Source: CBDFMG01 sp965221205 [NCBI: bacterium] (lineage in GTDB: Bacteria; SM23-31). From it: a stretch of 64,000 bases of DNA. The translations under genes were made by a program, and so were the position numbers. This document shows positions 1 through 64,000 of the stretch, piece by piece (position 1 is the stretch's first letter; the number at the start of each line of letters is the position of its first letter). The notes under the pieces are model-generated. The model saw only the letters and a program-made list of their open reading frames with translations. It had not been told where the DNA came from and did not search any database. The stretch lies in the NCBI GenBank assembly GCA_965221205.1, contig OZ244870.1, positions 558,001-622,000 of the forward strand. The letters run 5' to 3'.

Positions 1-1
1 T

Positions 2-193
2 ACTCCACCTTCTTTCGATACTAAAACCAGAAAAGAATTTGAAGATGCGATAATTGATATGGGGTGTAGATCAGACTTTCAAGCAGATTGTGTCAAAATC
101 TCACTAGTTGTCATTTTTATTTCGATTACTCTGTACATACTTGGTTTTCTTTTTAAACCCTTCTTTTTACATAACCTTCTATTAAGTATTTAA
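2..193 (+). CDS. C-terminal end of an unidentified membrane-anchored protein (partial)
   Basis: A reading frame enters from the left edge and runs 63 codons to TAA. The first ~33 residues are polar (contain TKTRKEFEDA and two cysteines); residues ~34-52 are a strongly hydrophobic stretch (KISLVVIFISITLYILGFLF) that looks like a C-terminal membrane segment, followed by a short basic/aromatic tail. The start lies outside the window. I do not recognise the family. The dispersed repeat and a hairpin follow it, as after other plus-strand genes here. Confidence 0.5.
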   Translation, partial: TPPSFDTKTRKEFEDAIIDMGCRSDFQADCVKISLVVIFISITLYILGFLFKPFFLHNLLLSI

Positions 194-274
194 ATATACA
201 TTTAAAAGTTCTGTTATTTAACTAGTTCTCTCCACACAATTTCCTTAAGATTCTGCAAATTAACTCTATCTCAT

Positions 275-304
275 AGGATTGCGAATCGTGCAGCCCGAGG
301 AGTA
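275..304 (+). repeat. Dispersed intergenic repeat, copy 1 (type A)
   Basis: Matches the recurrent core made of GGTTCGCAAATCGTAC followed by AGCCCGAGGAGT, here with GGATTGCGAATCGTGC as left part. Homology to the copies near 27.7 and 30.4 kb seems to extend upstream to about position 196 (shared blocks AAGTTCTGTT and CTTAAGATTCTGCAAAT). Confidence 0.75.
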
Positions 305-319
305 GAATACGATTGGTTT

Positions 320-353
320 AATAAGCCCTGAAGAAAATCATTCAGGGCTTATT
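320..353 (+). terminator. Rho-independent terminator-like hairpin
   Basis: A perfect 13-bp stem (AATAAGCCCTGAA pairing with TTCAGGGCTTATT) with an 8-nt loop, followed by a T-rich tail on the plus strand. It sits between the partial plus-strand gene and the converging minus-strand M24 gene and may serve both. Confidence 0.75.
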
Positions 354-426
354 TGTTGTATATCTCACACAATACCATTTGCGATTAATATTAAAACTGT
401 TCTTTCATTCTCAAACCTGTTGCAGA

Positions 427-1908
427 TCAATGAATCAGTAATATTTTCTCATTTGGTGGATGAAGAAATTCAACTCCCCGGTTTGTTAGAACATGATTGC
501 CCGATATACTGATGGATATCGGAAAACCGGGCCTCTCGGGAAGGTTTGTGTGTACCTGAAATTCATGTGAAAATAGATGATTCTCCTGGAACGTCAAATG
601 GTCCCGGTCTGAGCGGAACGGCGAAACTGAGGGACCGACAGACACACTTGTGCCCCCTGAAGTAGCGGTTCCGTTATTAATACCCTGGCTGTTAAGGTCA
701 AGGGAAAATCCTGATCTGTCCGTGTTAGCCAACGATTTCTGAATGAGTTTATAATCTTCCGTGCCAACATCGGTAAAGGGCGTATGGATGTAACCTGCTT
801 CTTCCATTGCTGATACGACAATCTCAAAAGTCTCACCACCTGTTCTGCCAACTTTTATGTTTTTACGAATTATCTCACGAGCTTCTAACCCTTTGTCAAA
901 GGCATATTGTATACTCCTGGGAACACTTGTTTCCCCTTCCCTCATAATATATGCATTGCGTTTGAAAACTGTCGCAAAGTAGTCCAGGTATTTAAGCCCA
1001 AGATCGTACGTAAAAAAATCACCTCGCTGTAAAACATAGTCATTGTGATGAATCCACCACCTGGCATCGGGCGGATCAATGGGTTCGGATTTTGCTGAAT
1101 AAAGAACCCGGGGGAGAAGTATACCATCACCACGATCTTTTCTTATTAAATTTTTTTCATAGAGACGCTGCTGAACCCACCATCCTACATCCCCCAGCGT
1201 TGTTACACCGGGCGTGATAACTTCACGAGAAAGAGCTCGTTCAAGGATCTGGCGGTGTATCTCTGCACCATTTGCAAAAGCAATTATTTCCCGTTGCACT
1301 CTTCTCACCCTGAAGTCGGTGATCACGGCCTCGGCAGACACTATCCGTGCCGAATACTTCTGCCCCAGGATCTTTTCCAGCTTTAGATATTGAGTATATG
1401 AGATTCCGTCTGCCACAGCGAGCCAATCGGATGAATTAATTGCGATCGTTTTCGGATCACGTTCAGCAATAAATTCTGTTATCTCGTTGTAGACTCCAGG
1501 ATCTTGTTTGCCGAAATCATAACCAGCAATTGCTCGTTCGACATCAAGAGAGCCGAAAATATCAAAAAAATCGGGATGCCCTCCACTTCCAAAAAGAGCC
1601 CTTTCGATCCTGTCCCCTCCTCTGTCTGTAAATATCAAATAACCTGATACCGATCCAAAATGCAAAGCCATCGGGTCGGAGAAACCAGCACGAATGACAT
1701 GGATCCACATATCCACATTATTGTCGCGCATGGCTCCCGGCAAAATAAGGTCAAGTTTTTCCTTTCTAATCAGATGAATGATTTCTTGTTGAGCTTTTGC
1801 ATTCAGACCTTTTTCCTGTGCACTAGATATAGATACTGCAAACACCATATATAATATTAAATGTAAACTCAAAAACACTCTTTTGGTAACGAAGTTTTCT
1901 TTAGACAT
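427..1908 (-). CDS. Secreted M24 (aminopeptidase P/creatinase-like) protein, metal site degraded
   Basis: 493 aa with a signal peptide (hydrophobic ~12-30, cleavage near SSAQ), a creatinase-N-like region carrying the local hallmark LPGAMRDNNVDMWI, and a C-terminal pita-bread domain (~200-493). M24 enzymes hold two metal ions with Asp, Asp, His, Glu, Glu. Here the first Asp (TYDLGLKY) and first Glu (HEFQVH) are kept, the second Asp is Val (ATVFKR), the His is Asn (DLNSQG) and the last Glu is Ser (SISGNHV). Two-metal catalysis is therefore unlikely; it may be a binding protein. A GGAGG ribosome site lies just upstream of the ATG. Closest local relatives are the genes at 18314 and 53955. The family assignment is firm; loss of activity is inferred. 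Confidence 0.85.
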   Translation of the reverse strand: MSKENFVTKRVFLSLHLILYMVFAVSISSAQEKGLNAKAQQEIIHLIRKEKLDLILPGAMRDNNVDMWIHVIRAGFSDPMALHFGSVSGYLIFTDRGGDRIERALFGSGGHPDFFDIFGSLDVERAIAGYDFGKQDPGVYNEITEFIAERDPKTIAINSSDWLAVADGISYTQYLKLEKILGQKYSARIVSAEAVITDFRVRRVQREIIAFANGAEIHRQILERALSREVITPGVTTLGDVGWWVQQRLYEKNLIRKDRGDGILLPRVLYSAKSEPIDPPDARWWIHHNDYVLQRGDFFTYDLGLKYLDYFATVFKRNAYIMREGETSVPRSIQYAFDKGLEAREIIRKNIKVGRTGGETFEIVVSAMEEAGYIHTPFTDVGTEDYKLIQKSLANTDRSGFSLDLNSQGINNGTATSGGTSVSVGPSVSPFRSDRDHLTFQENHLFSHEFQVHTNLPERPGFPISISISGNHVLTNRGVEFLHPPNEKILLIH

Positions 1909-2107
1909 AGTATACCTCCACTTGTTCTATGTAAAGAATTCGTGGTATTAAAAACGAGTTGGAATTTTTGTTTATATGAGGAAAAAATTAGCATAAATAT
2001 ATTAATAAAACAATATTATTTCAAAGTTACTACAAACTTCCTATTAAGAAGTTTGTAAACATTCACTATTTATTTGGAAATTTCCGTTCAATTCTAAATG
2101 TTTGAAT

Positions 2108-2143
2108 ATCGTTCTGTCCGTGGGTAGATAATACTTGTAAATG
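2108..2143 (+). repeat. Degenerate dispersed repeat, copy 2, in the 1909-2256 gap
   Basis: ATCGTTCTGTCCGTGGGTAG followed by ATAATACTTGTAAATG matches the right part and 3' extension of the type A repeat (compare 58494-58550, which ends TACTTGTAAATG). It lies ~110 bp before the broken DUF1080 gene. The rest of the 348-bp AT-rich gap shows no gene. Confidence 0.5.
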
Positions 2144-2256
2144 CAATACGTTTTCATTAGTTTTATCTCAATGAGTTCGAATTGTTATTATGATATACTT
2201 AGAACGCCTTGTTCATAACTCGTAATTCTAATGAACAAATTAGGAAATTTGCAATT

Positions 2257-3181
2257 ATGTATAAAACCAGGTTGGTTTATCCCCTGCTAATTGTTTTTAT
2301 AGTTTCCATATGCGGAACCTTAGTCGGTTGTGGTATTGGAAAAACCGCAAATAGAAGCGGGAAATGATTGGATAATACTGCTTGACAAAGATTTAAGCAA
2401 ATGGAATATTTTCATGGTTTTTCCTCATACAAGCGTTAATCTTCCCGGGTATCCTAAAGGAGATGGTATGCATGGGACACTGATCGGCTTAAATAAGGAC
2501 CCATTAAACGTCTTTACGAGTTGAGGATTTAGATGGAACACCCGTACTTCATAAGATGAGTTTGAAAACTACCATTTGAAAATGGAATTTAAAAGGGGTG
2601 AAAAAAGGTATGAACCGCGATTGGACAGAGGAACAAGGAATGGTGGATTACCTTATCACACTCAGGAGCCATACGGCCAATTCTGGAATGCCTGGATGAA
2701 AGCACCAGAAATGCAGATGCAGGAAAGTGATGTTGGGGACTTTCATCCGCTTGCTGGAGTTAGTATGGATATCAGAGTATCAGAAACCACAGAGGATCTC
2801 CTGGTGATTATTTTTATGGGGATATACAGTGGATTTATAATCCAACCGCAAAACACACAGGCAGTTTAGAAGCGGAGACAAATATGAACCGAACAGGTGT
2901 CGAAGAATCAACGACTATGAAAAGCTTTTTGAAGGGTGGAATACCGTCGAGTTGATTTGTTTGGGAAACAAGAGCCTTCATGTCGTCAATAGTCATGTGG
3001 TTATGGTTTTGGAGAATTCAAAGTCTGGCTGGATGAAGAAAATTATTTGCCTTTAACTCGTCGGAAGATTGAATTACAATCGGAAGGCAGTGAACTTTTC
3101 TATCGCAACATTGAAATACGTGAGATAGATTCAATACTGGATACATATTTCAAACAAACTGCATTGCCTCAGACAAAGTGA
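2257..3181 (+). pseudogene. Broken DUF1080 (3-keto-disaccharide hydrolase-like) lipoprotein
   Basis: A decayed copy of the intact gene at 5778. It starts with ATG and a lipoprotein signal ending in the lipobox LVGC|G, then a 1-base insertion near 2335 shifts the frame. The next piece (LDKDLSKWNIF, PGYPKGDGMHGT) runs to a stop near 2522, where about 45 bases are missing relative to the intact gene (the segment encoding RISGEIYGGLSTKEE). Later pieces (EPYGQFWNAWMK, EMQMQESDVGDFHP) are also frame-disrupted, and the end TALPQTK matches the intact C-terminus. About 120 bp of 3' flank is shared with the intact copy, so a segment larger than the gene was duplicated. Confidence 0.85.
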
Positions 3182-3322
3182 CTTGGTGATAAATAGCCCT
3201 TTTCGGTTTATCGGGAAGATTATTCAATTTACAGTTGAACAGAGAGAATTAAGAGATAGCAATGACTTATTGTTCAATTTAATGAACTCGACACATCACA
3301 TCTATAGGCGAGGCCTTCAACC

Positions 3323-5452
3323 GTGACCATTCTCAGACGTATAGATTCGATACTTATCCCGTTGTTTCTCTTTTTAAGTTGCGGAAGTCAGGAACGTGCG
3401 GTACCCGAGACAGGGTACGGAACCTGGAACGTCTACGGCGGGGATGCCGGTTTCAGTCACTATTCCCGGCTCGACCAGATAAACCGCAGCAACGTCCATC
3501 GTCTTGAAATAGCCTGGACGTATGATTCCGGTGATGCCTTTCAAAATTCCGAATTGCAAACCAACCCAATTATTATCGGGAACATTCTCTATTCGGCCAC
3601 TCCCCAACGAAAAGTATTCGCATTGAAAGCGGCCACCGGGGAATTGCTATGGAGTTTCGATCCTCCGAATGGGGAAGAGGTTCGCGGAATTAATGCGTTC
3701 AGGGGTGTCAGCTACTGGACTGACGGTACGGACAAACGAATTTTCACCAATTATATGTATTATCTTTACGCGCTCGATGCCATGACGGGTGAACCGGCTG
3801 CCGGCTTCGGGGACGACGGACGCTTGGATTTGCGTGAAAACCTGGGACGCCCCGTAGAAGAAGTCTCCATTACCACAACCAGCCCGGGTGTCATCTATAA
3901 AGATTTGATTATTATGGGAAGCAGGGTGAGCGAAAGCCTTCCAGCACCGCCGGGTGATATACGTGCATACGACGTTCGCACCGGGGAACTCCGCTGGACG
4001 TTCCATACTATTCCTCATCCCGGCGAACCGGGATATGAAACCTGGCCCGAAGATGCTTGGCTCTACATTGGCGGTGCCAACAGTTGGGCAGGGATGAGCC
4101 TGGATGAAGAGCGCGGCCTTGTATTTGTACCCACGGGATCAGCAGCATCTGATTTTTACGGTGCCAACCGAGTCGGTGATAACCTCTTTTCCGACTGTCT
4201 TCTCGCACTCAATGCGGATACCGGTGAACTCGTCTGGTATTTTCAACTGATTAAACACGATGTCTGGGACCGTGATCTGCCGACACCACCCGCTCTTGTC
4301 ACCGTGGAACGCGACGGTCAACTGATAGACGCAGTCGCACAGCCGTCTAAATACGGAAACGTTCTTGTATTCGACCGCGAGACAGGCGAGTCTCTTTTCC
4401 CTTTGGAAGAAATAACCGTACCTCCTTCGAATGTGGAAGGTGAAGTCCTCTCGGAGACGCAAATCATGCCGCTGGAACCTCAACCGCTCGCAAGACAGGT
4501 CTTTACAGAAGACATTGTTACCGACCGTACACCCGCTGCCCACGACGATGTATTAAAACGGCTCCGGGCATTGGACAATGGTCCTCAATTCACGCCGCCT
4601 TCAACAAAAGGCGCCATAATTTTTCCAGGATATGACGGCGGCCCCGAATGGGGCGGCCCTGCATTCGATCCGGAAACAGGACTGCTTTATGTTAATTCCA
4701 ATGAAATGGCCTGGATACTCAAGCTTGTGGAAAACAGTGTATGGAATAAAATGACGAATAGCCGGGAATTGTACGAATCTAATTGCGCGAGCTGCCATAA
4801 AACCGATATGAGCGGATTTCCGCCAAATTTCCCAACGCTTCTCGAATTATCCGAAATTTATGACCAGGAGGATTTCATCGAGTTCACTGTCAATGGTGCG
4901 GGGCGAATGCCTGCTTATTCTTATCTGACGGAAACAGAACTCGAAGCAATCACTCGTTATGTTCTCTACGGTGAAGAAAAGGAAGTGGATCGTGGCAGGA
5001 ATATTCGTTCTCCGTACGAGTTGAAATACCTCTTTGCTGGTTATGAAAAGTTCCTCGATCCCGACGGGTACCCCGCTATAAAACCTCCGTGGGGAACGCT
5101 CAACGCCCTTGACCTCGACACGGGTGAATACAGGTGGCAGATCCCCTTAGGAGAGTATCCGGAGTTGGTGGCACAGGGGGTGACAAATACCGGCTCGGAA
5201 AATTACGGCGGCCCTGTTGTCACCGCAGGGGGATTACTCTTTATTGGTGCTACCGTATATGATAGTAAGTTTCGAGCCTTTGACAAATTGACCGGAGAAT
5301 TACTGTGGGAAACCACGCTGCCCAACTCCGTAAACGCCACACCGGCAACATACGAGGTGGATGGCCGGCAATTCATCGTGGTTGCCGCAGGTGGCGGCAA
5401 AGGGCCTCAACCTTCGGGCGCGTTATACGTCGCTTTTGCGCTTCCTGAATGA
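3323..5452 (+). CDS. PQQ-dependent dehydrogenase with internal cytochrome c domain, lipoprotein
   Basis: 709 aa quinoprotein of the glucose/quinate dehydrogenase type (COG4993-like), expected to oxidise an alcohol or sugar in the periplasm and pass electrons to its own haem. The N-terminus is a lipoprotein signal with lipobox FLSC|G near residue 20. Propeller blades with the repeated pattern (A.TGEL.W.F) fill ~30-470. A cytochrome c insert follows with haem site CASCH at residues 488-492 and a likely Met ligand in GRMPAY; the last blades (~575-709, GGPVVTAGGLLFIGA) close the propeller. The start is GTG at 3323, chosen because it gives the full signal. Codon use is clearly GC-richer than in the flanking genes. 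Position beside DUF1080, Gfo/Idh/MocA and isomerase genes suggests a role in producing or using keto-sugars; the substrate is unknown. Confidence 0.9.
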   Translation: MTILRRIDSILIPLFLFLSCGSQERAVPETGYGTWNVYGGDAGFSHYSRLDQINRSNVHRLEIAWTYDSGDAFQNSELQTNPIIIGNILYSATPQRKVFALKAATGELLWSFDPPNGEEVRGINAFRGVSYWTDGTDKRIFTNYMYYLYALDAMTGEPAAGFGDDGRLDLRENLGRPVEEVSITTTSPGVIYKDLIIMGSRVSESLPAPPGDIRAYDVRTGELRWTFHTIPHPGEPGYETWPEDAWLYIGGANSWAGMSLDEERGLVFVPTGSAASDFYGANRVGDNLFSDCLLALNADTGELVWYFQLIKHDVWDRDLPTPPALVTVERDGQLIDAVAQPSKYGNVLVFDRETGESLFPLEEITVPPSNVEGEVLSETQIMPLEPQPLARQVFTEDIVTDRTPAAHDDVLKRLRALDNGPQFTPPSTKGAIIFPGYDGGPEWGGPAFDPETGLLYVNSNEMAWILKLVENSVWNKMTNSRELYESNCASCHKTDMSGFPPNFPTLLELSEIYDQEDFIEFTVNGAGRMPAYSYLTETELEAITRYVLYGEEKEVDRGRNIRSPYELKYLFAGYEKFLDPDGYPAIKPPWGTLNALDLDTGEYRWQIPLGEYPELVAQGVTNTGSENYGGPVVTAGGLLFIGATVYDSKFRAFDKLTGELLWETTLPNSVNATPATYEVDGRQFIVVAAGGGKGPQPSGALYVAFALPE

Positions 5453-5777
5453 AAATAGAATCGGTGATCCTTACATACGTAAAATATTCCTTATCAGTGC
5501 GTTGTTCGTATCTTATCCGGGGATTAGAAATTAGAGATTGTATAAGTCAAGATAGAAATTTTAACATGAAGTGACGTGCGGTTATAAATATATTAGCGAG
5601 GATTGTAGTTCTCTTCATGTTGTTGATATTCTGTATATTCCATAGAAAAATTACTCTTGTCAATGAAATAAATGTTAATTAGTTTTAACTTAATTAGTCC
5701 AAAATGTTCCGGCGATACACAATGCATAGTAGTCCAACCCATTAATCTTTTTAACAAATTAAGAGTAGTGTTATAGT
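5453..5777 (+). other. Intergenic gap with a possible faint repeat copy
   Basis: AT-rich, no gene seen. Positions ~5504-5532 (GTTCGTATCTTATCCGGGGA then TTAGAAA) resemble a strongly decayed type A repeat, about 250 bp before the DUF1080 gene. The resemblance is weak. Confidence 0.3.
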
Positions 5778-6716
5778 ATGAATATCAGGTACAATTACTC
5801 TATTCTCTATATTGTCTCCGTATGCGGATTCTTAGTCGGTTGTGGTTTGGATAAACCGCAGACAGAAGCAGGAATTAATTGGATAACACTGCTTGACAAG
5901 GATTTAAGCAAATGGAATATTTTCCTGGGCGTTCCTCACACAAGTGTTGATCTTCCAGGGTATCCTAAAGGAGATGGTATTAATGGAACACCGATCGGCT
6001 TGAATAAAGACCCTTTAAATGTCTTTACGGTAGAGGAATTGGATGGAACACCCGTACTTCGTATTTCAGGCGAGATTTATGGTGGGTTAAGCACAAAAGA
6101 GGAATTTGAAAATTACCATTTGAAAATGGAACATAAATGGGGTGAAAAAAGGTATGAACCACGATTAGACAGCCCAAGGAATGGTGGTATACTTTATCAC
6201 GCTCAGGAACCATACGGCCAATTTTGGAATGCTTGGATGAAGGTACTGGAAATGCAGGTTCAGGAAGGTGATATTGGGGATTCTGATCCTCTGGGTGGAA
6301 CTAGTATTGATATCAGGGCTTCGGAAACCAAAGAAGATCGCCCAGGTAATTATAATTTTGGGGATATCCAGTGGATCTATGATCCCACTTCAGAACCAAG
6401 GGAGTTTCGAAGCGAATTTGAGCCGGCCAGAGTCCGCAAAATCCGCGATTATGAAAAACCTACCGGAGAATGGAATACCTTAGAGGTGATTTGTCTGGGA
6501 GACAAGAGTCTTCATATCGTCAATGGTCATGTGGTTATGGTTTTGGAGAATGCAAAAAACTGGCTGGATGATGAAAATTATGTGCCTCTTACGCGTGGGA
6601 AGATTGAATTACAAGCGGAAGGCGCCGAACTCTTCTACCGCAACATTAAAATACGTAAGATAGAATCAATACCGGACATGTATTTGAAACAAACTGTATT
6701 GCCTCAGACAAAGTGA
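5778..6716 (+). CDS. DUF1080 / 3-keto-disaccharide hydrolase-like lipoprotein
   Basis: 312 aa with a lipoprotein signal (hydrophobic ~8-22, lipobox LVGC|G). The rest is one DUF1080 (PF06439) jelly-roll domain, recognisable by the opening LLDKDLSKWN, the central GGILYHAQEPYGQFW and EMQVQEGDIGD, and the closing GKIELQAEGAELFYRNIKI. Some family members hydrolyse 3-keto-glycosides and occur with Gfo/Idh/MocA oxidoreductases, as here. It is the only intact copy of three in the window (others at 2257 and 26817). It probably sits on the periplasmic side of a membrane and acts with the downstream Tat-exported enzymes on oxidised sugars. Domain assignment is strong; the reaction is inferred from family and context. 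Confidence 0.88.
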   Translation: MNIRYNYSILYIVSVCGFLVGCGLDKPQTEAGINWITLLDKDLSKWNIFLGVPHTSVDLPGYPKGDGINGTPIGLNKDPLNVFTVEELDGTPVLRISGEIYGGLSTKEEFENYHLKMEHKWGEKRYEPRLDSPRNGGILYHAQEPYGQFWNAWMKVLEMQVQEGDIGDSDPLGGTSIDIRASETKEDRPGNYNFGDIQWIYDPTSEPREFRSEFEPARVRKIRDYEKPTGEWNTLEVICLGDKSLHIVNGHVVMVLENAKNWLDDENYVPLTRGKIELQAEGAELFYRNIKIRKIESIPDMYLKQTVLPQTK

Positions 6717-6845
6717 TTTGGTGATAAATTGCCATTCAAAGTTTACCGGGGAGATCTCTCAATTTACAGTTAAATATAAAGCAATAAGGAATAAAAATGA
6801 CTTATTGTAAATTTTAATGAAATCGATAAAATCCCAGATTAAAGT
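6717..6845 (+). repeat. Duplicated 3' flank of the DUF1080 genes
   Basis: The sequence after the intact DUF1080 stop (GGTGATAAAT, CAATTTACAGTT, ATGACTTATTGT, TTTAATGAA in that order) is repeated with the same spacing at 3182-3300 after the broken copy. This shows a segmental duplication that included non-coding DNA. Confidence 0.7.
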
Positions 6846-6874
6846 TAATCCAACATCTACATTTGAGGGAAAGG

Positions 6875-8320
6875 ATGTTAAAGGTGAAAATTAATGGAAA
6901 AAATGTCAGGCAGGGGCGAAAAATAACCCGTCGTAAGTTTATGGCCAGCTCAGCAGCGGCAGCAGCGGCGTTCACAATCGTACCTCGTTCTGTTCTGGGA
7001 ACGCCCGGTCATCCAGCACCGAGTGATAAGATCAATGTAGCCTTTATCGGCACCGGAGGACAAGGCATAAGTAATATTAGAAGGTTACTCGGGCTTCCGG
7101 ATGCACAGGTGGTAGCCCTTTGTGATGTCAATCAGGAAAGTGACTACACCCCATTTTACTGGGGCTACCCTACAGCTGGACTGAAACCTGCACTTGAGAG
7201 AGTAAATAAGCACTACGCCGAACTAAGCAAATCGGGGACCTACAAAGGCTGCCCCAGCTATGTGGATTTCCGTGAGATGCTGGAAAAAGAGAAAAACATT
7301 GATGCCGTTGTGATATCTACTCCCGATCACATACACGCAGTGGCCTGTATGGCAGCCATCGAACGTGGCAAGCATGTGTTCTGTGAAAAGCCTCTGACCC
7401 ATTCGGTATATGAGACGCGAGTGGTAACGGAGGCCGCCCGCAAAGCAGGAGTGGCAACCCAGATGGGAAATCATGGCAATTCCGGCGAAGGGATGCGTTT
7501 GACCGTGGAGTGGATACGAGACGGAGCGATCGGACCGGTGCGTGAGGTCCACGCATGGAGCGGCTCATCAGGATCAGAATGGACAGAATTGACAGACAGA
7601 CCTGAGGAGACGCCGCCGGTACCGAATACTCTTAACTGGGATCTCTTTCTCGGTCCGGCGCCTTACCGGCCCTATCATCCCGCATATGTGCCGTACAATT
7701 GGCGGGGTTATTGGGATTTCTGTAACGCATGCATCGGCGAAATGGCCTGTCACAACATGGATCCTGCCTTCTGGGCCCTTGAGCTGGGCTCTCCCACCAG
7801 CGTGGAAGCCAGCGGCACCAGGTTGAATGACGAAACGGTACCTACAGGGGCACTGTATCATTATGAATTTCCGGCCCGTGGAAATATGCCTCCGGTCAGT
7901 TTGAAATGGTATGACGGTGGATTGATGCCTCCACGGCCGCAAGAGTTGGAAGAGGGCCGTAGAATGGGTTTCGATGGTATTTACTTTGTGGGTGACGAGG
8001 GCGTAATAAAATGTGGCGGCTGGTCCGAAAACCCGCGAATAATCCCAGAGTCAAAAATGCAGGCATATGAGCTACCGCCGAAGACAATCCCCCGGGTTGA
8101 AGGACACCATCAAGACTGGATAGAAGCCTGCAAAGGCGGCGATCCCACCAGTGCGAATTTCGACTATTCCGGGCCATTAACTGAAATGGTACTGCTGGGC
8201 ACTGTGGCGCTGCGTACGGGCAAGAAAATATATTGGGATGGTCCGAACATGAAGGCTATCAATGCACAGGAAGCAGACAAATTTATCAAGCCGGCGTTTC
8301 GAGAAGGCTGGGGCTTATAG
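6875..8320 (+). CDS. Tat-exported Gfo/Idh/MocA family oxidoreductase
   Basis: 481 aa from ATG 6875. A TTG 12 bases upstream is in frame, but GAGGGAAAGG is well placed as ribosome site for the ATG. The N-terminus carries a twin-arginine signal (TRRKFMAS followed by an Ala-rich stretch to ~40). A Rossmann fold follows (VAFIGTGGQG; ALCDVN), then the family hallmark GKHVFCEKPLTH with the conserved EKP. Such proteins oxidise or reduce sugars or their derivatives with NAD(P); Tat export fits folding with cofactor in the cytoplasm. It is 140 bp downstream of the DUF1080 gene and 166 bp upstream of the isomerase-like gene, also Tat-exported, so the three form a likely keto-sugar unit. GC-rich codon use resembles the PQQ gene. 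The substrate is not determinable. Confidence 0.92.
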   Translation: MLKVKINGKNVRQGRKITRRKFMASSAAAAAAFTIVPRSVLGTPGHPAPSDKINVAFIGTGGQGISNIRRLLGLPDAQVVALCDVNQESDYTPFYWGYPTAGLKPALERVNKHYAELSKSGTYKGCPSYVDFREMLEKEKNIDAVVISTPDHIHAVACMAAIERGKHVFCEKPLTHSVYETRVVTEAARKAGVATQMGNHGNSGEGMRLTVEWIRDGAIGPVREVHAWSGSSGSEWTELTDRPEETPPVPNTLNWDLFLGPAPYRPYHPAYVPYNWRGYWDFCNACIGEMACHNMDPAFWALELGSPTSVEASGTRLNDETVPTGALYHYEFPARGNMPPVSLKWYDGGLMPPRPQELEEGRRMGFDGIYFVGDEGVIKCGGWSENPRIIPESKMQAYELPPKTIPRVEGHHQDWIEACKGGDPTSANFDYSGPLTEMVLLGTVALRTGKKIYWDGPNMKAINAQEADKFIKPAFREGWGL

Positions 8321-8340
8321 GCTAATCAAGTTAAATATTA

Positions 8341-8410
8341 ATTGCTGTCATTATTCAACAAAATCCTTGTTAATCTCTTTTATAGGATTGATATGAGGAA
8401 TATCAGATAG
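8341..8410 (+). promoter_or_regulatory. Shared upstream motif, copy 1
   Basis: TTCAACAAAATCC, TTAATCTCTTTTATAGGATT and GATATGAGGAATATC occur here ~80-140 bp before the TIM-barrel start. Similar blocks in the same order precede the fucosidase (21868-21940) and the ExxxH-RTX gene (51281-51340). It may be a shared promoter or operator; no function is shown. Confidence 0.45.
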
Positions 8411-8486
8411 ATTTATATAAAGGTTAAGGAGAGCATTTTTTACTTCGATGCACATCACGAAAAAAAAATGAGGGAGGAAATATTCC

Positions 8487-9413
8487 ATGTACAACAAAAA
8501 ACACCGCAATGATGCACGTGGAATTCATGATAGTCAGAATACCATTAGCCGGCGCAAACTGCTGAAAACAGCTGGAGGGGCGGCACTTGCTGCAACGATG
8601 GGCCTGAATGAAGGAACGGTAGCGGCAATAGGCGAGACTCGGACATCAATGCCGCTTAAAGGCAACATTAAACATTCTGTATGCCAATGGTGCTATGAAA
8701 ATATTTCACTTGAAGAGCTTGCTGAGAATTCTGCCCGGATAGGTATAAAGTCAATAGAGCTTGATGTTTATCCAAGAGACTGGCCGGTTCTAAAGAAAAA
8801 TGGACTCATTTGCGCGATGATTGGAAATCCTAGTATCGAGAAGGGTCTTAACCGCATAGAGAATCATGATTATTGTCTAAACGGGATCAGAGAAGGTATC
8901 GAAGCAGCATCTGAGGCGGGTTTCCCGAATGTTATCTGTTTCTCGGGCAACCGTGAGGGTATGCCGGATGATGAAGGACTGGAAAACTGCGCCATAGGTC
9001 TTGAGCAGGTTGTCGGTCTGGCAGAAGAGAAAGGCGTGACAATCTGCATAGAACTGCTCAATAGTAAACTGGAACACAAAGACTACATGTGCGATCACAC
9101 CGACTGGGGTGTCCAATTATGCAAACGTGTCGCTTCTCCCCGTCTCAAGCTCCTTTACGACATCTATCACATGCAGATTATGGAAGGCGATATTATCAGA
9201 ACCATTAGGGACAATATCGAGTATATTGGTCACATCCACACGGGAGGTGTACCAGGCCGCAATGAGATCGACGATACCCAGGAGCTCAATTATGCTGCGA
9301 TCATGCGTGCAATTGCCGAAACGAATTTTGACGGCTATGTCGCTCAGGAGTTCATCCCCAAGAGAGACCCGATAAAGTCTCTGGAACAAGCGATTCAAAT
9401 CTGTGATGTGTAG
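8487..9413 (+). CDS. Tat-exported hydroxypyruvate isomerase-like TIM-barrel protein
   Basis: 308 aa. The N-terminus is a twin-arginine signal (SRRKLLKTAGGAALAA at ~21-37). The body is a sugar isomerase/AP-endonuclease-2 TIM barrel: HSVCQWCYENISLEELAE opening, CIELLNSK (conserved Glu), KLLYDIYHMQIMEGD, GHIHTGGVPGRNEI and a final EF motif with a conserved Glu. The order and motifs match hydroxypyruvate isomerase-like proteins, which interconvert small keto/aldo sugars using a divalent metal. GGGAGGAA sits upstream of the ATG. Together with the preceding oxidoreductase and DUF1080 lipoprotein it suggests exported processing of oxidised sugars. The true substrate is unknown. Confidence 0.9.
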   Translation: MYNKKHRNDARGIHDSQNTISRRKLLKTAGGAALAATMGLNEGTVAAIGETRTSMPLKGNIKHSVCQWCYENISLEELAENSARIGIKSIELDVYPRDWPVLKKNGLICAMIGNPSIEKGLNRIENHDYCLNGIREGIEAASEAGFPNVICFSGNREGMPDDEGLENCAIGLEQVVGLAEEKGVTICIELLNSKLEHKDYMCDHTDWGVQLCKRVASPRLKLLYDIYHMQIMEGDIIRTIRDNIEYIGHIHTGGVPGRNEIDDTQELNYAAIMRAIAETNFDGYVAQEFIPKRDPIKSLEQAIQICDV

Positions 9414-9454
9414 CTTACACACTGTGTAAGGAATGTAACTTTAGAGCAAACTTA

Positions 9455-9487
9455 AAGGTTCGCAAATCGTACAGCCCGAAGAGTAAT
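9455..9487 (+). repeat. Dispersed repeat, copy 3 (type A, well preserved)
   Basis: AAGGTTCGCAAATCGTAC plus AGCCCGAAGAGTAA, 42 bp after the TIM-barrel stop and 57 bp before the next start. One of the best matches to the consensus. Confidence 0.85.
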
Positions 9488-9543
9488 AAACCCCTGAAAG
9501 GCCACTTAGTACATTCTATTTTTATCCAAACTTAGGAGGAGTT

Positions 9544-10242
9544 ATGAAATTTGGAAAGACATTTTTCAGGCTCATAGGAATCTGTTCGTTCATAACAGCT
9601 GCTGTAGGAATCATTTCCTGGATTCTATCGAAGTCTTTTACTTTCCCATTGAATTTCAACGAACACGTAGCAATGATGTCAAATCCCTATTATCCGGCTC
9701 AGATGTATTCCGTTGTGATCGCCCTGTTCTTTGCTCTGCCAGTCTACTGGGGAATCACAGCAAAAAAAATGAACACTCATGCTCCTATCGTTCTTACAGC
9801 ATTCATTTTTTTGATAATTTGGTGGATTTCAGATATGATGAACCACTCGTTGAGACTCTTTTTCGTTCATAATGATCTCGTTGTCAATTACTCTCAGGCA
9901 ACGAGTGAAATTGCTAAAATCAACATTCAAAGTTTATATAAGCATATGGATGGAATTTTCCAAGCTCTTGCGTTCATGCGCATTCCTTTGATCCTTGTCG
10001 GTACGTTCCTTTTCTTTCTGGCGACATGGCGAAGCAGAGGATTGGAAAAAATTGTAAGTATTCTTTTTTTTATATCTTTTCTCCATGGGATTTTATTTTT
10101 TATAATCTATAATGTGGGTTTAGCCTGGTTATTTGAAATTATTGACCCATATTATGAATTCGTGTCTGTGCCGACGGACCTCGCTGTTGGTGCATGGTTG
10201 TTTTTTGGTGATACAAAGTCTCAGGAAGAATCATCTGCTTAA
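9544..10242 (+). CDS. Unidentified multi-pass membrane protein
   Basis: 232 aa with about six hydrophobic segments (around residues 9-29, 52-72, 80-100, 138-160, 168-188 and 205-222) and short loops. No catalytic motif is evident. A very good ribosome site (TTAGGAGGAG) precedes the ATG. It has no obvious operon partner: repeat copies or non-coding DNA flank it on both sides. I do not recognise the family with confidence; it loosely resembles uncharacterised small DUF4386-like membrane proteins. Confidence 0.75.
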   Translation: MKFGKTFFRLIGICSFITAAVGIISWILSKSFTFPLNFNEHVAMMSNPYYPAQMYSVVIALFFALPVYWGITAKKMNTHAPIVLTAFIFLIIWWISDMMNHSLRLFFVHNDLVVNYSQATSEIAKINIQSLYKHMDGIFQALAFMRIPLILVGTFLFFLATWRSRGLEKIVSILFFISFLHGILFFIIYNVGLAWLFEIIDPYYEFVSVPTDLAVGAWLFFGDTKSQEESSA

Positions 10243-10347
10243 AGATTAGTTAGGCTCTGCAGAAGTTTGCTTTTACGGTAGTATAAGTTGTCCGTAAATT
10301 TACCAAACCAACGAAATTTAGTACATATAATAATGGAGGATGACACG

Positions 10348-11796
10348 GTGAATACCAAACAATTTTTACATACTATTACTATACCAATGTTAATTTTGAC
10401 ATTCAGTATTTCTTATGCTCAGGATTTTGGTATCGAATCTGTTGAGGACAGTAAAAATGTCTTACCCATCTGGCAGCAAGTTAAGGTAATGAACCGATTG
10501 TTAAAATTAAAACAGAAGACTGTCCTACCTGAAGTGATGAGGAGGGGAGGAATTGACATGTGGATCATCCGTAATAATGAAGAGGCTTTTTATTTTTCAT
10601 TATTGCAATCCAATGAAGAAGGGCTTGTTACAAACAGGCCTTCTTTCCTCATTTTTTATGACAGAGGTGACAAAGCTGGAATCGAGTGGCTAACGGGAAG
10701 ATTTGATGACCTTGCAGAAATAATTAGAGAACGAGACCCCCAAAAGATAGGAATAAATGTAATGAACGAATGGGCACAGTATAACTATGGATTTTCTGAA
10801 TCTGACAAAGCAGAACTGGAACACCGGATCGGCAGTAAATATGCATCTCGATTAGTCTCCGCTAAAATGGTAAGTATCTGGTGGCATGAAGCAAGGACTC
10901 CCGAAGAGCTCAGTGTTTTCAGACATGTAGCCGGGGTTGCCCATGATGTTATTGCTGAGGCTTTTTCAAATAAAGTAGTCATTCCCGATGTTACCACCAC
11001 CGATGAACTTAATTGGTGGATCAGGCAGAAATATATTGATATAGGAATAGACACTAATAATCATCCCACCATCACAATTCAAAGAAGCAAGAAAGAACGA
11101 ATTAAATATGATGATGATGACGAGTATTTTAGAATTCTGGATGAACGTTATAAAGTTATTCCCGCACCGATGAACGGACTGAACACGGTTATCAGGCGTG
11201 GAGACATTATATTTTGTGATACTGGAATCAAGTATCTTGGTCTCAATACAGATATCCAGCAAATGGCGTATGTTTTAAAGAAAGGTGAGACTGATGCTCC
11301 TCAAGGTCTCAAGGAAGCATTACGGCATGTAATTAGATTGCAGGACATTATTGGCGAAGAGATGAAACAGGGACGAACCGGGTATGAGATCGGCCGGACT
11401 GCTGCAGAAAGAGCACGGCAGGAGGGAATTCGGCCAAAGATCTATTGTCATCATCTGAGTTATTATTTCTTCCACTATGATCTTGTAGGAGGATTTTTGC
11501 CGCGCGATGTCTACTATGCCGGAATATTTATAAACTCTGAACCGAGAAGATCGGAGCGTCGTTTGACTGAAGGACCTCAATATGACTTGCGCCCATCATT
11601 TAGATTTCAAGTAGGCAGCAGCGACTATCCGCTTCAATATAATACCGTGTATGCGTTTGAAATGGATGTGCAATATGAGGTTCCGGAATGGGACAATCAA
11701 AATGTATTTATTTTTTCAGAAAATGTCATGGCGTTTACTCCCAGCGGAATGGTATATCCCGGTGGACGGCAAACTGAGTATTACCTAATTAAATAG
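10348..11796 (+). CDS. Secreted M24 metallopeptidase-like protein (subfamily B)
   Basis: 482 aa from GTG 10348, chosen because GGAGGA lies 7 bases upstream and the signal peptide (ends ISYAQ) then starts normally; the frame stays open 20 codons further up to a TTG. It has the N-terminal creatinase-like region with RRGGIDMWIIRNNEEA and a C-terminal M24 domain. Both metal Asp (FCDTGIKY, NTDIQQ), the first Glu (AFEMDV) and the last Glu (FSENVMAF) are seen; the His ligand is uncertain (YCHHLSYYF). It groups with the genes at 31222 and 58671 by the NDEE/NNEE motif. Probable role: exported Xaa-Pro-type peptidase. Confidence 0.87.
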   Translation: MNTKQFLHTITIPMLILTFSISYAQDFGIESVEDSKNVLPIWQQVKVMNRLLKLKQKTVLPEVMRRGGIDMWIIRNNEEAFYFSLLQSNEEGLVTNRPSFLIFYDRGDKAGIEWLTGRFDDLAEIIRERDPQKIGINVMNEWAQYNYGFSESDKAELEHRIGSKYASRLVSAKMVSIWWHEARTPEELSVFRHVAGVAHDVIAEAFSNKVVIPDVTTTDELNWWIRQKYIDIGIDTNNHPTITIQRSKKERIKYDDDDEYFRILDERYKVIPAPMNGLNTVIRRGDIIFCDTGIKYLGLNTDIQQMAYVLKKGETDAPQGLKEALRHVIRLQDIIGEEMKQGRTGYEIGRTAAERARQEGIRPKIYCHHLSYYFFHYDLVGGFLPRDVYYAGIFINSEPRRSERRLTEGPQYDLRPSFRFQVGSSDYPLQYNTVYAFEMDVQYEVPEWDNQNVFIFSENVMAFTPSGMVYPGGRQTEYYLIK

Positions 11797-11874
11797 AAGA
11801 GATTTTTTAAAGAATGCTTTTTACTAAATATTCAGCAGGTGACGAACTTGGCAATTTATTTTGCTTCAAGTTTA

Positions 11875-11920
11875 TAGGTTCGCACATCGTACAGCCCGAG
11901 GAGCAAAAGTACTTGTGAAT
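11875..11920 (+). repeat. Dispersed repeat, copy 4 (type A with 3' extension)
   Basis: ATAGGTTCGCACATCGTAC plus AGCCCGAGGAGCAAAAG and TACTTGTGAATAA, 79 bp after the M24 stop and ~80 bp before the next gene. Confidence 0.85.
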
Positions 11921-11998
11921 AAAACTAGGATACCTTACTATTACTATAATAAAGTTTAATATATTATAATGATGTGCAACAATCATTGAGGTGAAGTA

Positions 11999-12808
11999 AT
12001 GAAATTCATTGTACCCGTGTGGTTCATTATATTAGTCTTTCTACTTGTTGTTTGCAGTTCTGACAGCTCGGAAACCAATCCTTTTCCAAAATATATAGAC
12101 GTATTTGGTATTCACGTTATTGCAACTGCGGCTTCACCTGATGATAAATTGCTTCATGCAGCCAACGTGCTTGCAGAGTATCTGGATAATGACGAGGATG
12201 GTGTCCCGGACAACCAAAAAATCGTCGATGCGATGATTAAGGCGAATGCTACTCAGGTTGTAGCAAAGAACCAGGAGGATTTACGAGCAATTGACAGGAA
12301 ATTTTTCCCATCTCGCAACTGGCAAAATGTTTGGACCGACAATATTCGTCCAAATGGAGTTAACGGACTCTATAACGAGGCACTGGAAGAGGTTCTACAC
12401 TTGATAACTGACTACGGTTGGGGAGGTGCATATCCTTCAGTTTTTGGCAGAGTACCCGGGACAGAGATTGCAAAAGCATCGGAAGCAGCGAGGGGGGGAT
12501 ATTTTGATGAGGTTCCCGAGCAATATCCTGAAGGTGCCTGGCACACGTATTATGACGAAACGTGCGATTATGACTGTCAGATGTCTGAGTATATTCACTG
12601 GGGTTTAACATCGATACTTGGAGGGCAAGATTATCCCGGAACGTTCGAACGAGGAAAAGATCAATGGGATTTGAGAACGAGAGAACTAGTACAAACCGGT
12701 GATCCTGTTTTGTATGCGCTGCTCACCGATCCGCAATATAAGTTACCAACTGTCCTGCCTGACGGGAGTTACAGTGCTCAGATATTTGAGATTCAACCAT
12801 ATCCATAA
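11999..12808 (+). CDS. Secreted ExxxH-family protein (putative metallopeptidase-like)
   Basis: 269 aa. Hydrophobic N-terminus ending in VVCSSDS, compatible with a lipoprotein signal. Residues ~55-70 contain an acidic calcium-loop-like stretch (YLDNDEDGVPDN). The centre holds ALEEVLHLITDYG, where Glu-Glu-x-x-His sits where a zincin would have His-Glu-x-x-His; a downstream SEYIHWGLTSILGG may supply a further acidic ligand. Five window proteins share this pattern (11999, 51378, 52667, 60195, 61235), two with RTX-like tails as in serralysin-type proteases. I do not know a named family for it. Metal binding is an inference from pattern only. Its nearest relative is the broken gene at 61235. Confidence 0.7.
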   Translation: MKFIVPVWFIILVFLLVVCSSDSSETNPFPKYIDVFGIHVIATAASPDDKLLHAANVLAEYLDNDEDGVPDNQKIVDAMIKANATQVVAKNQEDLRAIDRKFFPSRNWQNVWTDNIRPNGVNGLYNEALEEVLHLITDYGWGGAYPSVFGRVPGTEIAKASEAARGGYFDEVPEQYPEGAWHTYYDETCDYDCQMSEYIHWGLTSILGGQDYPGTFERGKDQWDLRTRELVQTGDPVLYALLTDPQYKLPTVLPDGSYSAQIFEIQPYP

Positions 12809-12832
12809 AATGCATGAGTAAATCTCAATCAA

Positions 12833-12872
12833 AAGGTTCACACTCCGTCCCGCCCGAGGATTAAATAGTTCT
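12833..12872 (+). repeat. Dispersed repeat, copy 5 (type A, diverged)
   Basis: AAGGTTCACACTCCGTCCCG then CCCGAGGATTAAA and TAGTTCTTGG, 25 bp after the ExxxH gene stop. Confidence 0.75.
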
Positions 12873-13034
12873 TGGAGAAGCACATTGCATTTCTTATACT
12901 ATTACTCCAATGTGTCAAAGATGCTTTAACGACACGCTTCACAACTCTACTTAGTATCACATTCCAACTTAAATCAAATAACTACATTTGTTAGAATCAT
13001 AGATATTAATTATATCTTTATATCAGGAGGTTTT
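12855..13034 (+). promoter_or_regulatory. Duplicated 5' leader of the M28-like genes
   Basis: From GAGGATTAAA to the ribosome site this ~180 bp is homologous to 16411-16596 before the second M28-like gene (shared blocks: CCAATGT, CAAAGATGCTTT, CACATTC, AGAAT). It was duplicated with the gene and has stayed recognisable, so it may hold the promoter. It begins inside the repeat copy. Confidence 0.6.
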
Positions 13035-14642
13035 ATGAAGGGTATGCGTAATTTTATGATCAGTATATTTTTATTGCTTATGGCGGTATCTTCTATATCT
13101 GCACAGGAAAAGGCCAGCAAACCGGGCTTTGAACCGGTTTACTACGATGTTGTGCAAAAGCTCATGGATTTTGAATTTGAAAATTCAGATGTTATGGAAA
13201 ATGCCAACATGCTGACCAATATATTTGGCGGACGGTTTGTGAAAACGCCTGCGTATCGTGCGGCGGCAGAATGGGCCCGGGACCGGCTCACAGAGTATGG
13301 TCTCTCGAATGCCCATCTCGAGCCGTATGAGTTTGGTAACGGCTGGGATTTCGATTACGTCTCAGTACACATGATGGCTCCTGATTATGTGCCGATCATC
13401 GCCTTCCCCGCACTGTGGTCGTCCGGTACAGATGGGAAGATCCGGGCGAATGCGTTCCACCTCAACGTTGATGAAATTACCTCAGCAGCGGATCTGGAAC
13501 AATACCGCGGAAAACTACAAGATAAAATCGTATTCATAATGCCGATACAGGAGATCTCACCCTATTTTGGTGTCCAGATGTGGAACCGGGCAGGCACCTT
13601 TCGCCATGAAAACGGTTACCCCGTGGAGTGGTCCGAAGAACGACTCGATGAGATGTCAAAAGTCCCTATTATTCCCCCTCCCCCGAGAGAGCGTCGTGAA
13701 CGCGTATCCAATGAATTGAAACAGCAAATTGTTGATTTTATTTTTTCAGAGGGTGCCGTGGCAATTGCAAAAACGGATCCGGTCCATTATTTCGGATCCG
13801 TCGCCGGAACGGGTAGATACAATAGTGTAGAGAATCCGTGGGCCGTGGATGCGCCTCCTCAACCCCTGGAGCTGGTATTCGCAGTGGAACATTATAACCG
13901 GATCTTGCATATTCTTGAAGAAGATATTCCTGTCGAAATGGAATTAGACGTCAGGACAACCGTTTATAGAGGCGACCCGAATGATTTTAACGTCATTGCT
14001 GAGATTCCAGGTTCAGACTTAGCACATGAAATAGTTATAGTTGGTGGTCATCTTCAATCTCTACCTCACGGAACCGGTGCCATCGATAACGCTGCCGGAT
14101 CAACAACTTCGATTGAGGCGGTGCGTATTCTCAAGGCGATAGGTGCCAGGCCACGACGCACTATTCGCGTCGGTCTCTGGGGAGGGCATGATGGAGGTGG
14201 ATTAGCAGGTAACCGGGCTCATGTTCGAAAACACTTTGCCGACCCGGTAACAAAGGAATACAAAAAGGATTATGATAATCTTGTTGCGTATTTTGATCAG
14301 GATATCGGTCCCAGTAAGATACGGACTGTTTCCATCGTGGGGAACGAAGAACTCCGGGCAATACTTACAGAATGGATAAAGCCCTTGCATAGCATTGGGA
14401 TGTCACATCTTTCCACTACTGGATCGACACATGAGGCATACACTGATGTCGGTTTGCTAGGTTTTTATTTTAATCATGATGCGTATGATATGCTTGACTA
14501 TATCGCCCACATCAATATGGATGTGTATGAACGCCTCTATCCGGAAGGCATGATGCAGACAGCAGTGGTCGTGGCGACTTTTGCGTATCATGCAGCCATG
14601 CGTGATGAAAAGCTTCCCCGTGTCTGGCCTTTGCCATGGTGA
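13035..14642 (+). CDS. Secreted M28-like (aminopeptidase-type) protein with altered catalytic pair
   Basis: 535 aa, signal peptide ending SISAQ. Residues ~120-200 form a PA-like insert and ~320-530 the M28 fold. M28 ligands seen: His339 (GGHLQS), Asp351 (AIDNAAG), Asp423 (FDQDIG) and His492 (AHINMD). Where M28 enzymes have the Glu-Glu pair (catalytic base plus ligand, usually GGEEQG) this protein has His385-Asp386 (WGGHDGG), and the Asp two after the first His is Gln341. A normal M28 mechanism is therefore unlikely; it could be inactive or do other chemistry. AGGAGG precedes the ATG. It has a paralogue at 16597 with the same substitutions, so the change predates their duplication. Confidence 0.88.
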   Translation: MKGMRNFMISIFLLLMAVSSISAQEKASKPGFEPVYYDVVQKLMDFEFENSDVMENANMLTNIFGGRFVKTPAYRAAAEWARDRLTEYGLSNAHLEPYEFGNGWDFDYVSVHMMAPDYVPIIAFPALWSSGTDGKIRANAFHLNVDEITSAADLEQYRGKLQDKIVFIMPIQEISPYFGVQMWNRAGTFRHENGYPVEWSEERLDEMSKVPIIPPPPRERRERVSNELKQQIVDFIFSEGAVAIAKTDPVHYFGSVAGTGRYNSVENPWAVDAPPQPLELVFAVEHYNRILHILEEDIPVEMELDVRTTVYRGDPNDFNVIAEIPGSDLAHEIVIVGGHLQSLPHGTGAIDNAAGSTTSIEAVRILKAIGARPRRTIRVGLWGGHDGGGLAGNRAHVRKHFADPVTKEYKKDYDNLVAYFDQDIGPSKIRTVSIVGNEELRAILTEWIKPLHSIGMSHLSTTGSTHEAYTDVGLLGFYFNHDAYDMLDYIAHINMDVYERLYPEGMMQTAVVVATFAYHAAMRDEKLPRVWPLPW

Positions 14643-14681
14643 TGTGGAGATTAAGCTATTGAAAAATTTTAGAGCAGGCTT

Positions 14682-14717
14682 ATAGGTTCGCAAATTGTAC
14701 AGCTCTCTGAGTATAAA
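14682..14717 (+). repeat. Dispersed repeat, copy 6 (type A)
   Basis: ATAGGTTCGCAAATTGTAC then AGCTCTCTGAGTATAAAATA; 40 bp after the M28-like stop, 65 bp before the next gene. Confidence 0.8.
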
Positions 14718-14781
14718 ATAGTAGTGAATATCAAGTGCTTTTCGTTAAATTTATCACAAAATTCAACAAAAGGAGAGTTTT

Positions 14782-16205
14782 ATGTTACCTCGAGTAATTC
14801 TATTTTTGATTTCTATGATGTTTGCAGGATCTGCTGTCACTGCACAGGTTCCATTAATGCAGCGTACACCGGATACCGACAGGGAAGCGCTCCGTCTAAT
14901 GAGAAAAGATAAACTTGACCTTATTCTGCCAGGTGCAATGCGTGACAATAACGTAGACATGTGGATTTTTGTTGGTCGGTATAATGGAATCTTTGCAAAT
15001 CCTCATAGTGGTCCATTGGCTCTCTATTTTGGTCCGGTCTCAGGTTATTTGATTTTTACGGACCTGGGGGACAAGATTGAGCGGGCTGTTTTTGGTGAAG
15101 CAGGAGTAATTGAAAACATTGACAAATACGGTTCTAACGAAGTCGGAATGGCTCTGGGCGGTTGGAATTATAACAACACAGATCCCAGATTGGGTTTTAC
15201 GGTTCCCGAAATCTACAACGAAATAACTGAATTTATTGCAAATCGCGATCCGAAAACAATCGCAGTCAATACATCCGATTGGCTTCCTGTAGCAGATGGG
15301 ATTTCACATTCATCATATTTGAAACCGGAAAAAATATTAGGGTCAAAATATTCTCAGAGAATTGTGTCAGCAGAGAATGTTATATTAGATTTCGCGAATA
15401 GAAGGACGAGCAGGGAAATAGCGGCACAAGTCGAGGTGCTGGCACTGGCTCGTCAGCAAGCTAAACAAGGATTATCCCGAGTTGTACCGGGTAAAACGAG
15501 GGTAAGGGATGTTGGAGCTCGAGTTTACTATTCAGCAGGAACAAAACCGAGTGAATCAGTGAAGGATTTTCCTCCTGATGTAAGGAGGTTTCTTGGTAAT
15601 CCTAACTATGTTCTTCAGCCCGGTGATTTTTTTGTTGGCGGCGGTGGCGGTGGCGGTCCCAGGGGCGGCTATATGGATTTCGGAGTAGATACGAAAGTTC
15701 ACGCATATATTTTGAAAGAAGGGGAAACAAAAGCACCGGATTTTATACAGAAGGTCTTTGATAAGGCGATAGCAGGCCAGTGGATTATGCGGGATCATAT
15801 GAAAGTCGGCATGACCGCGGGGGAATCGTTTAATGCCATGGTCAAAGCCCTGGAAGATGAAGGATATGTCCATACGCCATTTACAGATGATGCTATAGAA
15901 GACTATAAGATTGTACAGGAGGCGCTTAAAAATAAAGGAACTGATATTGTAGGATTTTCCATAGACAATCATGCATTTGGCAATCTTGGTGAGATCGGAC
16001 CTTCAATGTCCCCGTTTCGGAGGGACACGCACTATCTGACAATCCAGGAGAATCATCTCTTTGCTTTTAAATATGAAGTCCACATAAACCTGCCTGAACA
16101 CCCGGTTTTCCAACCTCCAATAATATTTCAATTATTCACATTATTTCAAGCAGGGAAGTTGAATGGCTTCAACCGTCAAATGAGGAAATTTTCCTGATTC
16201 GCTGA
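14782..16205 (+). pseudogene. Secreted M24-like protein with poly-Gly metal strand, C-terminal frameshift
   Basis: The frame opens at ATG 14782 (AAGGAG upstream; signal ends TVTAQ) and carries LPGAMRDNNVDMWIF and an M24 domain. As read it stops at 16197 after a scrambled tail; shifting frame near 16120 restores SSREVEWLQPSNEEIFLIR and a stop at 16205, matching paralogues. The strand that should hold the first metal Asp is replaced by a run of seven Gly (FVGGGGGGG). The second Asp (VDTKVHAY) and His (DNHAFGN) are kept, the first Glu is Lys (FAFKYEV), and in the restored frame the last Glu is Ser. It is closest to the gene at 55541, which has the same glycine run. The frameshift may be real or a sequencing error. 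Confidence 0.75.
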
Positions 16206-16396
16206 ATCCAAAACTATTGAAGATAATAAGTTGCTCTTAGTGTTTCTTGAGCAATTTGTGTCGGAACTGCTCTTATGGCTTGATACAGAACGATCCGGAT
16301 GCAGAACACTTGAGCTTTTTTCAAGATTTTTTAGGCAGATTTGTATAAGTCGGCCTTTTTATATAAAAATACATCAATTAATTACAAGAAAGCAAG

Positions 16397-16430
16397 CAGA
16401 TCGTTCTACTGAGGATTAAAAAGTCCTTGG
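16397..16430 (+). repeat. Degenerate dispersed repeat, copy 7, in the 16206-16596 gap
   Basis: CAGATCGTTCTACTGAGGAT then TAAAAAGTCCTTGG matches the right half of copy 5 and continues into the duplicated M28 leader. The rest of the 391-bp gap shows no gene. Confidence 0.5.
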
Positions 16431-16596
16431 AGAAACAAAATGCATTCCTTATAATATTATTCCAATGTACCAAAGATGCTTTGGTGACGCGCATTACAAT
16501 TCTACATCGCATCACATTCTAATTTAAATTAAATAAATAATTTTTAGAATATTTATATATAACAATATCAAATTAACCTATATCTGAAGGAGTATT

Positions 16597-18204
16597 ATGA
16601 AAGGTATGCGCTTTTTTATGGTCGGTTTATTTTTACTGCTTATGGCAGTATCTTCCGTCTTTGCACAGGATAAGGCCTACGAACCGGTATTCGAACCGGT
16701 TTACTATAATGTTGTGCAACAGCTCATGGAATATGAATTTGCAAATTCGGATGTTATGGAGAATGCCCATATGCTCACCAATATTTTTGGAGGCCGGATG
16801 TCGAAAACGCCTTCGTATCGTGCGGCGGCAGAATGGGCTCGGGACAGACTTAAAGAGTATGGTCTCACAAATGCCCATCTTGAGCCGTATGAGTTCGGTA
16901 ACGGCTGGGATTTCGATTATGTCTCAGTACACATGACATCCCCTGATTATGTGCCGATCATTGCCTTCCCTGCATTGTGGTCGTCCGGTACAAATGGAAA
17001 GGTCCAGGCGCAGGCAATCCACATCAATTTTGATGAAATTACATCAGTAAGGGATCTGGAACAATACCGTGGAAAATTAAGAGGCCGAGTCGTATTCATA
17101 ATGCCGATACAGGAGATCTCGCCCTATATGGGTGTCCAAATGTGGAACCGGGCAGGCACCTTTCGCCATGAAAACGGCTATCCCATAAAGAGGAGCGACG
17201 AATGGCTCGATGAGCAGGAGAAAAGGCCCATTGGTCCCCCTGTCACGAGAGAGCAGTACAATAGCGGCTCCAGTGAATTGAAACAGCAAATTATTGATTT
17301 TGTATTTGCCGAGGGTGCCGTGGCAATTGTAAAAACGGATCCAGTCCATTATTTCGGAACTGTTGCCGGAACAGGCAGATACAATAGAAAAGAGAAACCA
17401 TGGGACGTAGATTCACCTTCCCGGCCCTTGGAACTGGTTTTGGCTGTAGAGCATTATAACCGGATATTGCATATTCTTGAAGAGGGCATTCCTGTCGAAA
17501 TGGAATTAGAAGTCAGGACAACCCTTTACGATGACGACCCGACTGATTATAACGTCATTGCCGAGATTCCTGGTACAGACCTGGCGGATGAAATAGTTAT
17601 AAATGCCGCTCATCTTCAATCTCTTCCTCACGGAACCGGAGCCATAGATAACGCTGCCGGTTCAACTACTGCCATAGAAGCGATGCGAATTCTCAAGGCA
17701 ATCGGGATTAAACCCAGGAGGACTATTCGTCTTGGTCTCTGGGGAGGACACGACGGCTCCGGAGATACAGGTCAAACGATGCATGTCTACAAACACTTTG
17801 CCGACCCGAGAACAAAGGAATACAAAAAGGATTATGATAATCATGTTATAACGTTTAATCAGGATCTCGGTCCCAGCGCTATGAGGGGTATTGACGCTGC
17901 GGGAAGTGAAGTTCTCAGGGGAATATTTAAAGAATGGATAAAGCCCTTGCATGGCCTTGGGTTTGAACATATTTATACCGGCAATGATCCAGGTGCAGGA
18001 TTAAAAGGAGTCGGATTGCTTGGTTTGAAGTTTGATCAAGATGCATATGATATGCTTGACTATATTGCCCACGTCAATATGGACACGTATGAACGCCTCT
18101 TTCCGGAAGGCATGATGCAGTCATCGGTGGTCGTGGCGACTTTTTTATATCATGCCGCCATGCGTGATGAAAAGCTTCCTCGTCTTTCACCTAGGCCATG
18201 GTAA
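16597..18204 (+). CDS. Secreted M28-like protein, paralogue of 13035
   Basis: 535 aa, the same length as the 13035 protein and highly similar throughout; signal ends SVFAQ. Metal positions: His (NAAHLQS), Asp (AIDNAAG), Asp (FNQDLG) and final His (AHVNMD) are kept, while the Glu-Glu pair is again His-Asp (WGGHDGS) and the Asp after the first His is again Gln. Keeping the same unusual residues in two diverged copies argues for selection on a changed function. Divergence is concentrated around residues 195-225 and 440-470, perhaps surface loops. AAGGAG precedes the ATG and the 5' leader is shared with the first copy. Confidence 0.88.
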   Translation: MKGMRFFMVGLFLLLMAVSSVFAQDKAYEPVFEPVYYNVVQQLMEYEFANSDVMENAHMLTNIFGGRMSKTPSYRAAAEWARDRLKEYGLTNAHLEPYEFGNGWDFDYVSVHMTSPDYVPIIAFPALWSSGTNGKVQAQAIHINFDEITSVRDLEQYRGKLRGRVVFIMPIQEISPYMGVQMWNRAGTFRHENGYPIKRSDEWLDEQEKRPIGPPVTREQYNSGSSELKQQIIDFVFAEGAVAIVKTDPVHYFGTVAGTGRYNRKEKPWDVDSPSRPLELVLAVEHYNRILHILEEGIPVEMELEVRTTLYDDDPTDYNVIAEIPGTDLADEIVINAAHLQSLPHGTGAIDNAAGSTTAIEAMRILKAIGIKPRRTIRLGLWGGHDGSGDTGQTMHVYKHFADPRTKEYKKDYDNHVITFNQDLGPSAMRGIDAAGSEVLRGIFKEWIKPLHGLGFEHIYTGNDPGAGLKGVGLLGLKFDQDAYDMLDYIAHVNMDTYERLFPEGMMQSSVVVATFLYHAAMRDEKLPRLSPRPW

Positions 18205-18246
18205 CGTGGCAATTACGATAGTGAAGAGTAATAGATTACCATTGAA

Positions 18247-18290
18247 ATGGTTCCTAAATCGTATAACCCGAGGGGTTGAATAATAATTGT
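18247..18290 (+). repeat. Dispersed repeat, copy 8 (type A)
   Basis: ATGGTTCCTAAATCGTAT then AACCCGAGGGGTTGAATAA, between the M28-like stop and the M24 gene starting 24 bp later. Confidence 0.75.
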
Positions 18291-18313
18291 AAAAATGAAA
18301 TGAGGAAAAAGCA

Positions 18314-19744
18314 GTGAAATCTCGAATAATAGTATTTTTATCATCTGTTATGTTCACCGTATCCGTTGCTAATGCACAGCCGGGGGTACATACGTCAACA
18401 ACCGGTGCTGAAGTTATTCGTCTGATAAGGAATGAAAAAATTGATCTTATTCTGCCTGGAGCCATGCGCGACAACAATGTAGATATGTGGATCCATGTTA
18501 CTCGTCCCGGCGACCCTGATCCGATGGAATATGAATTTGGATCAACTTCCGGTTATTTGATTTTCACAGACCTAGGAGACAGGATTGAGCGGGCTGCGTT
18601 CGGCAGTGGAGGAGCTGTTGAAAAAATTGACGTGCATGGCTCTGGAGAAATTGCACGAGCTATAGAAGGATATGATTATAACACTCAGGACTTCTCAATC
18701 TACGACGAAATAACAGAATTTGTTGCAGAGCGTGATCCGAAAAGGATTGCAGTAAATACATCCGATTGGCTCTCCATAGCGGATGGGATTTCACATTCTC
18801 AATATGTGAAATTGGAAAGAATATTAGGACCTAAATATTCTGGAAGAATTGTGTCTGCAGAGCACCTGATCACTGCTTTCAGGGGGAGAAGGATTCTCAG
18901 GGAAGTGACAGCAATGACCAATGCACTTGAAGCACATCGCCAGATTCTTGAACGTGCTGAATCTCGTGAAGTGATCACACCGGGTGTAACAACAATAGGT
19001 GATGTAGGAACGTGGGTTAAGAATGAGTTTTTTAAGCGGGGTTTAACAGGATATAGTATTGGGTCAGGTGGCCCCCGAGTTCTCTATTCGGCAGTATCCA
19101 AACTCACTAGGCCACCTGATGTCAGATATTTTTTTAATCAGGCTGACTATGTTCTCCAGCGTGGTGATTTTTTCACCTTTGATACGAGTGTTCGATATCT
19201 GAACTACTTTCAGACAGATTATAAACGTAATGCATATATATTGAGGGAAGGTGAAACAGGCGTTCCCGAGGAAATACAGCATGCGTTTGATCGTGCGCTG
19301 GCAGCTCAAGAGATCATTCGGAAAAACGTAAAAGTTGGCAGAACTGCCGGAGAAACTTTGAAGATTCTCGTCTCGGCCTTGGAAGATGAAGGCTATATAT
19401 ACACTCCTTTGGCAGATAGAAACGTTGAAGAATATAAGCTTTTACAGAGGGTGTTAGCGAATACTGATAAGTCAGGATTTATGATAGATATGCACGCTCA
19501 GGGTCAAAATAGTGGCGGCCTGGTGACTGTCGGACCTTCGGTTTCGCCATTTCGGTCAGACAGGGATCATTTGACAATTGAAGAAAATCATTTTTTTTCT
19601 TTTGAATTTGTGGTTCATACGAACCTTCCTATTCTAAGACCTGGTTTTCCTGTTTCTATTAATATAGAAGGTAATCATATCGTATCCAGCCGGGGAATTG
19701 AATTTCTACATCCGCCAAATGAACGAATTATACTGATTCCTTGA
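18314..19744 (+). CDS. Secreted M24 metallopeptidase, metal site apparently complete
   Basis: 476 aa. GTG at 18314 with TGAGGAA upstream; signal peptide ends VANAQ and is followed by the PGVHT motif shared with 53955 and 57053. Contains LPGAMRDNNVDMWIH, and VSAE before the M24 domain. Ligands: Asp (TFDTSVRY), Asp (FQTDYKR, one residue later than usual spacing), His (DMHAQGQ), Glu (SFEFVVH) and Glu (NIEGNHI). All five are present, so this copy may be an active exported Xaa-Pro-type peptidase. The one-residue insertion between the two Asp is shared with 53955 and with the inactive-looking 427 gene, marking a sub-clade. Confidence 0.88.
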   Translation: MKSRIIVFLSSVMFTVSVANAQPGVHTSTTGAEVIRLIRNEKIDLILPGAMRDNNVDMWIHVTRPGDPDPMEYEFGSTSGYLIFTDLGDRIERAAFGSGGAVEKIDVHGSGEIARAIEGYDYNTQDFSIYDEITEFVAERDPKRIAVNTSDWLSIADGISHSQYVKLERILGPKYSGRIVSAEHLITAFRGRRILREVTAMTNALEAHRQILERAESREVITPGVTTIGDVGTWVKNEFFKRGLTGYSIGSGGPRVLYSAVSKLTRPPDVRYFFNQADYVLQRGDFFTFDTSVRYLNYFQTDYKRNAYILREGETGVPEEIQHAFDRALAAQEIIRKNVKVGRTAGETLKILVSALEDEGYIYTPLADRNVEEYKLLQRVLANTDKSGFMIDMHAQGQNSGGLVTVGPSVSPFRSDRDHLTIEENHFFSFEFVVHTNLPILRPGFPVSINIEGNHIVSSRGIEFLHPPNERIILIP

Positions 19745-19748
19745 GTTT

Positions 19749-19785
19749 AAAGGTCCGCACATCGTTCATTCCGGGGAGTTGCATA
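19749..19785 (+). repeat. Dispersed repeat, copy 9 (type A) with long shared 3' flank
   Basis: AAAGGTCCGCACATCGTTC then ATTCCGGGGAGTTGCATAC, 4 bp after the M24 stop. About 90 bp beyond it (AATCAATGTT-like and TTGCCAAT blocks) is homologous to 21720-21785 after copy 12, so a larger segment was duplicated. Confidence 0.75.
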
Positions 19786-19905
19786 CTCTATTGTTTATCT
19801 CTGATCGATGTTGCAAACAAAAATCTTGCCAAATCTAGCCAATGGCCATGTTCTTAGGAATCTGTTTATATCGAGTTTATAGAGAATTATTATATAACCT
19901 ACATT

Positions 19906-19952
19906 TCTGACTCACAATCAGTGGGTTGCAGATTTGAGTCCTGCAGTGCCCA
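19906..19952 (+). tRNA. 3'-half tRNA-like fragment (anticodon CAC, Val-like)
   Basis: CTGA-CTCACAA-TCAG forms a 4-bp anticodon stem with a 7-nt loop and anticodon CAC. It is followed at the right distance by a T-arm (GCAGA, loop TTTGAGT, CCTGC, one mismatch) and an acceptor 3' strand AGTGCCC plus A. No D-arm or 5' acceptor strand (expected GGGCACT) lies upstream, so it is not a working tRNA. Such 3' tRNA pieces are typical of attachment sites of integrated elements or of decayed duplications. Confidence 0.55.
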
Positions 19953-19989
19953 ATTTACTGCTTCAAAAACTGCATTTTAAGTCTACTTT

Positions 19990-20020
19990 AGAGGTTCGCA
20001 AAACGTTTGGTCTTGGGTGC
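19990..20020 (+). repeat. Dispersed repeat, copy 10 (variant right half)
   Basis: AGAGGTTCGCAAAACGT has the common left half, but the right half (TTGGTCTTGGGTGC) differs from types A and B. The upstream block (TGCATTTTAAGTCTACTTT) matches the extended element at 30.4 kb. Confidence 0.6.
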
Positions 20021-20145
20021 AAAAAACACATACGAATTGAAACTTTATGCCGAGAAATTTAATTTAAAGTATTAACATGTTCAGATTATGAACAGAATTA
20101 ATGATAATAAATCATCTATTTACTATAAGCAGGATGATATACACA

Positions 20146-20697
20146 ATGAAATACAGATTATTTTTAACTCATATCATATTTATTACACTATGCTTTTCAT
20201 GTTCAACAGAGCAGGAAAAACTCAATGTAGAATTTGAGAAACTTATCCAACAAAGAAAATATTCTGAAGCTGAAGAGGTGGGTAAAAGAGCTATAGAAAA
20301 AGCCGAAAAAACATTTGGGCCTGACCATCCCGAAGTAGCAAAAATCTTAAATAATCTGGGATTTGTGTATATTAAACGGGATAACATGGTCTGGGCTGAA
20401 GGTAATTTCAAGCGGGCATTGGAAATAAATGAGAAGAGTCTGGGGCCCGAACATCCCCGTGTTGCGACTACCCTGAACAATCTGGCAGATTTGTATTGGA
20501 ATAACAGTTTTTATAACGAGGCGAAGCCTCTTTATAAGCGGGCATTGGAAATATACGAAAAAATCAATGGGCCTGAACACCCTGATTTAGATATCACCAA
20601 TGATTATCTGGCAGTGCTTTACAAGAGGATTGGCGAGAATAAGGAAGAAAAGAAGTTGAAGGAACAGGCAAATGAAAACCGTGGTAAAAATCAGTAA
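20146..20697 (+). CDS. TPR lipoprotein (kinesin-light-chain-like repeats)
   Basis: 183 aa from ATG 20146, preferred over an upstream in-frame ATG at 20101 because it gives a normal lipoprotein signal (lipobox CFSC|S). The rest is about three 42-residue TPR units of the kinesin-light-chain type: AEKTFGPDHPEVAKILNNLG, EKSLGPEHPRVATTLNNLA, EKINGPEHPDLDITNDYLA. The C-terminus is charged (KEEKKLKEQ). Such proteins act as protein-binding scaffolds. A longer TPR lipoprotein with similar repeats lies truncated at 27984. Partner unknown. Confidence 0.85.
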   Translation: MKYRLFLTHIIFITLCFSCSTEQEKLNVEFEKLIQQRKYSEAEEVGKRAIEKAEKTFGPDHPEVAKILNNLGFVYIKRDNMVWAEGNFKRALEINEKSLGPEHPRVATTLNNLADLYWNNSFYNEAKPLYKRALEIYEKINGPEHPDLDITNDYLAVLYKRIGENKEEKKLKEQANENRGKNQ

Positions 20698-20776
20698 AAC
20701 GATCAAACTTTCGTCGAGTGCAAGACGCAAAGCAAAAGTGTTTCGTTACATCATAATCTCGCTTCTAACCTAATTT

Positions 20777-20795
20777 CCATACCATTTCGGTATGG
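20777..20795 (+). other. Short intergenic hairpin
   Basis: CCATACC, loop ATTTC, GGTATGG: a perfect 7-bp stem between the TPR and TonB-plug-like genes. There is no T-tail on either strand, so it is not a typical terminator. Nothing else is seen in 20698-20973. Confidence 0.4.
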
Positions 20796-20973
20796 AGGGT
20801 AGCAGATATGTCTGGAAAAATGTCTCATGGTTGCGTATTAAGCCTTTGAGATCGGATATAAATCTTGCATTTACAAAAGATTTTATTGATATTTGAATAG
20901 TAGAGTCCGATATGTTCTGACGACAGACATATTGTATATCAGAAAATAAGTTTAACTTCACGAAAATATTCCT

Positions 20974-21378
20974 ATGCGTTGCTTTTATGTTGTATTGTTA
21001 CTCATGATAGTAAGCATCGGTTGTTCGACAACATCCGATGGAAAAACTGTACAGGGAGATCGGTATCTTATCCTTGCTGAAGAAATTGAGCGCTCTTCAA
21101 GGAGAGTGACTACAGCTTATGATGTAATCAGGGCATTGAGGCCTACTTTATTGGATATCTCTTCAAGGAACAATATATCGCTTCGCATCAATGAAGGAAT
21201 TAAACCGGTTCAGGATTCTGTTTATCTTAATGGAGCTTTTATGGGAAACGTGCGTAGCCTCGCAGATATTACTGCAGAATCCATTGCGAAGATTCAATAT
21301 TTGAGACCTTCGGAAGCAGGTTCTCGATACGGATTAACTACTAAGGGTGGAGGAGTCTTCCAGATAACAACTAAATAA
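20974..21378 (+). CDS. Small lipoprotein with TonB-receptor plug-like domain
   Basis: 134 aa. Lipoprotein signal with lipobox SIGC|S near residue 17. The remainder resembles the plug domain of TonB-dependent receptors without a barrel: TAYDVIRALRPTLL, VYLNGAFMGNVRSLADI, ESIAKIQYLRPSEAGSRYG and a closing GGGVFQITTK. Small stand-alone plug-like lipoproteins of this type are common in Gemmatimonadota and relatives; function is not established. It stands alone, with the repeat and a decayed M24 tail downstream. Confidence 0.8.
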   Translation: MRCFYVVLLLMIVSIGCSTTSDGKTVQGDRYLILAEEIERSSRRVTTAYDVIRALRPTLLDISSRNNISLRINEGIKPVQDSVYLNGAFMGNVRSLADITAESIAKIQYLRPSEAGSRYGLTTKGGGVFQITTK

Positions 21379-21480
21379 TCCACTCCCCGTTTTTAAAAAC
21401 CTCCCTCAGAAATAATTCAGCTGCTTTTCCATTTTTTCTTCCTAAGTGATATTATGACAGCGTAAAATTCTATTTTTTAA

Positions 21481-21508
21481 TCAGAGGAGCAGAAATCACT
21501 TGTAATAG
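21481..21508 (+). repeat. Partial dispersed repeat, copy 11 (right half)
   Basis: CAGAGGAGCAGAAATCACTT then GTAATAGTAA corresponds to the right half and 3' extension of type A (compare 11875-11920). Confidence 0.5.
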
Positions 21509-21600
21509 TAAATAACATACTTTACTAGTTATAACAAACATATCAAAGTAACCAGTGCACTCTAACGAAATGCATCACATTTAACTATTTATTTTTTTGG

Positions 21601-21681
21601 GATCATGAGGAGGCGATTGCCACCGAACGTGGAGTCGAGTATTTTTCTCCACCGCAAATGGAGCTTTATATTATTCAATAA
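21601..21681 (+). pseudogene. Relic: last 26 codons of an M24 gene
   Basis: Reads EEAIATERGVEYFSPPQMEL plus YIIQ and a stop, aligning with the C-terminal end of the M24 proteins here (VIVTERGVEFLYPP in the 44577 gene). No upstream part remains. The type A repeat begins 2 bp after the stop, the same arrangement as after the gene at 18314. Confidence 0.75.
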
Positions 21682-21682
21682 T

Positions 21683-21720
21683 AGTCTACAATTTGTACAG
21701 CCGGAGGAGTTACATACTAT
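21683..21720 (+). repeat. Dispersed repeat, copy 12 (type A)
   Basis: AGTCTACAATTTGTACAGCC then GGAGGAGTTACATACTA, directly after the M24 relic, with ~65 bp of further homology to the flank of copy 9. Confidence 0.75.
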
Positions 21721-21867
21721 GTGATTTACCTCGAATCAATGTTATAAATAAAAATTGTGCCAATTCTTGCCAATATGGGTTTGGCATTGCGTTAAAATGA
21801 TAATATATTGATTCCCCGAAAGACATTACTTATTTGTGACAGGAAGGTTCATTTGTTAACTTGGTAT

Positions 21868-21940
21868 CATTGTTCAACAAAATCCCAGTTTATTATCTTC
21901 CTAAAGTATTGATATGGGATATATCGGATAACAACTCAAA
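21868..21940 (+). promoter_or_regulatory. Shared upstream motif, copy 2
   Basis: TTGTTCAACAAAATCCCAG, TTATCTTCCTAAAGTATT and GATATGGGATATATC lie just before the fucosidase. They match the blocks before the genes at 8487 and 51378 in order and spacing. Confidence 0.45.
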
Positions 21941-21956
21941 CTCATCAGGAGAAATC

Positions 21957-23645
21957 ATGTTTAACAAGTCTAAATTTTCTCTCATAGGATTGCTATTTAT
22001 GGGGATGTTGGCACTGAGCAATTTTACTGCATGCACAAAAAACTCTATTAGTGAGGAACCCTATAAACCTACCTGGAATTCTCTCAGAAACCACTCCTCA
22101 CCAGAATGGCTCAAGGATGCCAAATTTGGAATTTATACGCATTGGGGAGTTTGGTCTGTACCCGCATTTGCTCGCGTTGTACGTAAAGATGATCCGCCGC
22201 ATCCATATAAAGGGATTTCTCTAAAGCAGGTGAAAAGCTCGAAAACAATGTTTGACTCAGCCGAAGAGAGGTTGGAAGTTATAGAAAGCCTCATCACATT
22301 ACGTACCGGTCGAGATGGCACATGGTATCCTTTTAATATGTATCGGGAGGGTACTGCCCAGTACAACTATCACGTAAAAACTTATGGTCCTCCCGAGGAA
22401 TTTGGTTACAAAGACTTTATTCCAATGTTCACAGCGGAAAAATTCGATGCTAATGAGTGGGCTGAACTCTTCAAAGAGGCTGGTGCTCAATTTGCCGGTC
22501 CTGTTGCCGAACACCATGATGGCTTTTCAATGTGGGACAGCAAACTGACGAAATGGAATGCTGCAGAGATGGGTCCGAAAAGAGACGTTGTTGGAGAACT
22601 GGAGGTGGCGATCAAAAATCGAGGAATGAAATTTGTAACAGCATTTCACCACTCTATGAATTGGTGGTTTTATCCCCATTGGAAAAAAGAATATGATACA
22701 TCAGATCCAGAATACTCAGGCTTATATGGTTCATTGCATAATCTGGAAGACAAACCAGGCGTAAATATGGCTGTACAATGGGAAGAACAAGACGAACCGA
22801 ACATAGAATTCCTCGAGCAATGGAAAAATAAACTTGCAGAGGTTGTGGACAACTACCAGCCGGACTTAATATGGTTTGATTTCGCATTAGAGGGAATCAG
22901 AGAGAATTATCGGCTTGAATTTCTTGCTTACTATTTTAATAAGGCAATGGAATGGGATAAAGAAGTTGAAGTAACGTATAAAAACTATGATATTCCTCCG
23001 GTAGTCGGTGTTACAGATCTTGAAATGGGAACAATGGATAAACTTACCTATCATGGGTGGCTGACTGATACATCCGTAGATGAACAAGGTTCGTGGGCGT
23101 ATGTTCAGAATGTGGGTTATAAATCAGTGAACCAACTTGTGGATAATTTGATCGACAGAGTCAGCAAGAACGGATATCTATTACTCAACGTTGGTCCAAA
23201 ACCGGACGGGACAATTCCAGAAGAAGCCAAAAACCGCCTGCTGGGTATTGGAGAGTGGTTGAAGGTCAACGGCGAAGCAATTTACGGAACGACACCTTGG
23301 TCAATTTACGGAGAAGGCCCCACAACGATGTCAGAAGGCGGACATTTTAGTGAAGAAGGGGGACAACTTCAGTATACAGCAGAAGATATACGGTTCACAG
23401 CAAAAAACAATGTTCTTTACGCAATATGTTTGGAATGGCCAGGAGAACAGGTGAATATTACTTCTCTGAATATGCTCGATGTGTTTCCATCATTATATAA
23501 ATCGGAAATTAATACTATAACAATGCTCGGTAGTGATCAAGAACTAAACTGGTTGTTGACGAAAGAAGGTCTCACAATAAATTCCCCCGATACAAAGCCG
23601 CCAAGCGAACATGCGTATGTATTTAAAATAATCAGAAATTATTAA
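21957..23645 (+). CDS. GH29 alpha-L-fucosidase, lipoprotein
   Basis: 562 aa from ATG 21957, chosen for the AGGAG site and the lipoprotein signal (lipobox FTAC|T at ~23); the frame is open further upstream without a signal. GH29 hallmarks: KFGIYTHWGVWSVPAF, EHHDGFSMWDSKLTKWNAAE, the nucleophile region DLIWFDFALEG (Asp), and VSKNGYLLLNVGPKPDGTIP before the C-terminal beta domain. It removes terminal alpha-L-fucose from glycans outside the cytoplasm. Preceded by the shared upstream motif. Algal or host fucan use is plausible, but no other fucose gene is visible. Confidence 0.92.
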   Translation: MFNKSKFSLIGLLFMGMLALSNFTACTKNSISEEPYKPTWNSLRNHSSPEWLKDAKFGIYTHWGVWSVPAFARVVRKDDPPHPYKGISLKQVKSSKTMFDSAEERLEVIESLITLRTGRDGTWYPFNMYREGTAQYNYHVKTYGPPEEFGYKDFIPMFTAEKFDANEWAELFKEAGAQFAGPVAEHHDGFSMWDSKLTKWNAAEMGPKRDVVGELEVAIKNRGMKFVTAFHHSMNWWFYPHWKKEYDTSDPEYSGLYGSLHNLEDKPGVNMAVQWEEQDEPNIEFLEQWKNKLAEVVDNYQPDLIWFDFALEGIRENYRLEFLAYYFNKAMEWDKEVEVTYKNYDIPPVVGVTDLEMGTMDKLTYHGWLTDTSVDEQGSWAYVQNVGYKSVNQLVDNLIDRVSKNGYLLLNVGPKPDGTIPEEAKNRLLGIGEWLKVNGEAIYGTTPWSIYGEGPTTMSEGGHFSEEGGQLQYTAEDIRFTAKNNVLYAICLEWPGEQVNITSLNMLDVFPSLYKSEINTITMLGSDQELNWLLTKEGLTINSPDTKPPSEHAYVFKIIRNY

Positions 23646-23656
23646 CATTTAAAAAG

Positions 23657-23959
23657 AGGCCTGTTAAGAATGTTAAATTAGAGTGTAAGCATTTCTTTAG
23701 TGGAGCAGTGTTATTTGCTAATGGAAAAATTTGCGCAACACTATCTCCCACGGGTTTTGCAATAAAACTTCCAGAAAAAAATAGAGAAAAGCTTCTGAAT
23801 GAAGAAAAAGCAAAAAAGCTTCGCTATTTTTCTAAGGCTCCAATAAAGAAGGATTATATCATATTATCTAAGGCAATGACTGATGATTTGAAAGTTTTGT
23901 GTTATTATATTAATATGAGTATCAAGCATATAACAAAAGAAAGAATAAGAAATAAGTGA
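23657..23959 (+). pseudogene. TfoX N-terminal-like fragment without start
   Basis: The frame reads KNVKLECKHFFSGAVLFANG, KICATLSPTGFAIKLP, then EKLLNEEKAKKLRYFSKAPI and KKDYIILSKAMTDDLKVLC, which fits the TfoX N-terminal domain (small proteins linked to competence regulation). There is no ATG or ribosome site before the conserved part and the beginning of the domain is missing, so it is probably a 5'-truncated remnant. GTG 23708 is the first possible start. Confidence 0.5.
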
Positions 23960-24068
23960 TTTTCAGTATGCCGAATGCCGAATGGAGATATAACGTGATT
24001 CATTAGAGATTCCGATACCTGCAAAATCAATAACCAATACCGTTTATTTGCTTCAATTGAAAATTACC

Positions 24069-24566
24069 TCACATATCGGATGTTACGCATGGGATGTGTC
24101 CCGAGCGCCATGAAAATACATGATAACGTTTAAGGATACATAAGGCTCTTATTCCATCAGCTCGATACACTGGGCCATAGACCAGGCCCACTACTATCCC
24201 GAATAAAGCAAACTGTACACTGAGGTATACCGATTCCATTATAAAAAATAAAATCAGTGAACTTATAGCCTGTTTTGCGGCAAACGCAATCACATGAGTG
24301 GGTCAAAGAAACAATCCGGTAAAAGCCCCATATTTCAACCCTTGCAGCCACGGCTTCCCGCCCCAGTAAAATATCTGAAATCCATATGATAAGAGTATAC
24401 CCTGTGTCAATATCGCAATAAAACCGAGTAAGAAACTTGGTTCATCTCCGAAATAGCCGAGCGACACATACATAGATTTGAATAGTAGCACGTGCCAAAC
24501 TACTGCAAGGGGAAAGGTGAGAAGGGCATATGCCAGGGCTCCTAGAATGAAAGGTTTAATCTTCAT
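24069..24566 (-). pseudogene. Small multi-pass membrane protein gene with in-frame TGA
   Basis: Starts at ATG 24566 with GAAGGTG upstream. It reads as a hydrophobic protein (MKIKPFILGALAYALLTFP, GFIAILTQGILLSYGFQIF, KYGAFTGLFL), then TGA at 24305-24303, then continues in the same frame as THVIAFAAKQAISSLILFF and QFALFGIVVGLVYG. The continuation looks like the rest of the same fold (homologues usually have a Trp-like residue there). It is most likely a nonsense mutation. TGA is the normal terminator of several intact genes nearby, so recoding is not supported. Family not named with confidence. Confidence 0.6.
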
Positions 24567-24607
24567 AACACCTTCACTTTCTATAATGGTTCTATTTAAT
24601 GCTACTG

Positions 24608-24643
24608 CAAACGTTCGCAAATTGTACGATCCAAAAGAGTTGG
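24608..24643 (+). repeat. Dispersed repeat, copy 13 (type A, diverged)
   Basis: AAACGTTCGCAAATTGTACG then ATCCAAAAGAGTTGG, with upstream TGCTACTGCAA. It lies upstream of the minus-strand membrane gene, so it is one of the few copies not in gene orientation. Confidence 0.65.
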
Positions 24644-24711
24644 AATTCTAAAGGATTCACTTTTGGATTTTATATACACACATGAAATATATAGATTTAC
24701 AATTTTTATTA

Positions 24712-25016
24712 CTATCCAATTGCTGCAAGGGCTTCTTTCAAGTGCTCAATATCATCCACAATCAGCTTATATATTTCTTCGAGCAAAGCACGTATATCTC
24801 TTAATATTCCCCCCCCCCTATATCTTCCCTTTCAGATGGTTTCAATGGTATTATTATCTCTATCTTTTTCTTCTTTCCATAGGCTTTGAGCTTTCTCTTT
24901 GCCTCCTTGAACGATTTTTCTGCTCTCACGATGATGTGTGGTATTGCCACATTACTTCTCTTTGCAGCGACTGCAACTCCAAAAATTTTCGCTTTCACAT
25001 CACGAGCTTTTTTCAA
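24712..25016 (-). pseudogene. Small unidentified gene split at a G10 tract
   Basis: The minus strand reads KKARDVKAKIFGVAVAAKRS, NVAIPHIIVRAEKSFKEAKR and IIIPLKPSEREDI up to a run of ten G (24818-24809), where the frame ends in GGGEY and a stop. After the tract another frame reads ILRDIRALLEEIYKLIVDDI and EHLKEALAAIG to a stop at 24712. A tract of 8 or 11 G would join the two into one ~100-residue protein. There is no ATG (TTG at 25016). It may be a phase-variable gene or a decayed one. Family unknown. Confidence 0.45.
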
Positions 25017-25329
25017 AATAATAGAAATCTTTTCAAAAGCGAAATCATTTTAATTTTTCAAACAATTTTGCGAAGACTCTATTAGATATTTTAATGCTGA
25101 TTCAATGACATAATAAGATACGGGGATCTCCAGTTTGCGAATAAAGAGGAATTTATCGAGTTCAAAAGTTGGATATAGATGAAATACAAAAGAAAGTCAA
25201 GCCGATTATATCTCTAATACTATTGCAAAAAGAAGAAGATGCCTGGCATAATTGCTACCGGCGCGTAGAAATTATAACGGAAAGATGCATATCTTTGCCA
25301 TTCGTCAGGAAGGTGAAACATCAATATAA

Positions 25330-25360
25330 ATGGTTCGCAAAACGTCACACACGCTCCACA
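25330..25360 (+). repeat. Dispersed repeat, copy 14 (type B), in the 25017-25537 gap
   Basis: ATGGTTCGCAAAACGTCACA then CACGCTCCACAAAA. The left half is the same as type A; the right half is CACACACGCTCCAC. The rest of the 520-bp gap shows no convincing gene. Confidence 0.7.
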
Positions 25361-25612
25361 AAAATTCACCTTAAACAACAATTAAACATCCTTCAATTTT
25401 CACTTTCAAGTACATAACTCATGGTTTATTCAATTTATTAATGTATAAATTACTGTTTGTTTCGTTATATACGTATAGTTATATTTCCAAAAGGAGTTTT
25501 TCGTAGAGTTGGATGAGTTATTAACCTGAGAAATTACTGACCTTGCCCCCAAAAGTTGATCCAGATAGTATATTAGTACAGGGATTAGATTGAAAAGAAA
25601 GGAGCAAGATCA

Positions 25613-25900
25613 ATGGCACGTAGAATTCACACATCAGAACAAATTATCCACAAGCTTCGAGAGGCAGAAGTACTGCTCGCTCAAGGTCAGTCGGTTCAAC
25701 AAGCTGCTCGCCAGATTGAGGTTACAGAGCAGACCTATTATCGTTGGCGAAAGGAGTATGGTGGTCTTCGGGTGAATCAGGCGAAACGATTGAAAGCGTT
25801 AGAGAGAGAGAATATTCGCCTGAAACGCCTGGTTGCCGAGAAAGAGTTGGATATTCAAATCCTCAATGAGACTCTGGCGGTTGATGCAAAAAACTTCTGA
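25613..25900 (+). CDS. IS3-family transposase OrfA
   Basis: 95 aa helix-turn-helix protein (SVQQAARQIEVTEQTYYRWR) with a leucine-zipper-like C-terminus (LKALERENIRLKRLVAEKEL). Ribosome site AAGGAGCAAG. Near its end the heptamer A-AAA-AAC (25888-25894) sits in the right frame for -1 slippage into orfB, which stays open from TGA 25882, giving the OrfAB fusion transposase. Confidence 0.93.
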   Translation: MARRIHTSEQIIHKLREAEVLLAQGQSVQQAARQIEVTEQTYYRWRKEYGGLRVNQAKRLKALERENIRLKRLVAEKELDIQILNETLAVDAKNF

Positions 25901-25920
25901 GCCCGGCGAAGCGACGGGAG

Positions 25921-26778
25921 GTGGTGCAGCATCTTTGCACGACTCTCGAGATCTCGCAGCGCCGGGCCTGTAGTGTGTTGGGAGTACCGCGCAGCACTCA
26001 TCAATATCGCCCGATTTCTCCTGCGGATGAACCGGTGTTCGTGCAACGTATGGTCGAGTTGGCCACGCAGTATGGTCGGTATGGTTATCGACGAATTACC
26101 GCACTGTTACAGCCAGAAGGCTTCAAGGTCAATCATAAGAGAGTGGAGCGTTTGTGGCGTCGAGAAGGATTAAAAGTTCCCCGGAGGCAACCGAAGCGCA
26201 AACGGTTATGGCTCAATGACGGTTCGTGTATTCGGCTGCGACCTGCGTACCGGGATCATGTCTGGAGTTATGACTTCATGCAAGCACGAACCCGAGAGGG
26301 AAGGAGCTATCGTTTGTTAACAATATTAGATGAATACAGTCGGGAGTGTCAGGCAATTGTGGTAGGCAGGAGGCTGACTCACAATGACGTCATAGAACAT
26401 CTTGCAACACTGTTCGTGCAGCGAGGAGTTCCGGTTCACCTGAGAAGTGATAATGGCACAGAGTTCACTGCTCAAGCGGTCCGGACATGGCTCATGCGCC
26501 TGGGAGTAAAAACATTGTATATTGAACCAGGCAGTCCATGGGAGAACGGGTATATTGAGTCGTTCAATGGCAAACTGCGTGATGAAGTGCTCAACCGGGA
26601 AATCTTCGATACCTTACACGAAGCAAAAGTGCTTGTGGAACGCTGGCGAAATGAGTATAATCATAAGAGACCGCATAGTGCCCTCAGATACCGGCCACCC
26701 GCCCCCGAGGCCGTTATACCACCGGATTCGGTCTCAAGGCCAATGGATAATACAACAATGAATATATCGATGAATTGA
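25921..26778 (+). CDS. IS3-family transposase OrfB (DDE integrase core)
   Basis: 285 aa from GTG 25921, or fused to OrfA after -1 frameshift at 25888-25894. It has an HTH_21 region (YGRYGYRRITALLQPEGFKV) and an rve catalytic core with Asp (WSYDFM), Asp (LRSDNGTEF) and Glu (NGYIESFNGKLRDE) in the usual DDE spacing. Cuts and joins the IS ends. It differs from the other copy's OrfB by one residue (PPAPEA versus PPTPEA). Confidence 0.95.
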   Translation: MVQHLCTTLEISQRRACSVLGVPRSTHQYRPISPADEPVFVQRMVELATQYGRYGYRRITALLQPEGFKVNHKRVERLWRREGLKVPRRQPKRKRLWLNDGSCIRLRPAYRDHVWSYDFMQARTREGRSYRLLTILDEYSRECQAIVVGRRLTHNDVIEHLATLFVQRGVPVHLRSDNGTEFTAQAVRTWLMRLGVKTLYIEPGSPWENGYIESFNGKLRDEVLNREIFDTLHEAKVLVERWRNEYNHKRPHSALRYRPPAPEAVIPPDSVSRPMDNTTMNISMN

Positions 26779-26816
26779 CTAACTTAAATAATGGCCCAAA
26801 CATTAGGGGCAGGTCA

Positions 26817-27629
26817 CAAATGGAATATTTTTATGGGTGTTCCTCATACAAGTGTTGATCTCCCCGGGTATCCTAAAGGAGATGGCATGCATGGAACACC
26901 GATCGGCCTGAACAAGGATCCTTTAAACGTCTTTACGGTTAAGGAATCGGAAGGAACTCCCATTCTTCATATATCAGGCGAGATATATGGTGGATTAAGC
27001 ACAAAAGAGGTATTTGAAAATTATCATTTGAAAATGGAATTTAAATGGGGTGAAAAAAAGTATGAACCACGATTAATAAGAAGAAGGGATAGTGGGATAC
27101 TTTATCACGCTCAGGAACCATACGGCCAATTTTGGAATGTTTGGATGAGAGCAACAGAAATGCAGATTCAAGAAGGTGATGTTGGGGACTTTCATCCTCT
27201 GGTTGGCGTTAGTATGGATATCAGATCATCAGAAACCAAGGAAGATCGTCTTGGTGATCATTTTTATGGAGATATTCAGTGGATTTATAATCCAACCGCA
27301 GAACACAGGCTGTTTAGAGCCGGAAACCAATTTGAACCGAATAGAGGTCGAAGAATCCGTGACTATGAAAAACCTCTTGGAGAATGGAATACCATCGAAT
27401 TGATTTGTTTGGGGGACAAGAGTCTTCATATCGTCAATGGTTATGTGGTTATGGTTTTGGAGAATGCAAAAACTGGGTGGATGATGAAAATTACCTGCCT
27501 TTAGCTCGAGGGAAGATTGAATTACAATCGGAAGGTGCTGAAATCTTCTATCGCAACATAGAAATACGTGAGATAGAATCAATACCGGATACGTTTTTGA
27601 AGCAAACCGAGTTGCCTCAGACAAAGTGA
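26817..27629 (+). pseudogene. DUF1080 lipoprotein gene truncated by the IS, plus frameshift
   Basis: Begins directly at the IS end with KWNIFMGVPHTSVDLPGYPK, so signal peptide and first ~30 residues are lost. It runs in frame to VMVLENAKTGW near 27478, where an A6 run of the intact gene (5778 copy) is A5 here and shifts the frame; the other frame continues WVDDENYLPLARGKIELQSE to the stop at 27629 (ELPQTK). It is the third DUF1080 copy and clearly dead. The missing 5' part is not at the left IS flank. Confidence 0.88.
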
Positions 27630-27742
27630 TTTTGTGATAAATATGTCCTGAATAATTGCAATTTTAAAACTTTTATAAATGTTCTGCATTTTAACCTCAA
27701 TCTCCTCAACCTCTCTTAAATTCGGCAAATCAATTATACTTC

Positions 27743-27778
27743 AAAGGTTCGTAAATTGTACAGCCCGGGGAGCGAATT
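27743..27778 (+). repeat. Dispersed repeat, copy 15 (type A with upstream extension)
   Basis: AAAGGTTCGTAAATTGTAC then AGCCCGGGGAGCGAATT. Upstream 27697-27742 (CTCTTAAATTCGGCAAATC, AATTATACTTC) matches the extended element at 30.4 kb. A weak hairpin (AGCCCC, GGAGCT, T-run) follows at ~27781-27806. Nothing else is seen in 27630-27983. Confidence 0.8.
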
Positions 27779-27983
27779 AAAATAGCCCCATATTCGGAGC
27801 TTTTTAATTGCGTTGCTGTTGACAGATGTCTAAATTACATATTAGATATGTCTCATTTCATTTTATTTTTCGGTATTTCTAAAGTAATTACTTGCATATT
27901 TGAGATAATCCCATGATTTTTCAGTCTGAATGTATATTTGTAAAACATTTTATATTGAATAACATTATTAGAAAGATATTCTA

Positions 27984-28843
27984 ATGATATATAAATATAA
28001 CCAGATTATTGTGGTCTGTATGGTACTCATTCTTGCCGGTTGTACTTTATTTAGACCCTCAAAACAAGAAATAACACAGGAGCTTATTGTACTTATCGAT
28101 GAGTTAGAGGAACTTTCCCGGCAGGATAAATACTCAGAAGCAGAGGATGTGGCTATAAGGGCATTAGAATTAGCCGAAAAAACATTTGGTCGAAGCCATT
28201 CCATCATGGTGACACTCCTGAACAATCTTGCAGAGATGTATAGAGCCCAGGACATGAACGCCAAAGCCGAACCATTGCTCATACGGGCACTTTCCTTAAG
28301 TGACAGGACACGAGGTTTGGACGTTTTCACCAAGGTGAATCCCCTGATAAACCTGGCATCATTATATTCTACCCAAGGCAGGTATTCAGAAGCTGAGCCC
28401 CTTTTAAAACAGGCACTGGTTCTATACAAAAGATCCTTAAGGGTGGACCATCCTGATATGGTAAGAACTTTATATAGATTGGCGTCAGTTTATAATTCTC
28501 AGAACAGGCATGTCGAAGCCGAGCCCCTTTACTTGCAGGCACTGGCCATAAGAGAAAAAGAAAGGGGACCAGACCATCCCAGTTTGGTGAGAACTCTGAA
28601 CAGACTTGCGTCAATATATAATACGCAGGGCAAGTACACAAAAGCCGAGCCTCTTTTAAAGCGGGTACTGGCCATAAAAGAAAAGGACAGTGGACCGGAT
28701 CATCCTGGTGTTACAAGTACCCTGAACAGTCTGGCATCACTGTATTATATACAGGAAAAATACACCGAAGCCGAGCCATTTTTTATCCAAGCACTGGATA
28801 TATACGAAAAAGCCTTAGGTACAAACCATTTAACTGTCGCTGT
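27984..28843 (+). pseudogene. TPR lipoprotein truncated by the IS
   Basis: Starts with ATG and a lipoprotein signal (lipobox LAGC|T). It then has about six kinesin-light-chain-like TPR units of 42 residues, each with a pattern such as EKDSGPDHPGVTSTLNSLAS and EAEPLLKRVLAI. It is cut at 28843 by the inverted IS; the frame then runs ~34 codons into IS sequence to a stop at 28946. The 3' part of the gene is not found on the far side of the IS, so DNA was lost. It probably was a periplasmic protein-interaction scaffold related to the 20146 gene. Confidence 0.85.
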
Positions 28844-28881
28844 TGACCTGCCCCTAATGTTTGGGCCATTATTTAAGTTAG

Positions 28882-29739
28882 TCAATTCATCGATATATTC
28901 ATTGTTGTATTATCCATTGGCCTTGAGACCGAATCCGGTGGTATAACGGCCTCGGGGGTGGGTGGCCGGTATCTGAGGGCACTATGCGGTCTCTTATGAT
29001 TATACTCATTTCGCCAGCGTTCCACAAGCACTTTTGCTTCGTGTAAGGTATCGAAGATTTCCCGGTTGAGCACTTCATCACGCAGTTTGCCATTGAACGA
29101 CTCAATATACCCGTTCTCCCATGGACTGCCTGGTTCAATATACAATGTTTTTACTCCCAGGCGCATGAGCCATGTCCGGACCGCTTGAGCAGTGAACTCT
29201 GTGCCATTATCACTTCTCAGGTGAACCGGAACTCCTCGCTGCACGAACAGTGTTGCAAGATGTTCTATGACGTCATTGTGAGTCAGCCTCCTGCCTACCA
29301 CAATTGCCTGACACTCCCGACTGTATTCATCTAATATTGTTAACAAACGATAGCTCCTTCCCTCTCGGGTTCGTGCTTGCATGAAGTCATAACTCCAGAC
29401 ATGATCCCGGTACGCAGGTCGCAGCCGAATACACGAACCGTCATTGAGCCATAACCGTTTGCGCTTCGGTTGCCTCCGGGGAACTTTTAATCCTTCTCGA
29501 CGCCACAAACGCTCCACTCTCTTATGATTGACCTTGAAGCCTTCTGGCTGTAACAGTGCGGTAATTCGTCGATAACCATACCGACCATACTGCGTGGCCA
29601 ACTCGACCATACGTTGCACGAACACCGGTTCATCCGCAGGAGAAATCGGGCGATATTGATGAGTGCTGCGCGGTACTCCCAACACACTACAGGCCCGGCG
29701 CTGCGAGATCTCGAGAGTCGTGCAAAGATGCTGCACCAC
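28882..29739 (-). CDS. IS3-family transposase OrfB, copy 2
   Basis: 285 aa, intact DDE core (WSYDFM, LRSDNGTEF, NGYIESFNGK). It differs from copy 1 by one Ala-to-Thr change near the C-terminus. Both copies look functional. Confidence 0.95.
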   Translation of the reverse strand: MVQHLCTTLEISQRRACSVLGVPRSTHQYRPISPADEPVFVQRMVELATQYGRYGYRRITALLQPEGFKVNHKRVERLWRREGLKVPRRQPKRKRLWLNDGSCIRLRPAYRDHVWSYDFMQARTREGRSYRLLTILDEYSRECQAIVVGRRLTHNDVIEHLATLFVQRGVPVHLRSDNGTEFTAQAVRTWLMRLGVKTLYIEPGSPWENGYIESFNGKLRDEVLNREIFDTLHEAKVLVERWRNEYNHKRPHSALRYRPPTPEAVIPPDSVSRPMDNTTMNISMN

Positions 29740-29759
29740 CTCCCGTCGCTTCGCCGGGC

Positions 29760-30047
29760 TCAGAAGTTTTTTGCATCAACCGCCAGAGTCTCATTGAGGA
29801 TTTGAATATCCAACTCTTTCTCGGCAACCAGGCGTTTCAGGCGAATATTCTCTCTCTCTAACGCTTTCAATCGTTTCGCCTGATTCACCCGAAGACCACC
29901 ATACTCCTTTCGCCAACGATAATAGGTCTGCTCTGTAACCTCAATCTGGCGAGCAGCTTGTTGAACCGACTGACCTTGAGCGAGCAGTACTTCTGCCTCT
30001 CGAAGCTTGTGGATAATTTGTTCTGATGTGTGAATTCTACGTGCCAT
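29760..30047 (-). CDS. IS3-family transposase OrfA, copy 2
   Basis: 95 aa, identical to the OrfA at 25613, including the helix-turn-helix and leucine-zipper segments. The A-AAA-AAC slippery heptamer is present at 29772-29766 on the minus strand. Confidence 0.93.
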   Translation of the reverse strand: MARRIHTSEQIIHKLREAEVLLAQGQSVQQAARQIEVTEQTYYRWRKEYGGLRVNQAKRLKALERENIRLKRLVAEKELDIQILNETLAVDAKNF

Positions 30048-30383
30048 TGATCTTGCTCCTTTCTTTTCAATCTAATCCCTGTACTAATATACTATCTGGA
30101 TCAACTTTTGGGGGCAAGGTCAATACTATAATTAGAATTAATCAGTAACAATGTCATTATTCAACTCAAGAATATATTAGTAGAAGCTGATCAGGAAGAT
30201 TTGCAATAATTATATCAATATAATTACCCGACTAAGGAATGTGAGGTATCAATTTTTAAACTTTCTAATTCTCACAATCCGGAAAGCTATAATTCCCTGT
30301 AAAAGCCAAATAGAAGCCTTACTATCTACATAGTAAAACCGAAAATTTCCTGGCGGGGAATTTACTCTTTTATGAAGTTATAG

Positions 30384-30560
30384 CAGCATTTTAAAGTTCT
30401 GTTCATTGACCAGTAGGTCCAACGACTTCTCTTAAGTACTGCAATTTTATACTGCTTCAAAAGTTCGCAAAACGTCACACACGCTCCACAATATCTCTTA
30501 AATTCAACAGGTCAATTCTACTATAAAAGTTAGCTTAACGTACAGCCTGAGGAGTAGGTT
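30384..30560 (+). repeat. Compound dispersed repeat: type B followed by type A (copies 16 and 17)
   Basis: Order: AAAGTTCTGTTCATT; CTTCTCTTAAGTACTGCAA; type B core at 30459-30490 (AAGTTCGCAAAACGTC, ACACACGCTCCACAAT); CTCTTAAATTCAACAGG; type A core at 30525-30557 (AAAGTTAGCTTAACGTAC, AGCCTGAGGAGTAGG). The two cores are direct repeats ~66 bp apart, each preceded by a similar CTCTTAA block. This is the fullest copy of the element. The remaining gap 30123-30649 shows no gene. Confidence 0.75.
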
Positions 30561-30649
30561 TTATTCCATTTTAAAGGCTTCAATTAGAATCCTTTAGTAT
30601 ACCTGCGAGTACGCTTATTGATTAAATTTAAGTAGTTCAAATTTGTCGT

Positions 30650-31128
30650 CTAAAAGATCCATGAAGTTTCTTCTGTATAATAAACAAACCTCAAGCCGTG
30701 GTGCTTTTCTTCTTTATCTCCATACCAAAAAGCGTGGAATAATATACCACTCTCACTCAATCTCTTATATTGGTTTCGAAACGATGTTCGGAGATCATTT
30801 TTAGAAAGATGGTGTAGAACTTTATTTGAATAAATACAATCGAATTTCCTGTCTGTTTCCATCATTACAGCATCTAAGAGCAAAAGATCAGCAATCTAGT
30901 TTTATTGATCGATATAATTCAAGAAACACCTTAGAACTATCCGAACCCGTGGCGATATATGAATTACTCAGTAAATCAAGATCTTTTCCCGGCCCCATAC
31001 CAAGTTCTAATACTTTCGAGTCTTTTTCTACATAATTCTTCAACACCTTCAATAAGCTCTGCACCATCAAGTCCTTCTATCATTTCAATGTATTCTCGCA
31101 CATTACTGATGTCATCAAAATATTCCAT
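30650..31128 (-). pseudogene. Frameshifted SAM-dependent methyltransferase
   Basis: ATG 31128 with AAGGGTG upstream begins MEYFDDISNVREYIEMIEG. The frame changes near 31070, then reads KDSKVLELGMGPGKDLDLLS (SAM-binding motif I), changes again near 30890, and continues ETDRKFDCIYSNKVLHHLSK (motif IV/post-IV) and GILFHAFWYGDKEEKHH to a stop at 30650. At least two frameshifts split it. Class I methyltransferase fold; substrate unknown. Confidence 0.7.
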
Positions 31129-31221
31129 TTCACCCTTTTAGTCCTAAAAGATTTTTAGAACAAAATCTAATTTAAAAAATCAAAACTAATTATTTGATTA
31201 TTCTGATCTTATAAAACGTAC

Positions 31222-32673
31222 TTATTTAACGACATGCCATTTGAGCATTGGTCTATTGAGATATTCTAATCCGTTTTCAGTAAATGCTGCTAATTGACCG
31301 ATGCCTACATCTATACCTTGTTCACCCCATCCCGGAACAGCAATGCTGGTATGCGGTTCATACGCATAGATCATATTATAATGAAGTTTGATAGCAGGAG
31401 ATAGAAGTGGATGCTGTTTGTACGCTCTGCCCATTCCCGCAACATAGGTTCCTCGCGAAAATTGCAAATCGTTAGCAGTAAACCGCCTGATAAACATTGG
31501 CGGGGGATGAAACGAGAGGCTGGATTTGATGATACTGGGATGGCGCGGAATTTTATTACCGGCTTCGCGGATTTCCTGTGCGGTGCGGCCTAGTATGAAT
31601 TCTTTCCTGTATTCTTCCTGAATTTCGTTTGTAATCCGAAGCAGTTCTTTCAATTCTTTCGGAACATCTGTTTCACCTTCCAGGAGGACGTACGCATGCT
31701 GGTGCGAGTCGGTTTCCACGCCGAGCAGCATGATATCGGAGTCTAATGTGACAATGTCACCGCGTCTTATAATGAGATTCTCACCGTTGGTTCTTCCGTC
31801 GCCTGCCAGACCACCTCGAAATAGTGCGGAGGATTCTTCATATTCGGTAATTTTCGAAGTTCTTCTCCAGATGTCTACACCGGGATTGTTATCTATATCC
31901 AGATGAAGATCACGATACCTGTGTCGTATCCACCAATTCACATCATCGGTTGTTGTCAGGTTGGGTATGATCACTTTGTTTGAAAAGGCTTCCGCAAGAA
32001 CGTCATTTTGGACTCCCTGCACATAGCGGTACATACCTATCTGCCCGGGGCTCATAATAGAAAGCCAAAGTACACCAAGATCCCTCGAATCAACAGTGCG
32101 GGAAACATATTTATTCCCCAGAGCCAGCGGCATTTCATCACCCGTTACTACTATTAATTGTGATGTGTCGCCAAAATTTCCTCTTCGAATATAGAGGTTC
32201 TTTATACTGATAGCGATCTTTTTAGGATCCAGCTCTTGTACCAGTTGCGTTATATGATCATAATTCTCCGGTTCAACATATTCAATTTCGCTCCCTGTAT
32301 CGTAAAAAAGGAGAAATTCGGGCAATCCGGATAGTTTGCCCTTATATTTGCTCGGATATACCTGTCCCTCATGGTTTGCCGGAAGTAATGATGTGTAAAC
32401 CGGATGTTCTCTATAAGAGGTCTGGCGGTAAAGCGGTTCTTCATCATTACGTATTATCCACATATCTACCCCTTGTTCACGCATTATCATCGGGAGCACA
32501 TTCTCTCTTTTCCAGTCCCAAAACTTTTGCATGATCTGGACACGTTTCCGCATCGGGATAAAATTTGCCGCATCTTCGCCCGAACCCGCTTGAGGTACCT
32601 GAGCAAACGTGATGCTAACGGTTATAAGTAATAATGATAAAGAAAAAGACCCCATTAATCGTTGTACTTTCAT
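31222..32673 (-). CDS. Secreted M24-like protein (subfamily B), last Glu ligand missing
   Basis: 483 aa, signal peptide ending SITFAQ, then REQGVDMWIIRNDEEPLY and a C-terminal M24 domain. Ligands: Asp (LDSDIMLLG), Asp (ETDSHQHAY), a possible His (SFHPPPMF), Glu (YAYEPHTS). At the last Glu position the protein has Gly/Gln (VGIGQLAAFTENG), so the bimetal site is probably incomplete. It is highly similar to the gene at 58671, which has the same change, so the substitution predates that duplication. A minus-strand copy of the dispersed repeat lies 88 bp upstream. Confidence 0.88.
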   Translation of the reverse strand: MKVQRLMGSFSLSLLLITVSITFAQVPQAGSGEDAANFIPMRKRVQIMQKFWDWKRENVLPMIMREQGVDMWIIRNDEEPLYRQTSYREHPVYTSLLPANHEGQVYPSKYKGKLSGLPEFLLFYDTGSEIEYVEPENYDHITQLVQELDPKKIAISIKNLYIRRGNFGDTSQLIVVTGDEMPLALGNKYVSRTVDSRDLGVLWLSIMSPGQIGMYRYVQGVQNDVLAEAFSNKVIIPNLTTTDDVNWWIRHRYRDLHLDIDNNPGVDIWRRTSKITEYEESSALFRGGLAGDGRTNGENLIIRRGDIVTLDSDIMLLGVETDSHQHAYVLLEGETDVPKELKELLRITNEIQEEYRKEFILGRTAQEIREAGNKIPRHPSIIKSSLSFHPPPMFIRRFTANDLQFSRGTYVAGMGRAYKQHPLLSPAIKLHYNMIYAYEPHTSIAVPGWGEQGIDVGIGQLAAFTENGLEYLNRPMLKWHVVK

Positions 32674-32760
32674 AGCAGATTCCTTCTTTTGAATATTACC
32701 AGTTGTGAGTTATCTGGGCAATTCGGAAACTTTGAATTAATATAATAAGGTTTGCATTTG

Positions 32761-32815
32761 GCTTTTACAAATGTTTTCTACTTCCCGGACATGTGCGATT
32801 TACGAACCTATAAGA
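32761..32815 (-). repeat. Dispersed repeat, copy 18 (type A, minus strand)
   Basis: Read on the minus strand: TTATAGGTTCGTAAATCGC, ACATGTCCGGGAAGTAG, AAAACATTTGTAAAAGCC. It is the only clear minus-strand copy and precedes the minus-strand M24 gene, so orientation follows the gene. The paralogue at 58671 also has a copy upstream. Confidence 0.75.
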
Positions 32816-32827
32816 GCAATCCCTATA

Positions 32828-33235
32828 TGAGTACAATATCTAGCTCAACTTTTGGAGTAAGGTCTCATTACCCGGAAAGGATTTTGACGATGTTTTTGGT
32901 ATAAGAGTGGTTGGTGATATTTTTGTTTGCAAGCAAAGCAAGGTTTCGTTCTACTATTGGTTCGACTTCGATCGAGGTTAGTTTCCCTTCTTTTAATGAA
33001 TTGGCTGACATTTGTGTCCAGAGCTATGGCCACACTGCTTCCTTTAGATAGTTGGTTTAGTACTTCATATTCGCTTCGCCTACGTTCAACAGGCACATTC
33101 ACTTCCCGAAGTTTGTGGATAATCTGTTTCGCAGTATAGATTCTCTATGCGATTGACCTTACTGCTTTCAATCAATTCAATCCCTACACTGATAGTATAA
33201 CTGGCTCAACTATAGGGGCAAGATCAAAGAAAGAA
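32828..33235 (-). mobile_element. Decayed IS3-family remnant(s)
   Basis: 33176-33228 resembles the left end of the local IS (ATCCCTACACT-like sequence, CTCAACTATAGGGGCAAGATC). On the minus strand the orfA start is recognisable (KQIIHKLREVNVP, compare EQIIHKLREAEVL) with stops and divergence. A second left-end-like sequence in the same orientation (CTAGCTCAACTTTTGGAGTA) lies at ~32850-32870. So at least two old insertions, much older than the intact copies. Confidence 0.6.
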
Positions 33236-33365
33236 TTATTTGGTCTTCGAAATTTCATGAATGAGATATGTATATTAAGTGAAATAAATGATTTTGGTTT
33301 TAAACTTGAAGAAAAAATATAATATAATCTCTCATCAATAACTTAAAGTACAGATATTAATTTCA

Positions 33366-33425
33366 AACAATCACAAATCACCACACACGCTCCACTTCTC
33401 TTTCTGCAAAATATACTATTCACTG
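33366..33425 (+). repeat. Degenerate dispersed repeat, copy 19 (type B)
   Basis: CAATCACAAATCACCACACA then CGCTCCACTTCTCTTTCTGC matches the type B right half and the following CTCTTAA/CTGCAAA block of the compound element. It is 220 bp before the M24 gene. The rest of 33236-33648 shows no supported gene. Confidence 0.5.
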
Positions 33426-33648
33426 TTTCTTGATATGCTCACTCAACATATTTTTCATTCTTTTGCAACACATTCGGATTCGACGAGTATACCGTTCAAC
33501 GGATTCTTGTATTTCTATGGAAATATTCTCATAAAGTTTTCTTTTTTTCCGCATATTCAACTTGACTACTTTCTTGAAAACATGTATCATTAAAACAGAA
33601 TCCGATATGTCATTTAAAACCACGTTTTATTCAATTGAGGAGAACATT

Positions 33649-34995
33649 ATGCTATCTCGATTTGTGATGTTATTGTTTGCGGTGATACTCATTATAACTG
33701 ATGCCTATGCGCAACGGCCGCCCGATAATCACCAAACTTCCTGGCAGTCCCAATGGGAAATTTCCTGTATGATACGTAACGACAAATTCGATTACGTGCT
33801 TCCCAATGCAATGCGCAGGAACAACGTTGATATGTGGATCGTCATTGACCGCGGCCGCGGTACCAATCCGATGATGCTCGATTTCGGTATTGAAACAGCT
33901 TACGGTCAGGGGATTTACGTCTTCTATGATGGAGGTGGTGACCGAATAGAACGGTATTCTCTTGGTGGCCATTCCGATCTGGCTCGAATGTGTGGTGCCT
34001 ATGACGAAATTGAGGGGCGCGGTGATCTCCAGTCACTTGTCTATGACCGCGATCCGCAGCAAATAGCTCTCAATTATCTCGCTAAGCCACTCGCAGAAGG
34101 TGAGGGTATCCACACCGCGGATGGTCTTTCATACACGGATTACAAGATTCTCGAGGAGCAATTAGGTGAGAAATATGCCGCACGCTTTGTATCAGCTCAG
34201 CATCTCATCGCCGATTTTCACGGCGAACGCGTCGCAAGCGAAATCATCGAGTTTTCCAAGATCGGTGACATCACCCGGAGAGAAATTGAACGTGCCTTAT
34301 CCAACGATGTTATTACGCCCGGCAAGACGACCCACAACGATGTTGCACGGTGGTTGGAAGAGCGGCGGGAAGAACTCGGTCTGCTCAGAACTTGGTTCCC
34401 AACATTATACTCTCATCGGCCCGATGGGAGTGAAATCGGCGGAACAGAGCGAGTCATCCAGCGGGGTGATGTCCTGCAGATCGATTGGGGTGTCAATCGC
34501 AATAATTTCGCTACCGACATCAAACGGTTCGCATATGTCCTCAAAGAAGGAGAATTGGAAGCACCGCCGGGTGTTTTGAATACTTTTGAGGAAGCTAAGA
34601 AAGTGCGAGAGATCATTCGGAAAAACGTTCGATCAGGACGAACCGGCCGGGTGCAGATAGATGAGCTTAAACAGATCATTCGAGACGCCGGCTACGTTTA
34701 CACGGAAAGGGAGCGGGCAAGTAGTGTCCCGGGTATCGAGGTGAATGTCGGGATGCATGCTGCGGGCAATATCAGCCACGATGTGGCGGCCGGACTCTTC
34801 GAGATTTATCCTGAAAGGACAAAATACGAAATGAGGCCTAACTCCATCCTTTCAATGGAATATATTGTTTTTACACCGGCAGACGAATGGAATGGTGGAA
34901 AAATCCCCGTCAACATCGAAGAAAATGTATTAGTCACGGAACGCGGCATCGAATGGCTCCATCCGCCTCAGAATCGGGTACTCCTGATTCGATGA
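33649..34995 (+). CDS. Secreted M24 metallopeptidase, all metal ligands present
   Basis: 448 aa from ATG 33649, chosen for TTGAGGAGA and the signal peptide ending DAYAQ; the frame extends 29 codons upstream without a signal. Contains LPNAMRRNNVDMWIVI and an M24 domain with Asp (QIDWGVNRN), Asp (ATDIKR), His (GMHAAGN), Glu (SMEYIVF) and Glu (NIEENVLVTERG). This is the best candidate for an active exported Xaa-Pro-type peptidase in the window. A strong terminator follows, so it is probably a single-gene unit. Codon use is slightly GC-richer than in the other M24 genes. Confidence 0.9.
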   Translation: MLSRFVMLLFAVILIITDAYAQRPPDNHQTSWQSQWEISCMIRNDKFDYVLPNAMRRNNVDMWIVIDRGRGTNPMMLDFGIETAYGQGIYVFYDGGGDRIERYSLGGHSDLARMCGAYDEIEGRGDLQSLVYDRDPQQIALNYLAKPLAEGEGIHTADGLSYTDYKILEEQLGEKYAARFVSAQHLIADFHGERVASEIIEFSKIGDITRREIERALSNDVITPGKTTHNDVARWLEERREELGLLRTWFPTLYSHRPDGSEIGGTERVIQRGDVLQIDWGVNRNNFATDIKRFAYVLKEGELEAPPGVLNTFEEAKKVREIIRKNVRSGRTGRVQIDELKQIIRDAGYVYTERERASSVPGIEVNVGMHAAGNISHDVAAGLFEIYPERTKYEMRPNSILSMEYIVFTPADEWNGGKIPVNIEENVLVTERGIEWLHPPQNRVLLIR

Positions 34996-35041
34996 TGCAG
35001 TGAATTTGAAAGATTAATAGTAAAGGTTAAATATCTATGCG

Positions 35042-35078
35042 GCACCTCGTCCAACAATTGGGCGAGGTGCACTTTTAT
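35042..35078 (+). terminator. Rho-independent terminator after the M24 gene
   Basis: GCACCTCGTCC and GGGCGAGGTGC form a stem with a short AT-rich loop, followed by ACTTTTATT. 47 bp after the stop of the gene at 33649. Confidence 0.8.
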
Positions 35079-35233
35079 TAATGGCTGATCAAGGCTATTC
35101 TTATGCTTACTACGATTACTTTAAATAAAATGTCCATTATTTATTAGAAGTAACCGTTTCGAATGGTTCTGATTTTTAAACGGCAGGTGCTCAAACCATT
35201 CAGTTCAGGGTGATGAAAAGGGATACTTTGAGG

Positions 35234-35638
35234 TTATTTTTGCCCCTCGATCCATGAACCTAATTCAATGAGATTATTCTCGGGGTCGGCTATCATGGAC
35301 GATCTAAGGCCCCACGGTTCATTCCGTGGTTCATAGACTGGTCTGCCTCCGGCATTCACTATTCGGGTAAATTCCCTGTCAACATCATCTAATAAAGGGT
35401 AATTAATTGCAAGCTCAAACGTACCGTTCAATCCGTCCGGATATGTAGGTTCTTGTCCAAGCAGATCGGGAAGCATTTTCCGCTCAAAAAATGCGAACCT
35501 GATCCCATTGTGTTTAAACTCGGCATAGGGACCCTCTCCATTCCAATCTATATCAATTCCGATTACATCCCTGTAAAATGAAACCATTGCTTGCAGGTCC
35601 TTCACAAATAATCCTATCATATCAAACTTTACTTTCAT
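35234..35638 (-). CDS. VOC-family (glyoxalase/bleomycin-resistance-like) protein
   Basis: 134 aa from ATG 35638, six codons inside the longest frame, chosen because GGAGGAG lies just upstream. Typical vicinal-oxygen-chelate pattern: FDMIGLFVKDLQAMVSFYRD, GPYAEFKHNGIRFAFFE, RPVYEPRNEPWGLRSSMIAD and PENNLIELGSW with the conserved terminal Glu. Soluble, no signal peptide. VOC proteins bind a metal and act on small molecules (lyase, dioxygenase or antibiotic binding); substrate is not predictable. It stands alone. Confidence 0.88.
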   Translation of the reverse strand: MKVKFDMIGLFVKDLQAMVSFYRDVIGIDIDWNGEGPYAEFKHNGIRFAFFERKMLPDLLGQEPTYPDGLNGTFELAINYPLLDDVDREFTRIVNAGGRPVYEPRNEPWGLRSSMIADPENNLIELGSWIEGQK

Positions 35639-35895
35639 TTGAATAATCTCCTCCATTCATGGTGTTTATTGTAAAATCAAAGTATTATTATACTGGCTGA
35701 TCTTAATTGACCAAATGAAAAAGTAGTGATGAAATTTTTTTTTAACAAGGAGAATATTAGGTTGCTGAGGATTATGTAAATCAATATCACAGTACAAACA
35801 ATTCTTATGAATTTAATTGAGCAATAATAATAATATACGGCCAACTTCACTAACGCGATAAATCCCCGAACAAATTCGGTAGGGACCAGCTTGAG

Positions 35896-36870
35896 TTACT
35901 GAAAATTAATACCAAACATATAATCACTTTCTGGAAGAAAAATCCATTGGTCTTCAAAAATTTTTGCTTTATTAACATAAAGATAGACAAGAATAAGATG
36001 TCTGAAATGGAGTCCAGTAATCGCATTACTGAACTGCTCATTTTCATCGTGGAAGATCATTTTTCCTAACACCGGTAACGGTATGGAAGACACAAGGTAA
36101 TCACAGGGATATGAAATTTTTTCACCATTTACTTCTGTTTCAACTGATGTAATAACATCATTTTCTGTTTTTAAACCGGTAATATTAGCATTGAGAACAG
36201 TTTTGCCGCCGAATTCTTCAATTTTTTCATTGAGTGCTAGAGGCCAGTCTCCAAAGCCTTTTTTGGGGTAATAGAAAAAATCCGCATCTGTATCGGATGA
36301 TTCTTCTTTGAGCTTAAGTAGTTTCAAAATTATATCAAGGCCGCTTTCCGTAGGAATTCTGGTTCGCGCCATATCAGGATGCAGAAGTGAAAGAGTCCCC
36401 CAGACTTTTTCTGCAAGAGGTTCAAAAACAAGTTTATATGCTGGCCGTCCAAATCTATGAATAATATACTCTTCATAAGATTGTGGGGCTCGTCTTGGTA
36501 GAAGGCCCAGTAAAAGCTGTATTGCATAACCTACTCCAAGTTTTAGAAAGACAGACATGCAAAGTACTTTTGCAAGATTCCCCATCTGCATTGGATAATA
36601 AACAAGGTTTTTTCTCAGGAACAACCGGTGTTTTTTGGGGAGTCTCAGAAGCCTGTCACCCATTAAATCCCTTATTTCGTCGAGAATCCCGGGCAACACA
36701 CTGTATATTTTGTGCGGTCAATAATCAAGTACAAAACCGTTGTGTACAAAGCTGCCACACAAACCGCCTATGACCGTTATGTCATATTGCTCAGTTCTTC
36801 CAAGAAAATAACCGGCAGCAAGTCCACCGACACCGGCGCCAAATATTACCACTTTCTTTTTCTCACTCAT
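35896..36870 (-). pseudogene. FAD-dependent amine-oxidase/desaturase-like gene with in-frame TGA
   Basis: ATG 36870 starts MSEKKKVVIFGAGVGGLAAG, a classic FAD-binding GxGxxG. A TGA interrupts at ~36722 (VLDY, stop, PHKIYS, where relatives have Gly). The same frame then continues for 267 codons (LPKKHRLFLRKNLVYYPMQM, RFGRPAYKLVFEPLAEKVWG, YPCDYLVSSIPLPVLGKMIF) and ends early at FGINFQ. It resembles protoporphyrinogen-oxidase/UDP-galactopyranose-mutase-like flavoproteins in polysaccharide clusters. A short stretch after GGLCG also seems to be missing. Probably dead. Confidence 0.75.
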
Positions 36871-36914
36871 CTATTATCTCCAGATCAATGTATCTGTATA
36901 ACCGAACAATATTT

Positions 36915-37628
36915 TCAATTTACAAATCTAAATTTCAACAGGGTTTTTATAGCCTGTAAAGCATCGGTTAATCCGATCTTTTTTCCTTCTGCAAGTGTAC
37001 GCGCAGAATATGAAATAGGCACTTCACATATCGGGATTTTCTTTTTTGCTAATTTTGCAGTCACTTCGGGGCAGAATTCAAATTCCTGGCATGTTAATTT
37101 AATTGATTTGATGACATCGGCACTGAACACTTTGTAACAAGTTGCTTCGTCCGTTATATTTATGAAATAGAGAATTTTTGTCATCCAAGTCAGCAGCTTG
37201 TTTCCTAGGAAATTAAGTACATTCATACGTTTTGGATATTTCTTTTTCAGAAACCGTGAACCATACACTACCGATGTTTTATTATCAAGAATTGGTTGAA
37301 TCAATGCCGCATATTCACCCGGATCGTACTCTAGATCAGCATCCTGGATCAGAATAATATCTCCAGTGGCATGGTTTAAAGCGGTCCGAATCGCAGAACC
37401 TTTACCCTGATTAATATAATGAGAAATGACTATTATACTGTCAAAATGTGACAGAATTTCTTTTGTATCATCATAGGAACCATCGTCTACAACAATAACT
37501 TCTTTTTCAACATTAAGATGATCAAGTGGAACGTCAAGGACGTTGTCAATAACAAATTTCAATGTTTTTTCTTCATTATAGACGGGAATCAGAATTGACA
37601 ATCTTTTCTTTGTTGCATAGCTTACCAT
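36915..37628 (-). CDS. GT2 family glycosyltransferase (dolichol-phosphate mannosyltransferase-like)
   Basis: 237 aa soluble GT-A enzyme: SILIPVYNEEKTLKFVIDNV, EVIVVDDGSYDDTKEIL, GKGSAIRTALNHATGDIILI, then the metal-binding DADLEYDP and VVYGSRF. It moves a sugar from a nucleotide donor to a polyprenyl phosphate or glycan in the cytoplasm. It is the only intact gene in the minus-strand cluster 35.9-40.9 kb, 44 bp upstream of the broken FAD gene and 30 bp downstream of the methyltransferase. Confidence 0.92.
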   Translation of the reverse strand: MVSYATKKRLSILIPVYNEEKTLKFVIDNVLDVPLDHLNVEKEVIVVDDGSYDDTKEILSHFDSIIVISHYINQGKGSAIRTALNHATGDIILIQDADLEYDPGEYAALIQPILDNKTSVVYGSRFLKKKYPKRMNVLNFLGNKLLTWMTKILYFINITDEATCYKVFSADVIKSIKLTCQEFEFCPEVTAKLAKKKIPICEVPISYSARTLAEGKKIGLTDALQAIKTLLKFRFVN

Positions 37629-37658
37629 TGTTTCCCCAAAGAAGAACAGGTGTTAGGT

Positions 37659-38595
37659 TTATTTACGAACGACTATTTTCTGTTGAGCAGCATAATACGG
37701 TATCTGCAGGTTTTTCAAACCGAAAATTTTACAAAAAATATTCATTATGTTTGATACGAGTGCTGAATATGGTTTGAGCCTAAATATCAAATATGAAAAA
37801 CTTAGTTTTTGATAGTGCTTCCGTGAATCGAGGATCTCAAAACCGGCTTTTTCCATCAACATTGTAATAGTCTTTGGAGTATAATAATACAAATGGACAG
37901 AGAGAATGAACCACCAATTTTTGCCGGCAAGTCTTGAAAGCAGAGAGCCGATGTTCGGATAGTTGATCAATGCAATACCCCTTGGCTTCAGAACGCGATG
38001 TACTTCTTTCATTTCTGCCATTGGATCAGAAGTATGTTCGAGCACATCCCACATAGTTATAACATCAAATGAATCATCATCAAATTTTGATCCTATTAAC
38101 GTTCCGGCAGCCATGTTCACTTGGAAATTTTTATTCCCGTAATCAACAAGCCATTCGGATGGCTCAACTCCAAAAGTCTCCCAACCGTTATCTTTAGCCA
38201 CTTTCAGAAAAAAGCCTGCTGCAGCACCGACATCAAGTATTTTACCTTTCGAGGGAGCAAATTTTTCAACATAACTCAAACCCTTGGTAAAGGTTTCAAT
38301 ACGTCCTATGCTCTGTGATACATAGTTTTCATCATGTCCTTCTGAGTATCCCCTTAAAATGATTTCCGGTTTCAGCCGCGGATTGACATATATCAATCCG
38401 CACTCACTACCCACACTCACTGCATGCAACAATTTGATCTTTACCGACTATTCCGCTTGATGAAGAGAACATTTCTGTAAAATCTACATCCTCTGTGGTT
38501 GGATTCACCTGATACTTAATCGAATAATCGTTCAAACCACAGTTGTTGCAAGGAATTTCATCAAAGTATTTACTGTCAAATTGCAGGTCGCTCAC
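37659..38595 (-). pseudogene. Zinc-ribbon SAM methyltransferase split by a 13-bp tandem duplication
   Basis: From 38595 the frame reads MSDLQFDSKYFDEIPCNNCG and a second cysteine pair ACSECG, then stops. A 13-base direct repeat (GTGAGTGTGGGTA then GTGAGTG) is inserted there; removing it joins the zinc-ribbon exactly to LIYVNPRLKPE. The second part is a full class I methyltransferase: KILDVGAAAGFFLKVAKDNG (motif I), VITMWDVLEHTSDP and RGIALINYPNIGSLLSRLAG. Such proteins occur in polysaccharide and lipid-modification clusters. It abuts the radical SAM gene upstream (stop at 38596). Confidence 0.8.
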
Positions 38596-40099
38596 TTATC
38601 TTTTTCCAATCAATTTATTTCTTATTATCAGTGATTTAATTTTTAATACCTTGTACGGTACCATTTTCATTTTTGTTTCAAAATTTCTTCCAAGAAAATT
38701 AATCAATTGTTTGATGATTTTAAAAGGATAATATTGAATTTTCCAAATTAAAAATGCCCTGTATAATGCAAGCCTGAATGAGTTAAGTGCAGAAAAATCA
38801 TCTCTCCAGGTTGGTGTAAAGTTTAATTGAGAAAGTGTTTCGAAACCGTGAAATTGAGAATAAATAGCTGAACCCGGAACAGGCGCAATAATAAACAGTG
38901 CTATTTCATCAACTCCCTTACGAGTAAGCTGTTTAACATATTCATATGTTTTGTTTCTATCATTATCGGTCTCTTCAGGAAATCCTATAACAAAACACGC
39001 CTGAGTTTTAATACCTATTGAATTCAGAAGTTCTACCGCATAAAGGCCATTATTAAAATCAAATTTTTTACCAATAGATTTAAACATATCTTCGGATCCT
39101 GTTTCTGGTGAAAAAGAGATATAACGACAACCTGCATCATACATAAGTTGAAACGTTTCACGGTCCGTTATATCCGGAATCATAGTTCCTGCAACGATTT
39201 TCCATTTAACACTAAGGCAGCGTTTCAGAATATCTTCACACATTTCTCTGACGCGCCGGCCTTTTATAGTCGGATTCAGATCTTCAATATGAAATTCATC
39301 AATATTCAGATGTCTGACATGATGTTCCATTTCATCAACGACATTTTTTGCTGACCGAGGACGCCATCGCTGATTATTGAGTGACGGCACAACACAGAAC
39401 CTGCAAGGGAACGGACATCCTCTTGACGTCAGAAGTGGTAAAAACTTTCCTTGTACCGGTCCATGCGAATAACCGAGTTTCCAATAGTTTTCCAGCGGAA
39501 AAAAGTCCCAGGCCGGAAATGTCATGGCATTCACATCTTCTATGTAACCTTCAGGATCAGTATATTCAACCTCTTTACCGTTCCAGAAAGCAATGCCATC
39601 GATTGTGATATTTGCCTTTTTCTCACTAATCTCTTTTAAGAGTATGTTGGCGCGTAACTCACATTCACCGGTAAGAACATAATCGGCTCCTGCATCAAAA
39701 AACTCTTTCAGGGCGCTCTTAAGTGAATAAGCAGTAACAGCCTGAGTGTTTTCAACCACCAAAGTGGGGATATCGGAAAAAGTTGACTTCACACTTTTGA
39801 TTATTTCGATAACCGATGAATGAGAGGTCAATATACCGGCATAAAGAATGATCGCATCAGATTCACTGTCGATCCGTTTGAGAATTTCATTTGAGCGTAG
39901 TCCTTGATAGTAGAATTTCCCTTGAGTTCTGATTAAGAACGAATCTGCTTCGAATGAGTCAATAATCTGTAAGTCATATCCTTAGATTGCGAAGACTGCC
40001 TGCCAGATATGCCAAAGAAATCGGCATGAAAGGGATACCGGTAGTCAGAGGATCATTTTTCAGAACGACTATGTTGGGATTTATGAGAGTTAGCTTCAT
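38596..40099 (-). pseudogene. B12-binding radical SAM protein with N-terminal frameshift
   Basis: ATG 40099 begins MKLTLINPNIVVLKNDPLTT, PFMPISLAYLAGSLRN, then a 1-base shift near 39985 leads to stops. The other frame continues DLQIIDSFEADSFLIRTQGK and runs unbroken from 39831 to 38596. The B12-binding-like part ends at ~residue 160; the radical SAM core has TSRGCPFPCRFCVVPSLNN (CxxxCxxC) with EFHIEDLNPT and SFSPETGSEDM. Anaerobic-type enzymes of this class modify lipids or cofactors; exact reaction unknown. Could be restored by a single base. Confidence 0.82.
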
Positions 40100-40110
40100 T
40101 TTGTCTGGTT

Positions 40111-40945
40111 TTATGAGTCCTTTGCGCCTGTTGTTAAACTCTTAAAAATGTATACTATTGTTGCTAATTCAATCAACAAGATAGAAACAACAGTAAGTTT
40201 CAGAATAACACTTCCTCCAATTCTCATGATATTAGTAAACCAAATATCCCAATAATCTATTGATCCTATAGAAATTTGACCAAGATTCGCACCGCATATA
40301 TCAGTAAGCACTAAAGATACAGATTGAAAACCTAACGAAGATTTTATGGCTGAGGTTATTTGAATATAACCCAGTATTATTGGAGAATATCGAGATGTAA
40401 AAGCTGTTAGTTCTCAAGTTCCCATATAGGATGTTTTTTCTAACTCTGCCTGAAAAGTATGCAACATTTGACCGCTATTTACAAAGATTGTAGGAACTTG
40501 AGTAAATATACCGGCAATGAGCAAGGTGTAGAACATTTTCTTATTTAATCCAAATTTTATTGTCTTATATGCTGCTGGTATCAGCATCAAAAGAATGTTC
40601 GTATATTGAAAACGAGGTCCCCAGCTGGTTCCTCCAACAAAATATCCCAAGAATAATGAATAGAATAGTATATTTGAAGTAATAATTATTGTCAATAATA
40701 GCGCTTCCTTATGAAATTGACGGATACTAAAAAAATACAATACTGTCAATGGAGAGTATATAATAATTGACTTTCCCGAACTGACTAATATTCCATAGAT
40801 ATTGTCGATAATTTACACAGGGTTGAGATTTAAATACTGTGCATCAGCGGTAGCAAAAATTAAGTAGGTTTCTATAATTATAAATAAGTCAAAAGTTGTC
40901 AAGAGAAGTATCGGAATGGAGAATAGTGTTGCGGATTTTAAATTT
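40111..40945 (-). pseudogene. Remnant of a GT39-like membrane glycosyltransferase
   Basis: One minus-strand frame reads KSATLFSIPILLLTTFDLFI, then a TAA near 40815, then IIDNIYGILVSSGKSIIIYS, GTSWGPRFQYTNILLMLIPA, a TGA at 40416-40414, and RIGGSVILKLTVVSILLIEL to the end at 40111. The SSGKS..YSP and GPRF motifs with multiple membrane segments are typical of polyprenyl-phosphate-sugar-dependent glycosyltransferases. At least two nonsense codons and loss of the N-terminal half show it is dead. Confidence 0.65.
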
Positions 40946-41048
40946 TTTTATCTGCTGATCATGTAAGTATAAAGACTTGTCTCGATTTATCAAATAGCCT
41001 TCTTGATTCTTTAAAAAAAGAAAATTCCTACAATAGCAACAATGCAGG

Positions 41049-41430
41049 GTAATGCAGAAGAACCCGATTTTCCAGAAAATTCGTTAGATATGATATATAT
41101 TTTTGCTGGGTTACATCATTTGTCAAATTTAGAAAAACTTTTTTTAATTGTAATAGAATATTAAAGAAAAAAGGATCATTTATTTGTTTTGAGCCAAATG
41201 ATGATTGTATTTATAGAAAGCCGATGTTGTTCTTTAGGAATTTTCTGGGATTATATAGCGAAGGTGAAATATTTCTTAAACCAAAGGAAATTAAAAAATT
41301 AATACAGGAAAATAGTTTTGATAACATTGAAGTATACTTTTGTACTCCTAGATATAAGGCATCGTATTTAAATTTCATTAGCAGTACTTCTAGATTTCAA
41401 TTAGATTTCAATCATTTTTTATTATTGTAG
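41049..41430 (+). pseudogene. Fragment of a SAM-dependent methyltransferase
   Basis: Plus-strand remnant: ENSLDMIYIFAGLHHLSNLE (motif IV region), frame change near 41145, then ILKKKGSFICFEPNDDCIYR and PKEIKKLIQENSFDNIEVYF to a stop at 41430. The SAM-binding N-terminal part is absent. Confidence 0.55.
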
Positions 41431-41896
41431 GTAGAAAGTCTTAAAGATTCTCACAAGAAACTATTTCAAATTAGAAAGATTTACCTTTTTACATTAATTC
41501 ACTAAATCATATCCAATTTCTTAAGTATTAAAGCCTGCTTTTTCTATATTTTTCGCCTTTAATAAATCAGGTTTCTCTAAATGTTGTGTCCATTCTATTA
41601 CAATTTCACTACACTTCACCATTGAGTTTCATGTTATCCTTAAATAATCACATAACAGTTGTACATGACTCCCTAATCGTATAAGAGGCAGTAACACCGC
41701 TTATGCAATAATTTGATATACTATTAATAACATCACTCTACCACACGTATAATCCCTTACTTGATATTCCAGAAAGTAATTTATAATTTGCAGACGAGAA
41801 GTATGAACTTTTTATTGCACGTTATATCCCAAAACTTTTTGACTCACAATATCCAATCACTATATTAATTATCAAATACAATGAATTTTCTATATA
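41431..41896 (+). other. Gene-free AT-rich gap
   Basis: 466 bp of low-complexity AT-rich DNA with no convincing frame, repeat or hairpin. Confidence 0.5.
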
Positions 41897-42952
41897 ATGA
41901 ACCTTTATTATGCTGGTTCGCATCAGCAGTGGATCGAATCGTACCAAGGCTATTCTCAACATACTATCGATATTTTGCATCTTTCGGGGAGAAAATGGAA
42001 ATGGAGAATGCACGGCGGTGCAATTACCTTGGCGTATGATTTTTTGAATTATGCTAAAAGACCAGATTTAATCATATGCTCCGACATGCTGAACCTTCCC
42101 ATATTTAAATCGATCTGCCATGATAAGATAAAGAATATTCCGGTCGTTATATATTTTCATGAAAATCAGATTTCCTATCCGTGGTCGCCAGATGATAATG
42201 ATGTTGAACTGAACAGAGATTTTCACTACTACTACATTAATTACACATCCTCTCTTGTGAGTCATTGGAATTTATTCAATTCTCACTATCATAAAAGCAG
42301 CTATTTTTCAGGTCTCGAGAAATATCTCAAGAAAATGCTCGATTATCACAATGAACAAACCATCGATGAAATATCGAATAAATCGTCAGTCCTTTATCTC
42401 GGTTGTGATTTAAAAAAATTTGATCTGCCGGGTAACTATTCATATGATAGTGATCGTCCGATAATTCTCTGGAATCATAGATGGGAATTCGATAAAAATC
42501 CCGAATTGTTTTTTAATACGCTCATCAAATTGAAACAAGATGGTCCGGATATTTTTGCAAAAGCAGCTGATATTTTGCGTGATGAAATCATACAAATCGG
42601 ATACTGCGAATCATTCCAAGAGTATAGAGATTGGCTATGGAAGGCGGATATTATACCGGTGACATCAATACAGGATTTTTTCGGTATCAGCATTGTCGAA
42701 TCGGTCTATTGTAATACGCTCCATTTACTGCCAGAGAGATTATCCTATGGAGAACTTTTCGACGAATCAAACAATCCCGATCTTTTTTATAAAAATGACA
42801 AAGACTTATATATAAAATTAAAAAACAATATATTGAATGTAGGTAAAACGAGAGCACGGGCGGAAGAGATTGCAACACTCATTAAAAAATATGACTGGAT
42901 GGAGATGATAATCGAATACGATAAAAAATTGTCTGAATTATCAACGTTATAA
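41897..42952 (+). CDS. Putative tRNA-queuosine alpha-mannosyltransferase (GTDC1/QTMAN-like)
   Basis: 351 aa GT-B enzyme. The opening YYAGSHQQWIESYQGYSQHT followed by LSGRKWKWRMHGGAITLAYD is the hallmark of the DUF3524/GTDC1 family, recently shown to mannosylate queuosine in tRNA. FHENQISYPWSPDDNDVELN and FNSHYHKSSYF follow; the C-terminal half has WNHRWEFDKNPELFF (donor site) and FFGISIVESVYCN (acidic GT-B motif). Soluble, no signal. It is intact, unlike most neighbours. It needs queuosine in tRNA, but no queuosine gene is visible here. Confidence 0.85.
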   Translation: MNLYYAGSHQQWIESYQGYSQHTIDILHLSGRKWKWRMHGGAITLAYDFLNYAKRPDLIICSDMLNLPIFKSICHDKIKNIPVVIYFHENQISYPWSPDDNDVELNRDFHYYYINYTSSLVSHWNLFNSHYHKSSYFSGLEKYLKKMLDYHNEQTIDEISNKSSVLYLGCDLKKFDLPGNYSYDSDRPIILWNHRWEFDKNPELFFNTLIKLKQDGPDIFAKAADILRDEIIQIGYCESFQEYRDWLWKADIIPVTSIQDFFGISIVESVYCNTLHLLPERLSYGELFDESNNPDLFYKNDKDLYIKLKNNILNVGKTRARAEEIATLIKKYDWMEMIIEYDKKLSELSTL

Positions 42953-42970
42953 CTCATTTCATTTATAACA

Positions 42971-43655
42971 ATGACTGAAGATAAAACAATGAAAATACGT
43001 GCAATTGTATTCGGGGCAACCGGTACAGTCGGAGAGAGAGTTCTCCATGAATGCCTCAAACATTCCGATATGTCGTCCGTGTTGGTGATCAACAGAAAAT
43101 CCTGTGGAGTCAGGCATGACAAGCTAAAGGAAATTATTCATCAGGATTTTTTTGAATTAGTATCGCTCAGAGACCAATTATCCGGATATAGTGCCTGCTA
43201 TTTTTGCATGGGAGTCTCCGCCATTGGTATGAAGGAGGAAGATTACCGGTGTATTACCTATGATCTAACATTGAATGTTGCCAATACTTTAGCCGAGCTC
43301 AATGCTGATATGACGTTCTGCTATGTTTCTGGTGCAGGAACTGACAGCAGCGAAAAAAGACGCAAGTATGTGGGCGCGGGTGAAGGGTAAAGCAGAAAAT
43401 GATCTGGTGAATCTACCGTTCAAAGCAGCATATATGATCAGGCCGGGATATATTCAGCCAACCAAGGGGCTGAACAATACAGTTGCATTTTACAGGTATC
43501 TCTTGCACCATTCTATCCTCTGTTGAGGGTACTCTTTTCCGAAATATGTCACAACATTGAAAAAGATTGGGCTTGCTATGATCCATAGCGTTGCACATGG
43601 CTATAATAAACAAATAATCGAGTGTAAAGATATTGTAGCATTGTCAGAATTGTAA
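42971..43655 (+). pseudogene. NAD(P)-binding epimerase-like gene with two frameshifts
   Basis: Begins at ATG 42971 (or 42989), 18 bp after the mannosyltransferase stop. IRAIVFGATGTVGERVLHEC is a Rossmann GxxGxxG. It runs to FCYVSGAGTDSSEK near 43360, shifts at an A-run, continues MWARVKGKAENDLVNLPFKA and YMIRPGYIQPTKGLNN, shifts again near 43515, and ends IIECKDIVALSEL at 43655. It resembles small atypical SDR NAD(P)H-binding proteins (YwnB/oxidoreductase HTATIP2-like). Confidence 0.72.
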
Positions 43656-43693
43656 TATGAGAATATTTTGTTCTGTTATAGAAAGGAATAGAT

Positions 43694-44401
43694 ATGAAAA
43701 TACTCTATATATATCCCCATCCTGATGATGAGTCGTTTGGGCCTGCGCACGTTATGCATAAACAAATTAGAGATGGCCATGAGGTCTATTTGTTGACGCT
43801 GACAAAAGGCGGTGCTACCAAACAGCGGCACAAATACGGTAAAACCATTGACGAAATGGGAAAGATTCGCTATGAAGAGATGCTGAATGTAGCTAAAACA
43901 CTCAACCTTACCGGGATGAACGTGCATGATCTTCCCGACAGCGGGTTAAAGGAAATGGACCCTCGTGCGATTGAGCAGGTAATAGAAGATGAGATCAGAA
44001 CTGTGCAGCCACATGTAATTGTAACCTATCCCGTCCACGGCATCAGCGGTTTCCACGACCACCTGATCTGTCATGGGATTGTTAAACGAGTCTATATGAA
44101 TATGAAGCAATCCGATCGATATCTTAAGAGGCTGGCCTTTGTAACGATTACCCGGGAAAGTGCCGAAAAAGTTACCTATTTCAATCTGAGTTATTCAACC
44201 GATGAAGAAATTGACTGTATCGTAACCACTGAGAATGTTGATATCGAGGCAAATAAAAAAGCGCTGGACTGCTATGTGACGTTTCAGGACACAATCGATG
44301 CAGTGGGAATTAAGGATATGATTCAACATGAATTTTTCTTTGAGATATTTAAGGAAAACCACAACCCTCCGATCAACGATCTATTTGAAAAGCTGCAATA
44401 A
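43694..44401 (+). CDS. PIG-L/LmbE family deacetylase
   Basis: 235 aa. Zinc-site motif PHPDDE at residues ~9-14, the third ligand in GISGFHDHLICH, and a typical Rossmann-like order (EVYLLTLTKGGATK, RYEEMLNVAKTLNL, VHDLPDSGLKEMDP). It removes acetyl groups from N-acetylglucosamine-type sugars or small thiol conjugates. No signal peptide, so cytoplasmic; substrate not predictable. A short AT-rich gap follows before the M24 gene. Confidence 0.9.
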   Translation: MKILYIYPHPDDESFGPAHVMHKQIRDGHEVYLLTLTKGGATKQRHKYGKTIDEMGKIRYEEMLNVAKTLNLTGMNVHDLPDSGLKEMDPRAIEQVIEDEIRTVQPHVIVTYPVHGISGFHDHLICHGIVKRVYMNMKQSDRYLKRLAFVTITRESAEKVTYFNLSYSTDEEIDCIVTTENVDIEANKKALDCYVTFQDTIDAVGIKDMIQHEFFFEIFKENHNPPINDLFEKLQ

Positions 44402-44576
44402 TCCTGTAACGAATCTTTATACTTTCTTTATATCGGTTTGAGAAGTCATACAAGTATATCCGGATTTTGAGTAATTCCGCATAATTGCTCAAACAAGTTT
44501 TTCTATTAATCATTCTCGATAATATATAGATCATTAATACGTTATTTGATATAACCATTAATTATGAGGTGAAATC

Positions 44577-45917
44577 ATGCGTAAATCACGGATTATTGTG
44601 TTGATTTTAACGTTCTTTCTGCTTGTCGAAGGACTCCCGGCTCAAAATCTCGAATCAGACAATATGCTAGACATGCTGAATCTGATCCGCAAAGAGAAGT
44701 TTGACAATATTCTGCCCCAGGCTATGCGGGATAACAATATCGACATGTGGATTCACGTAATGGGAACAAAAAATGGGGAAGAAGGAAATCTCGATCCACT
44801 CAGATTGGATTTTGGCAGCAATACCGGCACTTTTATTTTTACCGACCGAGGTGATGATAGGATCGAGCGGGCTGTTCTGGGCCGCATATCAGCCACTGTT
44901 CGCACCAGTAAAGCATACGATATTGTGGGACGGGCGGATGAGATTGCAAAGTTTGTTTCGGAACGTGATCCAAATCGTATAGCTGTAAATTTTTCTGAAT
45001 CGATTGCCGTTGCTGACGGCATATCGTACTCGGACTACCGAAAGTTGGTCAGTGATTTAGGCGACAAATATGCACAAAGAATCGTTTCGGCAGAGAACCT
45101 TATTACAGATTTTCGAACAAGAAGAGTGATGAGCGAAGTTGTCTACTTTGGAGAACTGTGTAAAGAAACTGTAGATGTGATTGAGAAGGCATTCGATATG
45201 GTCAAGCCCGGCGTCACTACCGTAGATGATATTGGCAGATGGCTTGTAAACCAGAACATGGTGAGAGGGTTTGACTCGATGTTCCAGTTTCTGATACCGG
45301 GTGTATTTGTCAGAGATGTTGACGGGCACGAAAATGATGCACGTGGAGGCGATCATTACGTTATCCAAAGAGGAGACGTGCTTCACATAGATTTCGGTAC
45401 GATACATATGAACTACCGTATAGATATTAAGCGGACAGCATACATTCTACGAGAGAGAGAAACGACCCTGCCGTCCGAAATTCAGAAAACGTTCGATGAA
45501 GCATTAGAAGTCCGGGAAATTTTTCGCAGAAATATCAAAGCAGGGCGTACCGGACAGGAAACGTTTGAAATCCTTAAGGCTGAGTTAGAGAAGTCGGGAT
45601 TTCATTACACATCGAGGGATCAATATGACACTAATGTCGATCCTGAAATAACCCAGATTAATTTAGGTTTCCACCCGCTGGGTAACAGTTGGCCGGTCGA
45701 TGGAGTCGGCCCGAGTATTGTCGAGAACTCAGAGAAAGCTCAATTGACGATTCCTCCCTATCATCTCTTCGTTTTTGAATATGGGGTGCACAGACCGATA
45801 GCGGAGTTGGGCAAAGAGAAACATATCTATATGGCAATGGAAGACGATGTGATTGTCACCGAACGTGGTGTCGAATTTCTCTATCCGCCGATGATGGGGA
45901 TACGGTTAATACACTGA
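44577..45917 (+). CDS. Secreted M24 metallopeptidase, all metal ligands present
   Basis: 446 aa, ATG with TGAGGTGAAATC upstream, signal ending GLPAQ. LPQAMRDNNIDMWIHVMG marks the local family. M24 ligands: Asp (HIDFGTIHM), Asp (RIDIKRTAY, normal spacing), His (GFHPLGN), Glu (VFEYGVH), Glu (AMEDDVIVTERG). With the 33649 gene it is the most conventional copy, a probable exported Xaa-Pro-type aminopeptidase. A weak repeat-like sequence (CTCATTCCGCTCGGAATTT) lies after the stop at ~45925-45960. Confidence 0.9.
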   Translation: MRKSRIIVLILTFFLLVEGLPAQNLESDNMLDMLNLIRKEKFDNILPQAMRDNNIDMWIHVMGTKNGEEGNLDPLRLDFGSNTGTFIFTDRGDDRIERAVLGRISATVRTSKAYDIVGRADEIAKFVSERDPNRIAVNFSESIAVADGISYSDYRKLVSDLGDKYAQRIVSAENLITDFRTRRVMSEVVYFGELCKETVDVIEKAFDMVKPGVTTVDDIGRWLVNQNMVRGFDSMFQFLIPGVFVRDVDGHENDARGGDHYVIQRGDVLHIDFGTIHMNYRIDIKRTAYILRERETTLPSEIQKTFDEALEVREIFRRNIKAGRTGQETFEILKAELEKSGFHYTSRDQYDTNVDPEITQINLGFHPLGNSWPVDGVGPSIVENSEKAQLTIPPYHLFVFEYGVHRPIAELGKEKHIYMAMEDDVIVTERGVEFLYPPMMGIRLIH

Positions 45918-46068
45918 AGGTATGCAGCTCATTCCGCTCGGAATTTAAAAAACGCTTGTTAAAGTAAACGGTATCTCGTATTTTTTGCTTCTATATACTC
46001 AGACGATATACAAGAACATAATAAATTCATTTCCTTTAAAGATTGGTCTCAGAAATTTCAGGAAGACT

Positions 46069-48366
46069 ATGCAAACGATGAAACGTTATACGACATTTAA
46101 GCTTCTAAAATTAACACTTCAATTTATGCTGCTCATCGCAGTTTCTGTTCCTGGTATATTACATGCACAGGAAACCGGACAGAATGCGTCGTCACGGGAA
46201 TCAGATCAATTCCACAAAACTATGCGGGCAGTACGGGTAGCCAATGGTCCAAAAATTGACGGCGTTCTCGATGATCCGGTGTGGGAAGAGGCAAAGTTTC
46301 AGGACAATTTTATCCAGCGGGTTCCAGATACCGGTGCTCCTCCGACTGAAAAGACCGAAATCGCTATTATTTATGATGATGAGAATGTTTATTTTGGTGT
46401 TCGTTTGTACGATTCAGAGCCTGACAAAATCCACATTACGGAGATGAGAAGAGATGGGGATTTAGTATTTGACGATAGGTTCGAGATAGTTCTCGATACG
46501 TTTCACGACCATCAAAGTGCTTTTAATCTTATAATCAATGCTGCGGGATCTGTCAACGATGCGATCATCCGGGAGGACGGGAGAATACGCAATAGCGCCT
46601 GGGAGGGTGTATGGGACGCTAAATCTTCAATTGATGAACAAGGGTGGTACCTCGAGATCTACGTGCCATGGCAGACACTTCGTTATAATGAGGGAGATAA
46701 TCTTGTTTGGGGAGTTAATTATGTGCGCACAATAATAAGAAAAAATGAAAAAGATATCTGGCGGTTTGTGCCGCTCTATGCAGGCATTGAAGGGCAGGAG
46801 CGCGTTTCTCAGGCAGGTGATGTTACCGGTTTCAACGGTCTGGTAACAGGAGGTAATTTTGATTTTAAACCCTTTGTGACAGGTGGAATGCAGCGAGATG
46901 ATTTTGTAGAAGATGAACTCGGCGAAATCGGAATTGACTTAAAAAAGAGCATCACTTCGACATTAACAGCCGATTTTACTATTAATACCGATTTTGCGCA
47001 GGTTGAAGCAGACCAGGAGCAGGTAAACCTTACGCGATTCAGCCTGTTTTTTCCTGAAAAACGGGAGTTCTTTTTAGAGGGTGCGGGAACATTTTCGTTT
47101 GGTCAAGCACAACCGGGTGGAAATCCAATCAATGATGTAACGGTCCCACAGTTTAGTCAGGCACCTAATTTCCAACTGTTTCACAGTCGCACAATCGGTC
47201 TTTCAGACGGAAATCTCGTGCCTATATTAGGTGGTGCACGTCTTAGCGGTAAAATTGGAAACTATTCGTTGGGACTCATGTCTCTTCAAACCGAAAAAAC
47301 CTCTCTTGCGAATAATACGTCAGTTATTCCTGAAACTAATTTTAGTGCAGTCAGGCTGAAACGTGACATTTTTTCGCGTTCCGCTGTCGGTGTAATGTTT
47401 TTGAATAAAGAAGAAAGGGACGGGAGATATAACCGTTCGATCGGTTTTGACTCCAACTTCAATTTCAGCGAGAGGTTCTCATTTTTTATGGTTGGTGCGG
47501 GAACGTATTCGCCGGAGAAGAAAGGTAAAAGAAATAATTTTTCAGGAAATACCGGACTGAAATTTCAATCGGACCTCTGGCAGTATAACCTGTCTTTTCT
47601 GAACATTGATAAAGATTTTAATCCGGCAATGGGTTTTGTCAAAAGAACGGATATCAAGTTCACCGATGGCAGTATCACGTTTTCGCCCCGTCCAAACAAT
47701 TCGACAATACGACAGATCTTTTTTATAACGAATGCAAATTATATAACTGATCATCGTAATCAGGTACTCAACAAGAAAGTAAATGGAACAATTACCATGG
47801 ATTTTGAAAATACTGCAAATCTCAGCATTTCTGTTGACAGGGAGTTTGAGTACCTCGGTAAAAATTTTGAAATTCGACCTGGTCGTGTAATCCCTCAAGG
47901 AGAATATACTAATACGAAATTTCGCGGCCTTTATCGCTCGGACAGGACAAAAACCGTCCATGGATCGTTCAATATGAATTGGGGGGATTTATTCACCGGC
48001 ACTTCATCAGGAGTAGGAGTGAGCACAACAATTCGAGCACATCCACGAGTTTTTGCAAGTGCGGATTATAATTACAGCAAAGTCGAAATTCCAGAAGGGG
48101 ATTTTCATACGAATTTAATTTCAGCACGGTTGAGCTATGCATTTAATACAGAATTATATATCAAAGGATTTTTCCAGTGGGTTGATGACGCTTTGCTGTT
48201 AGATGACAGAAATCAAGTGTCACAGAATATTATACTCCGATACAGGTACCAACTGGGTGCCGATCTTTATTTGGTGTATAATCAGGAGAATCTAATAGGA
48301 AACAGTAATGATGTGATCACCAATAGAACCCTCCTCGCGAAATTCACCTATCTTTTGCGGGAATAA
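46069..48366 (+). CDS. CBM9-like plus DUF5916 outer-membrane protein
   Basis: 765 aa from ATG 46069, chosen for AGGAAG upstream and the signal peptide (ends GILHAQ); the frame is open 28 codons more. Residues ~35-230 are a CBM9-type carbohydrate-binding fold (DGVLDDPVWEEAKFQDNFIQ; VYFGVRLYDSEPDKI). The remainder is DUF5916, expected to form an outer-membrane barrel (ADFTINTDFAQVEADQEQVN; FFPEKREFFLEGAGTFSFG; many alternating aromatic strands; final LLAKFTYLLRE). Common in FCB bacteria next to peptidase or glycan genes; probably surface binding or transport, role unproven. Confidence 0.88.
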   Translation: MQTMKRYTTFKLLKLTLQFMLLIAVSVPGILHAQETGQNASSRESDQFHKTMRAVRVANGPKIDGVLDDPVWEEAKFQDNFIQRVPDTGAPPTEKTEIAIIYDDENVYFGVRLYDSEPDKIHITEMRRDGDLVFDDRFEIVLDTFHDHQSAFNLIINAAGSVNDAIIREDGRIRNSAWEGVWDAKSSIDEQGWYLEIYVPWQTLRYNEGDNLVWGVNYVRTIIRKNEKDIWRFVPLYAGIEGQERVSQAGDVTGFNGLVTGGNFDFKPFVTGGMQRDDFVEDELGEIGIDLKKSITSTLTADFTINTDFAQVEADQEQVNLTRFSLFFPEKREFFLEGAGTFSFGQAQPGGNPINDVTVPQFSQAPNFQLFHSRTIGLSDGNLVPILGGARLSGKIGNYSLGLMSLQTEKTSLANNTSVIPETNFSAVRLKRDIFSRSAVGVMFLNKEERDGRYNRSIGFDSNFNFSERFSFFMVGAGTYSPEKKGKRNNFSGNTGLKFQSDLWQYNLSFLNIDKDFNPAMGFVKRTDIKFTDGSITFSPRPNNSTIRQIFFITNANYITDHRNQVLNKKVNGTITMDFENTANLSISVDREFEYLGKNFEIRPGRVIPQGEYTNTKFRGLYRSDRTKTVHGSFNMNWGDLFTGTSSGVGVSTTIRAHPRVFASADYNYSKVEIPEGDFHTNLISARLSYAFNTELYIKGFFQWVDDALLLDDRNQVSQNIILRYRYQLGADLYLVYNQENLIGNSNDVITNRTLLAKFTYLLRE

Positions 48367-48395
48367 TCTCAGATAATAACATTTTTTCTAAAGTT

Positions 48396-49837
48396 CTATC
48401 GGGTCCAGTCAAGAATTATTTTTGCGGTTACTTTGATAGCTCTTATATAATCGGGCAAATCAATCCATTCGTCAGTAAGACCGTTCTGCGTTAAATTACC
48501 GCCAAGTGGTCCATACGCTACCGAAGGAATTCCACTGTACAGATAGGGATTATAGATCGAGCTTGCGGCATGCATAGGATTTGTAACAGGTTTTTCACCT
48601 GTGACGGCCTCTATAGCACTGCTAACCGTTTTATAGAGAGGGTGTTCTGCTGAAATATCCATTCCTTCACCACCAAACAGCCACAATAAAGAAGGAGGAT
48701 TTTCTTTCAGCCAAATGTCGGATTCAGAAACTCCGGCAATACTATTTTCCACCTCTTTCTTAACGTCGCTCATTTTTTCCGTAGGGGGAAAAGTGATTGA
48801 TGCTTCAACCATGCACTCTGTGGGGAAATTTCCTTTACTACTGATATTGTTGATCAGTATATTTGTTGATCTTCCTACTCTGTCATTAAAAATTTTATAT
48901 GAAACCCGCTCACCTCGTTCCGCATCCAGTTTTTTCAGTGCTTGGACAATAACAAAGGCTTTATCAATGGCATTAACGCCAAGATGTGCAAAAGCTGTTT
49001 TATCTGGAATTTTTGTGGATGGTTGCTTTCCTGAAATGGTGATTCTGAAACGGAGAATCCCCGGAGTGATATTTTGAATTTCTTTCATTCCAACACCGGT
49101 CTCTTCCGGATGAAGATAAATACAACCGTCTGCACGATAGCCTCGGTCTAAGAGTGCGATGATTCCCCTAGCATTCTGTTTTGTTGTCGCACTGCCGAGA
49201 ATGACATCACCACCTGGCTGCATACCGGCATCGCGGAGTGCATTGATCGCTTCTGTAAAGATGGCGATTCCTTCGAGATCATCCGCTACACCGTATCCGT
49301 AGAGTCGGTCACCTTCAATCACAGCGCCATAAGGATCGTGGGTCCAGTCATTGGTTTGTGGATTGGGTACGGGATCAGGGTGTCCATACATCAAAAGACT
49401 TTTTCCATTCCCGCTGCCGGAATAAGTCCCAACAACAGTAATACGTTCAATATCATGAATTGCTTCATCTGCGGCAAACTCATGTTCCATTTCAATTTGT
49501 GAAGGAAGCGCCCTGGGTACTTCTGTTGTGCAGCCGAGTTCTTCAAACCGCTTTGCGACAAGACCCTGAACGACTTCTTCTCCACCTTTCTGTGCTACGA
49601 TGAGCTCTTGTAAAAAAGCAATATACTCGTCTTTGTTATTGTCGATTTCATCAAACAAATATTGGTCCTCCTTATCTGTGTTATGCTGCAAAACATGCTT
49701 GTCACTCTCTGCCGCATATGATCTGCTATTCAAAAGAGATTATTCGTATGTGTGTTCCGGAGTGGTGTTGCTGGAAGTAACAAGAAAGGAGTGATGAGAA
49801 ACAGAGTAAGAACGTATTTAAAACATTTTTTTTGCAT
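48396..49837 (-). pseudogene. Secreted M20-like protein lacking catalytic Glu pair; frameshift after signal
   Basis: ATG 49837 with GGAGA upstream encodes a signal peptide (MQKKCFKYVLTLFLITPFLL) that runs out of frame near 49740; the mature part is open from 49733 (445 aa). One indel would join them. M20 motifs: metal His and Asp (MYGHPDPVP), bridging Asp (GVADDLEG), ligand Glu (HPEETG). But the catalytic Glu pair, normally DEE, is TKQ (SATTKQNARG), and the final His, normally in AHG.DE, is Asn (TQNGLTDEW). It therefore looks like a pseudoenzyme of the ArgE/DapE/carboxypeptidase fold, in line with the altered M24 and M28 proteins here. Confidence 0.78.
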
Positions 49838-50355
49838 TTTGATTTTCTCCAATTTTGTAACACAACAAATTACAGTGTAATAAAAATTATCATTTAAAAT
49901 TCAGACGAACATGCAATATGATTTCTTTGATGCTGGAAAACAGGTTATGTCAGAGTTACATATATGATGTATTGCTTGAACAATAATAACTCAAGACATG
50001 TTTTGCAAGTAAAATGTGAAATAAGATATTCCAGTACCATTTGTTGGGTAAACAAGCAAACCGAACCTCGACGATAAAGTGATGCCGAATGCAGAAAGCA
50101 CATGCAAATGCAAAATGTATATTGTATCAATTAATTCAATGAGTCACAAATTTAATGCGCAGATCTTCTCAAATAGCATCAACTCAGAACATTTTTATAA
50201 TCTTCAATTGCTCACTCTCACATTAATTAATAATAGTTATAAATAAATTAGGAGGCATTATGAAAAGATTTGTGACACTATATTAGAAATATGTTATTAT
50301 ATTTAATATCTGTGAGCAGGAAAAAATTGTACTAATTCAATAGAAGAACAGCACT
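49838..50355 (+). other. Gene-free gap
   Basis: 518 bp AT-rich DNA. AGGAGGCATTATGAAAAG at ~50251-50270 looks like a ribosome site and start codon, but the frame stops within seven codons, so it may be the relic of a gene start. Confidence 0.4.
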
Positions 50356-50636
50356 ATGTTTTTAGTTAGGAATGTATTTCATGCCAAACCGATGAAAGCT
50401 CGTGAACTGGTTGAAAAATTTAAAAAAGTTGCAGAATATTTGCCTGAATTCGGTGTAAAAACACACAGGTGATGACAGATGTTTTGGCAACATTTTGGAC
50501 GGTCGTTATTCAGAGTGAAGTAGACGATCTTAATGCGTATGTAGATATGGCAAAGCAGATAAGCCGGAAACCGGAAATGGGCGATGCAATGAAAAGATAT
50601 GCCGATTTGGTTGATGGCGGATTCCGGGAAATATAA
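50356..50636 (+). pseudogene. Small dimeric alpha/beta-barrel-like protein, frameshifted
   Basis: MFLVRNVFHAKPMKARELVE, KVAEYLPEFGVKTHR, then a 1-base loss near 50472; the other frame continues MTDVLATFWTVVIQSEVDDL and KPEMGDAMKRYADLVDGGFR to a stop at 50636. The whole (~93 residues) resembles short NIPSNAP/Dabb-type ferredoxin-like proteins. One base would restore it. Confidence 0.6.
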
Positions 50637-51006
50637 AGAATTGAGTAGACGATGGTATATTAGATTCTAAAATCATCGAACTAATTGTGTGACATATTCT
50701 CAGAGGTGAGGTCATAAACAATGTGTCGACAATTTGACTTCATTTAACAATCTTTATGATCTCAGGATAGAAATCGGACATTACAGTAACCAATCCCTTT
50801 CCATACATATAAAAAAAATTTAGCATCCATATATATACTACCACTGCTGATCCATGGGAGACAATGTCAGACGGCGAATCCAATGCACATGCGAGCTCAT
50901 CAACCCGAATGGGTATACATTGTAAACGTCATATATTGCTCGATAGATAATGAGGTGTCAATTCGAATGTAGATTTATTATTTATAATAAGTCTACTAAA
51001 AGAGAA
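50637..51006 (+). other. Gene-free gap
   Basis: 370 bp AT-rich DNA with no supported gene, repeat copy or terminator. Confidence 0.45.
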
Positions 51007-51241
51007 ATGAACCAATATTTTATACTTTCAAATCACTGCTGCTTTCATTTTTCTTGCTGGTCTAATCTTATTTAATTACTCCCAAATAAATGGCGAGATT
51101 ACCGGCGATCTCGGTACACTTACTGTTTTATCACCTGGGGATACAAGAGAATCACTCGAATCATTTGCGGATAGATTGACCGAACATTATCCGAAACTTG
51201 TTTCTGATGTGGATGCAATTGTGTCTGCTATAGACGATTGA
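51007..51241 (+). pseudogene. Remnant of a small exported protein
   Basis: A start-like ATG at 51007 (MNQYFIL) is out of frame with a longer readable piece: ITAAFIFLAGLILFNYSQIN, TLTVLSPGDTRESLESFADR, VSDVDAIVSAIDD, stop at 51241. The hydrophobic beginning looks like a signal or anchor. Family unknown; the frame break near 51030 suggests decay. Confidence 0.4.
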
Positions 51242-51280
51242 CAATGTATCTCATAATTTATATTAGCTACATATATCTAC

Positions 51281-51340
51281 TCAAACCCACTTTAATCTCT
51301 TTTGAAGGATTGATATGGGAAATATCTCAGTTACAACTTA
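51281..51340 (+). promoter_or_regulatory. Shared upstream motif, copy 3
   Basis: TTTAATCTCTTTTGAAGGAT then TGATATGGGAAATATCTCAG, followed by CAACTTAACAAAAT. Same core as at 8341 and 21868, ~40-95 bp before the ExxxH-RTX gene. Confidence 0.45.
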
Positions 51341-51377
51341 ACAAAATACCACCATTATTCAGGAAAGGGGAAAAAAT

Positions 51378-52615
51378 GTGATGTTTCGAGTCATGATTTT
51401 TTTAGTATCTGTGATGTTTACAGTACCATTTGCCAATGCGCAGGTTGTTACGTTGCCCGATATCGACATCTCAGGTTCTCCCAATGGCATTGTTCTTTTA
51501 CCCGCGAACACGCCATCCATATTCACCGATTTATTTACGAGATACACCAATATAATCGCACCAAACGGCAAGCCCATTCATTTCCTTGCTCAAGATGACT
51601 GGTCGGACGATAAGATAATTAAAGCAAAGAAAGTCATGGAGTACTTTCTAACCGATTACCCCTACTCTCAATATGGCAGTAATAAAGAAGCAGTAGCAAA
51701 TGCTATGTCAGACAGAAAATCGACAATGACACTATATAACAACTCTGTTGAGGCTCGGGAAGCACGGGAAGGATTAAAAGGAGCAACTGACTTAGCTCTC
51801 CAAAGTATGTGGGCGAATGAAATAACCGTTGAAGGTAGTGACGATTACATGAACCAGGTAACCCGGGATGCCACATTCGAGGAAGTTCTCCATTTGGTGC
51901 AGCGCAGAGGCATCATGAACGCTCTGCCGGAATTTCAGGCTAAGATCGTAACAGCACATGAGGCTTATCTTGCTGCGGGGAAGTATGATCCCGGTGATGA
52001 TTCTCACAAATACAGTCCGAATGAATATTTTGCCGCACAACTTGACATATACCTCGATCTATGTGGGTAGTACCAGGAACAAGATGGGAAGGCAGAGACC
52101 AGACGCCCTCAGGAATGGAGAGACAAGCTTATGCATGGGGACTCCATATAGCAAACAGCCGCGCTCGGTTGCTGGAAGCCGACCCGGCTGTATATGAACT
52201 GCTGACACATTTCTTTCATCCGTACCTGACGTACACGCCGCTGCTGCCTTTAGATTTTGAGGGCACATTTTCGATTAAACTTGATCAGCGTCTGGTTTAT
52301 ACGTATAAATCTCAGCACCTTCAAAATGTGACACTGAGGGGCAGTAATGATGCAAACCTCACAGGAAATGCCTATAATAATGTATTAACAGGTAATGCTG
52401 GTAATAATATACTGCAAGGTGGTAAAGGAGATGATCAGCTCTTCGGAGATGCTGGGGATGACACAGCACTATACTGGGGTGCTTATGCGGATTATTCAAT
52501 AATAAATTACGATGGATATACAACTGTCAAGGATAAACGTGTAAACCAAGATGGAACCGATGAACTAACAAGTGTAGAATTTCTTCAATTTAATGATCGA
52601 AAAATAAAACTTTAA
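51378..52615 (+). pseudogene. Secreted ExxxH protein with RTX-like tail, frameshifted
   Basis: Start GTG 51378 or ATG 51381 (AGGAAAGGGG upstream), signal ending FANAQ. The first frame carries ATFEEVLHLVQRRG and NEYFAAQLDIYLDL, then stops at 52070. A TG duplication near 52060 explains it: removing two bases joins WVVPGTRWEGRDQTPSGMER in the second frame. That frame ends in RTX-like calcium-binding repeats (LTGNAGNNILQGGKGDDQLF, GDAGDDTAL) and a closing SVEFLQFNDRKI, as in serralysin-type secreted proteins. The intact paralogue is the next gene (52667). Confidence 0.75.
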
Positions 52616-52666
52616 ACATAGATTAACTATGTACAATAATTAAATTTCTAATGAGAAGAGGATACC

Positions 52667-53863
52667 ATGGTATCAAGACTAATTTTAATGACTTTTTCTT
52701 TATCATTGGTATTAATAAGCTTCAGTAACACATTTGCCCAAAATCCGCCGGTACTTCCTGATATAGACATTTCCAAATCAGAAACCGGAGTCGTGGATAT
52801 GCCGGATGATGTTGACAATGTTTTTAAAGTTTTCACCAAATATACTAAAGTGTTTGCTCCAAATGGAAAACCGATCCATATTGTAGTTCAACCAGGTATC
52901 TCTGATGATCAAATTGTCCATGCACGCAAAATACTTGTGAATCATCTGACGAACGTTCCGGGATCACTGTATGGCAGTGATAAAACTACTGTAGCAAATG
53001 CGCTGGCAGATAAAAATTCAATAATGGCGTTTTATATTAACCGAACTTCCATGGGAACCGATGCAAGAAGTTTTTTGGAATCAGGTATTAATACACAGGC
53101 TCAGCATACACCCCCGCCCATCCCTGAAGGTACTGAACTGTTCATGAGGGATGATCCGGTACGTGACGCTACCTATGAAGAGATCATGCATTATGTCGAT
53201 CGATTTGGTCTTAGGACAGCACATCCCACTTTTACTCGTGATTTGAATGACGCACACGACAACGCCAGGGCAAAAGGTCTATACAACCGGAACACAACTG
53301 GCGAATACTGGATCTGCGGGTTTGAAGCCTATTTTGATTTTTGGAGGCATGACCCGACCGGTACCGGGTCACGGGGGGAAGAATATATCCCCCTGGATAA
53401 CTTTAAGTTGCAAGCACTCGACCCAGCGATGTACGATCTTGTGGAAGGCTTTTTGGGTACGCATTGGATGTTTACCGCCAATATTGCGGAAGAATTTGAT
53501 GGTACGTTTTCGTTAACCCGCAGCGAAAATTCTACTTATACCAATAAAACTCAGTATATTAAAAAAGCGATGCTGACCGGTCGCAATGATTCAAATTTGA
53601 CGGGAAATGATGAAGACAACAATCTGTTCGGCAACAGTGGCGATAATGTTATTACACCAATGGCAGGTTCAGACGTTGTTGATGGCGGCCCTGGTAATGA
53701 TGTTGCCGTGTTTTCCAGTAATCGTGAGGATTTTATAGTGCATAAACAAGATGAAAGAGTGATCGTGGAAGGTATAAATTTCATGCGGGACGGTTATAAT
53801 ATTCTTATTAATATTGAAAAGCTTCAGTTTAATGACAGAGAAATATATGTCAGGGATTTATAG
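52667..53863 (+). CDS. Secreted ExxxH protein with RTX-like C-terminal tail
   Basis: 398 aa, signal ending NTFAQ. Residues ~40-300 are the ExxxH domain: VFTKYTKVFAPNGKPIHI, DATYEEIMHYVDRFGLRTAH with Glu and His four apart, and TGEYWICGFEAYFDFWRHD ~60 residues later with candidate acidic ligands. Residues ~300-398 hold nonapeptide-like repeats (LTGNDEDNNLFGNSGDN, GGPGNDVAVF) and the RTX-style end IEKLQFNDREIYV. An exported metalloprotease-like domain with a calcium-binding tail is the serralysin layout, but the first zinc His is Glu here. Activity is unproven and I know no named family. Confidence 0.75.
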   Translation: MVSRLILMTFSLSLVLISFSNTFAQNPPVLPDIDISKSETGVVDMPDDVDNVFKVFTKYTKVFAPNGKPIHIVVQPGISDDQIVHARKILVNHLTNVPGSLYGSDKTTVANALADKNSIMAFYINRTSMGTDARSFLESGINTQAQHTPPPIPEGTELFMRDDPVRDATYEEIMHYVDRFGLRTAHPTFTRDLNDAHDNARAKGLYNRNTTGEYWICGFEAYFDFWRHDPTGTGSRGEEYIPLDNFKLQALDPAMYDLVEGFLGTHWMFTANIAEEFDGTFSLTRSENSTYTNKTQYIKKAMLTGRNDSNLTGNDEDNNLFGNSGDNVITPMAGSDVVDGGPGNDVAVFSSNREDFIVHKQDERVIVEGINFMRDGYNILINIEKLQFNDREIYVRDL

Positions 53864-53954
53864 TGAGTAATACTATCCTTTAATTTGGAAAATAATTGTA
53901 AAAGCAAATGCTTAAAATAACATGTATTATCAAGGTCAAAATGAGGAGAATGTT

Positions 53955-55364
53955 ATGAAATTTCGAGGCATGGTATTTTTAATTGCTATGTTATGCATAG
54001 TATCTATTGCCAATGCACAGCCTGGAGTACATACAGCCAAGACCGGCGGGGAAGTGCTTCGCTTGATTCGCAATGAAAAACTTGACCTGATTCTTCCGGG
54101 AGCAATGCGTGACAATAATGTGGATATGTGGATCCACGTCACCCGCACTGGAGACCCTGATCCACTGGCTGCGCATTTTGGGTCAACATCCGGTTATTTG
54201 ATTTTTACTGACGTGGGCGACAGAATTGAACGGGCCGTGTTTGGCAGAGGCGGTTCTGTTCAAAATATTGATATACGAGGCTCCCGCGACATCGCACGAG
54301 CTATTGCCGGTTATGATTATCGAACTCAAGATTTCTCAGTCTATGACGAATTGAGAGAATATGTTGAAGAGCGCGATCCGAAAACGATCGCCGTAAATTT
54401 TTCCGATTGGCTTGCTATAGCAGATGGCATATCCCATTCGCAATATGTAAAACTGGAAAAGATCTTAGGGCCGAAGTATTCAGAGAGAATCGTATCTGCG
54501 GAAAACGTCATCACCGATTTCAGGGCAAGAAGGATACTCAGGGAAGTTTCAGCTATGACCAATGCATTGGAAATACATCGTCAGATCCTTGAACGTTCTT
54601 TATCTAATGAAGTTATCACTCCGGGTGTAACCACTCGTGAAGATGTAGGCTGGTGGGTCCGTGAGGAGTTTTTTAAGCGGGGTCTAACTCGTGGATATAG
54701 TACTGGGGTAGGTACTCCTGCGGTTATCTATTCAGCAGTTTCCGACCAATCCGAGACAGGCTCTTCCCAGTATGTATTACAACGTGGAGATTTTCTGCAG
54801 TTTGATAACGGGGTTCGATATCTGAACTACTTTCAGACAGATTATAAACGAAATGCATACATAATGAGGGAAGGGGAAACAAGTGTTCCGAAGGGATTGC
54901 AGCACGCCTTTGATCGCTCCATGAATGCCCGCAGGATTATTCGGGAAAATGTAAAAGTCGGCAGAACTGCCGGAGAAACATTGGAGGCTATCGTCTCAGC
55001 CCTTGAAGATGCGGACTATATTTATACACCTTATACCGACAGTGGTCCAGAAGATCATATGATGATAATGAAGGTGTTGGCAAATACAAACAAAACAGGG
55101 ATTTCCATTGACCTTCATGTTGAGGGTAATAATAACGGCGGTCTTGAGACTGTCGGTCCATCCATTGCGCCTTTTCGGTCAGACCGGGATCATTTGATAA
55201 TTCCGGAGAATCATCTTTTTTCTTTTGAATTTATTACTAATACGAACATTCCTGAAAGACCTGGCTATCCACTTAGGATTAATATAGAAGGAAATCATGT
55301 TGTGTCCAGCCGGGGGGTTGAATTTCTTCATCCACCGAATGAAAAAATTTTACTGATCCACTGA
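53955..55364 (+). CDS. Secreted M24 metallopeptidase, metal site apparently complete
   Basis: 469 aa from ATG 53955 (GAGGAG upstream; signal ends SIANAQ; the longer frame adds 11 codons without purpose). PGVHTAKTGGEVLRLIRNEK then LPGAMRDNNVDMWIH. Ligands: Asp (QFDNGVRY), Asp (FQTDYKR, one residue later than usual), His (DLHVEGN), Glu (SFEFITN), Glu (NIEGNHV). Very close to the 18314 gene. First of four M24 genes in a row on the same strand, spaced 100-180 bp, so they may be transcribed together. Confidence 0.9.
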   Translation: MKFRGMVFLIAMLCIVSIANAQPGVHTAKTGGEVLRLIRNEKLDLILPGAMRDNNVDMWIHVTRTGDPDPLAAHFGSTSGYLIFTDVGDRIERAVFGRGGSVQNIDIRGSRDIARAIAGYDYRTQDFSVYDELREYVEERDPKTIAVNFSDWLAIADGISHSQYVKLEKILGPKYSERIVSAENVITDFRARRILREVSAMTNALEIHRQILERSLSNEVITPGVTTREDVGWWVREEFFKRGLTRGYSTGVGTPAVIYSAVSDQSETGSSQYVLQRGDFLQFDNGVRYLNYFQTDYKRNAYIMREGETSVPKGLQHAFDRSMNARRIIRENVKVGRTAGETLEAIVSALEDADYIYTPYTDSGPEDHMMIMKVLANTNKTGISIDLHVEGNNNGGLETVGPSIAPFRSDRDHLIIPENHLFSFEFITNTNIPERPGYPLRINIEGNHVVSSRGVEFLHPPNEKILLIH

Positions 55365-55540
55365 TTCTGAGGCTTCATTCGTGACAATAAAGAATCTGGC
55401 AACGCTCGAAGTAATATAAAGGCAAACTATTTATAATCAGACACTTTGAATCATAAGGAAATTTTTTTTAACTATTAGGATAGTGTTTGTTACAGACAGT
55501 ACAACCGAAAATCATCTATAAATCAAATGAGGAGAATGTA

Positions 55541-56950
55541 ATGGTATCAAAAATTATTATTGTACTCATATCATTGATGTTCGCAGTACCGGATGCTCTT
55601 GCACAGCAAGGCTCAAGTTTCATAGACCCATTGCCGGCGCGTACGGCTGAGACCGATATGGAAGCGCTTCGCCTGATGAGGAACGACAAACTTGACCTAG
55701 TTCTGCCGGGAGCCATGCGTGACAATAATGTAGACATGTGGATCCATGTAACTCGCGGTCACGACCCATTGGCTGTACAGCTTGGAAAGACATCCGGGTA
55801 TTTGATTTTCACCGATTTAGGAAATAAGATCGAGCGGGCTCATTTTGGAGGAAGTGCCGGCGCTATTGAAAATATTGATGTACGTGGTTCTGAAAATGTC
55901 GCTCGGGCATTTGCCGGTTATAATTATGACAATTCTGATCCGAGTCAGGGATATTCTGTTCCCGAAGTTTTCAACGAAATAACAGATTTTGTCGCTGAAC
56001 GCGATCCGCAGACGATTGCCGTTAATTATTCCGATTTTCTTCCTGTATCCGATGGTATTTCGTATACCCAATTTTTAAAACTGCAAAAAATATTGGGACC
56101 GAAATATTCTGCAAGAATTGTCTCGGCTGAAAGAGTTATATCAGATTTTCTGGTAAGAAGGACAAGTAGAGAGGTAGCGGCACAGGTTGAAATATTGGCG
56201 TTGGCACGTCAGCGTGCTGTAACAAATATAAGGAATATCGTACCGGGTAAAACAAGGGTACGGGATGTAGGAGCCAATGTCCTCTATTCAGCGGTTTCCA
56301 GTATGTCCGAGACACGCTCTCGTGACTACATATTGCAGCGAGGTGATTTATTTCATGGTGGCGGTGGAGGCGGTACCCTGGGCAAATATATGGACATGGA
56401 TGTTGATACAAAAACGTATGCTTATATATTGCGAGAAGGAGAAACAGAAGCTCCCAAATTTTTACAGGAAGTCTATGATCTGGCGATAGCAGGTCAAGAA
56501 ATTATGCGACCCCACATGAGAGTCGGTATGACCGGGGGAGAGTCATTGGCAGAGATGGTCAAAGCCATGGAAAATGCGGGTTATATCTATACACCATTTA
56601 CCGATAATGGTCAAAAAGACTATGAAATGGTTCGGAGAGTGCTTGCTAATACTGATAAACCGGGATTTTCTATCGATAATCACAGTATGATTAATAATCG
56701 CATCGAAACCGGGGAAGTTGAAGTTGACGTTAGAACAGAAGGTACGTCAATGGGGCCTTTTCGAACATTCACGCACCATTTAAAAATTCAGGAAAACCAT
56801 CTCTTTGCTTTTGAATATATGGTCCATAAGAATATTGATGAGCGGCCCGGCTATCCGTTAGCCTTTAACATTTCGAATCCTCAAATTATTACCAGTAAGG
56901 GAGTTGAAAATATTCAGGTGCCAAATGAGGGGATGATACTGATCAAATAA
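55541..56950 (+). CDS. Secreted M24-like protein with poly-Gly in place of the first metal strand
   Basis: 469 aa from ATG 55541 (ATGAGGAGAATGTA leader; signal ends DALAQ). LPGAMRDNNVDMWIHVTRG marks the family. In the M24 domain the strand for the first Asp reads FHGGGGGGTLGKYMDMDVD: the ligand is lost in a six-Gly run. The second Asp (VDTKTYAY), His (DNHSMIN) and first Glu (FEYMVH) are kept, the last Glu is Ser (NISNPQI). An intact frame with a broken metal site suggests a maintained non-catalytic function. Paralogue of the gene at 14782, which has seven Gly. Confidence 0.88.
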   Translation: MVSKIIIVLISLMFAVPDALAQQGSSFIDPLPARTAETDMEALRLMRNDKLDLVLPGAMRDNNVDMWIHVTRGHDPLAVQLGKTSGYLIFTDLGNKIERAHFGGSAGAIENIDVRGSENVARAFAGYNYDNSDPSQGYSVPEVFNEITDFVAERDPQTIAVNYSDFLPVSDGISYTQFLKLQKILGPKYSARIVSAERVISDFLVRRTSREVAAQVEILALARQRAVTNIRNIVPGKTRVRDVGANVLYSAVSSMSETRSRDYILQRGDLFHGGGGGGTLGKYMDMDVDTKTYAYILREGETEAPKFLQEVYDLAIAGQEIMRPHMRVGMTGGESLAEMVKAMENAGYIYTPFTDNGQKDYEMVRRVLANTDKPGFSIDNHSMINNRIETGEVEVDVRTEGTSMGPFRTFTHHLKIQENHLFAFEYMVHKNIDERPGYPLAFNISNPQIITSKGVENIQVPNEGMILIK

Positions 56951-57052
56951 ATCTTAAATGAAAATCATAACATTACAATGTTTAATCACATTCGAAGTAA
57001 TTCACAAATAAATATAAAAAATCAACATTGTACTATAATGAGGAGTAAGGCT

Positions 57053-58489
57053 ATGTTATATCGAGCTTTGATGTTACTCATTTCTGTGATGTTTTTAGTG
57101 TCTGTTGCCAATGCACAGCCGGGTGTTCATACAGCAAAGACAGGCGGAGAAGTGCTTCGTCTTTTACGAAACGAAAAGCTTGATCTTATTTTGCCGGGAG
57201 CCATGCGCGACAACAATGTGAACATGTGGATACACGTCGCTCGTGGTAGAGATCCACTGGTTCAGCAATTTGGATCAACCTCCGGTTATTTGATTTTTAC
57301 CGATCTGGGGGATAGGATTGAGCGGGCTGTGTTCGGTAGTTCAGGAGCCGTTGAAAATATTGACGTACACGGTTCAATCAACATTTCACGAGCTATTGCG
57401 GGTTATAATTATAACAATTCAGACCCTAGGCAGGGTTTTTCGGTTCCCGAAGTCTTCAATGAAATAACAGAATTTGTTGCCGAACGAGATCCGAAAACGA
57501 TTGCTGTAAATTATTCTGATTGGCTTTCCGCAGCAGATGGGATTTCCTATACCCAATATCTGCAATTGGAAAAGATATTAGGACCAAAATATTCTGAGAG
57601 GATTGTCTCAGCGGAGAATGTCATTACAGATTTTCTTTCAAGAAGGACTCTGAGGGAAGTAGCAGCAATGACCAATACTGTGGAAATGAATCGTCAGAAT
57701 TTTTCACGGGCTTTATCTCGTATCGAGCCGGGTGTTACAACGATAGGAGATATAACCTGGTGGGCGAATGAAGAGGCATTCAAGCGGGGTTTAGTAGATT
57801 ATAGCACATGGTCACCGGGGGGTCTTCGGGTTTACTATTCAGCAGTATCTGAACCTGTTGAACCACCAGACGTCAGATGGTGGATCCGTCACCCTGACTA
57901 TGTTCTTCAGCGTGGTGATTATTTTATTTTTAATACTGATCTTAAATATATGGGCTTTGGGACAGATAGTAAAGTTCATGCTTATATTTTGAGAGAAGGG
58001 GAAACCAGTGTTCCTGAGAGTTTTCAGAAAGTCTTTGATCTGGGGATACAAGCATTGGATATCTTGCGGCCACATATGAAAGTCGGCATGACCGCCGGGG
58101 AATCTTTGGATGCTATGGTCAAAGCCATGGAAGATGCAGGCTATGTATATACTCCATTTTTAGACAATGGCACTGAAGATTATAAGATAATACAGAAGGC
58201 GCTCGCTAATACTGATAAACCGGGATTTTCCATTGACAATCATTCTTTTGGTAATAATGGCGGTAACTTGAGAGTAGAAGGACCTTCAATGGCGCCCTTT
58301 CGGGTAAACACGCTTCATCTAAAAATTCCAGAGAATTTCATTTTTGCTTTTGAATATATGGTCCACATGAACATTCCTGAAAGGCCGGGTTTTCCACTTG
58401 CAATGAATTTTTCGAATCCTCAGATTGTAACCAGCCGGGGAGTTGAATGGCTTAGGGCACCTAATGAGAAAATTGTACTGATCCATTGA
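57053..58489 (+). CDS. Secreted M24-like protein, two metal ligands replaced
   Basis: 478 aa from ATG 57053 (AGGAGTAAGG upstream; an ATG at 57038 overlaps the ribosome site). Signal ends SVANAQ, then PGVHTAKTGGEVLRLLRNEK and LPGAMRDNNVNMWIH (Asn for the usual Asp of DMW). First metal Asp is Asn (IFNTDLKY), second Asp kept (GTDSKVHAY), His kept (DNHSFGN), Glu kept (FEYMVH), last Glu is Ser (NFSNPQI). It looks intermediate between the complete copies and the poly-Gly copies. Dispersed repeat 5 bp after the stop. Confidence 0.88.
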   Translation: MLYRALMLLISVMFLVSVANAQPGVHTAKTGGEVLRLLRNEKLDLILPGAMRDNNVNMWIHVARGRDPLVQQFGSTSGYLIFTDLGDRIERAVFGSSGAVENIDVHGSINISRAIAGYNYNNSDPRQGFSVPEVFNEITEFVAERDPKTIAVNYSDWLSAADGISYTQYLQLEKILGPKYSERIVSAENVITDFLSRRTLREVAAMTNTVEMNRQNFSRALSRIEPGVTTIGDITWWANEEAFKRGLVDYSTWSPGGLRVYYSAVSEPVEPPDVRWWIRHPDYVLQRGDYFIFNTDLKYMGFGTDSKVHAYILREGETSVPESFQKVFDLGIQALDILRPHMKVGMTAGESLDAMVKAMEDAGYVYTPFLDNGTEDYKIIQKALANTDKPGFSIDNHSFGNNGGNLRVEGPSMAPFRVNTLHLKIPENFIFAFEYMVHMNIPERPGFPLAMNFSNPQIVTSRGVEWLRAPNEKIVLIH

Positions 58490-58493
58490 GCAT

Positions 58494-58550
58494 AAAGATT
58501 CGCAAATTGTGCAGCCTGAGGTGGTGAAAATACTTGTAAATGTCAAGCAC
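58494..58550 (+). repeat. Dispersed repeat, copy 20 (type A, long)
   Basis: AAAGATTCGCAAATTGTGC, AGCCTGAGGTGGTGAAAA, TACTTGTAAATGTCAAGCAC. Best example of the 3' extension. It lies between the M24 genes at 57053 and 58671. Confidence 0.85.
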
Positions 58551-58670
58551 ATTTCTTATTATAGAACACGAAATATCCGAAATAAGGTGAAGTCGTACAA
58601 ATTAGTTGCAAATGTCAGTATTACTTCAGATTATTTACAAATAGTATCAATTATAAGAAAGGGAAGCGCT

Positions 58671-60110
58671 TTGAACACGAAACGATTTTTTTGGTCATTT
58701 TTTTTATTATTTATCCTGTTAACTGGTAGCATCACATTTGCACAGGTACCGAAAGCGGGTTCAGGCAGAGATACGGCGAATTTTATCCCGATGCGGGAAC
58801 GTGTCCAGATCATGCAAAAGTTCTGGGAGTGGAAAAGAGAGAACGTACTTCCGATGGTTATGCGGGAGCAGGGAATAGACATGTGGATCATCAGGAATGA
58901 TGAAGAGCCACTCTACCGTTCGACTTCTTATAGAGAGCATCCGGTATTTCTCTCCTTACTTCCGGCAAATCATGAGGGGATGGCTTATCCAAGTCAACAC
59001 AGAGGTTCCCGTTCCGGGATACCCGGATTTTTGCTTTTTTACGATACGGGAAACGAGATCGAATATGTTGAACCAAAAGATTTTGTTCATATTACGGAAT
59101 TAGTAAGAAAACGGGATCCCAAAAAGATCGCGGTCAGCATGAAAAACCTCGCTATTCGAAGACAGAAAATCGGTGAAACATCGCAATATAGTATTGTTAC
59201 GACTGATGAATTGACCAAAGCTTTGGGAAATAAATATGCTTCACGGAGTGTCGATTCATGGATTCTCGGTATTCGGTGGCTCTCGACGTTAAGCCCTGAG
59301 CAGATAAGTTTATACCGCTACGTTCAGGGAATGCATAATGATATTCTTGCCGAAGCTTTTTCCAATAAAGTTGTTACACCCGATGTTACGACAACAGACG
59401 ATATCAACTGGTGGCTGCGGCATAGATATTCAGATCTTCATTTAGACATAGACAACCACCCGTCCATCACTGTTACGAGGAGGCCATCAAAAATTTCTGA
59501 ATATGGTAATGATCCCGATAATTTCAGACGTGGCAAAACCGGAAACGGTGTGAATATGATTGTCAGGCGTGGAGATATCATCAATTGTGATTCGGACATT
59601 ATGCTTCTCGGTGTAGAAACCGATTCTCACCAGCACGCGTATGTGCTTCAGAAAGGCGAAGAAGATGTTCCGGAGGGTTTAAAAAGGGCACTGCGGATCG
59701 TTAATGATATTCAGGATGACTACAGAAAAGAATTCAAAATGGGTCGCACAGCGGAGGAGATACGCGAAGCCTCGGAGAGAATTCCGCGTAATCCTCTTAT
59801 AATAGACACATCAAATGGTTTTCATCCTCCGCCGATGTTCATCAGAAGGTTTACTCAGAATGGATTATTGTTTTCTCGTGGAACATACGTTACGGGAATG
59901 GGTTCAGGGTATAAACAGCATCCACTTCTATCTCCTGACCTCCCACTTCATTATAATACGATCTATGCGTTTGAGCCGCATACCAGTGTTAGAGTCGATG
60001 GATGGGGTGAATACGGCGTAGAAGTCGGAGTTGGACAACTTGCAATATTTACTGAAAATGGTTTAGAATATCTTGATAGACCAAATATCGAATGGCATGT
60101 AGTTAAATAA
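58671..60110 (+). CDS. Secreted M24-like protein (subfamily B), last Glu ligand missing
   Basis: 479 aa from TTG 58671, chosen because AAGGGAAG precedes it and the signal peptide (ends SITFAQ) begins there; the frame is open 54 codons upstream, through the repeat. REQGIDMWIIRNDEEPLYRS; Asp (NCDSDIMLLG), Asp (ETDSHQHAY), Glu (YAFEPHTS) present; last Glu position is Gly/Gln (VGVGQLAIFTENG). Near-identical in design to the minus-strand gene at 31222, so one was copied ~27 kb away, apparently with its upstream repeat. Confidence 0.88.
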   Translation: MNTKRFFWSFFLLFILLTGSITFAQVPKAGSGRDTANFIPMRERVQIMQKFWEWKRENVLPMVMREQGIDMWIIRNDEEPLYRSTSYREHPVFLSLLPANHEGMAYPSQHRGSRSGIPGFLLFYDTGNEIEYVEPKDFVHITELVRKRDPKKIAVSMKNLAIRRQKIGETSQYSIVTTDELTKALGNKYASRSVDSWILGIRWLSTLSPEQISLYRYVQGMHNDILAEAFSNKVVTPDVTTTDDINWWLRHRYSDLHLDIDNHPSITVTRRPSKISEYGNDPDNFRRGKTGNGVNMIVRRGDIINCDSDIMLLGVETDSHQHAYVLQKGEEDVPEGLKRALRIVNDIQDDYRKEFKMGRTAEEIREASERIPRNPLIIDTSNGFHPPPMFIRRFTQNGLLFSRGTYVTGMGSGYKQHPLLSPDLPLHYNTIYAFEPHTSVRVDGWGEYGVEVGVGQLAIFTENGLEYLDRPNIEWHVVK

Positions 60111-60194
60111 GTATGTATTACCAGACCAGAATAATTTCTTTTAAAATTTTTGATTGGTTTAGAAAATTTCTAACAACATGAAGGGAAGCAACTT

Positions 60195-61082
60195 ATGTCA
60201 TCTCAACAAATTTTGTATACCATCCTTACTGTAGCCTTATTTCTGAGTTTCTGTAGTTCGGAAACGCCCGAATCAGTAGTGACCGATGTGGAGAAAACCC
60301 ATTATGGGGGATGTGTCATGCTTTCACAGGCGACTTCGGCTCCAGGTAATCTGTATATGAATACCGGTATTGTTCCAGCAGACGAATACCCGCCATTCAC
60401 AAAAAAGATCACGGTTTACGGCTTTACCCTGGTAGGCCGGGATAACATTACAGATGACTTTATGAATAACGTCGCTAAAACTATCATAGAAATGTTTCCG
60501 CAGGGTGGCTCTATTGATGGTGCACTTCAGGAATCGTTTATCAGGAACATGTACGAATACAGGGCTTTGATCCCTTTATATAAGGGTAGAGACCGTATTA
60601 CGGATCCCGAAGATCTGGCAGCGTGGAATGTTACAAGAAGTCGGAACAGCGTATGTGACGTAATAATGGAACTCGAAGGAAGACAGGTGATGGAAGTAGT
60701 TGAACACATTTTACACTATGCAAATGATGTAGGACTTCACTATACATTTCCCGATGAATGGGCGGTCACGACCGAATCGCAGCTATATCAGTTCATGCTG
60801 GAGGCGGTTGAAAAAGGTTACTATGACGTAAGTTCCTATGAACGGATCGAAGATGAAGAGCGCCGGATACGGGTTTCACTTCAGGAATTCGGTTACTGGA
60901 TCATTTCCACCGTATGGGATCTTCAGGAACCCTATGGCCCGGGACATGACGAGTGGACAATCAGGAATAATGCTGATTTACAGGATAAAATGCCACAACT
61001 TTATGAGATGTATGAACAGACCGTTTCGAAAATTATGGTGTCACCAGGTCACTCACTGCTCGGTGAGTTGTTTGGTATTTAA
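60195..61082 (+). CDS. Secreted ExxxH-family protein, divergent member
   Basis: 295 aa, N-terminal hydrophobic stretch ending SFCSSET (possible lipoprotein). FTKKITVYGFTLVGRD matches the opening of the family. The motif is VMEVVEHILHYANDVGLHYT, with Glu and His four apart (E-H-I-L-H), and QEFGYWIISTVWDLQEPYG follows at the place of NEYFA in the RTX members. No RTX tail and no acidic calcium loop. AGGGAAG precedes the ATG. Function unknown. Confidence 0.68.
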   Translation: MSSQQILYTILTVALFLSFCSSETPESVVTDVEKTHYGGCVMLSQATSAPGNLYMNTGIVPADEYPPFTKKITVYGFTLVGRDNITDDFMNNVAKTIIEMFPQGGSIDGALQESFIRNMYEYRALIPLYKGRDRITDPEDLAAWNVTRSRNSVCDVIMELEGRQVMEVVEHILHYANDVGLHYTFPDEWAVTTESQLYQFMLEAVEKGYYDVSSYERIEDEERRIRVSLQEFGYWIISTVWDLQEPYGPGHDEWTIRNNADLQDKMPQLYEMYEQTVSKIMVSPGHSLLGELFGI

Positions 61083-61104
61083 AGGAGATTCGTCTCATTC
61101 GTTG

Positions 61105-61138
61105 ATAGTTCGCAAATTGTACATTTTGTAGAGTAAAT
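61105..61138 (+). repeat. Dispersed repeat, copy 21 (type A, diverged right half)
   Basis: ATAGTTCGCAAATTGTACAT then TTTGTAGAGTAAATGC, 23 bp after the ExxxH gene and ~97 bp before the next start. Confidence 0.75.
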
Positions 61139-61234
61139 GCTTACCGTACTATTTGATTCAATATATCATAATGTTTTGACGGCGACCGGTCAAAAAGTTA
61201 ATGTGAAGTTGTACCTTAATTAAGTCGAGGTTGC

Positions 61235-61890
61235 ATGAAATTTGTATCAACTGTATGGTTTGTACTTTTAGTTATAGTATGTGTGAATTGCGGTTCGACT
61301 AGCACAGCAACAAGTCCATTTACCAAACAGGTAGAAGTGCTTGGGTTGCACGTTTATGCGACAAACACGACAGAGGATGACAAGCTGCTTCATGTAGCCG
61401 CAGTCTTGGCAGAATATATCGACAACAACGAAGACGGCGTTCCCGATAACCCAAAGATTATGAAGGCACTGATTGAGGGTAAAGGCGCCATCGTAACGAC
61501 GGATACGGAGGAAGATGCCCAGCGAATCCGCAGAGAGGGGTTGAAGCGTCCGAGAGGCCAGGAGATAGAGGGCGGCGAGTATGCACATCTGAATGCGAAA
61601 GCGCGGGGAGTATTTGACGTTTCATTAGAGGAGGTTCTGCACCAGGTAACCGACATTGATGGGGAGGTGCATATCCTGAAGTTTTCGGCAGAGTGCCCGG
61701 CACCGAAATGGCAAATGCGGTGGATTTGGCAAGAGGAGGGCGTTATATGGATCCACCGGAACAGTACCCTGAAGACGCCTGGTATACCTATTACGACTAC
61801 GACGAGACGTGCGATTACGACCGTCAGCTTTCGGAATATCTTTACTGGTGGTTTACGTCGATACTGGGCGGACAGGGTATGTATCACTGA
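61235..61890 (+). pseudogene. Broken ExxxH-family lipoprotein, paralogue of 11999
   Basis: ATG 61235, signal ending CVNCGST (lipoprotein-like). VEVLGLHVYATNTTEDDKLL, the acidic loop YIDNNEDGVPDN and SLEEVLHQVTDI match the gene at 11999. A missing G near 61658 shifts the frame; the other frame continues GRVPGTEMANAVDLARGGRY and DYDRQLSEYLYWWFTSILGG but stops at 61890, about 55 codons earlier than the paralogue. The lost 3' end makes it a real pseudogene even if the frameshift is an error. Confidence 0.8.
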
Positions 61891-62114
61891 CTGTTTACAA
61901 TATGCGTTGAGATATTATCTTGTAAGTCAATATCCCGTAAAAAGTTATTAGAACATTATAAGCGAAAAATTATTTTTTATTTAGCTCACGAGTTAATGGT
62001 CATTCAAACGGCTAAATTTACTCAGGATAAGTTGCGATATTATTGCATTATTCGCGAATGTGTTGCCGAATATGAAGGCCGTTTAACACACAAATTTGCC
62101 GGTTACATTGAAAT

Positions 62115-62186
62115 GGTATTCGTCCAGAACATTTTAATCTTTACCTGAAAAAATTTGAGATCCGGTTTAATAACCGTAATCACTAA
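62115..62186 (+). mobile_element. Possible transposase C-terminal remnant
   Basis: In the otherwise gene-free stretch 61891-62255 one frame reads GIRPEHFNLYLKKFEIRFNN then RNH and a stop, similar to the C-terminal end of IS1595-type transposases (pattern HL..YL.EF.FRFN.R). Too short to be sure. Confidence 0.35.
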
Positions 62187-62255
62187 ATCGATAAATTACA
62201 ACAGAATATTACTAATATTTAACGTAATTTCCTTGTCTAGACCTAAAGATTTATT

Positions 62256-63509
62256 ATGACAACCATAAGCAAAAAAACATTTCTAATATCACTCATTCTG
62301 TTTCAAATGTTATTGTTTACTTGTAGCGAAAACAATATTACGAATCCTAATTCACCACCATCATTAAGTATAACCGAACGTGAGGTTATAGGTTTAAGCA
62401 ATGATTTCGGCATATCGCTATTCAAAGAAATCAATAAATCCGAACTAATTGACAATATTTTCATATCTCCGTGAAGTGTATCTCTTGCTCTTGCCATGGC
62501 CTATAACGGTGCCGATGGTACAACTGAAGAAGCTATGAGAGCCGCACTGAAATACGGTGGTCTATTGCAGCAAGACATCAACAATTCTTTCCGTCATATT
62601 ACCGATATGTTAACAGGGCTTGACTCACGTATAGAAATTCTAATTGGAAATTCAATCTGGTTGAGAGAAAAATTTAATGCATTTGTATCTGAGAATTTTC
62701 TTGATATAAACAGAACTTATTTTGATGCCGAAGTGACTTTATTAGATTTCACTGACCCACAATCTGTGTCCACTATAAATAATTGGGTAAATAGTAAAAC
62801 GAATGGGAAAATTCCAAAAATCATTGAAAATATCAATGATGAAATTGTAATGTTTCTTATAAGTGCAATATATTTTAAGGGAGATTGGACAAATCAATTT
62901 AAATCAGAAAACACAGTCGATGGCGATTTTTTTCTGATAGACGGCACAAATAAATTGACGAAGATGATGTCTCAAAAATTCACATTCGAATATATGAAAG
63001 GCAATAATTTTCAGGTTGTTAATCTTCCATATGGAGAACAAGCTTTTAGTATGACAATTATTCTTCCCAATGAAAATGAGAATATCAATAATTTCATCTC
63101 ACAATTAGATAATAATCAATTGCAGCAATGGATTGACGGCATTCAGGAGTCAAATGTTGCGCTCTCTATGCCTAAATTCAAACTTGAATATGATAAAACC
63201 TTAAATGATGTATTAAAAATTCTTGGAATGGAAATTGCGTTTATCCACAATCAAGCTGACTTCTCAAATATAATTTCGCGTGAAGATTTATTCGGTGAAA
63301 ATTTATTCATCGATGAAGTTCTACACAGTACGTTTATTAACGTCAATGAAGAAGGGACTGAAGCAGCGGCAGCAACTTCGGTTGGGATTGGTTTAACGTC
63401 TGCCCCTAATTTTGTAGAACTTAGGATAAACAGACCATACATTTTTTTAATCAGAGGAAAATCCTCCAACACGATTTTATTTATTGGCAAAATAATTGAT
63501 CCTGCTTAA
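62256..63509 (+). pseudogene. Serpin lipoprotein gene interrupted by one in-frame TGA
   Basis: 417 codons. Signal with lipobox LFTC|S. The frame reads SNDFGISLFKEINKSELIDN, IFISP, then TGA (62472-62474), then SVSLALAMAYNGADGTTEEA; serpins normally have Leu, Phe or Tyr at that place (TTA to TGA would do it). All later serpin parts are present: VMFLISAIYFKGDWTNQF, FSMTIILPNE, an inhibitory hinge (NEEGTEAAAATSV) with reactive loop VGIGLTSAPN and the closing NRPYIFLIRGKSSNTILFIG. An active serpin would trap serine or cysteine proteases outside the cell. Unless the stop is a sequencing error, it is freshly dead. Confidence 0.85.
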
Positions 63510-63616
63510 GACTCATCTAATATATACGTGGTCCTTCAAACAAGAAATTTTAGCAGTTCTATTGACAATGATGATGAACGATTATTCGTGTAGCTGGCCC
63601 TGAATGTGTCTACGGT

Positions 63617-63940
63617 TTGAATGGAATTAATGAATGGGATAAATATTCCAATGATTCCTATTTATCTATTGTTGTAGATGAGGAAAACAATAAGTGGTTT
63701 GGGAGCATTGATAAACCTGAGCTTCTTAGAATTGATGTATTAGGTGATGCTGTTGAAGTACCTTTGACTTCAGTTGCAACTATAGGTGCAATTTCTGAAC
63801 ATCTCTCTTTTTTAGCAATCCTTTATTGCCAATTTGGCAATAAAAATTTCATAATTTTGCCGATTGATCATTCAATTAATTCTTTTACTTTTCATTTGTG
63901 GTTAACCATGAAAAAATTAGTGGAAGAATTTTTTGAGTGA
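63617..63940 (+). CDS. Beta-propeller-like fragment (partial or remnant)
   Basis: TTG 63617 frame, 107 codons. NEWDKYSNDSYLSIVVDEEN, KWFGSIDKPELLRIDV resembles one Reg_prop/two-component-sensor propeller blade (I.VD..NNKWFGT...L.R.D). The rest (FLAILYCQFGNKNFIILPID) does not continue the pattern. No ribosome site. Probably a gene remnant. Confidence 0.35.
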   Translation: MNGINEWDKYSNDSYLSIVVDEENNKWFGSIDKPELLRIDVLGDAVEVPLTSVATIGAISEHLSFLAILYCQFGNKNFIILPIDHSINSFTFHLWLTMKKLVEEFFE

Positions 63941-64000
63941 CTATTGTATGAAACTATGAAGTGCGGTTGAAATATTTGAATATGTACCCAGCACGAACCT

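What the first reader, a model, noticed from the sequence alone, without database searches (positions are those of the whole stretch)
427..60110. Eleven exported M24 paralogues with graded loss of the metal site
Seen: genes at 427, 10348, 14782, 18314, 31222, 33649, 44577, 53955, 55541, 57053 and 58671 share signal peptide, the DMWI motif and an M24 domain. Reading Asp/Asp/His/Glu/Glu by eye: 33649, 44577, 18314 and 53955 keep all five; 31222 and 58671 lack the last Glu; 57053 has Asn and Ser; 427 has Val, Asn and Ser; 55541 has Gly and Ser; 14782 has Gly, Lys and Ser. Known: M24 catalysis needs these residues. Inference: repeated duplication with turnover from enzymes to exported binding or regulatory proteins, perhaps a peptide-capture system or decoys.
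Basis: partly seen in the sequence, partly recalled or inferred. Interest (0 to 1): 0.85.

Follow-up and report, generated by a model that had tools for sequence, protein, structure and literature searches.

The report
Exported peptidase relatives with rebuilt sites
A bacterium carries eleven exported copies of a proline-peptidase-like protein, six of which have lost part of the metal site yet most of these still look kept by selection, and relatives in several phyla have rebuilt that site, so these genes probably do something other than cutting peptides.

Summary
Eleven exported M24-fold paralogues are present: five keep Asp/Asp/His/Glu/Glu, six do not (31222 and 58671 DDHEG; 57053 NDHES; 55541 GDHES; 427 DVNES; 14782 GDHK, then a frame change). 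A structure model confirms the M24B fold for 55541. The loss is not random fading. A tree of 76 relatives needs four changes between intact and altered: 427 alone; two clades shared by the window and other genomes; and one clade (49 proteins, none in this window) where the fifth ligand Glu became an invariant His, the ligand His stayed and Asp1/Asp2 became variable. Altered M24 copies are under purifying selection (dN/dS 0.05-0.33; omega = 1 rejected for the four window tips tested). They travel with an undescribed exported EExxH family, fused to His-Glu-His M24 proteins in 12 genomes. The window's M28 and M20 relatives also lack catalytic residues, but M28 genes beside His-Glu-His copies in three other genomes do not. 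Best reading: exported metallopeptidase folds turned to ligand binding or other chemistry; substrate, metal and activity are untested. Weak points: several broken frames in the window, no genome held, co-occurrence not corrected for kinship.

The parts
33649..34995 (+). exported M24-fold protein, DDHEE
44577..45917 (+). exported M24-fold protein, DDHEE; sister of the His-Glu-His clade
18314..19744 (+). exported M24-fold protein, DDHEE
53955..55364 (+). exported M24-fold protein, DDHEE
10348..11796 (+). exported M24-fold protein, DDHEE
31222..32673 (-). exported M24-fold protein, DDHEG (fifth ligand lost)
58671..60110 (+). exported M24-fold protein, DDHEG (fifth ligand lost)
57053..58489 (+). 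exported M24-fold protein, NDHES, SNPQ motif
55541..56950 (+). exported M24-fold protein, GDHES, SNPQ motif, Gly-rich stretch at ligand 1, helix deletion; AF2 pLDDT 83.2
14782..16197 (+). exported M24-fold protein, GDHK; frame change near the C-terminus
427..1908 (-). exported M24-fold protein, DVNES
11999..12808 (+). EExxH-family lipoprotein (lipobox by eye), next to M24 10348; homologue of the domain fused to His-Glu-His M24 proteins
51378..52615 (+). EExxH-family protein split over two overlapping ORFs (51378-52070, 52061-52615), RTX-like tail by eye
52667..53863 (+). EExxH-family protein with RTX repeat (PF00353), next to M24 53955
60195..61082 (+). EExxH-family lipoprotein (EHxxH form; lipobox by eye), next to M24 58671
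61235..61951 (+). EExxH-family lipoprotein; the match ends soon after the EExxH helix
13035..14642 (+). exported M28-fold protein with altered catalytic residues (HxQ, HD for HxD, EE)
16597..18204 (+). exported M28-fold protein with altered catalytic residues (HxQ, HD for HxD, EE)
48396..49733 (-). M20-fold protein lacking the EE pair and, by alignment to 3pfo, the last His; signal-peptide-like stretch upstream in another frame

Best explanation
An exported M24B (Xaa-Pro peptidase fold) family multiplied in this genome and in relatives and repeatedly gave up the two-metal site while most of the proteins stayed under selection. Shown: fold of one copy, ligand states, four changes on a tree, purifying selection, orthologous altered clades in other genomes, and association with an EExxH family. 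Inferred: the altered copies no longer cut peptides by the M24 two-metal mechanism. The SNPQ-type and 427-type copies most likely bind small peptides or amino-acid derivatives outside the cytoplasm. The His-Glu-His relatives most likely hold one metal at the old metal-1 position and use it for binding or for chemistry other than aminopeptidase hydrolysis. The DDHEE copies would be the remaining hydrolases. Likelihood that the altered copies are functional and not two-metal peptidases: about 0.8. Likelihood that the role is mainly binding rather than new catalysis: about 0.5.
For: Fold: AF2 model of 55541 (pLDDT 83.2, pTM 0.80) matches Xaa-Pro dipeptidases (VIA-align Z 22.1, rmsd 5.3, 343 aligned), and also creatinase 1chm (Z 20.5) and Spt16-N (Z 18.6). 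Selection: NG86 dN/dS for eight G008/G009 orthologue pairs is 0.135 and 0.110 for the two DDHEE pairs, and 0.150, 0.186, 0.138, 0.128, 0.113, 0.054 for the six altered pairs. Codon ML on six window paralogues: altered tips 0.20 (427), 0.23 (57053), 0.19 (55541), 0.33 (14782, part before the frame change), intact tips 0.24 (18314) and 0.15 (53955); omega = 1 is rejected for the altered tips by 2dlnL 78.7, 20.9, 57.1, 18.2. Pattern: of 191 proteins, 55 lost Asp1; the fifth ligand changed in 55 of 55, His kept in 55 of 55, Glu4 in 52 of 55, Asp2 in 18 of 55. His-Glu-His clade: His at positions 3 and 5 invariant in 49 of 49, Glu4 in 47 of 49; an Asp two residues before the His and an Arg are invariant there but mostly Gly and Ser in DDHEE proteins. 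Tree without ligand columns: four changes intact/altered; the His-Glu-His clade is one group (100/97) and joins 44577 (100/100). Links: EExxH domain fused to the M24 in 12 genomes.
Against: No activity, metal or ligand data. AF2 coordinates could not be inspected, so alternative ligands in space are not excluded. Several frames in the window are broken (14782, 51378/52061, 61235, 48396), which fits either decay or indel errors. dS between window paralogues is high (0.8-1.6 where it could be computed), so single-branch omegas are rough; omegas of about 1.2 on two inner branches of the SNPQ group and the bound value 20 on another should not be leaned on. The window itself holds no His-Glu-His copy. 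Even the DDHEE copies are not shown to be peptidases. M28 genes with intact catalytic residues lie beside His-Glu-His M24 genes in G094, G228 and G510, so altered neighbours are not a rule.
Confidence: 0.7

Rival explanations
1. The altered copies are new enzymes on the M24 fold (as creatinase, ectoine hydrolase and DMSP lyase are): the His-Glu-His group a one-metal enzyme, the SNPQ group a metal-free one.
For: Creatinase and ectoine hydrolase are among the closest folds. The His-Glu-His clade has its own invariant Asp, Arg and His residues, which looks like a rebuilt site. The window-type M28 proteins replace the EE pair by His-Asp or His-Glu in 7 of 7.
Against: No substrate or metal data. 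The Asp2 position varies widely (Ser 21, Asp 13, His 8 and others of 49), though its alignment is uncertain where the Asp1-Asp2 hairpin is shortened.
Confidence: 0.4
2. Decaying duplicates: the altered copies are pseudogenes on the way out.
For: 14782 has a frame change; two EExxH genes and the M20 gene also have broken or shortened frames.
Against: dN/dS well below 1 for the altered copies tested; the same altered states recur as orthologues in other genomes.
Confidence: 0.08
3. Decoys or inhibitors: exported inactive peptidases that occupy protease inhibitors or substrates of competitors or of a host.
For: All have signal-like starts; intact and altered copies lie side by side; a serpin-like gene lies at 62496-63509 (named by eye).
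Against: No target known; the invariant new residues of the His-Glu-His clade suggest a specific site rather than a mimic surface.
Confidence: 0.12
4. Metal-binding exported proteins that scavenge metal for TonB-type import.
For: TonB receptor and SSF transporter genes lie near M24 genes in G008/G009; His-containing rebuilt site in relatives.
Against: Peptide and amino-acid catabolic neighbours (amidohydrolase, DUF885) fit peptide use as well; the window's own altered copies lose rather than gain metal ligands.
Confidence: 0.12

Closest known systems
M24B Xaa-Pro aminopeptidase / prolidase (for example 2zsg, 4r60, 1pv9)
   Same: Two-domain M24B fold; DDHEE copies keep the five ligands
   Different: Exported, multi-copy; six window copies lack one or more ligand residues; in the alignment of 33649 with 1pv9 and 2zsg the His of their LPHG motif is not matched
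EBP1/PA2G4, M24 pseudopeptidase (PMC11266112, passages read)
   Same: M24 fold with ligands lost; the review's table gives EBP1 as D109, N120, H188, D227, K320
   Different: Eukaryotic, MetAP-type, ribosome-associated; no tandem exported family and no His-Glu-His set
Spt16 N-terminal domain (3biq, 5e5b)
   Same: Same fold as 55541 at Z 18.5-18.6; a non-enzyme (recalled)
   Different: Eukaryotic FACT subunit
Creatinase (1chm) and ectoine hydrolase EutD (6twk)
   Same: M24 fold used for other chemistry; close matches
   Different: No His-Glu-His set known to me (recalled); not exported multi-copy families (recalled)
DddP DMSP lyase (PMC4108388, passages read)
   Same: M24 fold turned from peptidase to lyase
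   Different: Keeps the two-metal site (Asp295, Asp297, Asp307, His371, Glu406, Glu421)

Membership tests
Peptidase M24 (PF00557) / M24B fold | Pfam profile match above the curated cut-off | tested here: met
   9 of 11 window proteins; 55541 and 14782 had no match at E 0.01
Peptidase M24 (PF00557) / M24B fold | pita-bread catalytic domain plus N-terminal domain | tested here: met
   tested on 55541 only of the window: Z 22.1 to Xaa-Pro dipeptidase over model residues 23-467; a fusion relative: Foldseek 1.8e-10 to 3q6d
M24 two-metal peptidase (active) | five ligands Asp, Asp, His, Glu, Glu | tested here: not met
   met by 5 of 11 window copies only; the other 6 lack one or more
M24 two-metal peptidase (active) | Xaa-Pro hydrolysis and two bound metals | not testable with these tools
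   needs purified protein
Pseudopeptidase (non-catalytic, conserved homologue) | catalytic or metal residues lost but protein under selection | tested here: met
Pseudopeptidase (non-catalytic, conserved homologue) | no catalytic activity | not testable with these tools
   a new activity is not excluded
Mononuclear His-Glu-His metal enzyme (works-like idea for relatives) | two His and one carboxylate conserved at one site | tested here: inconclusive
   by sequence H 49/49, E 47/49, H 49/49; geometry not inspected; no such copy in the window
HExxH zincin (idea for the EExxH family) | HExxH zinc motif | tested here: not met
   EExxH in 48, EHxxH in 13, HExxH in 1 of 64; 2 of 64 incomplete there; no relevant Pfam or PDB sequence match
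Active M28 peptidase | HxD and EE catalytic residues | tested here: not met
   both window copies read HxQ and HD; 13035 aligned to 3iib
Active M20 peptidase/deacylase | EE pair and last His | tested here: not met
   48396 aligned to 3pfo: EE replaced by KQ, last His not matched. The G510 orthologue has KR there and a His two places further on, so the last His is uncertain in that one

The most novel reading that the evidence does not exclude
These islands encode a previously undescribed extracytoplasmic system built from several unrelated metallopeptidase-type families (M24, a new EExxH family, and in the window also M28 and M20), each recoded at its catalytic or metal site and working on one class of substrate. 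In its core the M24 fold has been converted from a dinuclear hydrolase to a one-metal His-Glu-His site, physically fused to the EExxH domain. (Odds lowered from 0.30 to 0.25 on checking, because M28 genes with intact catalytic residues lie beside His-Glu-His copies in three other genomes.)
Probability: 0.25. Interest if true: 0.92.

Novelty: new variant of a known kind. Interest (0 to 1): 0.7.

Why it matters
Pseudopeptidases are mostly described one at a time and in eukaryotes (my impression); the one M24 case in the passages that I read of a 2024 review is EBP1 (PMC11266112). Here one bacterial genome segment holds intact and altered paralogues side by side, altered states recur as conserved clades in other genomes, and in relatives the site was rebuilt (Glu to invariant His). 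That gives a natural series for testing how a metallopeptidase fold changes function, points to an uncharacterised exported gene set in uncultured bacteria, and warns against annotating such copies as Xaa-Pro peptidases. Searches for earlier reports: 0 papers; some searches found 66, 2, 37 and 421 papers, of which 12, 2, 10 and 6 were listed, and no listed title or abstract start describes this. The library lacks most subscription journals.

Tried and rejected
Tandem repeats, tRNAs and Rfam families in the window gave nothing that bears on the finding. NCBIfam, given 7 of the 11 M24 copies, returned only matches below the curated cut-offs, for two of them. A sequence profile of the His-Glu-His proteins finds only one PDB chain at E 1 or better, E 0.0034; the EExxH profile finds no credible PDB match, and no fold match for that domain could be read because M24-fold structures filled the 50 rows shown for the fusion, so its fold stays open. 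The idea that 31222, 58671 and a G008 protein have Tyr for His came from a misalignment and was rejected by a subfamily alignment. The idea that an archaeon hosts the window, from hits in Bathyarchaeota and Heimdallarchaeota bins (L070, L078), was dropped: those proteins are DDHEE and not the nearest relatives. The window's organism was not identified: 33649 is closest to MAGs of Holophagales and other lineages (71-75%), the M28 gene to G196 (69%), G126 and G081, and a DUF5916 protein gave no clear answer. Catabolism of collagen or hydroxyproline was considered from the amidohydrolase, DUF885 and DHDPS neighbours and left as speculation. The sponge origin of several MAGs rests on record names and recall; the one sponge paper opened (PMC8163846, passages) did not show the MAG names.
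Full report
Observation. The eleven ORFs are real and align along their length; tblastn of the eleven finds no twelfth copy in the window at E 1e-3. Nine of eleven pass the Pfam M24 cut-off. All begin with a signal-peptide-like segment ending A-Q (by eye).

Fold. A model of 55541 built on 20 family members has pLDDT 83.2 and pTM 0.80. Its best matches are Xaa-Pro aminopeptidases and dipeptidases (Foldseek E 3.3e-13; VIA-align Z 22.1, rmsd 5.3, 343 residues), with creatinase, ectoine hydrolase, DddP and Spt16 further down the same list. Both domains are covered, so a copy that Pfam misses is still a complete M24B protein. A lower-confidence model of a fusion relative (pLDDT 72.7) also matches Xaa-Pro dipeptidases (E 1.8e-10). 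The other ten window copies were not modelled.

Relatives. In 71 of 79 loci one member was found, in 8 two to five; several of the 8 have altered copies next to an intact one. Whole-genome searches gave 12 matches each in G008 and G009 (some genes matched in two pieces, so about ten and nine open frames), while 20 of the 22 genomes of their family have none at E 0.001. In 396 Acidobacteriota genomes 73 match the His-Glu-His profile at E 1e-30; 17 score above 470 bits and were confirmed as His-Glu-His by reading the ligands (at most 4 candidates per genome were scored, so this is a lower bound). In 249 Gemmatimonadota genomes 65 match at 1e-60 and 2 are of the His-Glu-His class (at most 7 candidates scored per genome).

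Ligand states. Of 191 distinct proteins, 131 are DDHEE, 49 have His in place of the fifth ligand, and 11 are others, including one cut off at a contig or frame end (three rows relabelled DDHEG). Asp1 is lost in 55; in all 55 the fifth ligand is changed (14782 is counted as read, in its shifted frame) and the His kept, Glu4 is kept in 52, Asp2 in 18. In the 49-protein clade His3 and His5 are invariant and Glu4 is kept in 47; the two exceptions (FHHAH, FHHSH in G008 and G009) carry His at position 2, as do six others of the 49. That clade also has an invariant Asp two residues before the His and an invariant Arg, positions that are mostly Gly and Ser in DDHEE proteins. In canonical M24 enzymes Asp1 belongs to metal site 2 and the other residues to site 1 or to both (recalled), so the pattern fits a change from two metals to one. 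No coordinates were inspected.

Tree. The tree used 76 of the 191 rows: 30 of 131 DDHEE and 46 of 60 others, near-duplicates dropped. With the ligand columns and two neighbours on each side removed, the careful tree needs four changes between intact and altered (a parsimony count that cannot itself tell gain from loss). The His-Glu-His clade is one group (bootstrap/SH-aLRT 100/97) next to window 44577 (100/100). The SNPQ clade (57053, 55541, 14782, an orthologue in Acidobacteriota G081, and orthologues in G008 and G009; 100/99) sits with 18314 and 53955 (98/100). 427 is a separate change. The DDHEG pair has a relative in G008 with the same change (100/100). The window itself has no His-Glu-His copy.

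Selection. For eight G008/G009 orthologue pairs NG86 dN/dS is 0.135 and 0.110 for the two DDHEE pairs and 0.054 to 0.186 for the six altered pairs; three LDHEH pairs among Acidobacteriota give 0.113 to 0.192. For six window paralogues a codon model gives 0.24 overall; tips of altered copies are 0.20, 0.23, 0.19 and 0.33, all rejecting omega = 1, and the two intact tips are 0.24 and 0.15. The two DDHEG copies give 0.17 between them. Two inner branches of the SNPQ group show omega about 1.2 (2dlnL 13.6 and 7.4 against one omega), which hints at a burst of change when the site was lost; dS is high and another inner branch ran to the bound, so this is only a hint.

The EExxH family. Proteins at 11999, 51378/52061, 52667, 60195 and 61235 form a family without a relevant Pfam match (ten members). 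Its core motif is EExxH in 48, EHxxH in 13 and HExxH in 1 of 64 sequences, with a later Glu in 98% of rows. In 12 Acidobacteriota genomes it is the N-terminal part of one open frame (738-788 codons from stop to stop) whose C-terminal part is a His-Glu-His M24 domain (one read in full). It is found in 18 of 396 Acidobacteriota genomes; 15 of these 18 are among the 17 with His-Glu-His M24, 3 are not (G038, G081, G106), and 2 His-Glu-His genomes (G117, G094) lack it (Fisher p 2e-22, not corrected for kinship: 12 of the 15 carry the same fusion, and several of the profile rows come from these genomes). G008, G009, G510 and G607 have both; in 7 further genomes in which I saw no His-Glu-His copy (not every copy was read) it is absent.

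Other altered peptidases. Of 16 M28 relatives in the window and fetched loci, the seven closest to the window's (window 13035 and 16597, three in G081, one each in G196 and G126) read HxQ or HxE for HxD and HD or HE for EE; the other nine keep both (13035 aligned to 3iib). In G081 contig C18 three altered ones lie among M24 and EExxH genes. Against a general rule, three of the nine intact ones lie on loci with a His-Glu-His M24 gene (L185 of G228, L192 of G094, L213 of G510). The M20 protein at 48396 lacks the EE pair and, against 3pfo, the last His; an orthologue with 50% identity, a signal-like start (by eye) and KR in place of EE lies about 4 kb from a His-Glu-His M24 gene in Gemmatimonadota G510, but it has a His two places from the canonical last His, so that loss is uncertain there. 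Only 2 of 14 genomes searched match this M20 at E 1e-20, and the one in G038 (30%) was not inspected. The M28 pair of the window has dN/dS 0.38.

Interpretation. 'Graded' is replaced by discrete conserved states. Whether the altered proteins bind, capture or convert is open; I favour binding or altered chemistry on peptide-like ligands because of neighbours such as M28, DUF885, amidohydrolase, TonB receptors and SSF transporters, which is inference.

Against this reading. Several frames are broken in the window. The five-ligand copies are not shown to be peptidases: in the alignment of 33649 to 1pv9 and 2zsg the His of their LPHG motif has no counterpart. The co-occurrence is dominated by one lineage. 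The sponge habitat is inferred from record names.

On re-reading the calls I lowered interest from 0.72 to 0.70 and the novel-case odds from 0.30 to 0.25, because the M28 and M20 alterations are less general than I had first written.

Noticed in passing
window 25885-26775 (+) and 28885-29775 (-): Two related transposase-like ORFs (IS3 type by eye) in opposite orientation flank a DUF1080 fragment and a TPR gene; further DUF1080 copies or pieces lie at 2555-2866, 5769-6713 and 27369-27626.
   Followed up: no
window 62496-63509: Serpin-like gene just after the M24/EExxH cluster (named by eye).
   Followed up: no
window 48396-49733 and upstream: The M20 ORF lacks a signal peptide in its frame; a signal-peptide-like stretch lies upstream in another frame.
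   Followed up: partly
L144:7870-10089 and 11 further genomes: Lipoprotein-like fusion of the EExxH domain with a His-Glu-His M24 domain, with one to three more EExxH genes beside it in the eight such loci fetched with flanks (L142-L146, L197, L198, L219).
   Followed up: yes
L010:12999-14213, L009:19843-21060: M24 relatives reading FHHAH and FHHSH: Glu4 lost, His at the Asp2 position, which would leave three His at the site.
   Followed up: partly
L195:14934-15836: Only one of 64 EExxH-family sequences with a full HEFVH motif, suggesting the family came from HExxH proteins.
   Followed up: partly
L213:7048-10252 and L192:7686-11619: M28 genes with intact HxD and EE lie next to His-Glu-His M24 genes in G510 and G094.
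   Followed up: partly
G008, G009 (L008, L009, L010): MAGs labelled Gammaproteobacteria carry the M24 islands while 20 of 22 genomes of their family have no match, which suggests horizontal spread.
   Followed up: partly
L070, L078: Bins labelled Bathyarchaeota and Heimdallarchaeota contain DDHEE members close to the window's family; binning error or transfer.
   Followed up: no
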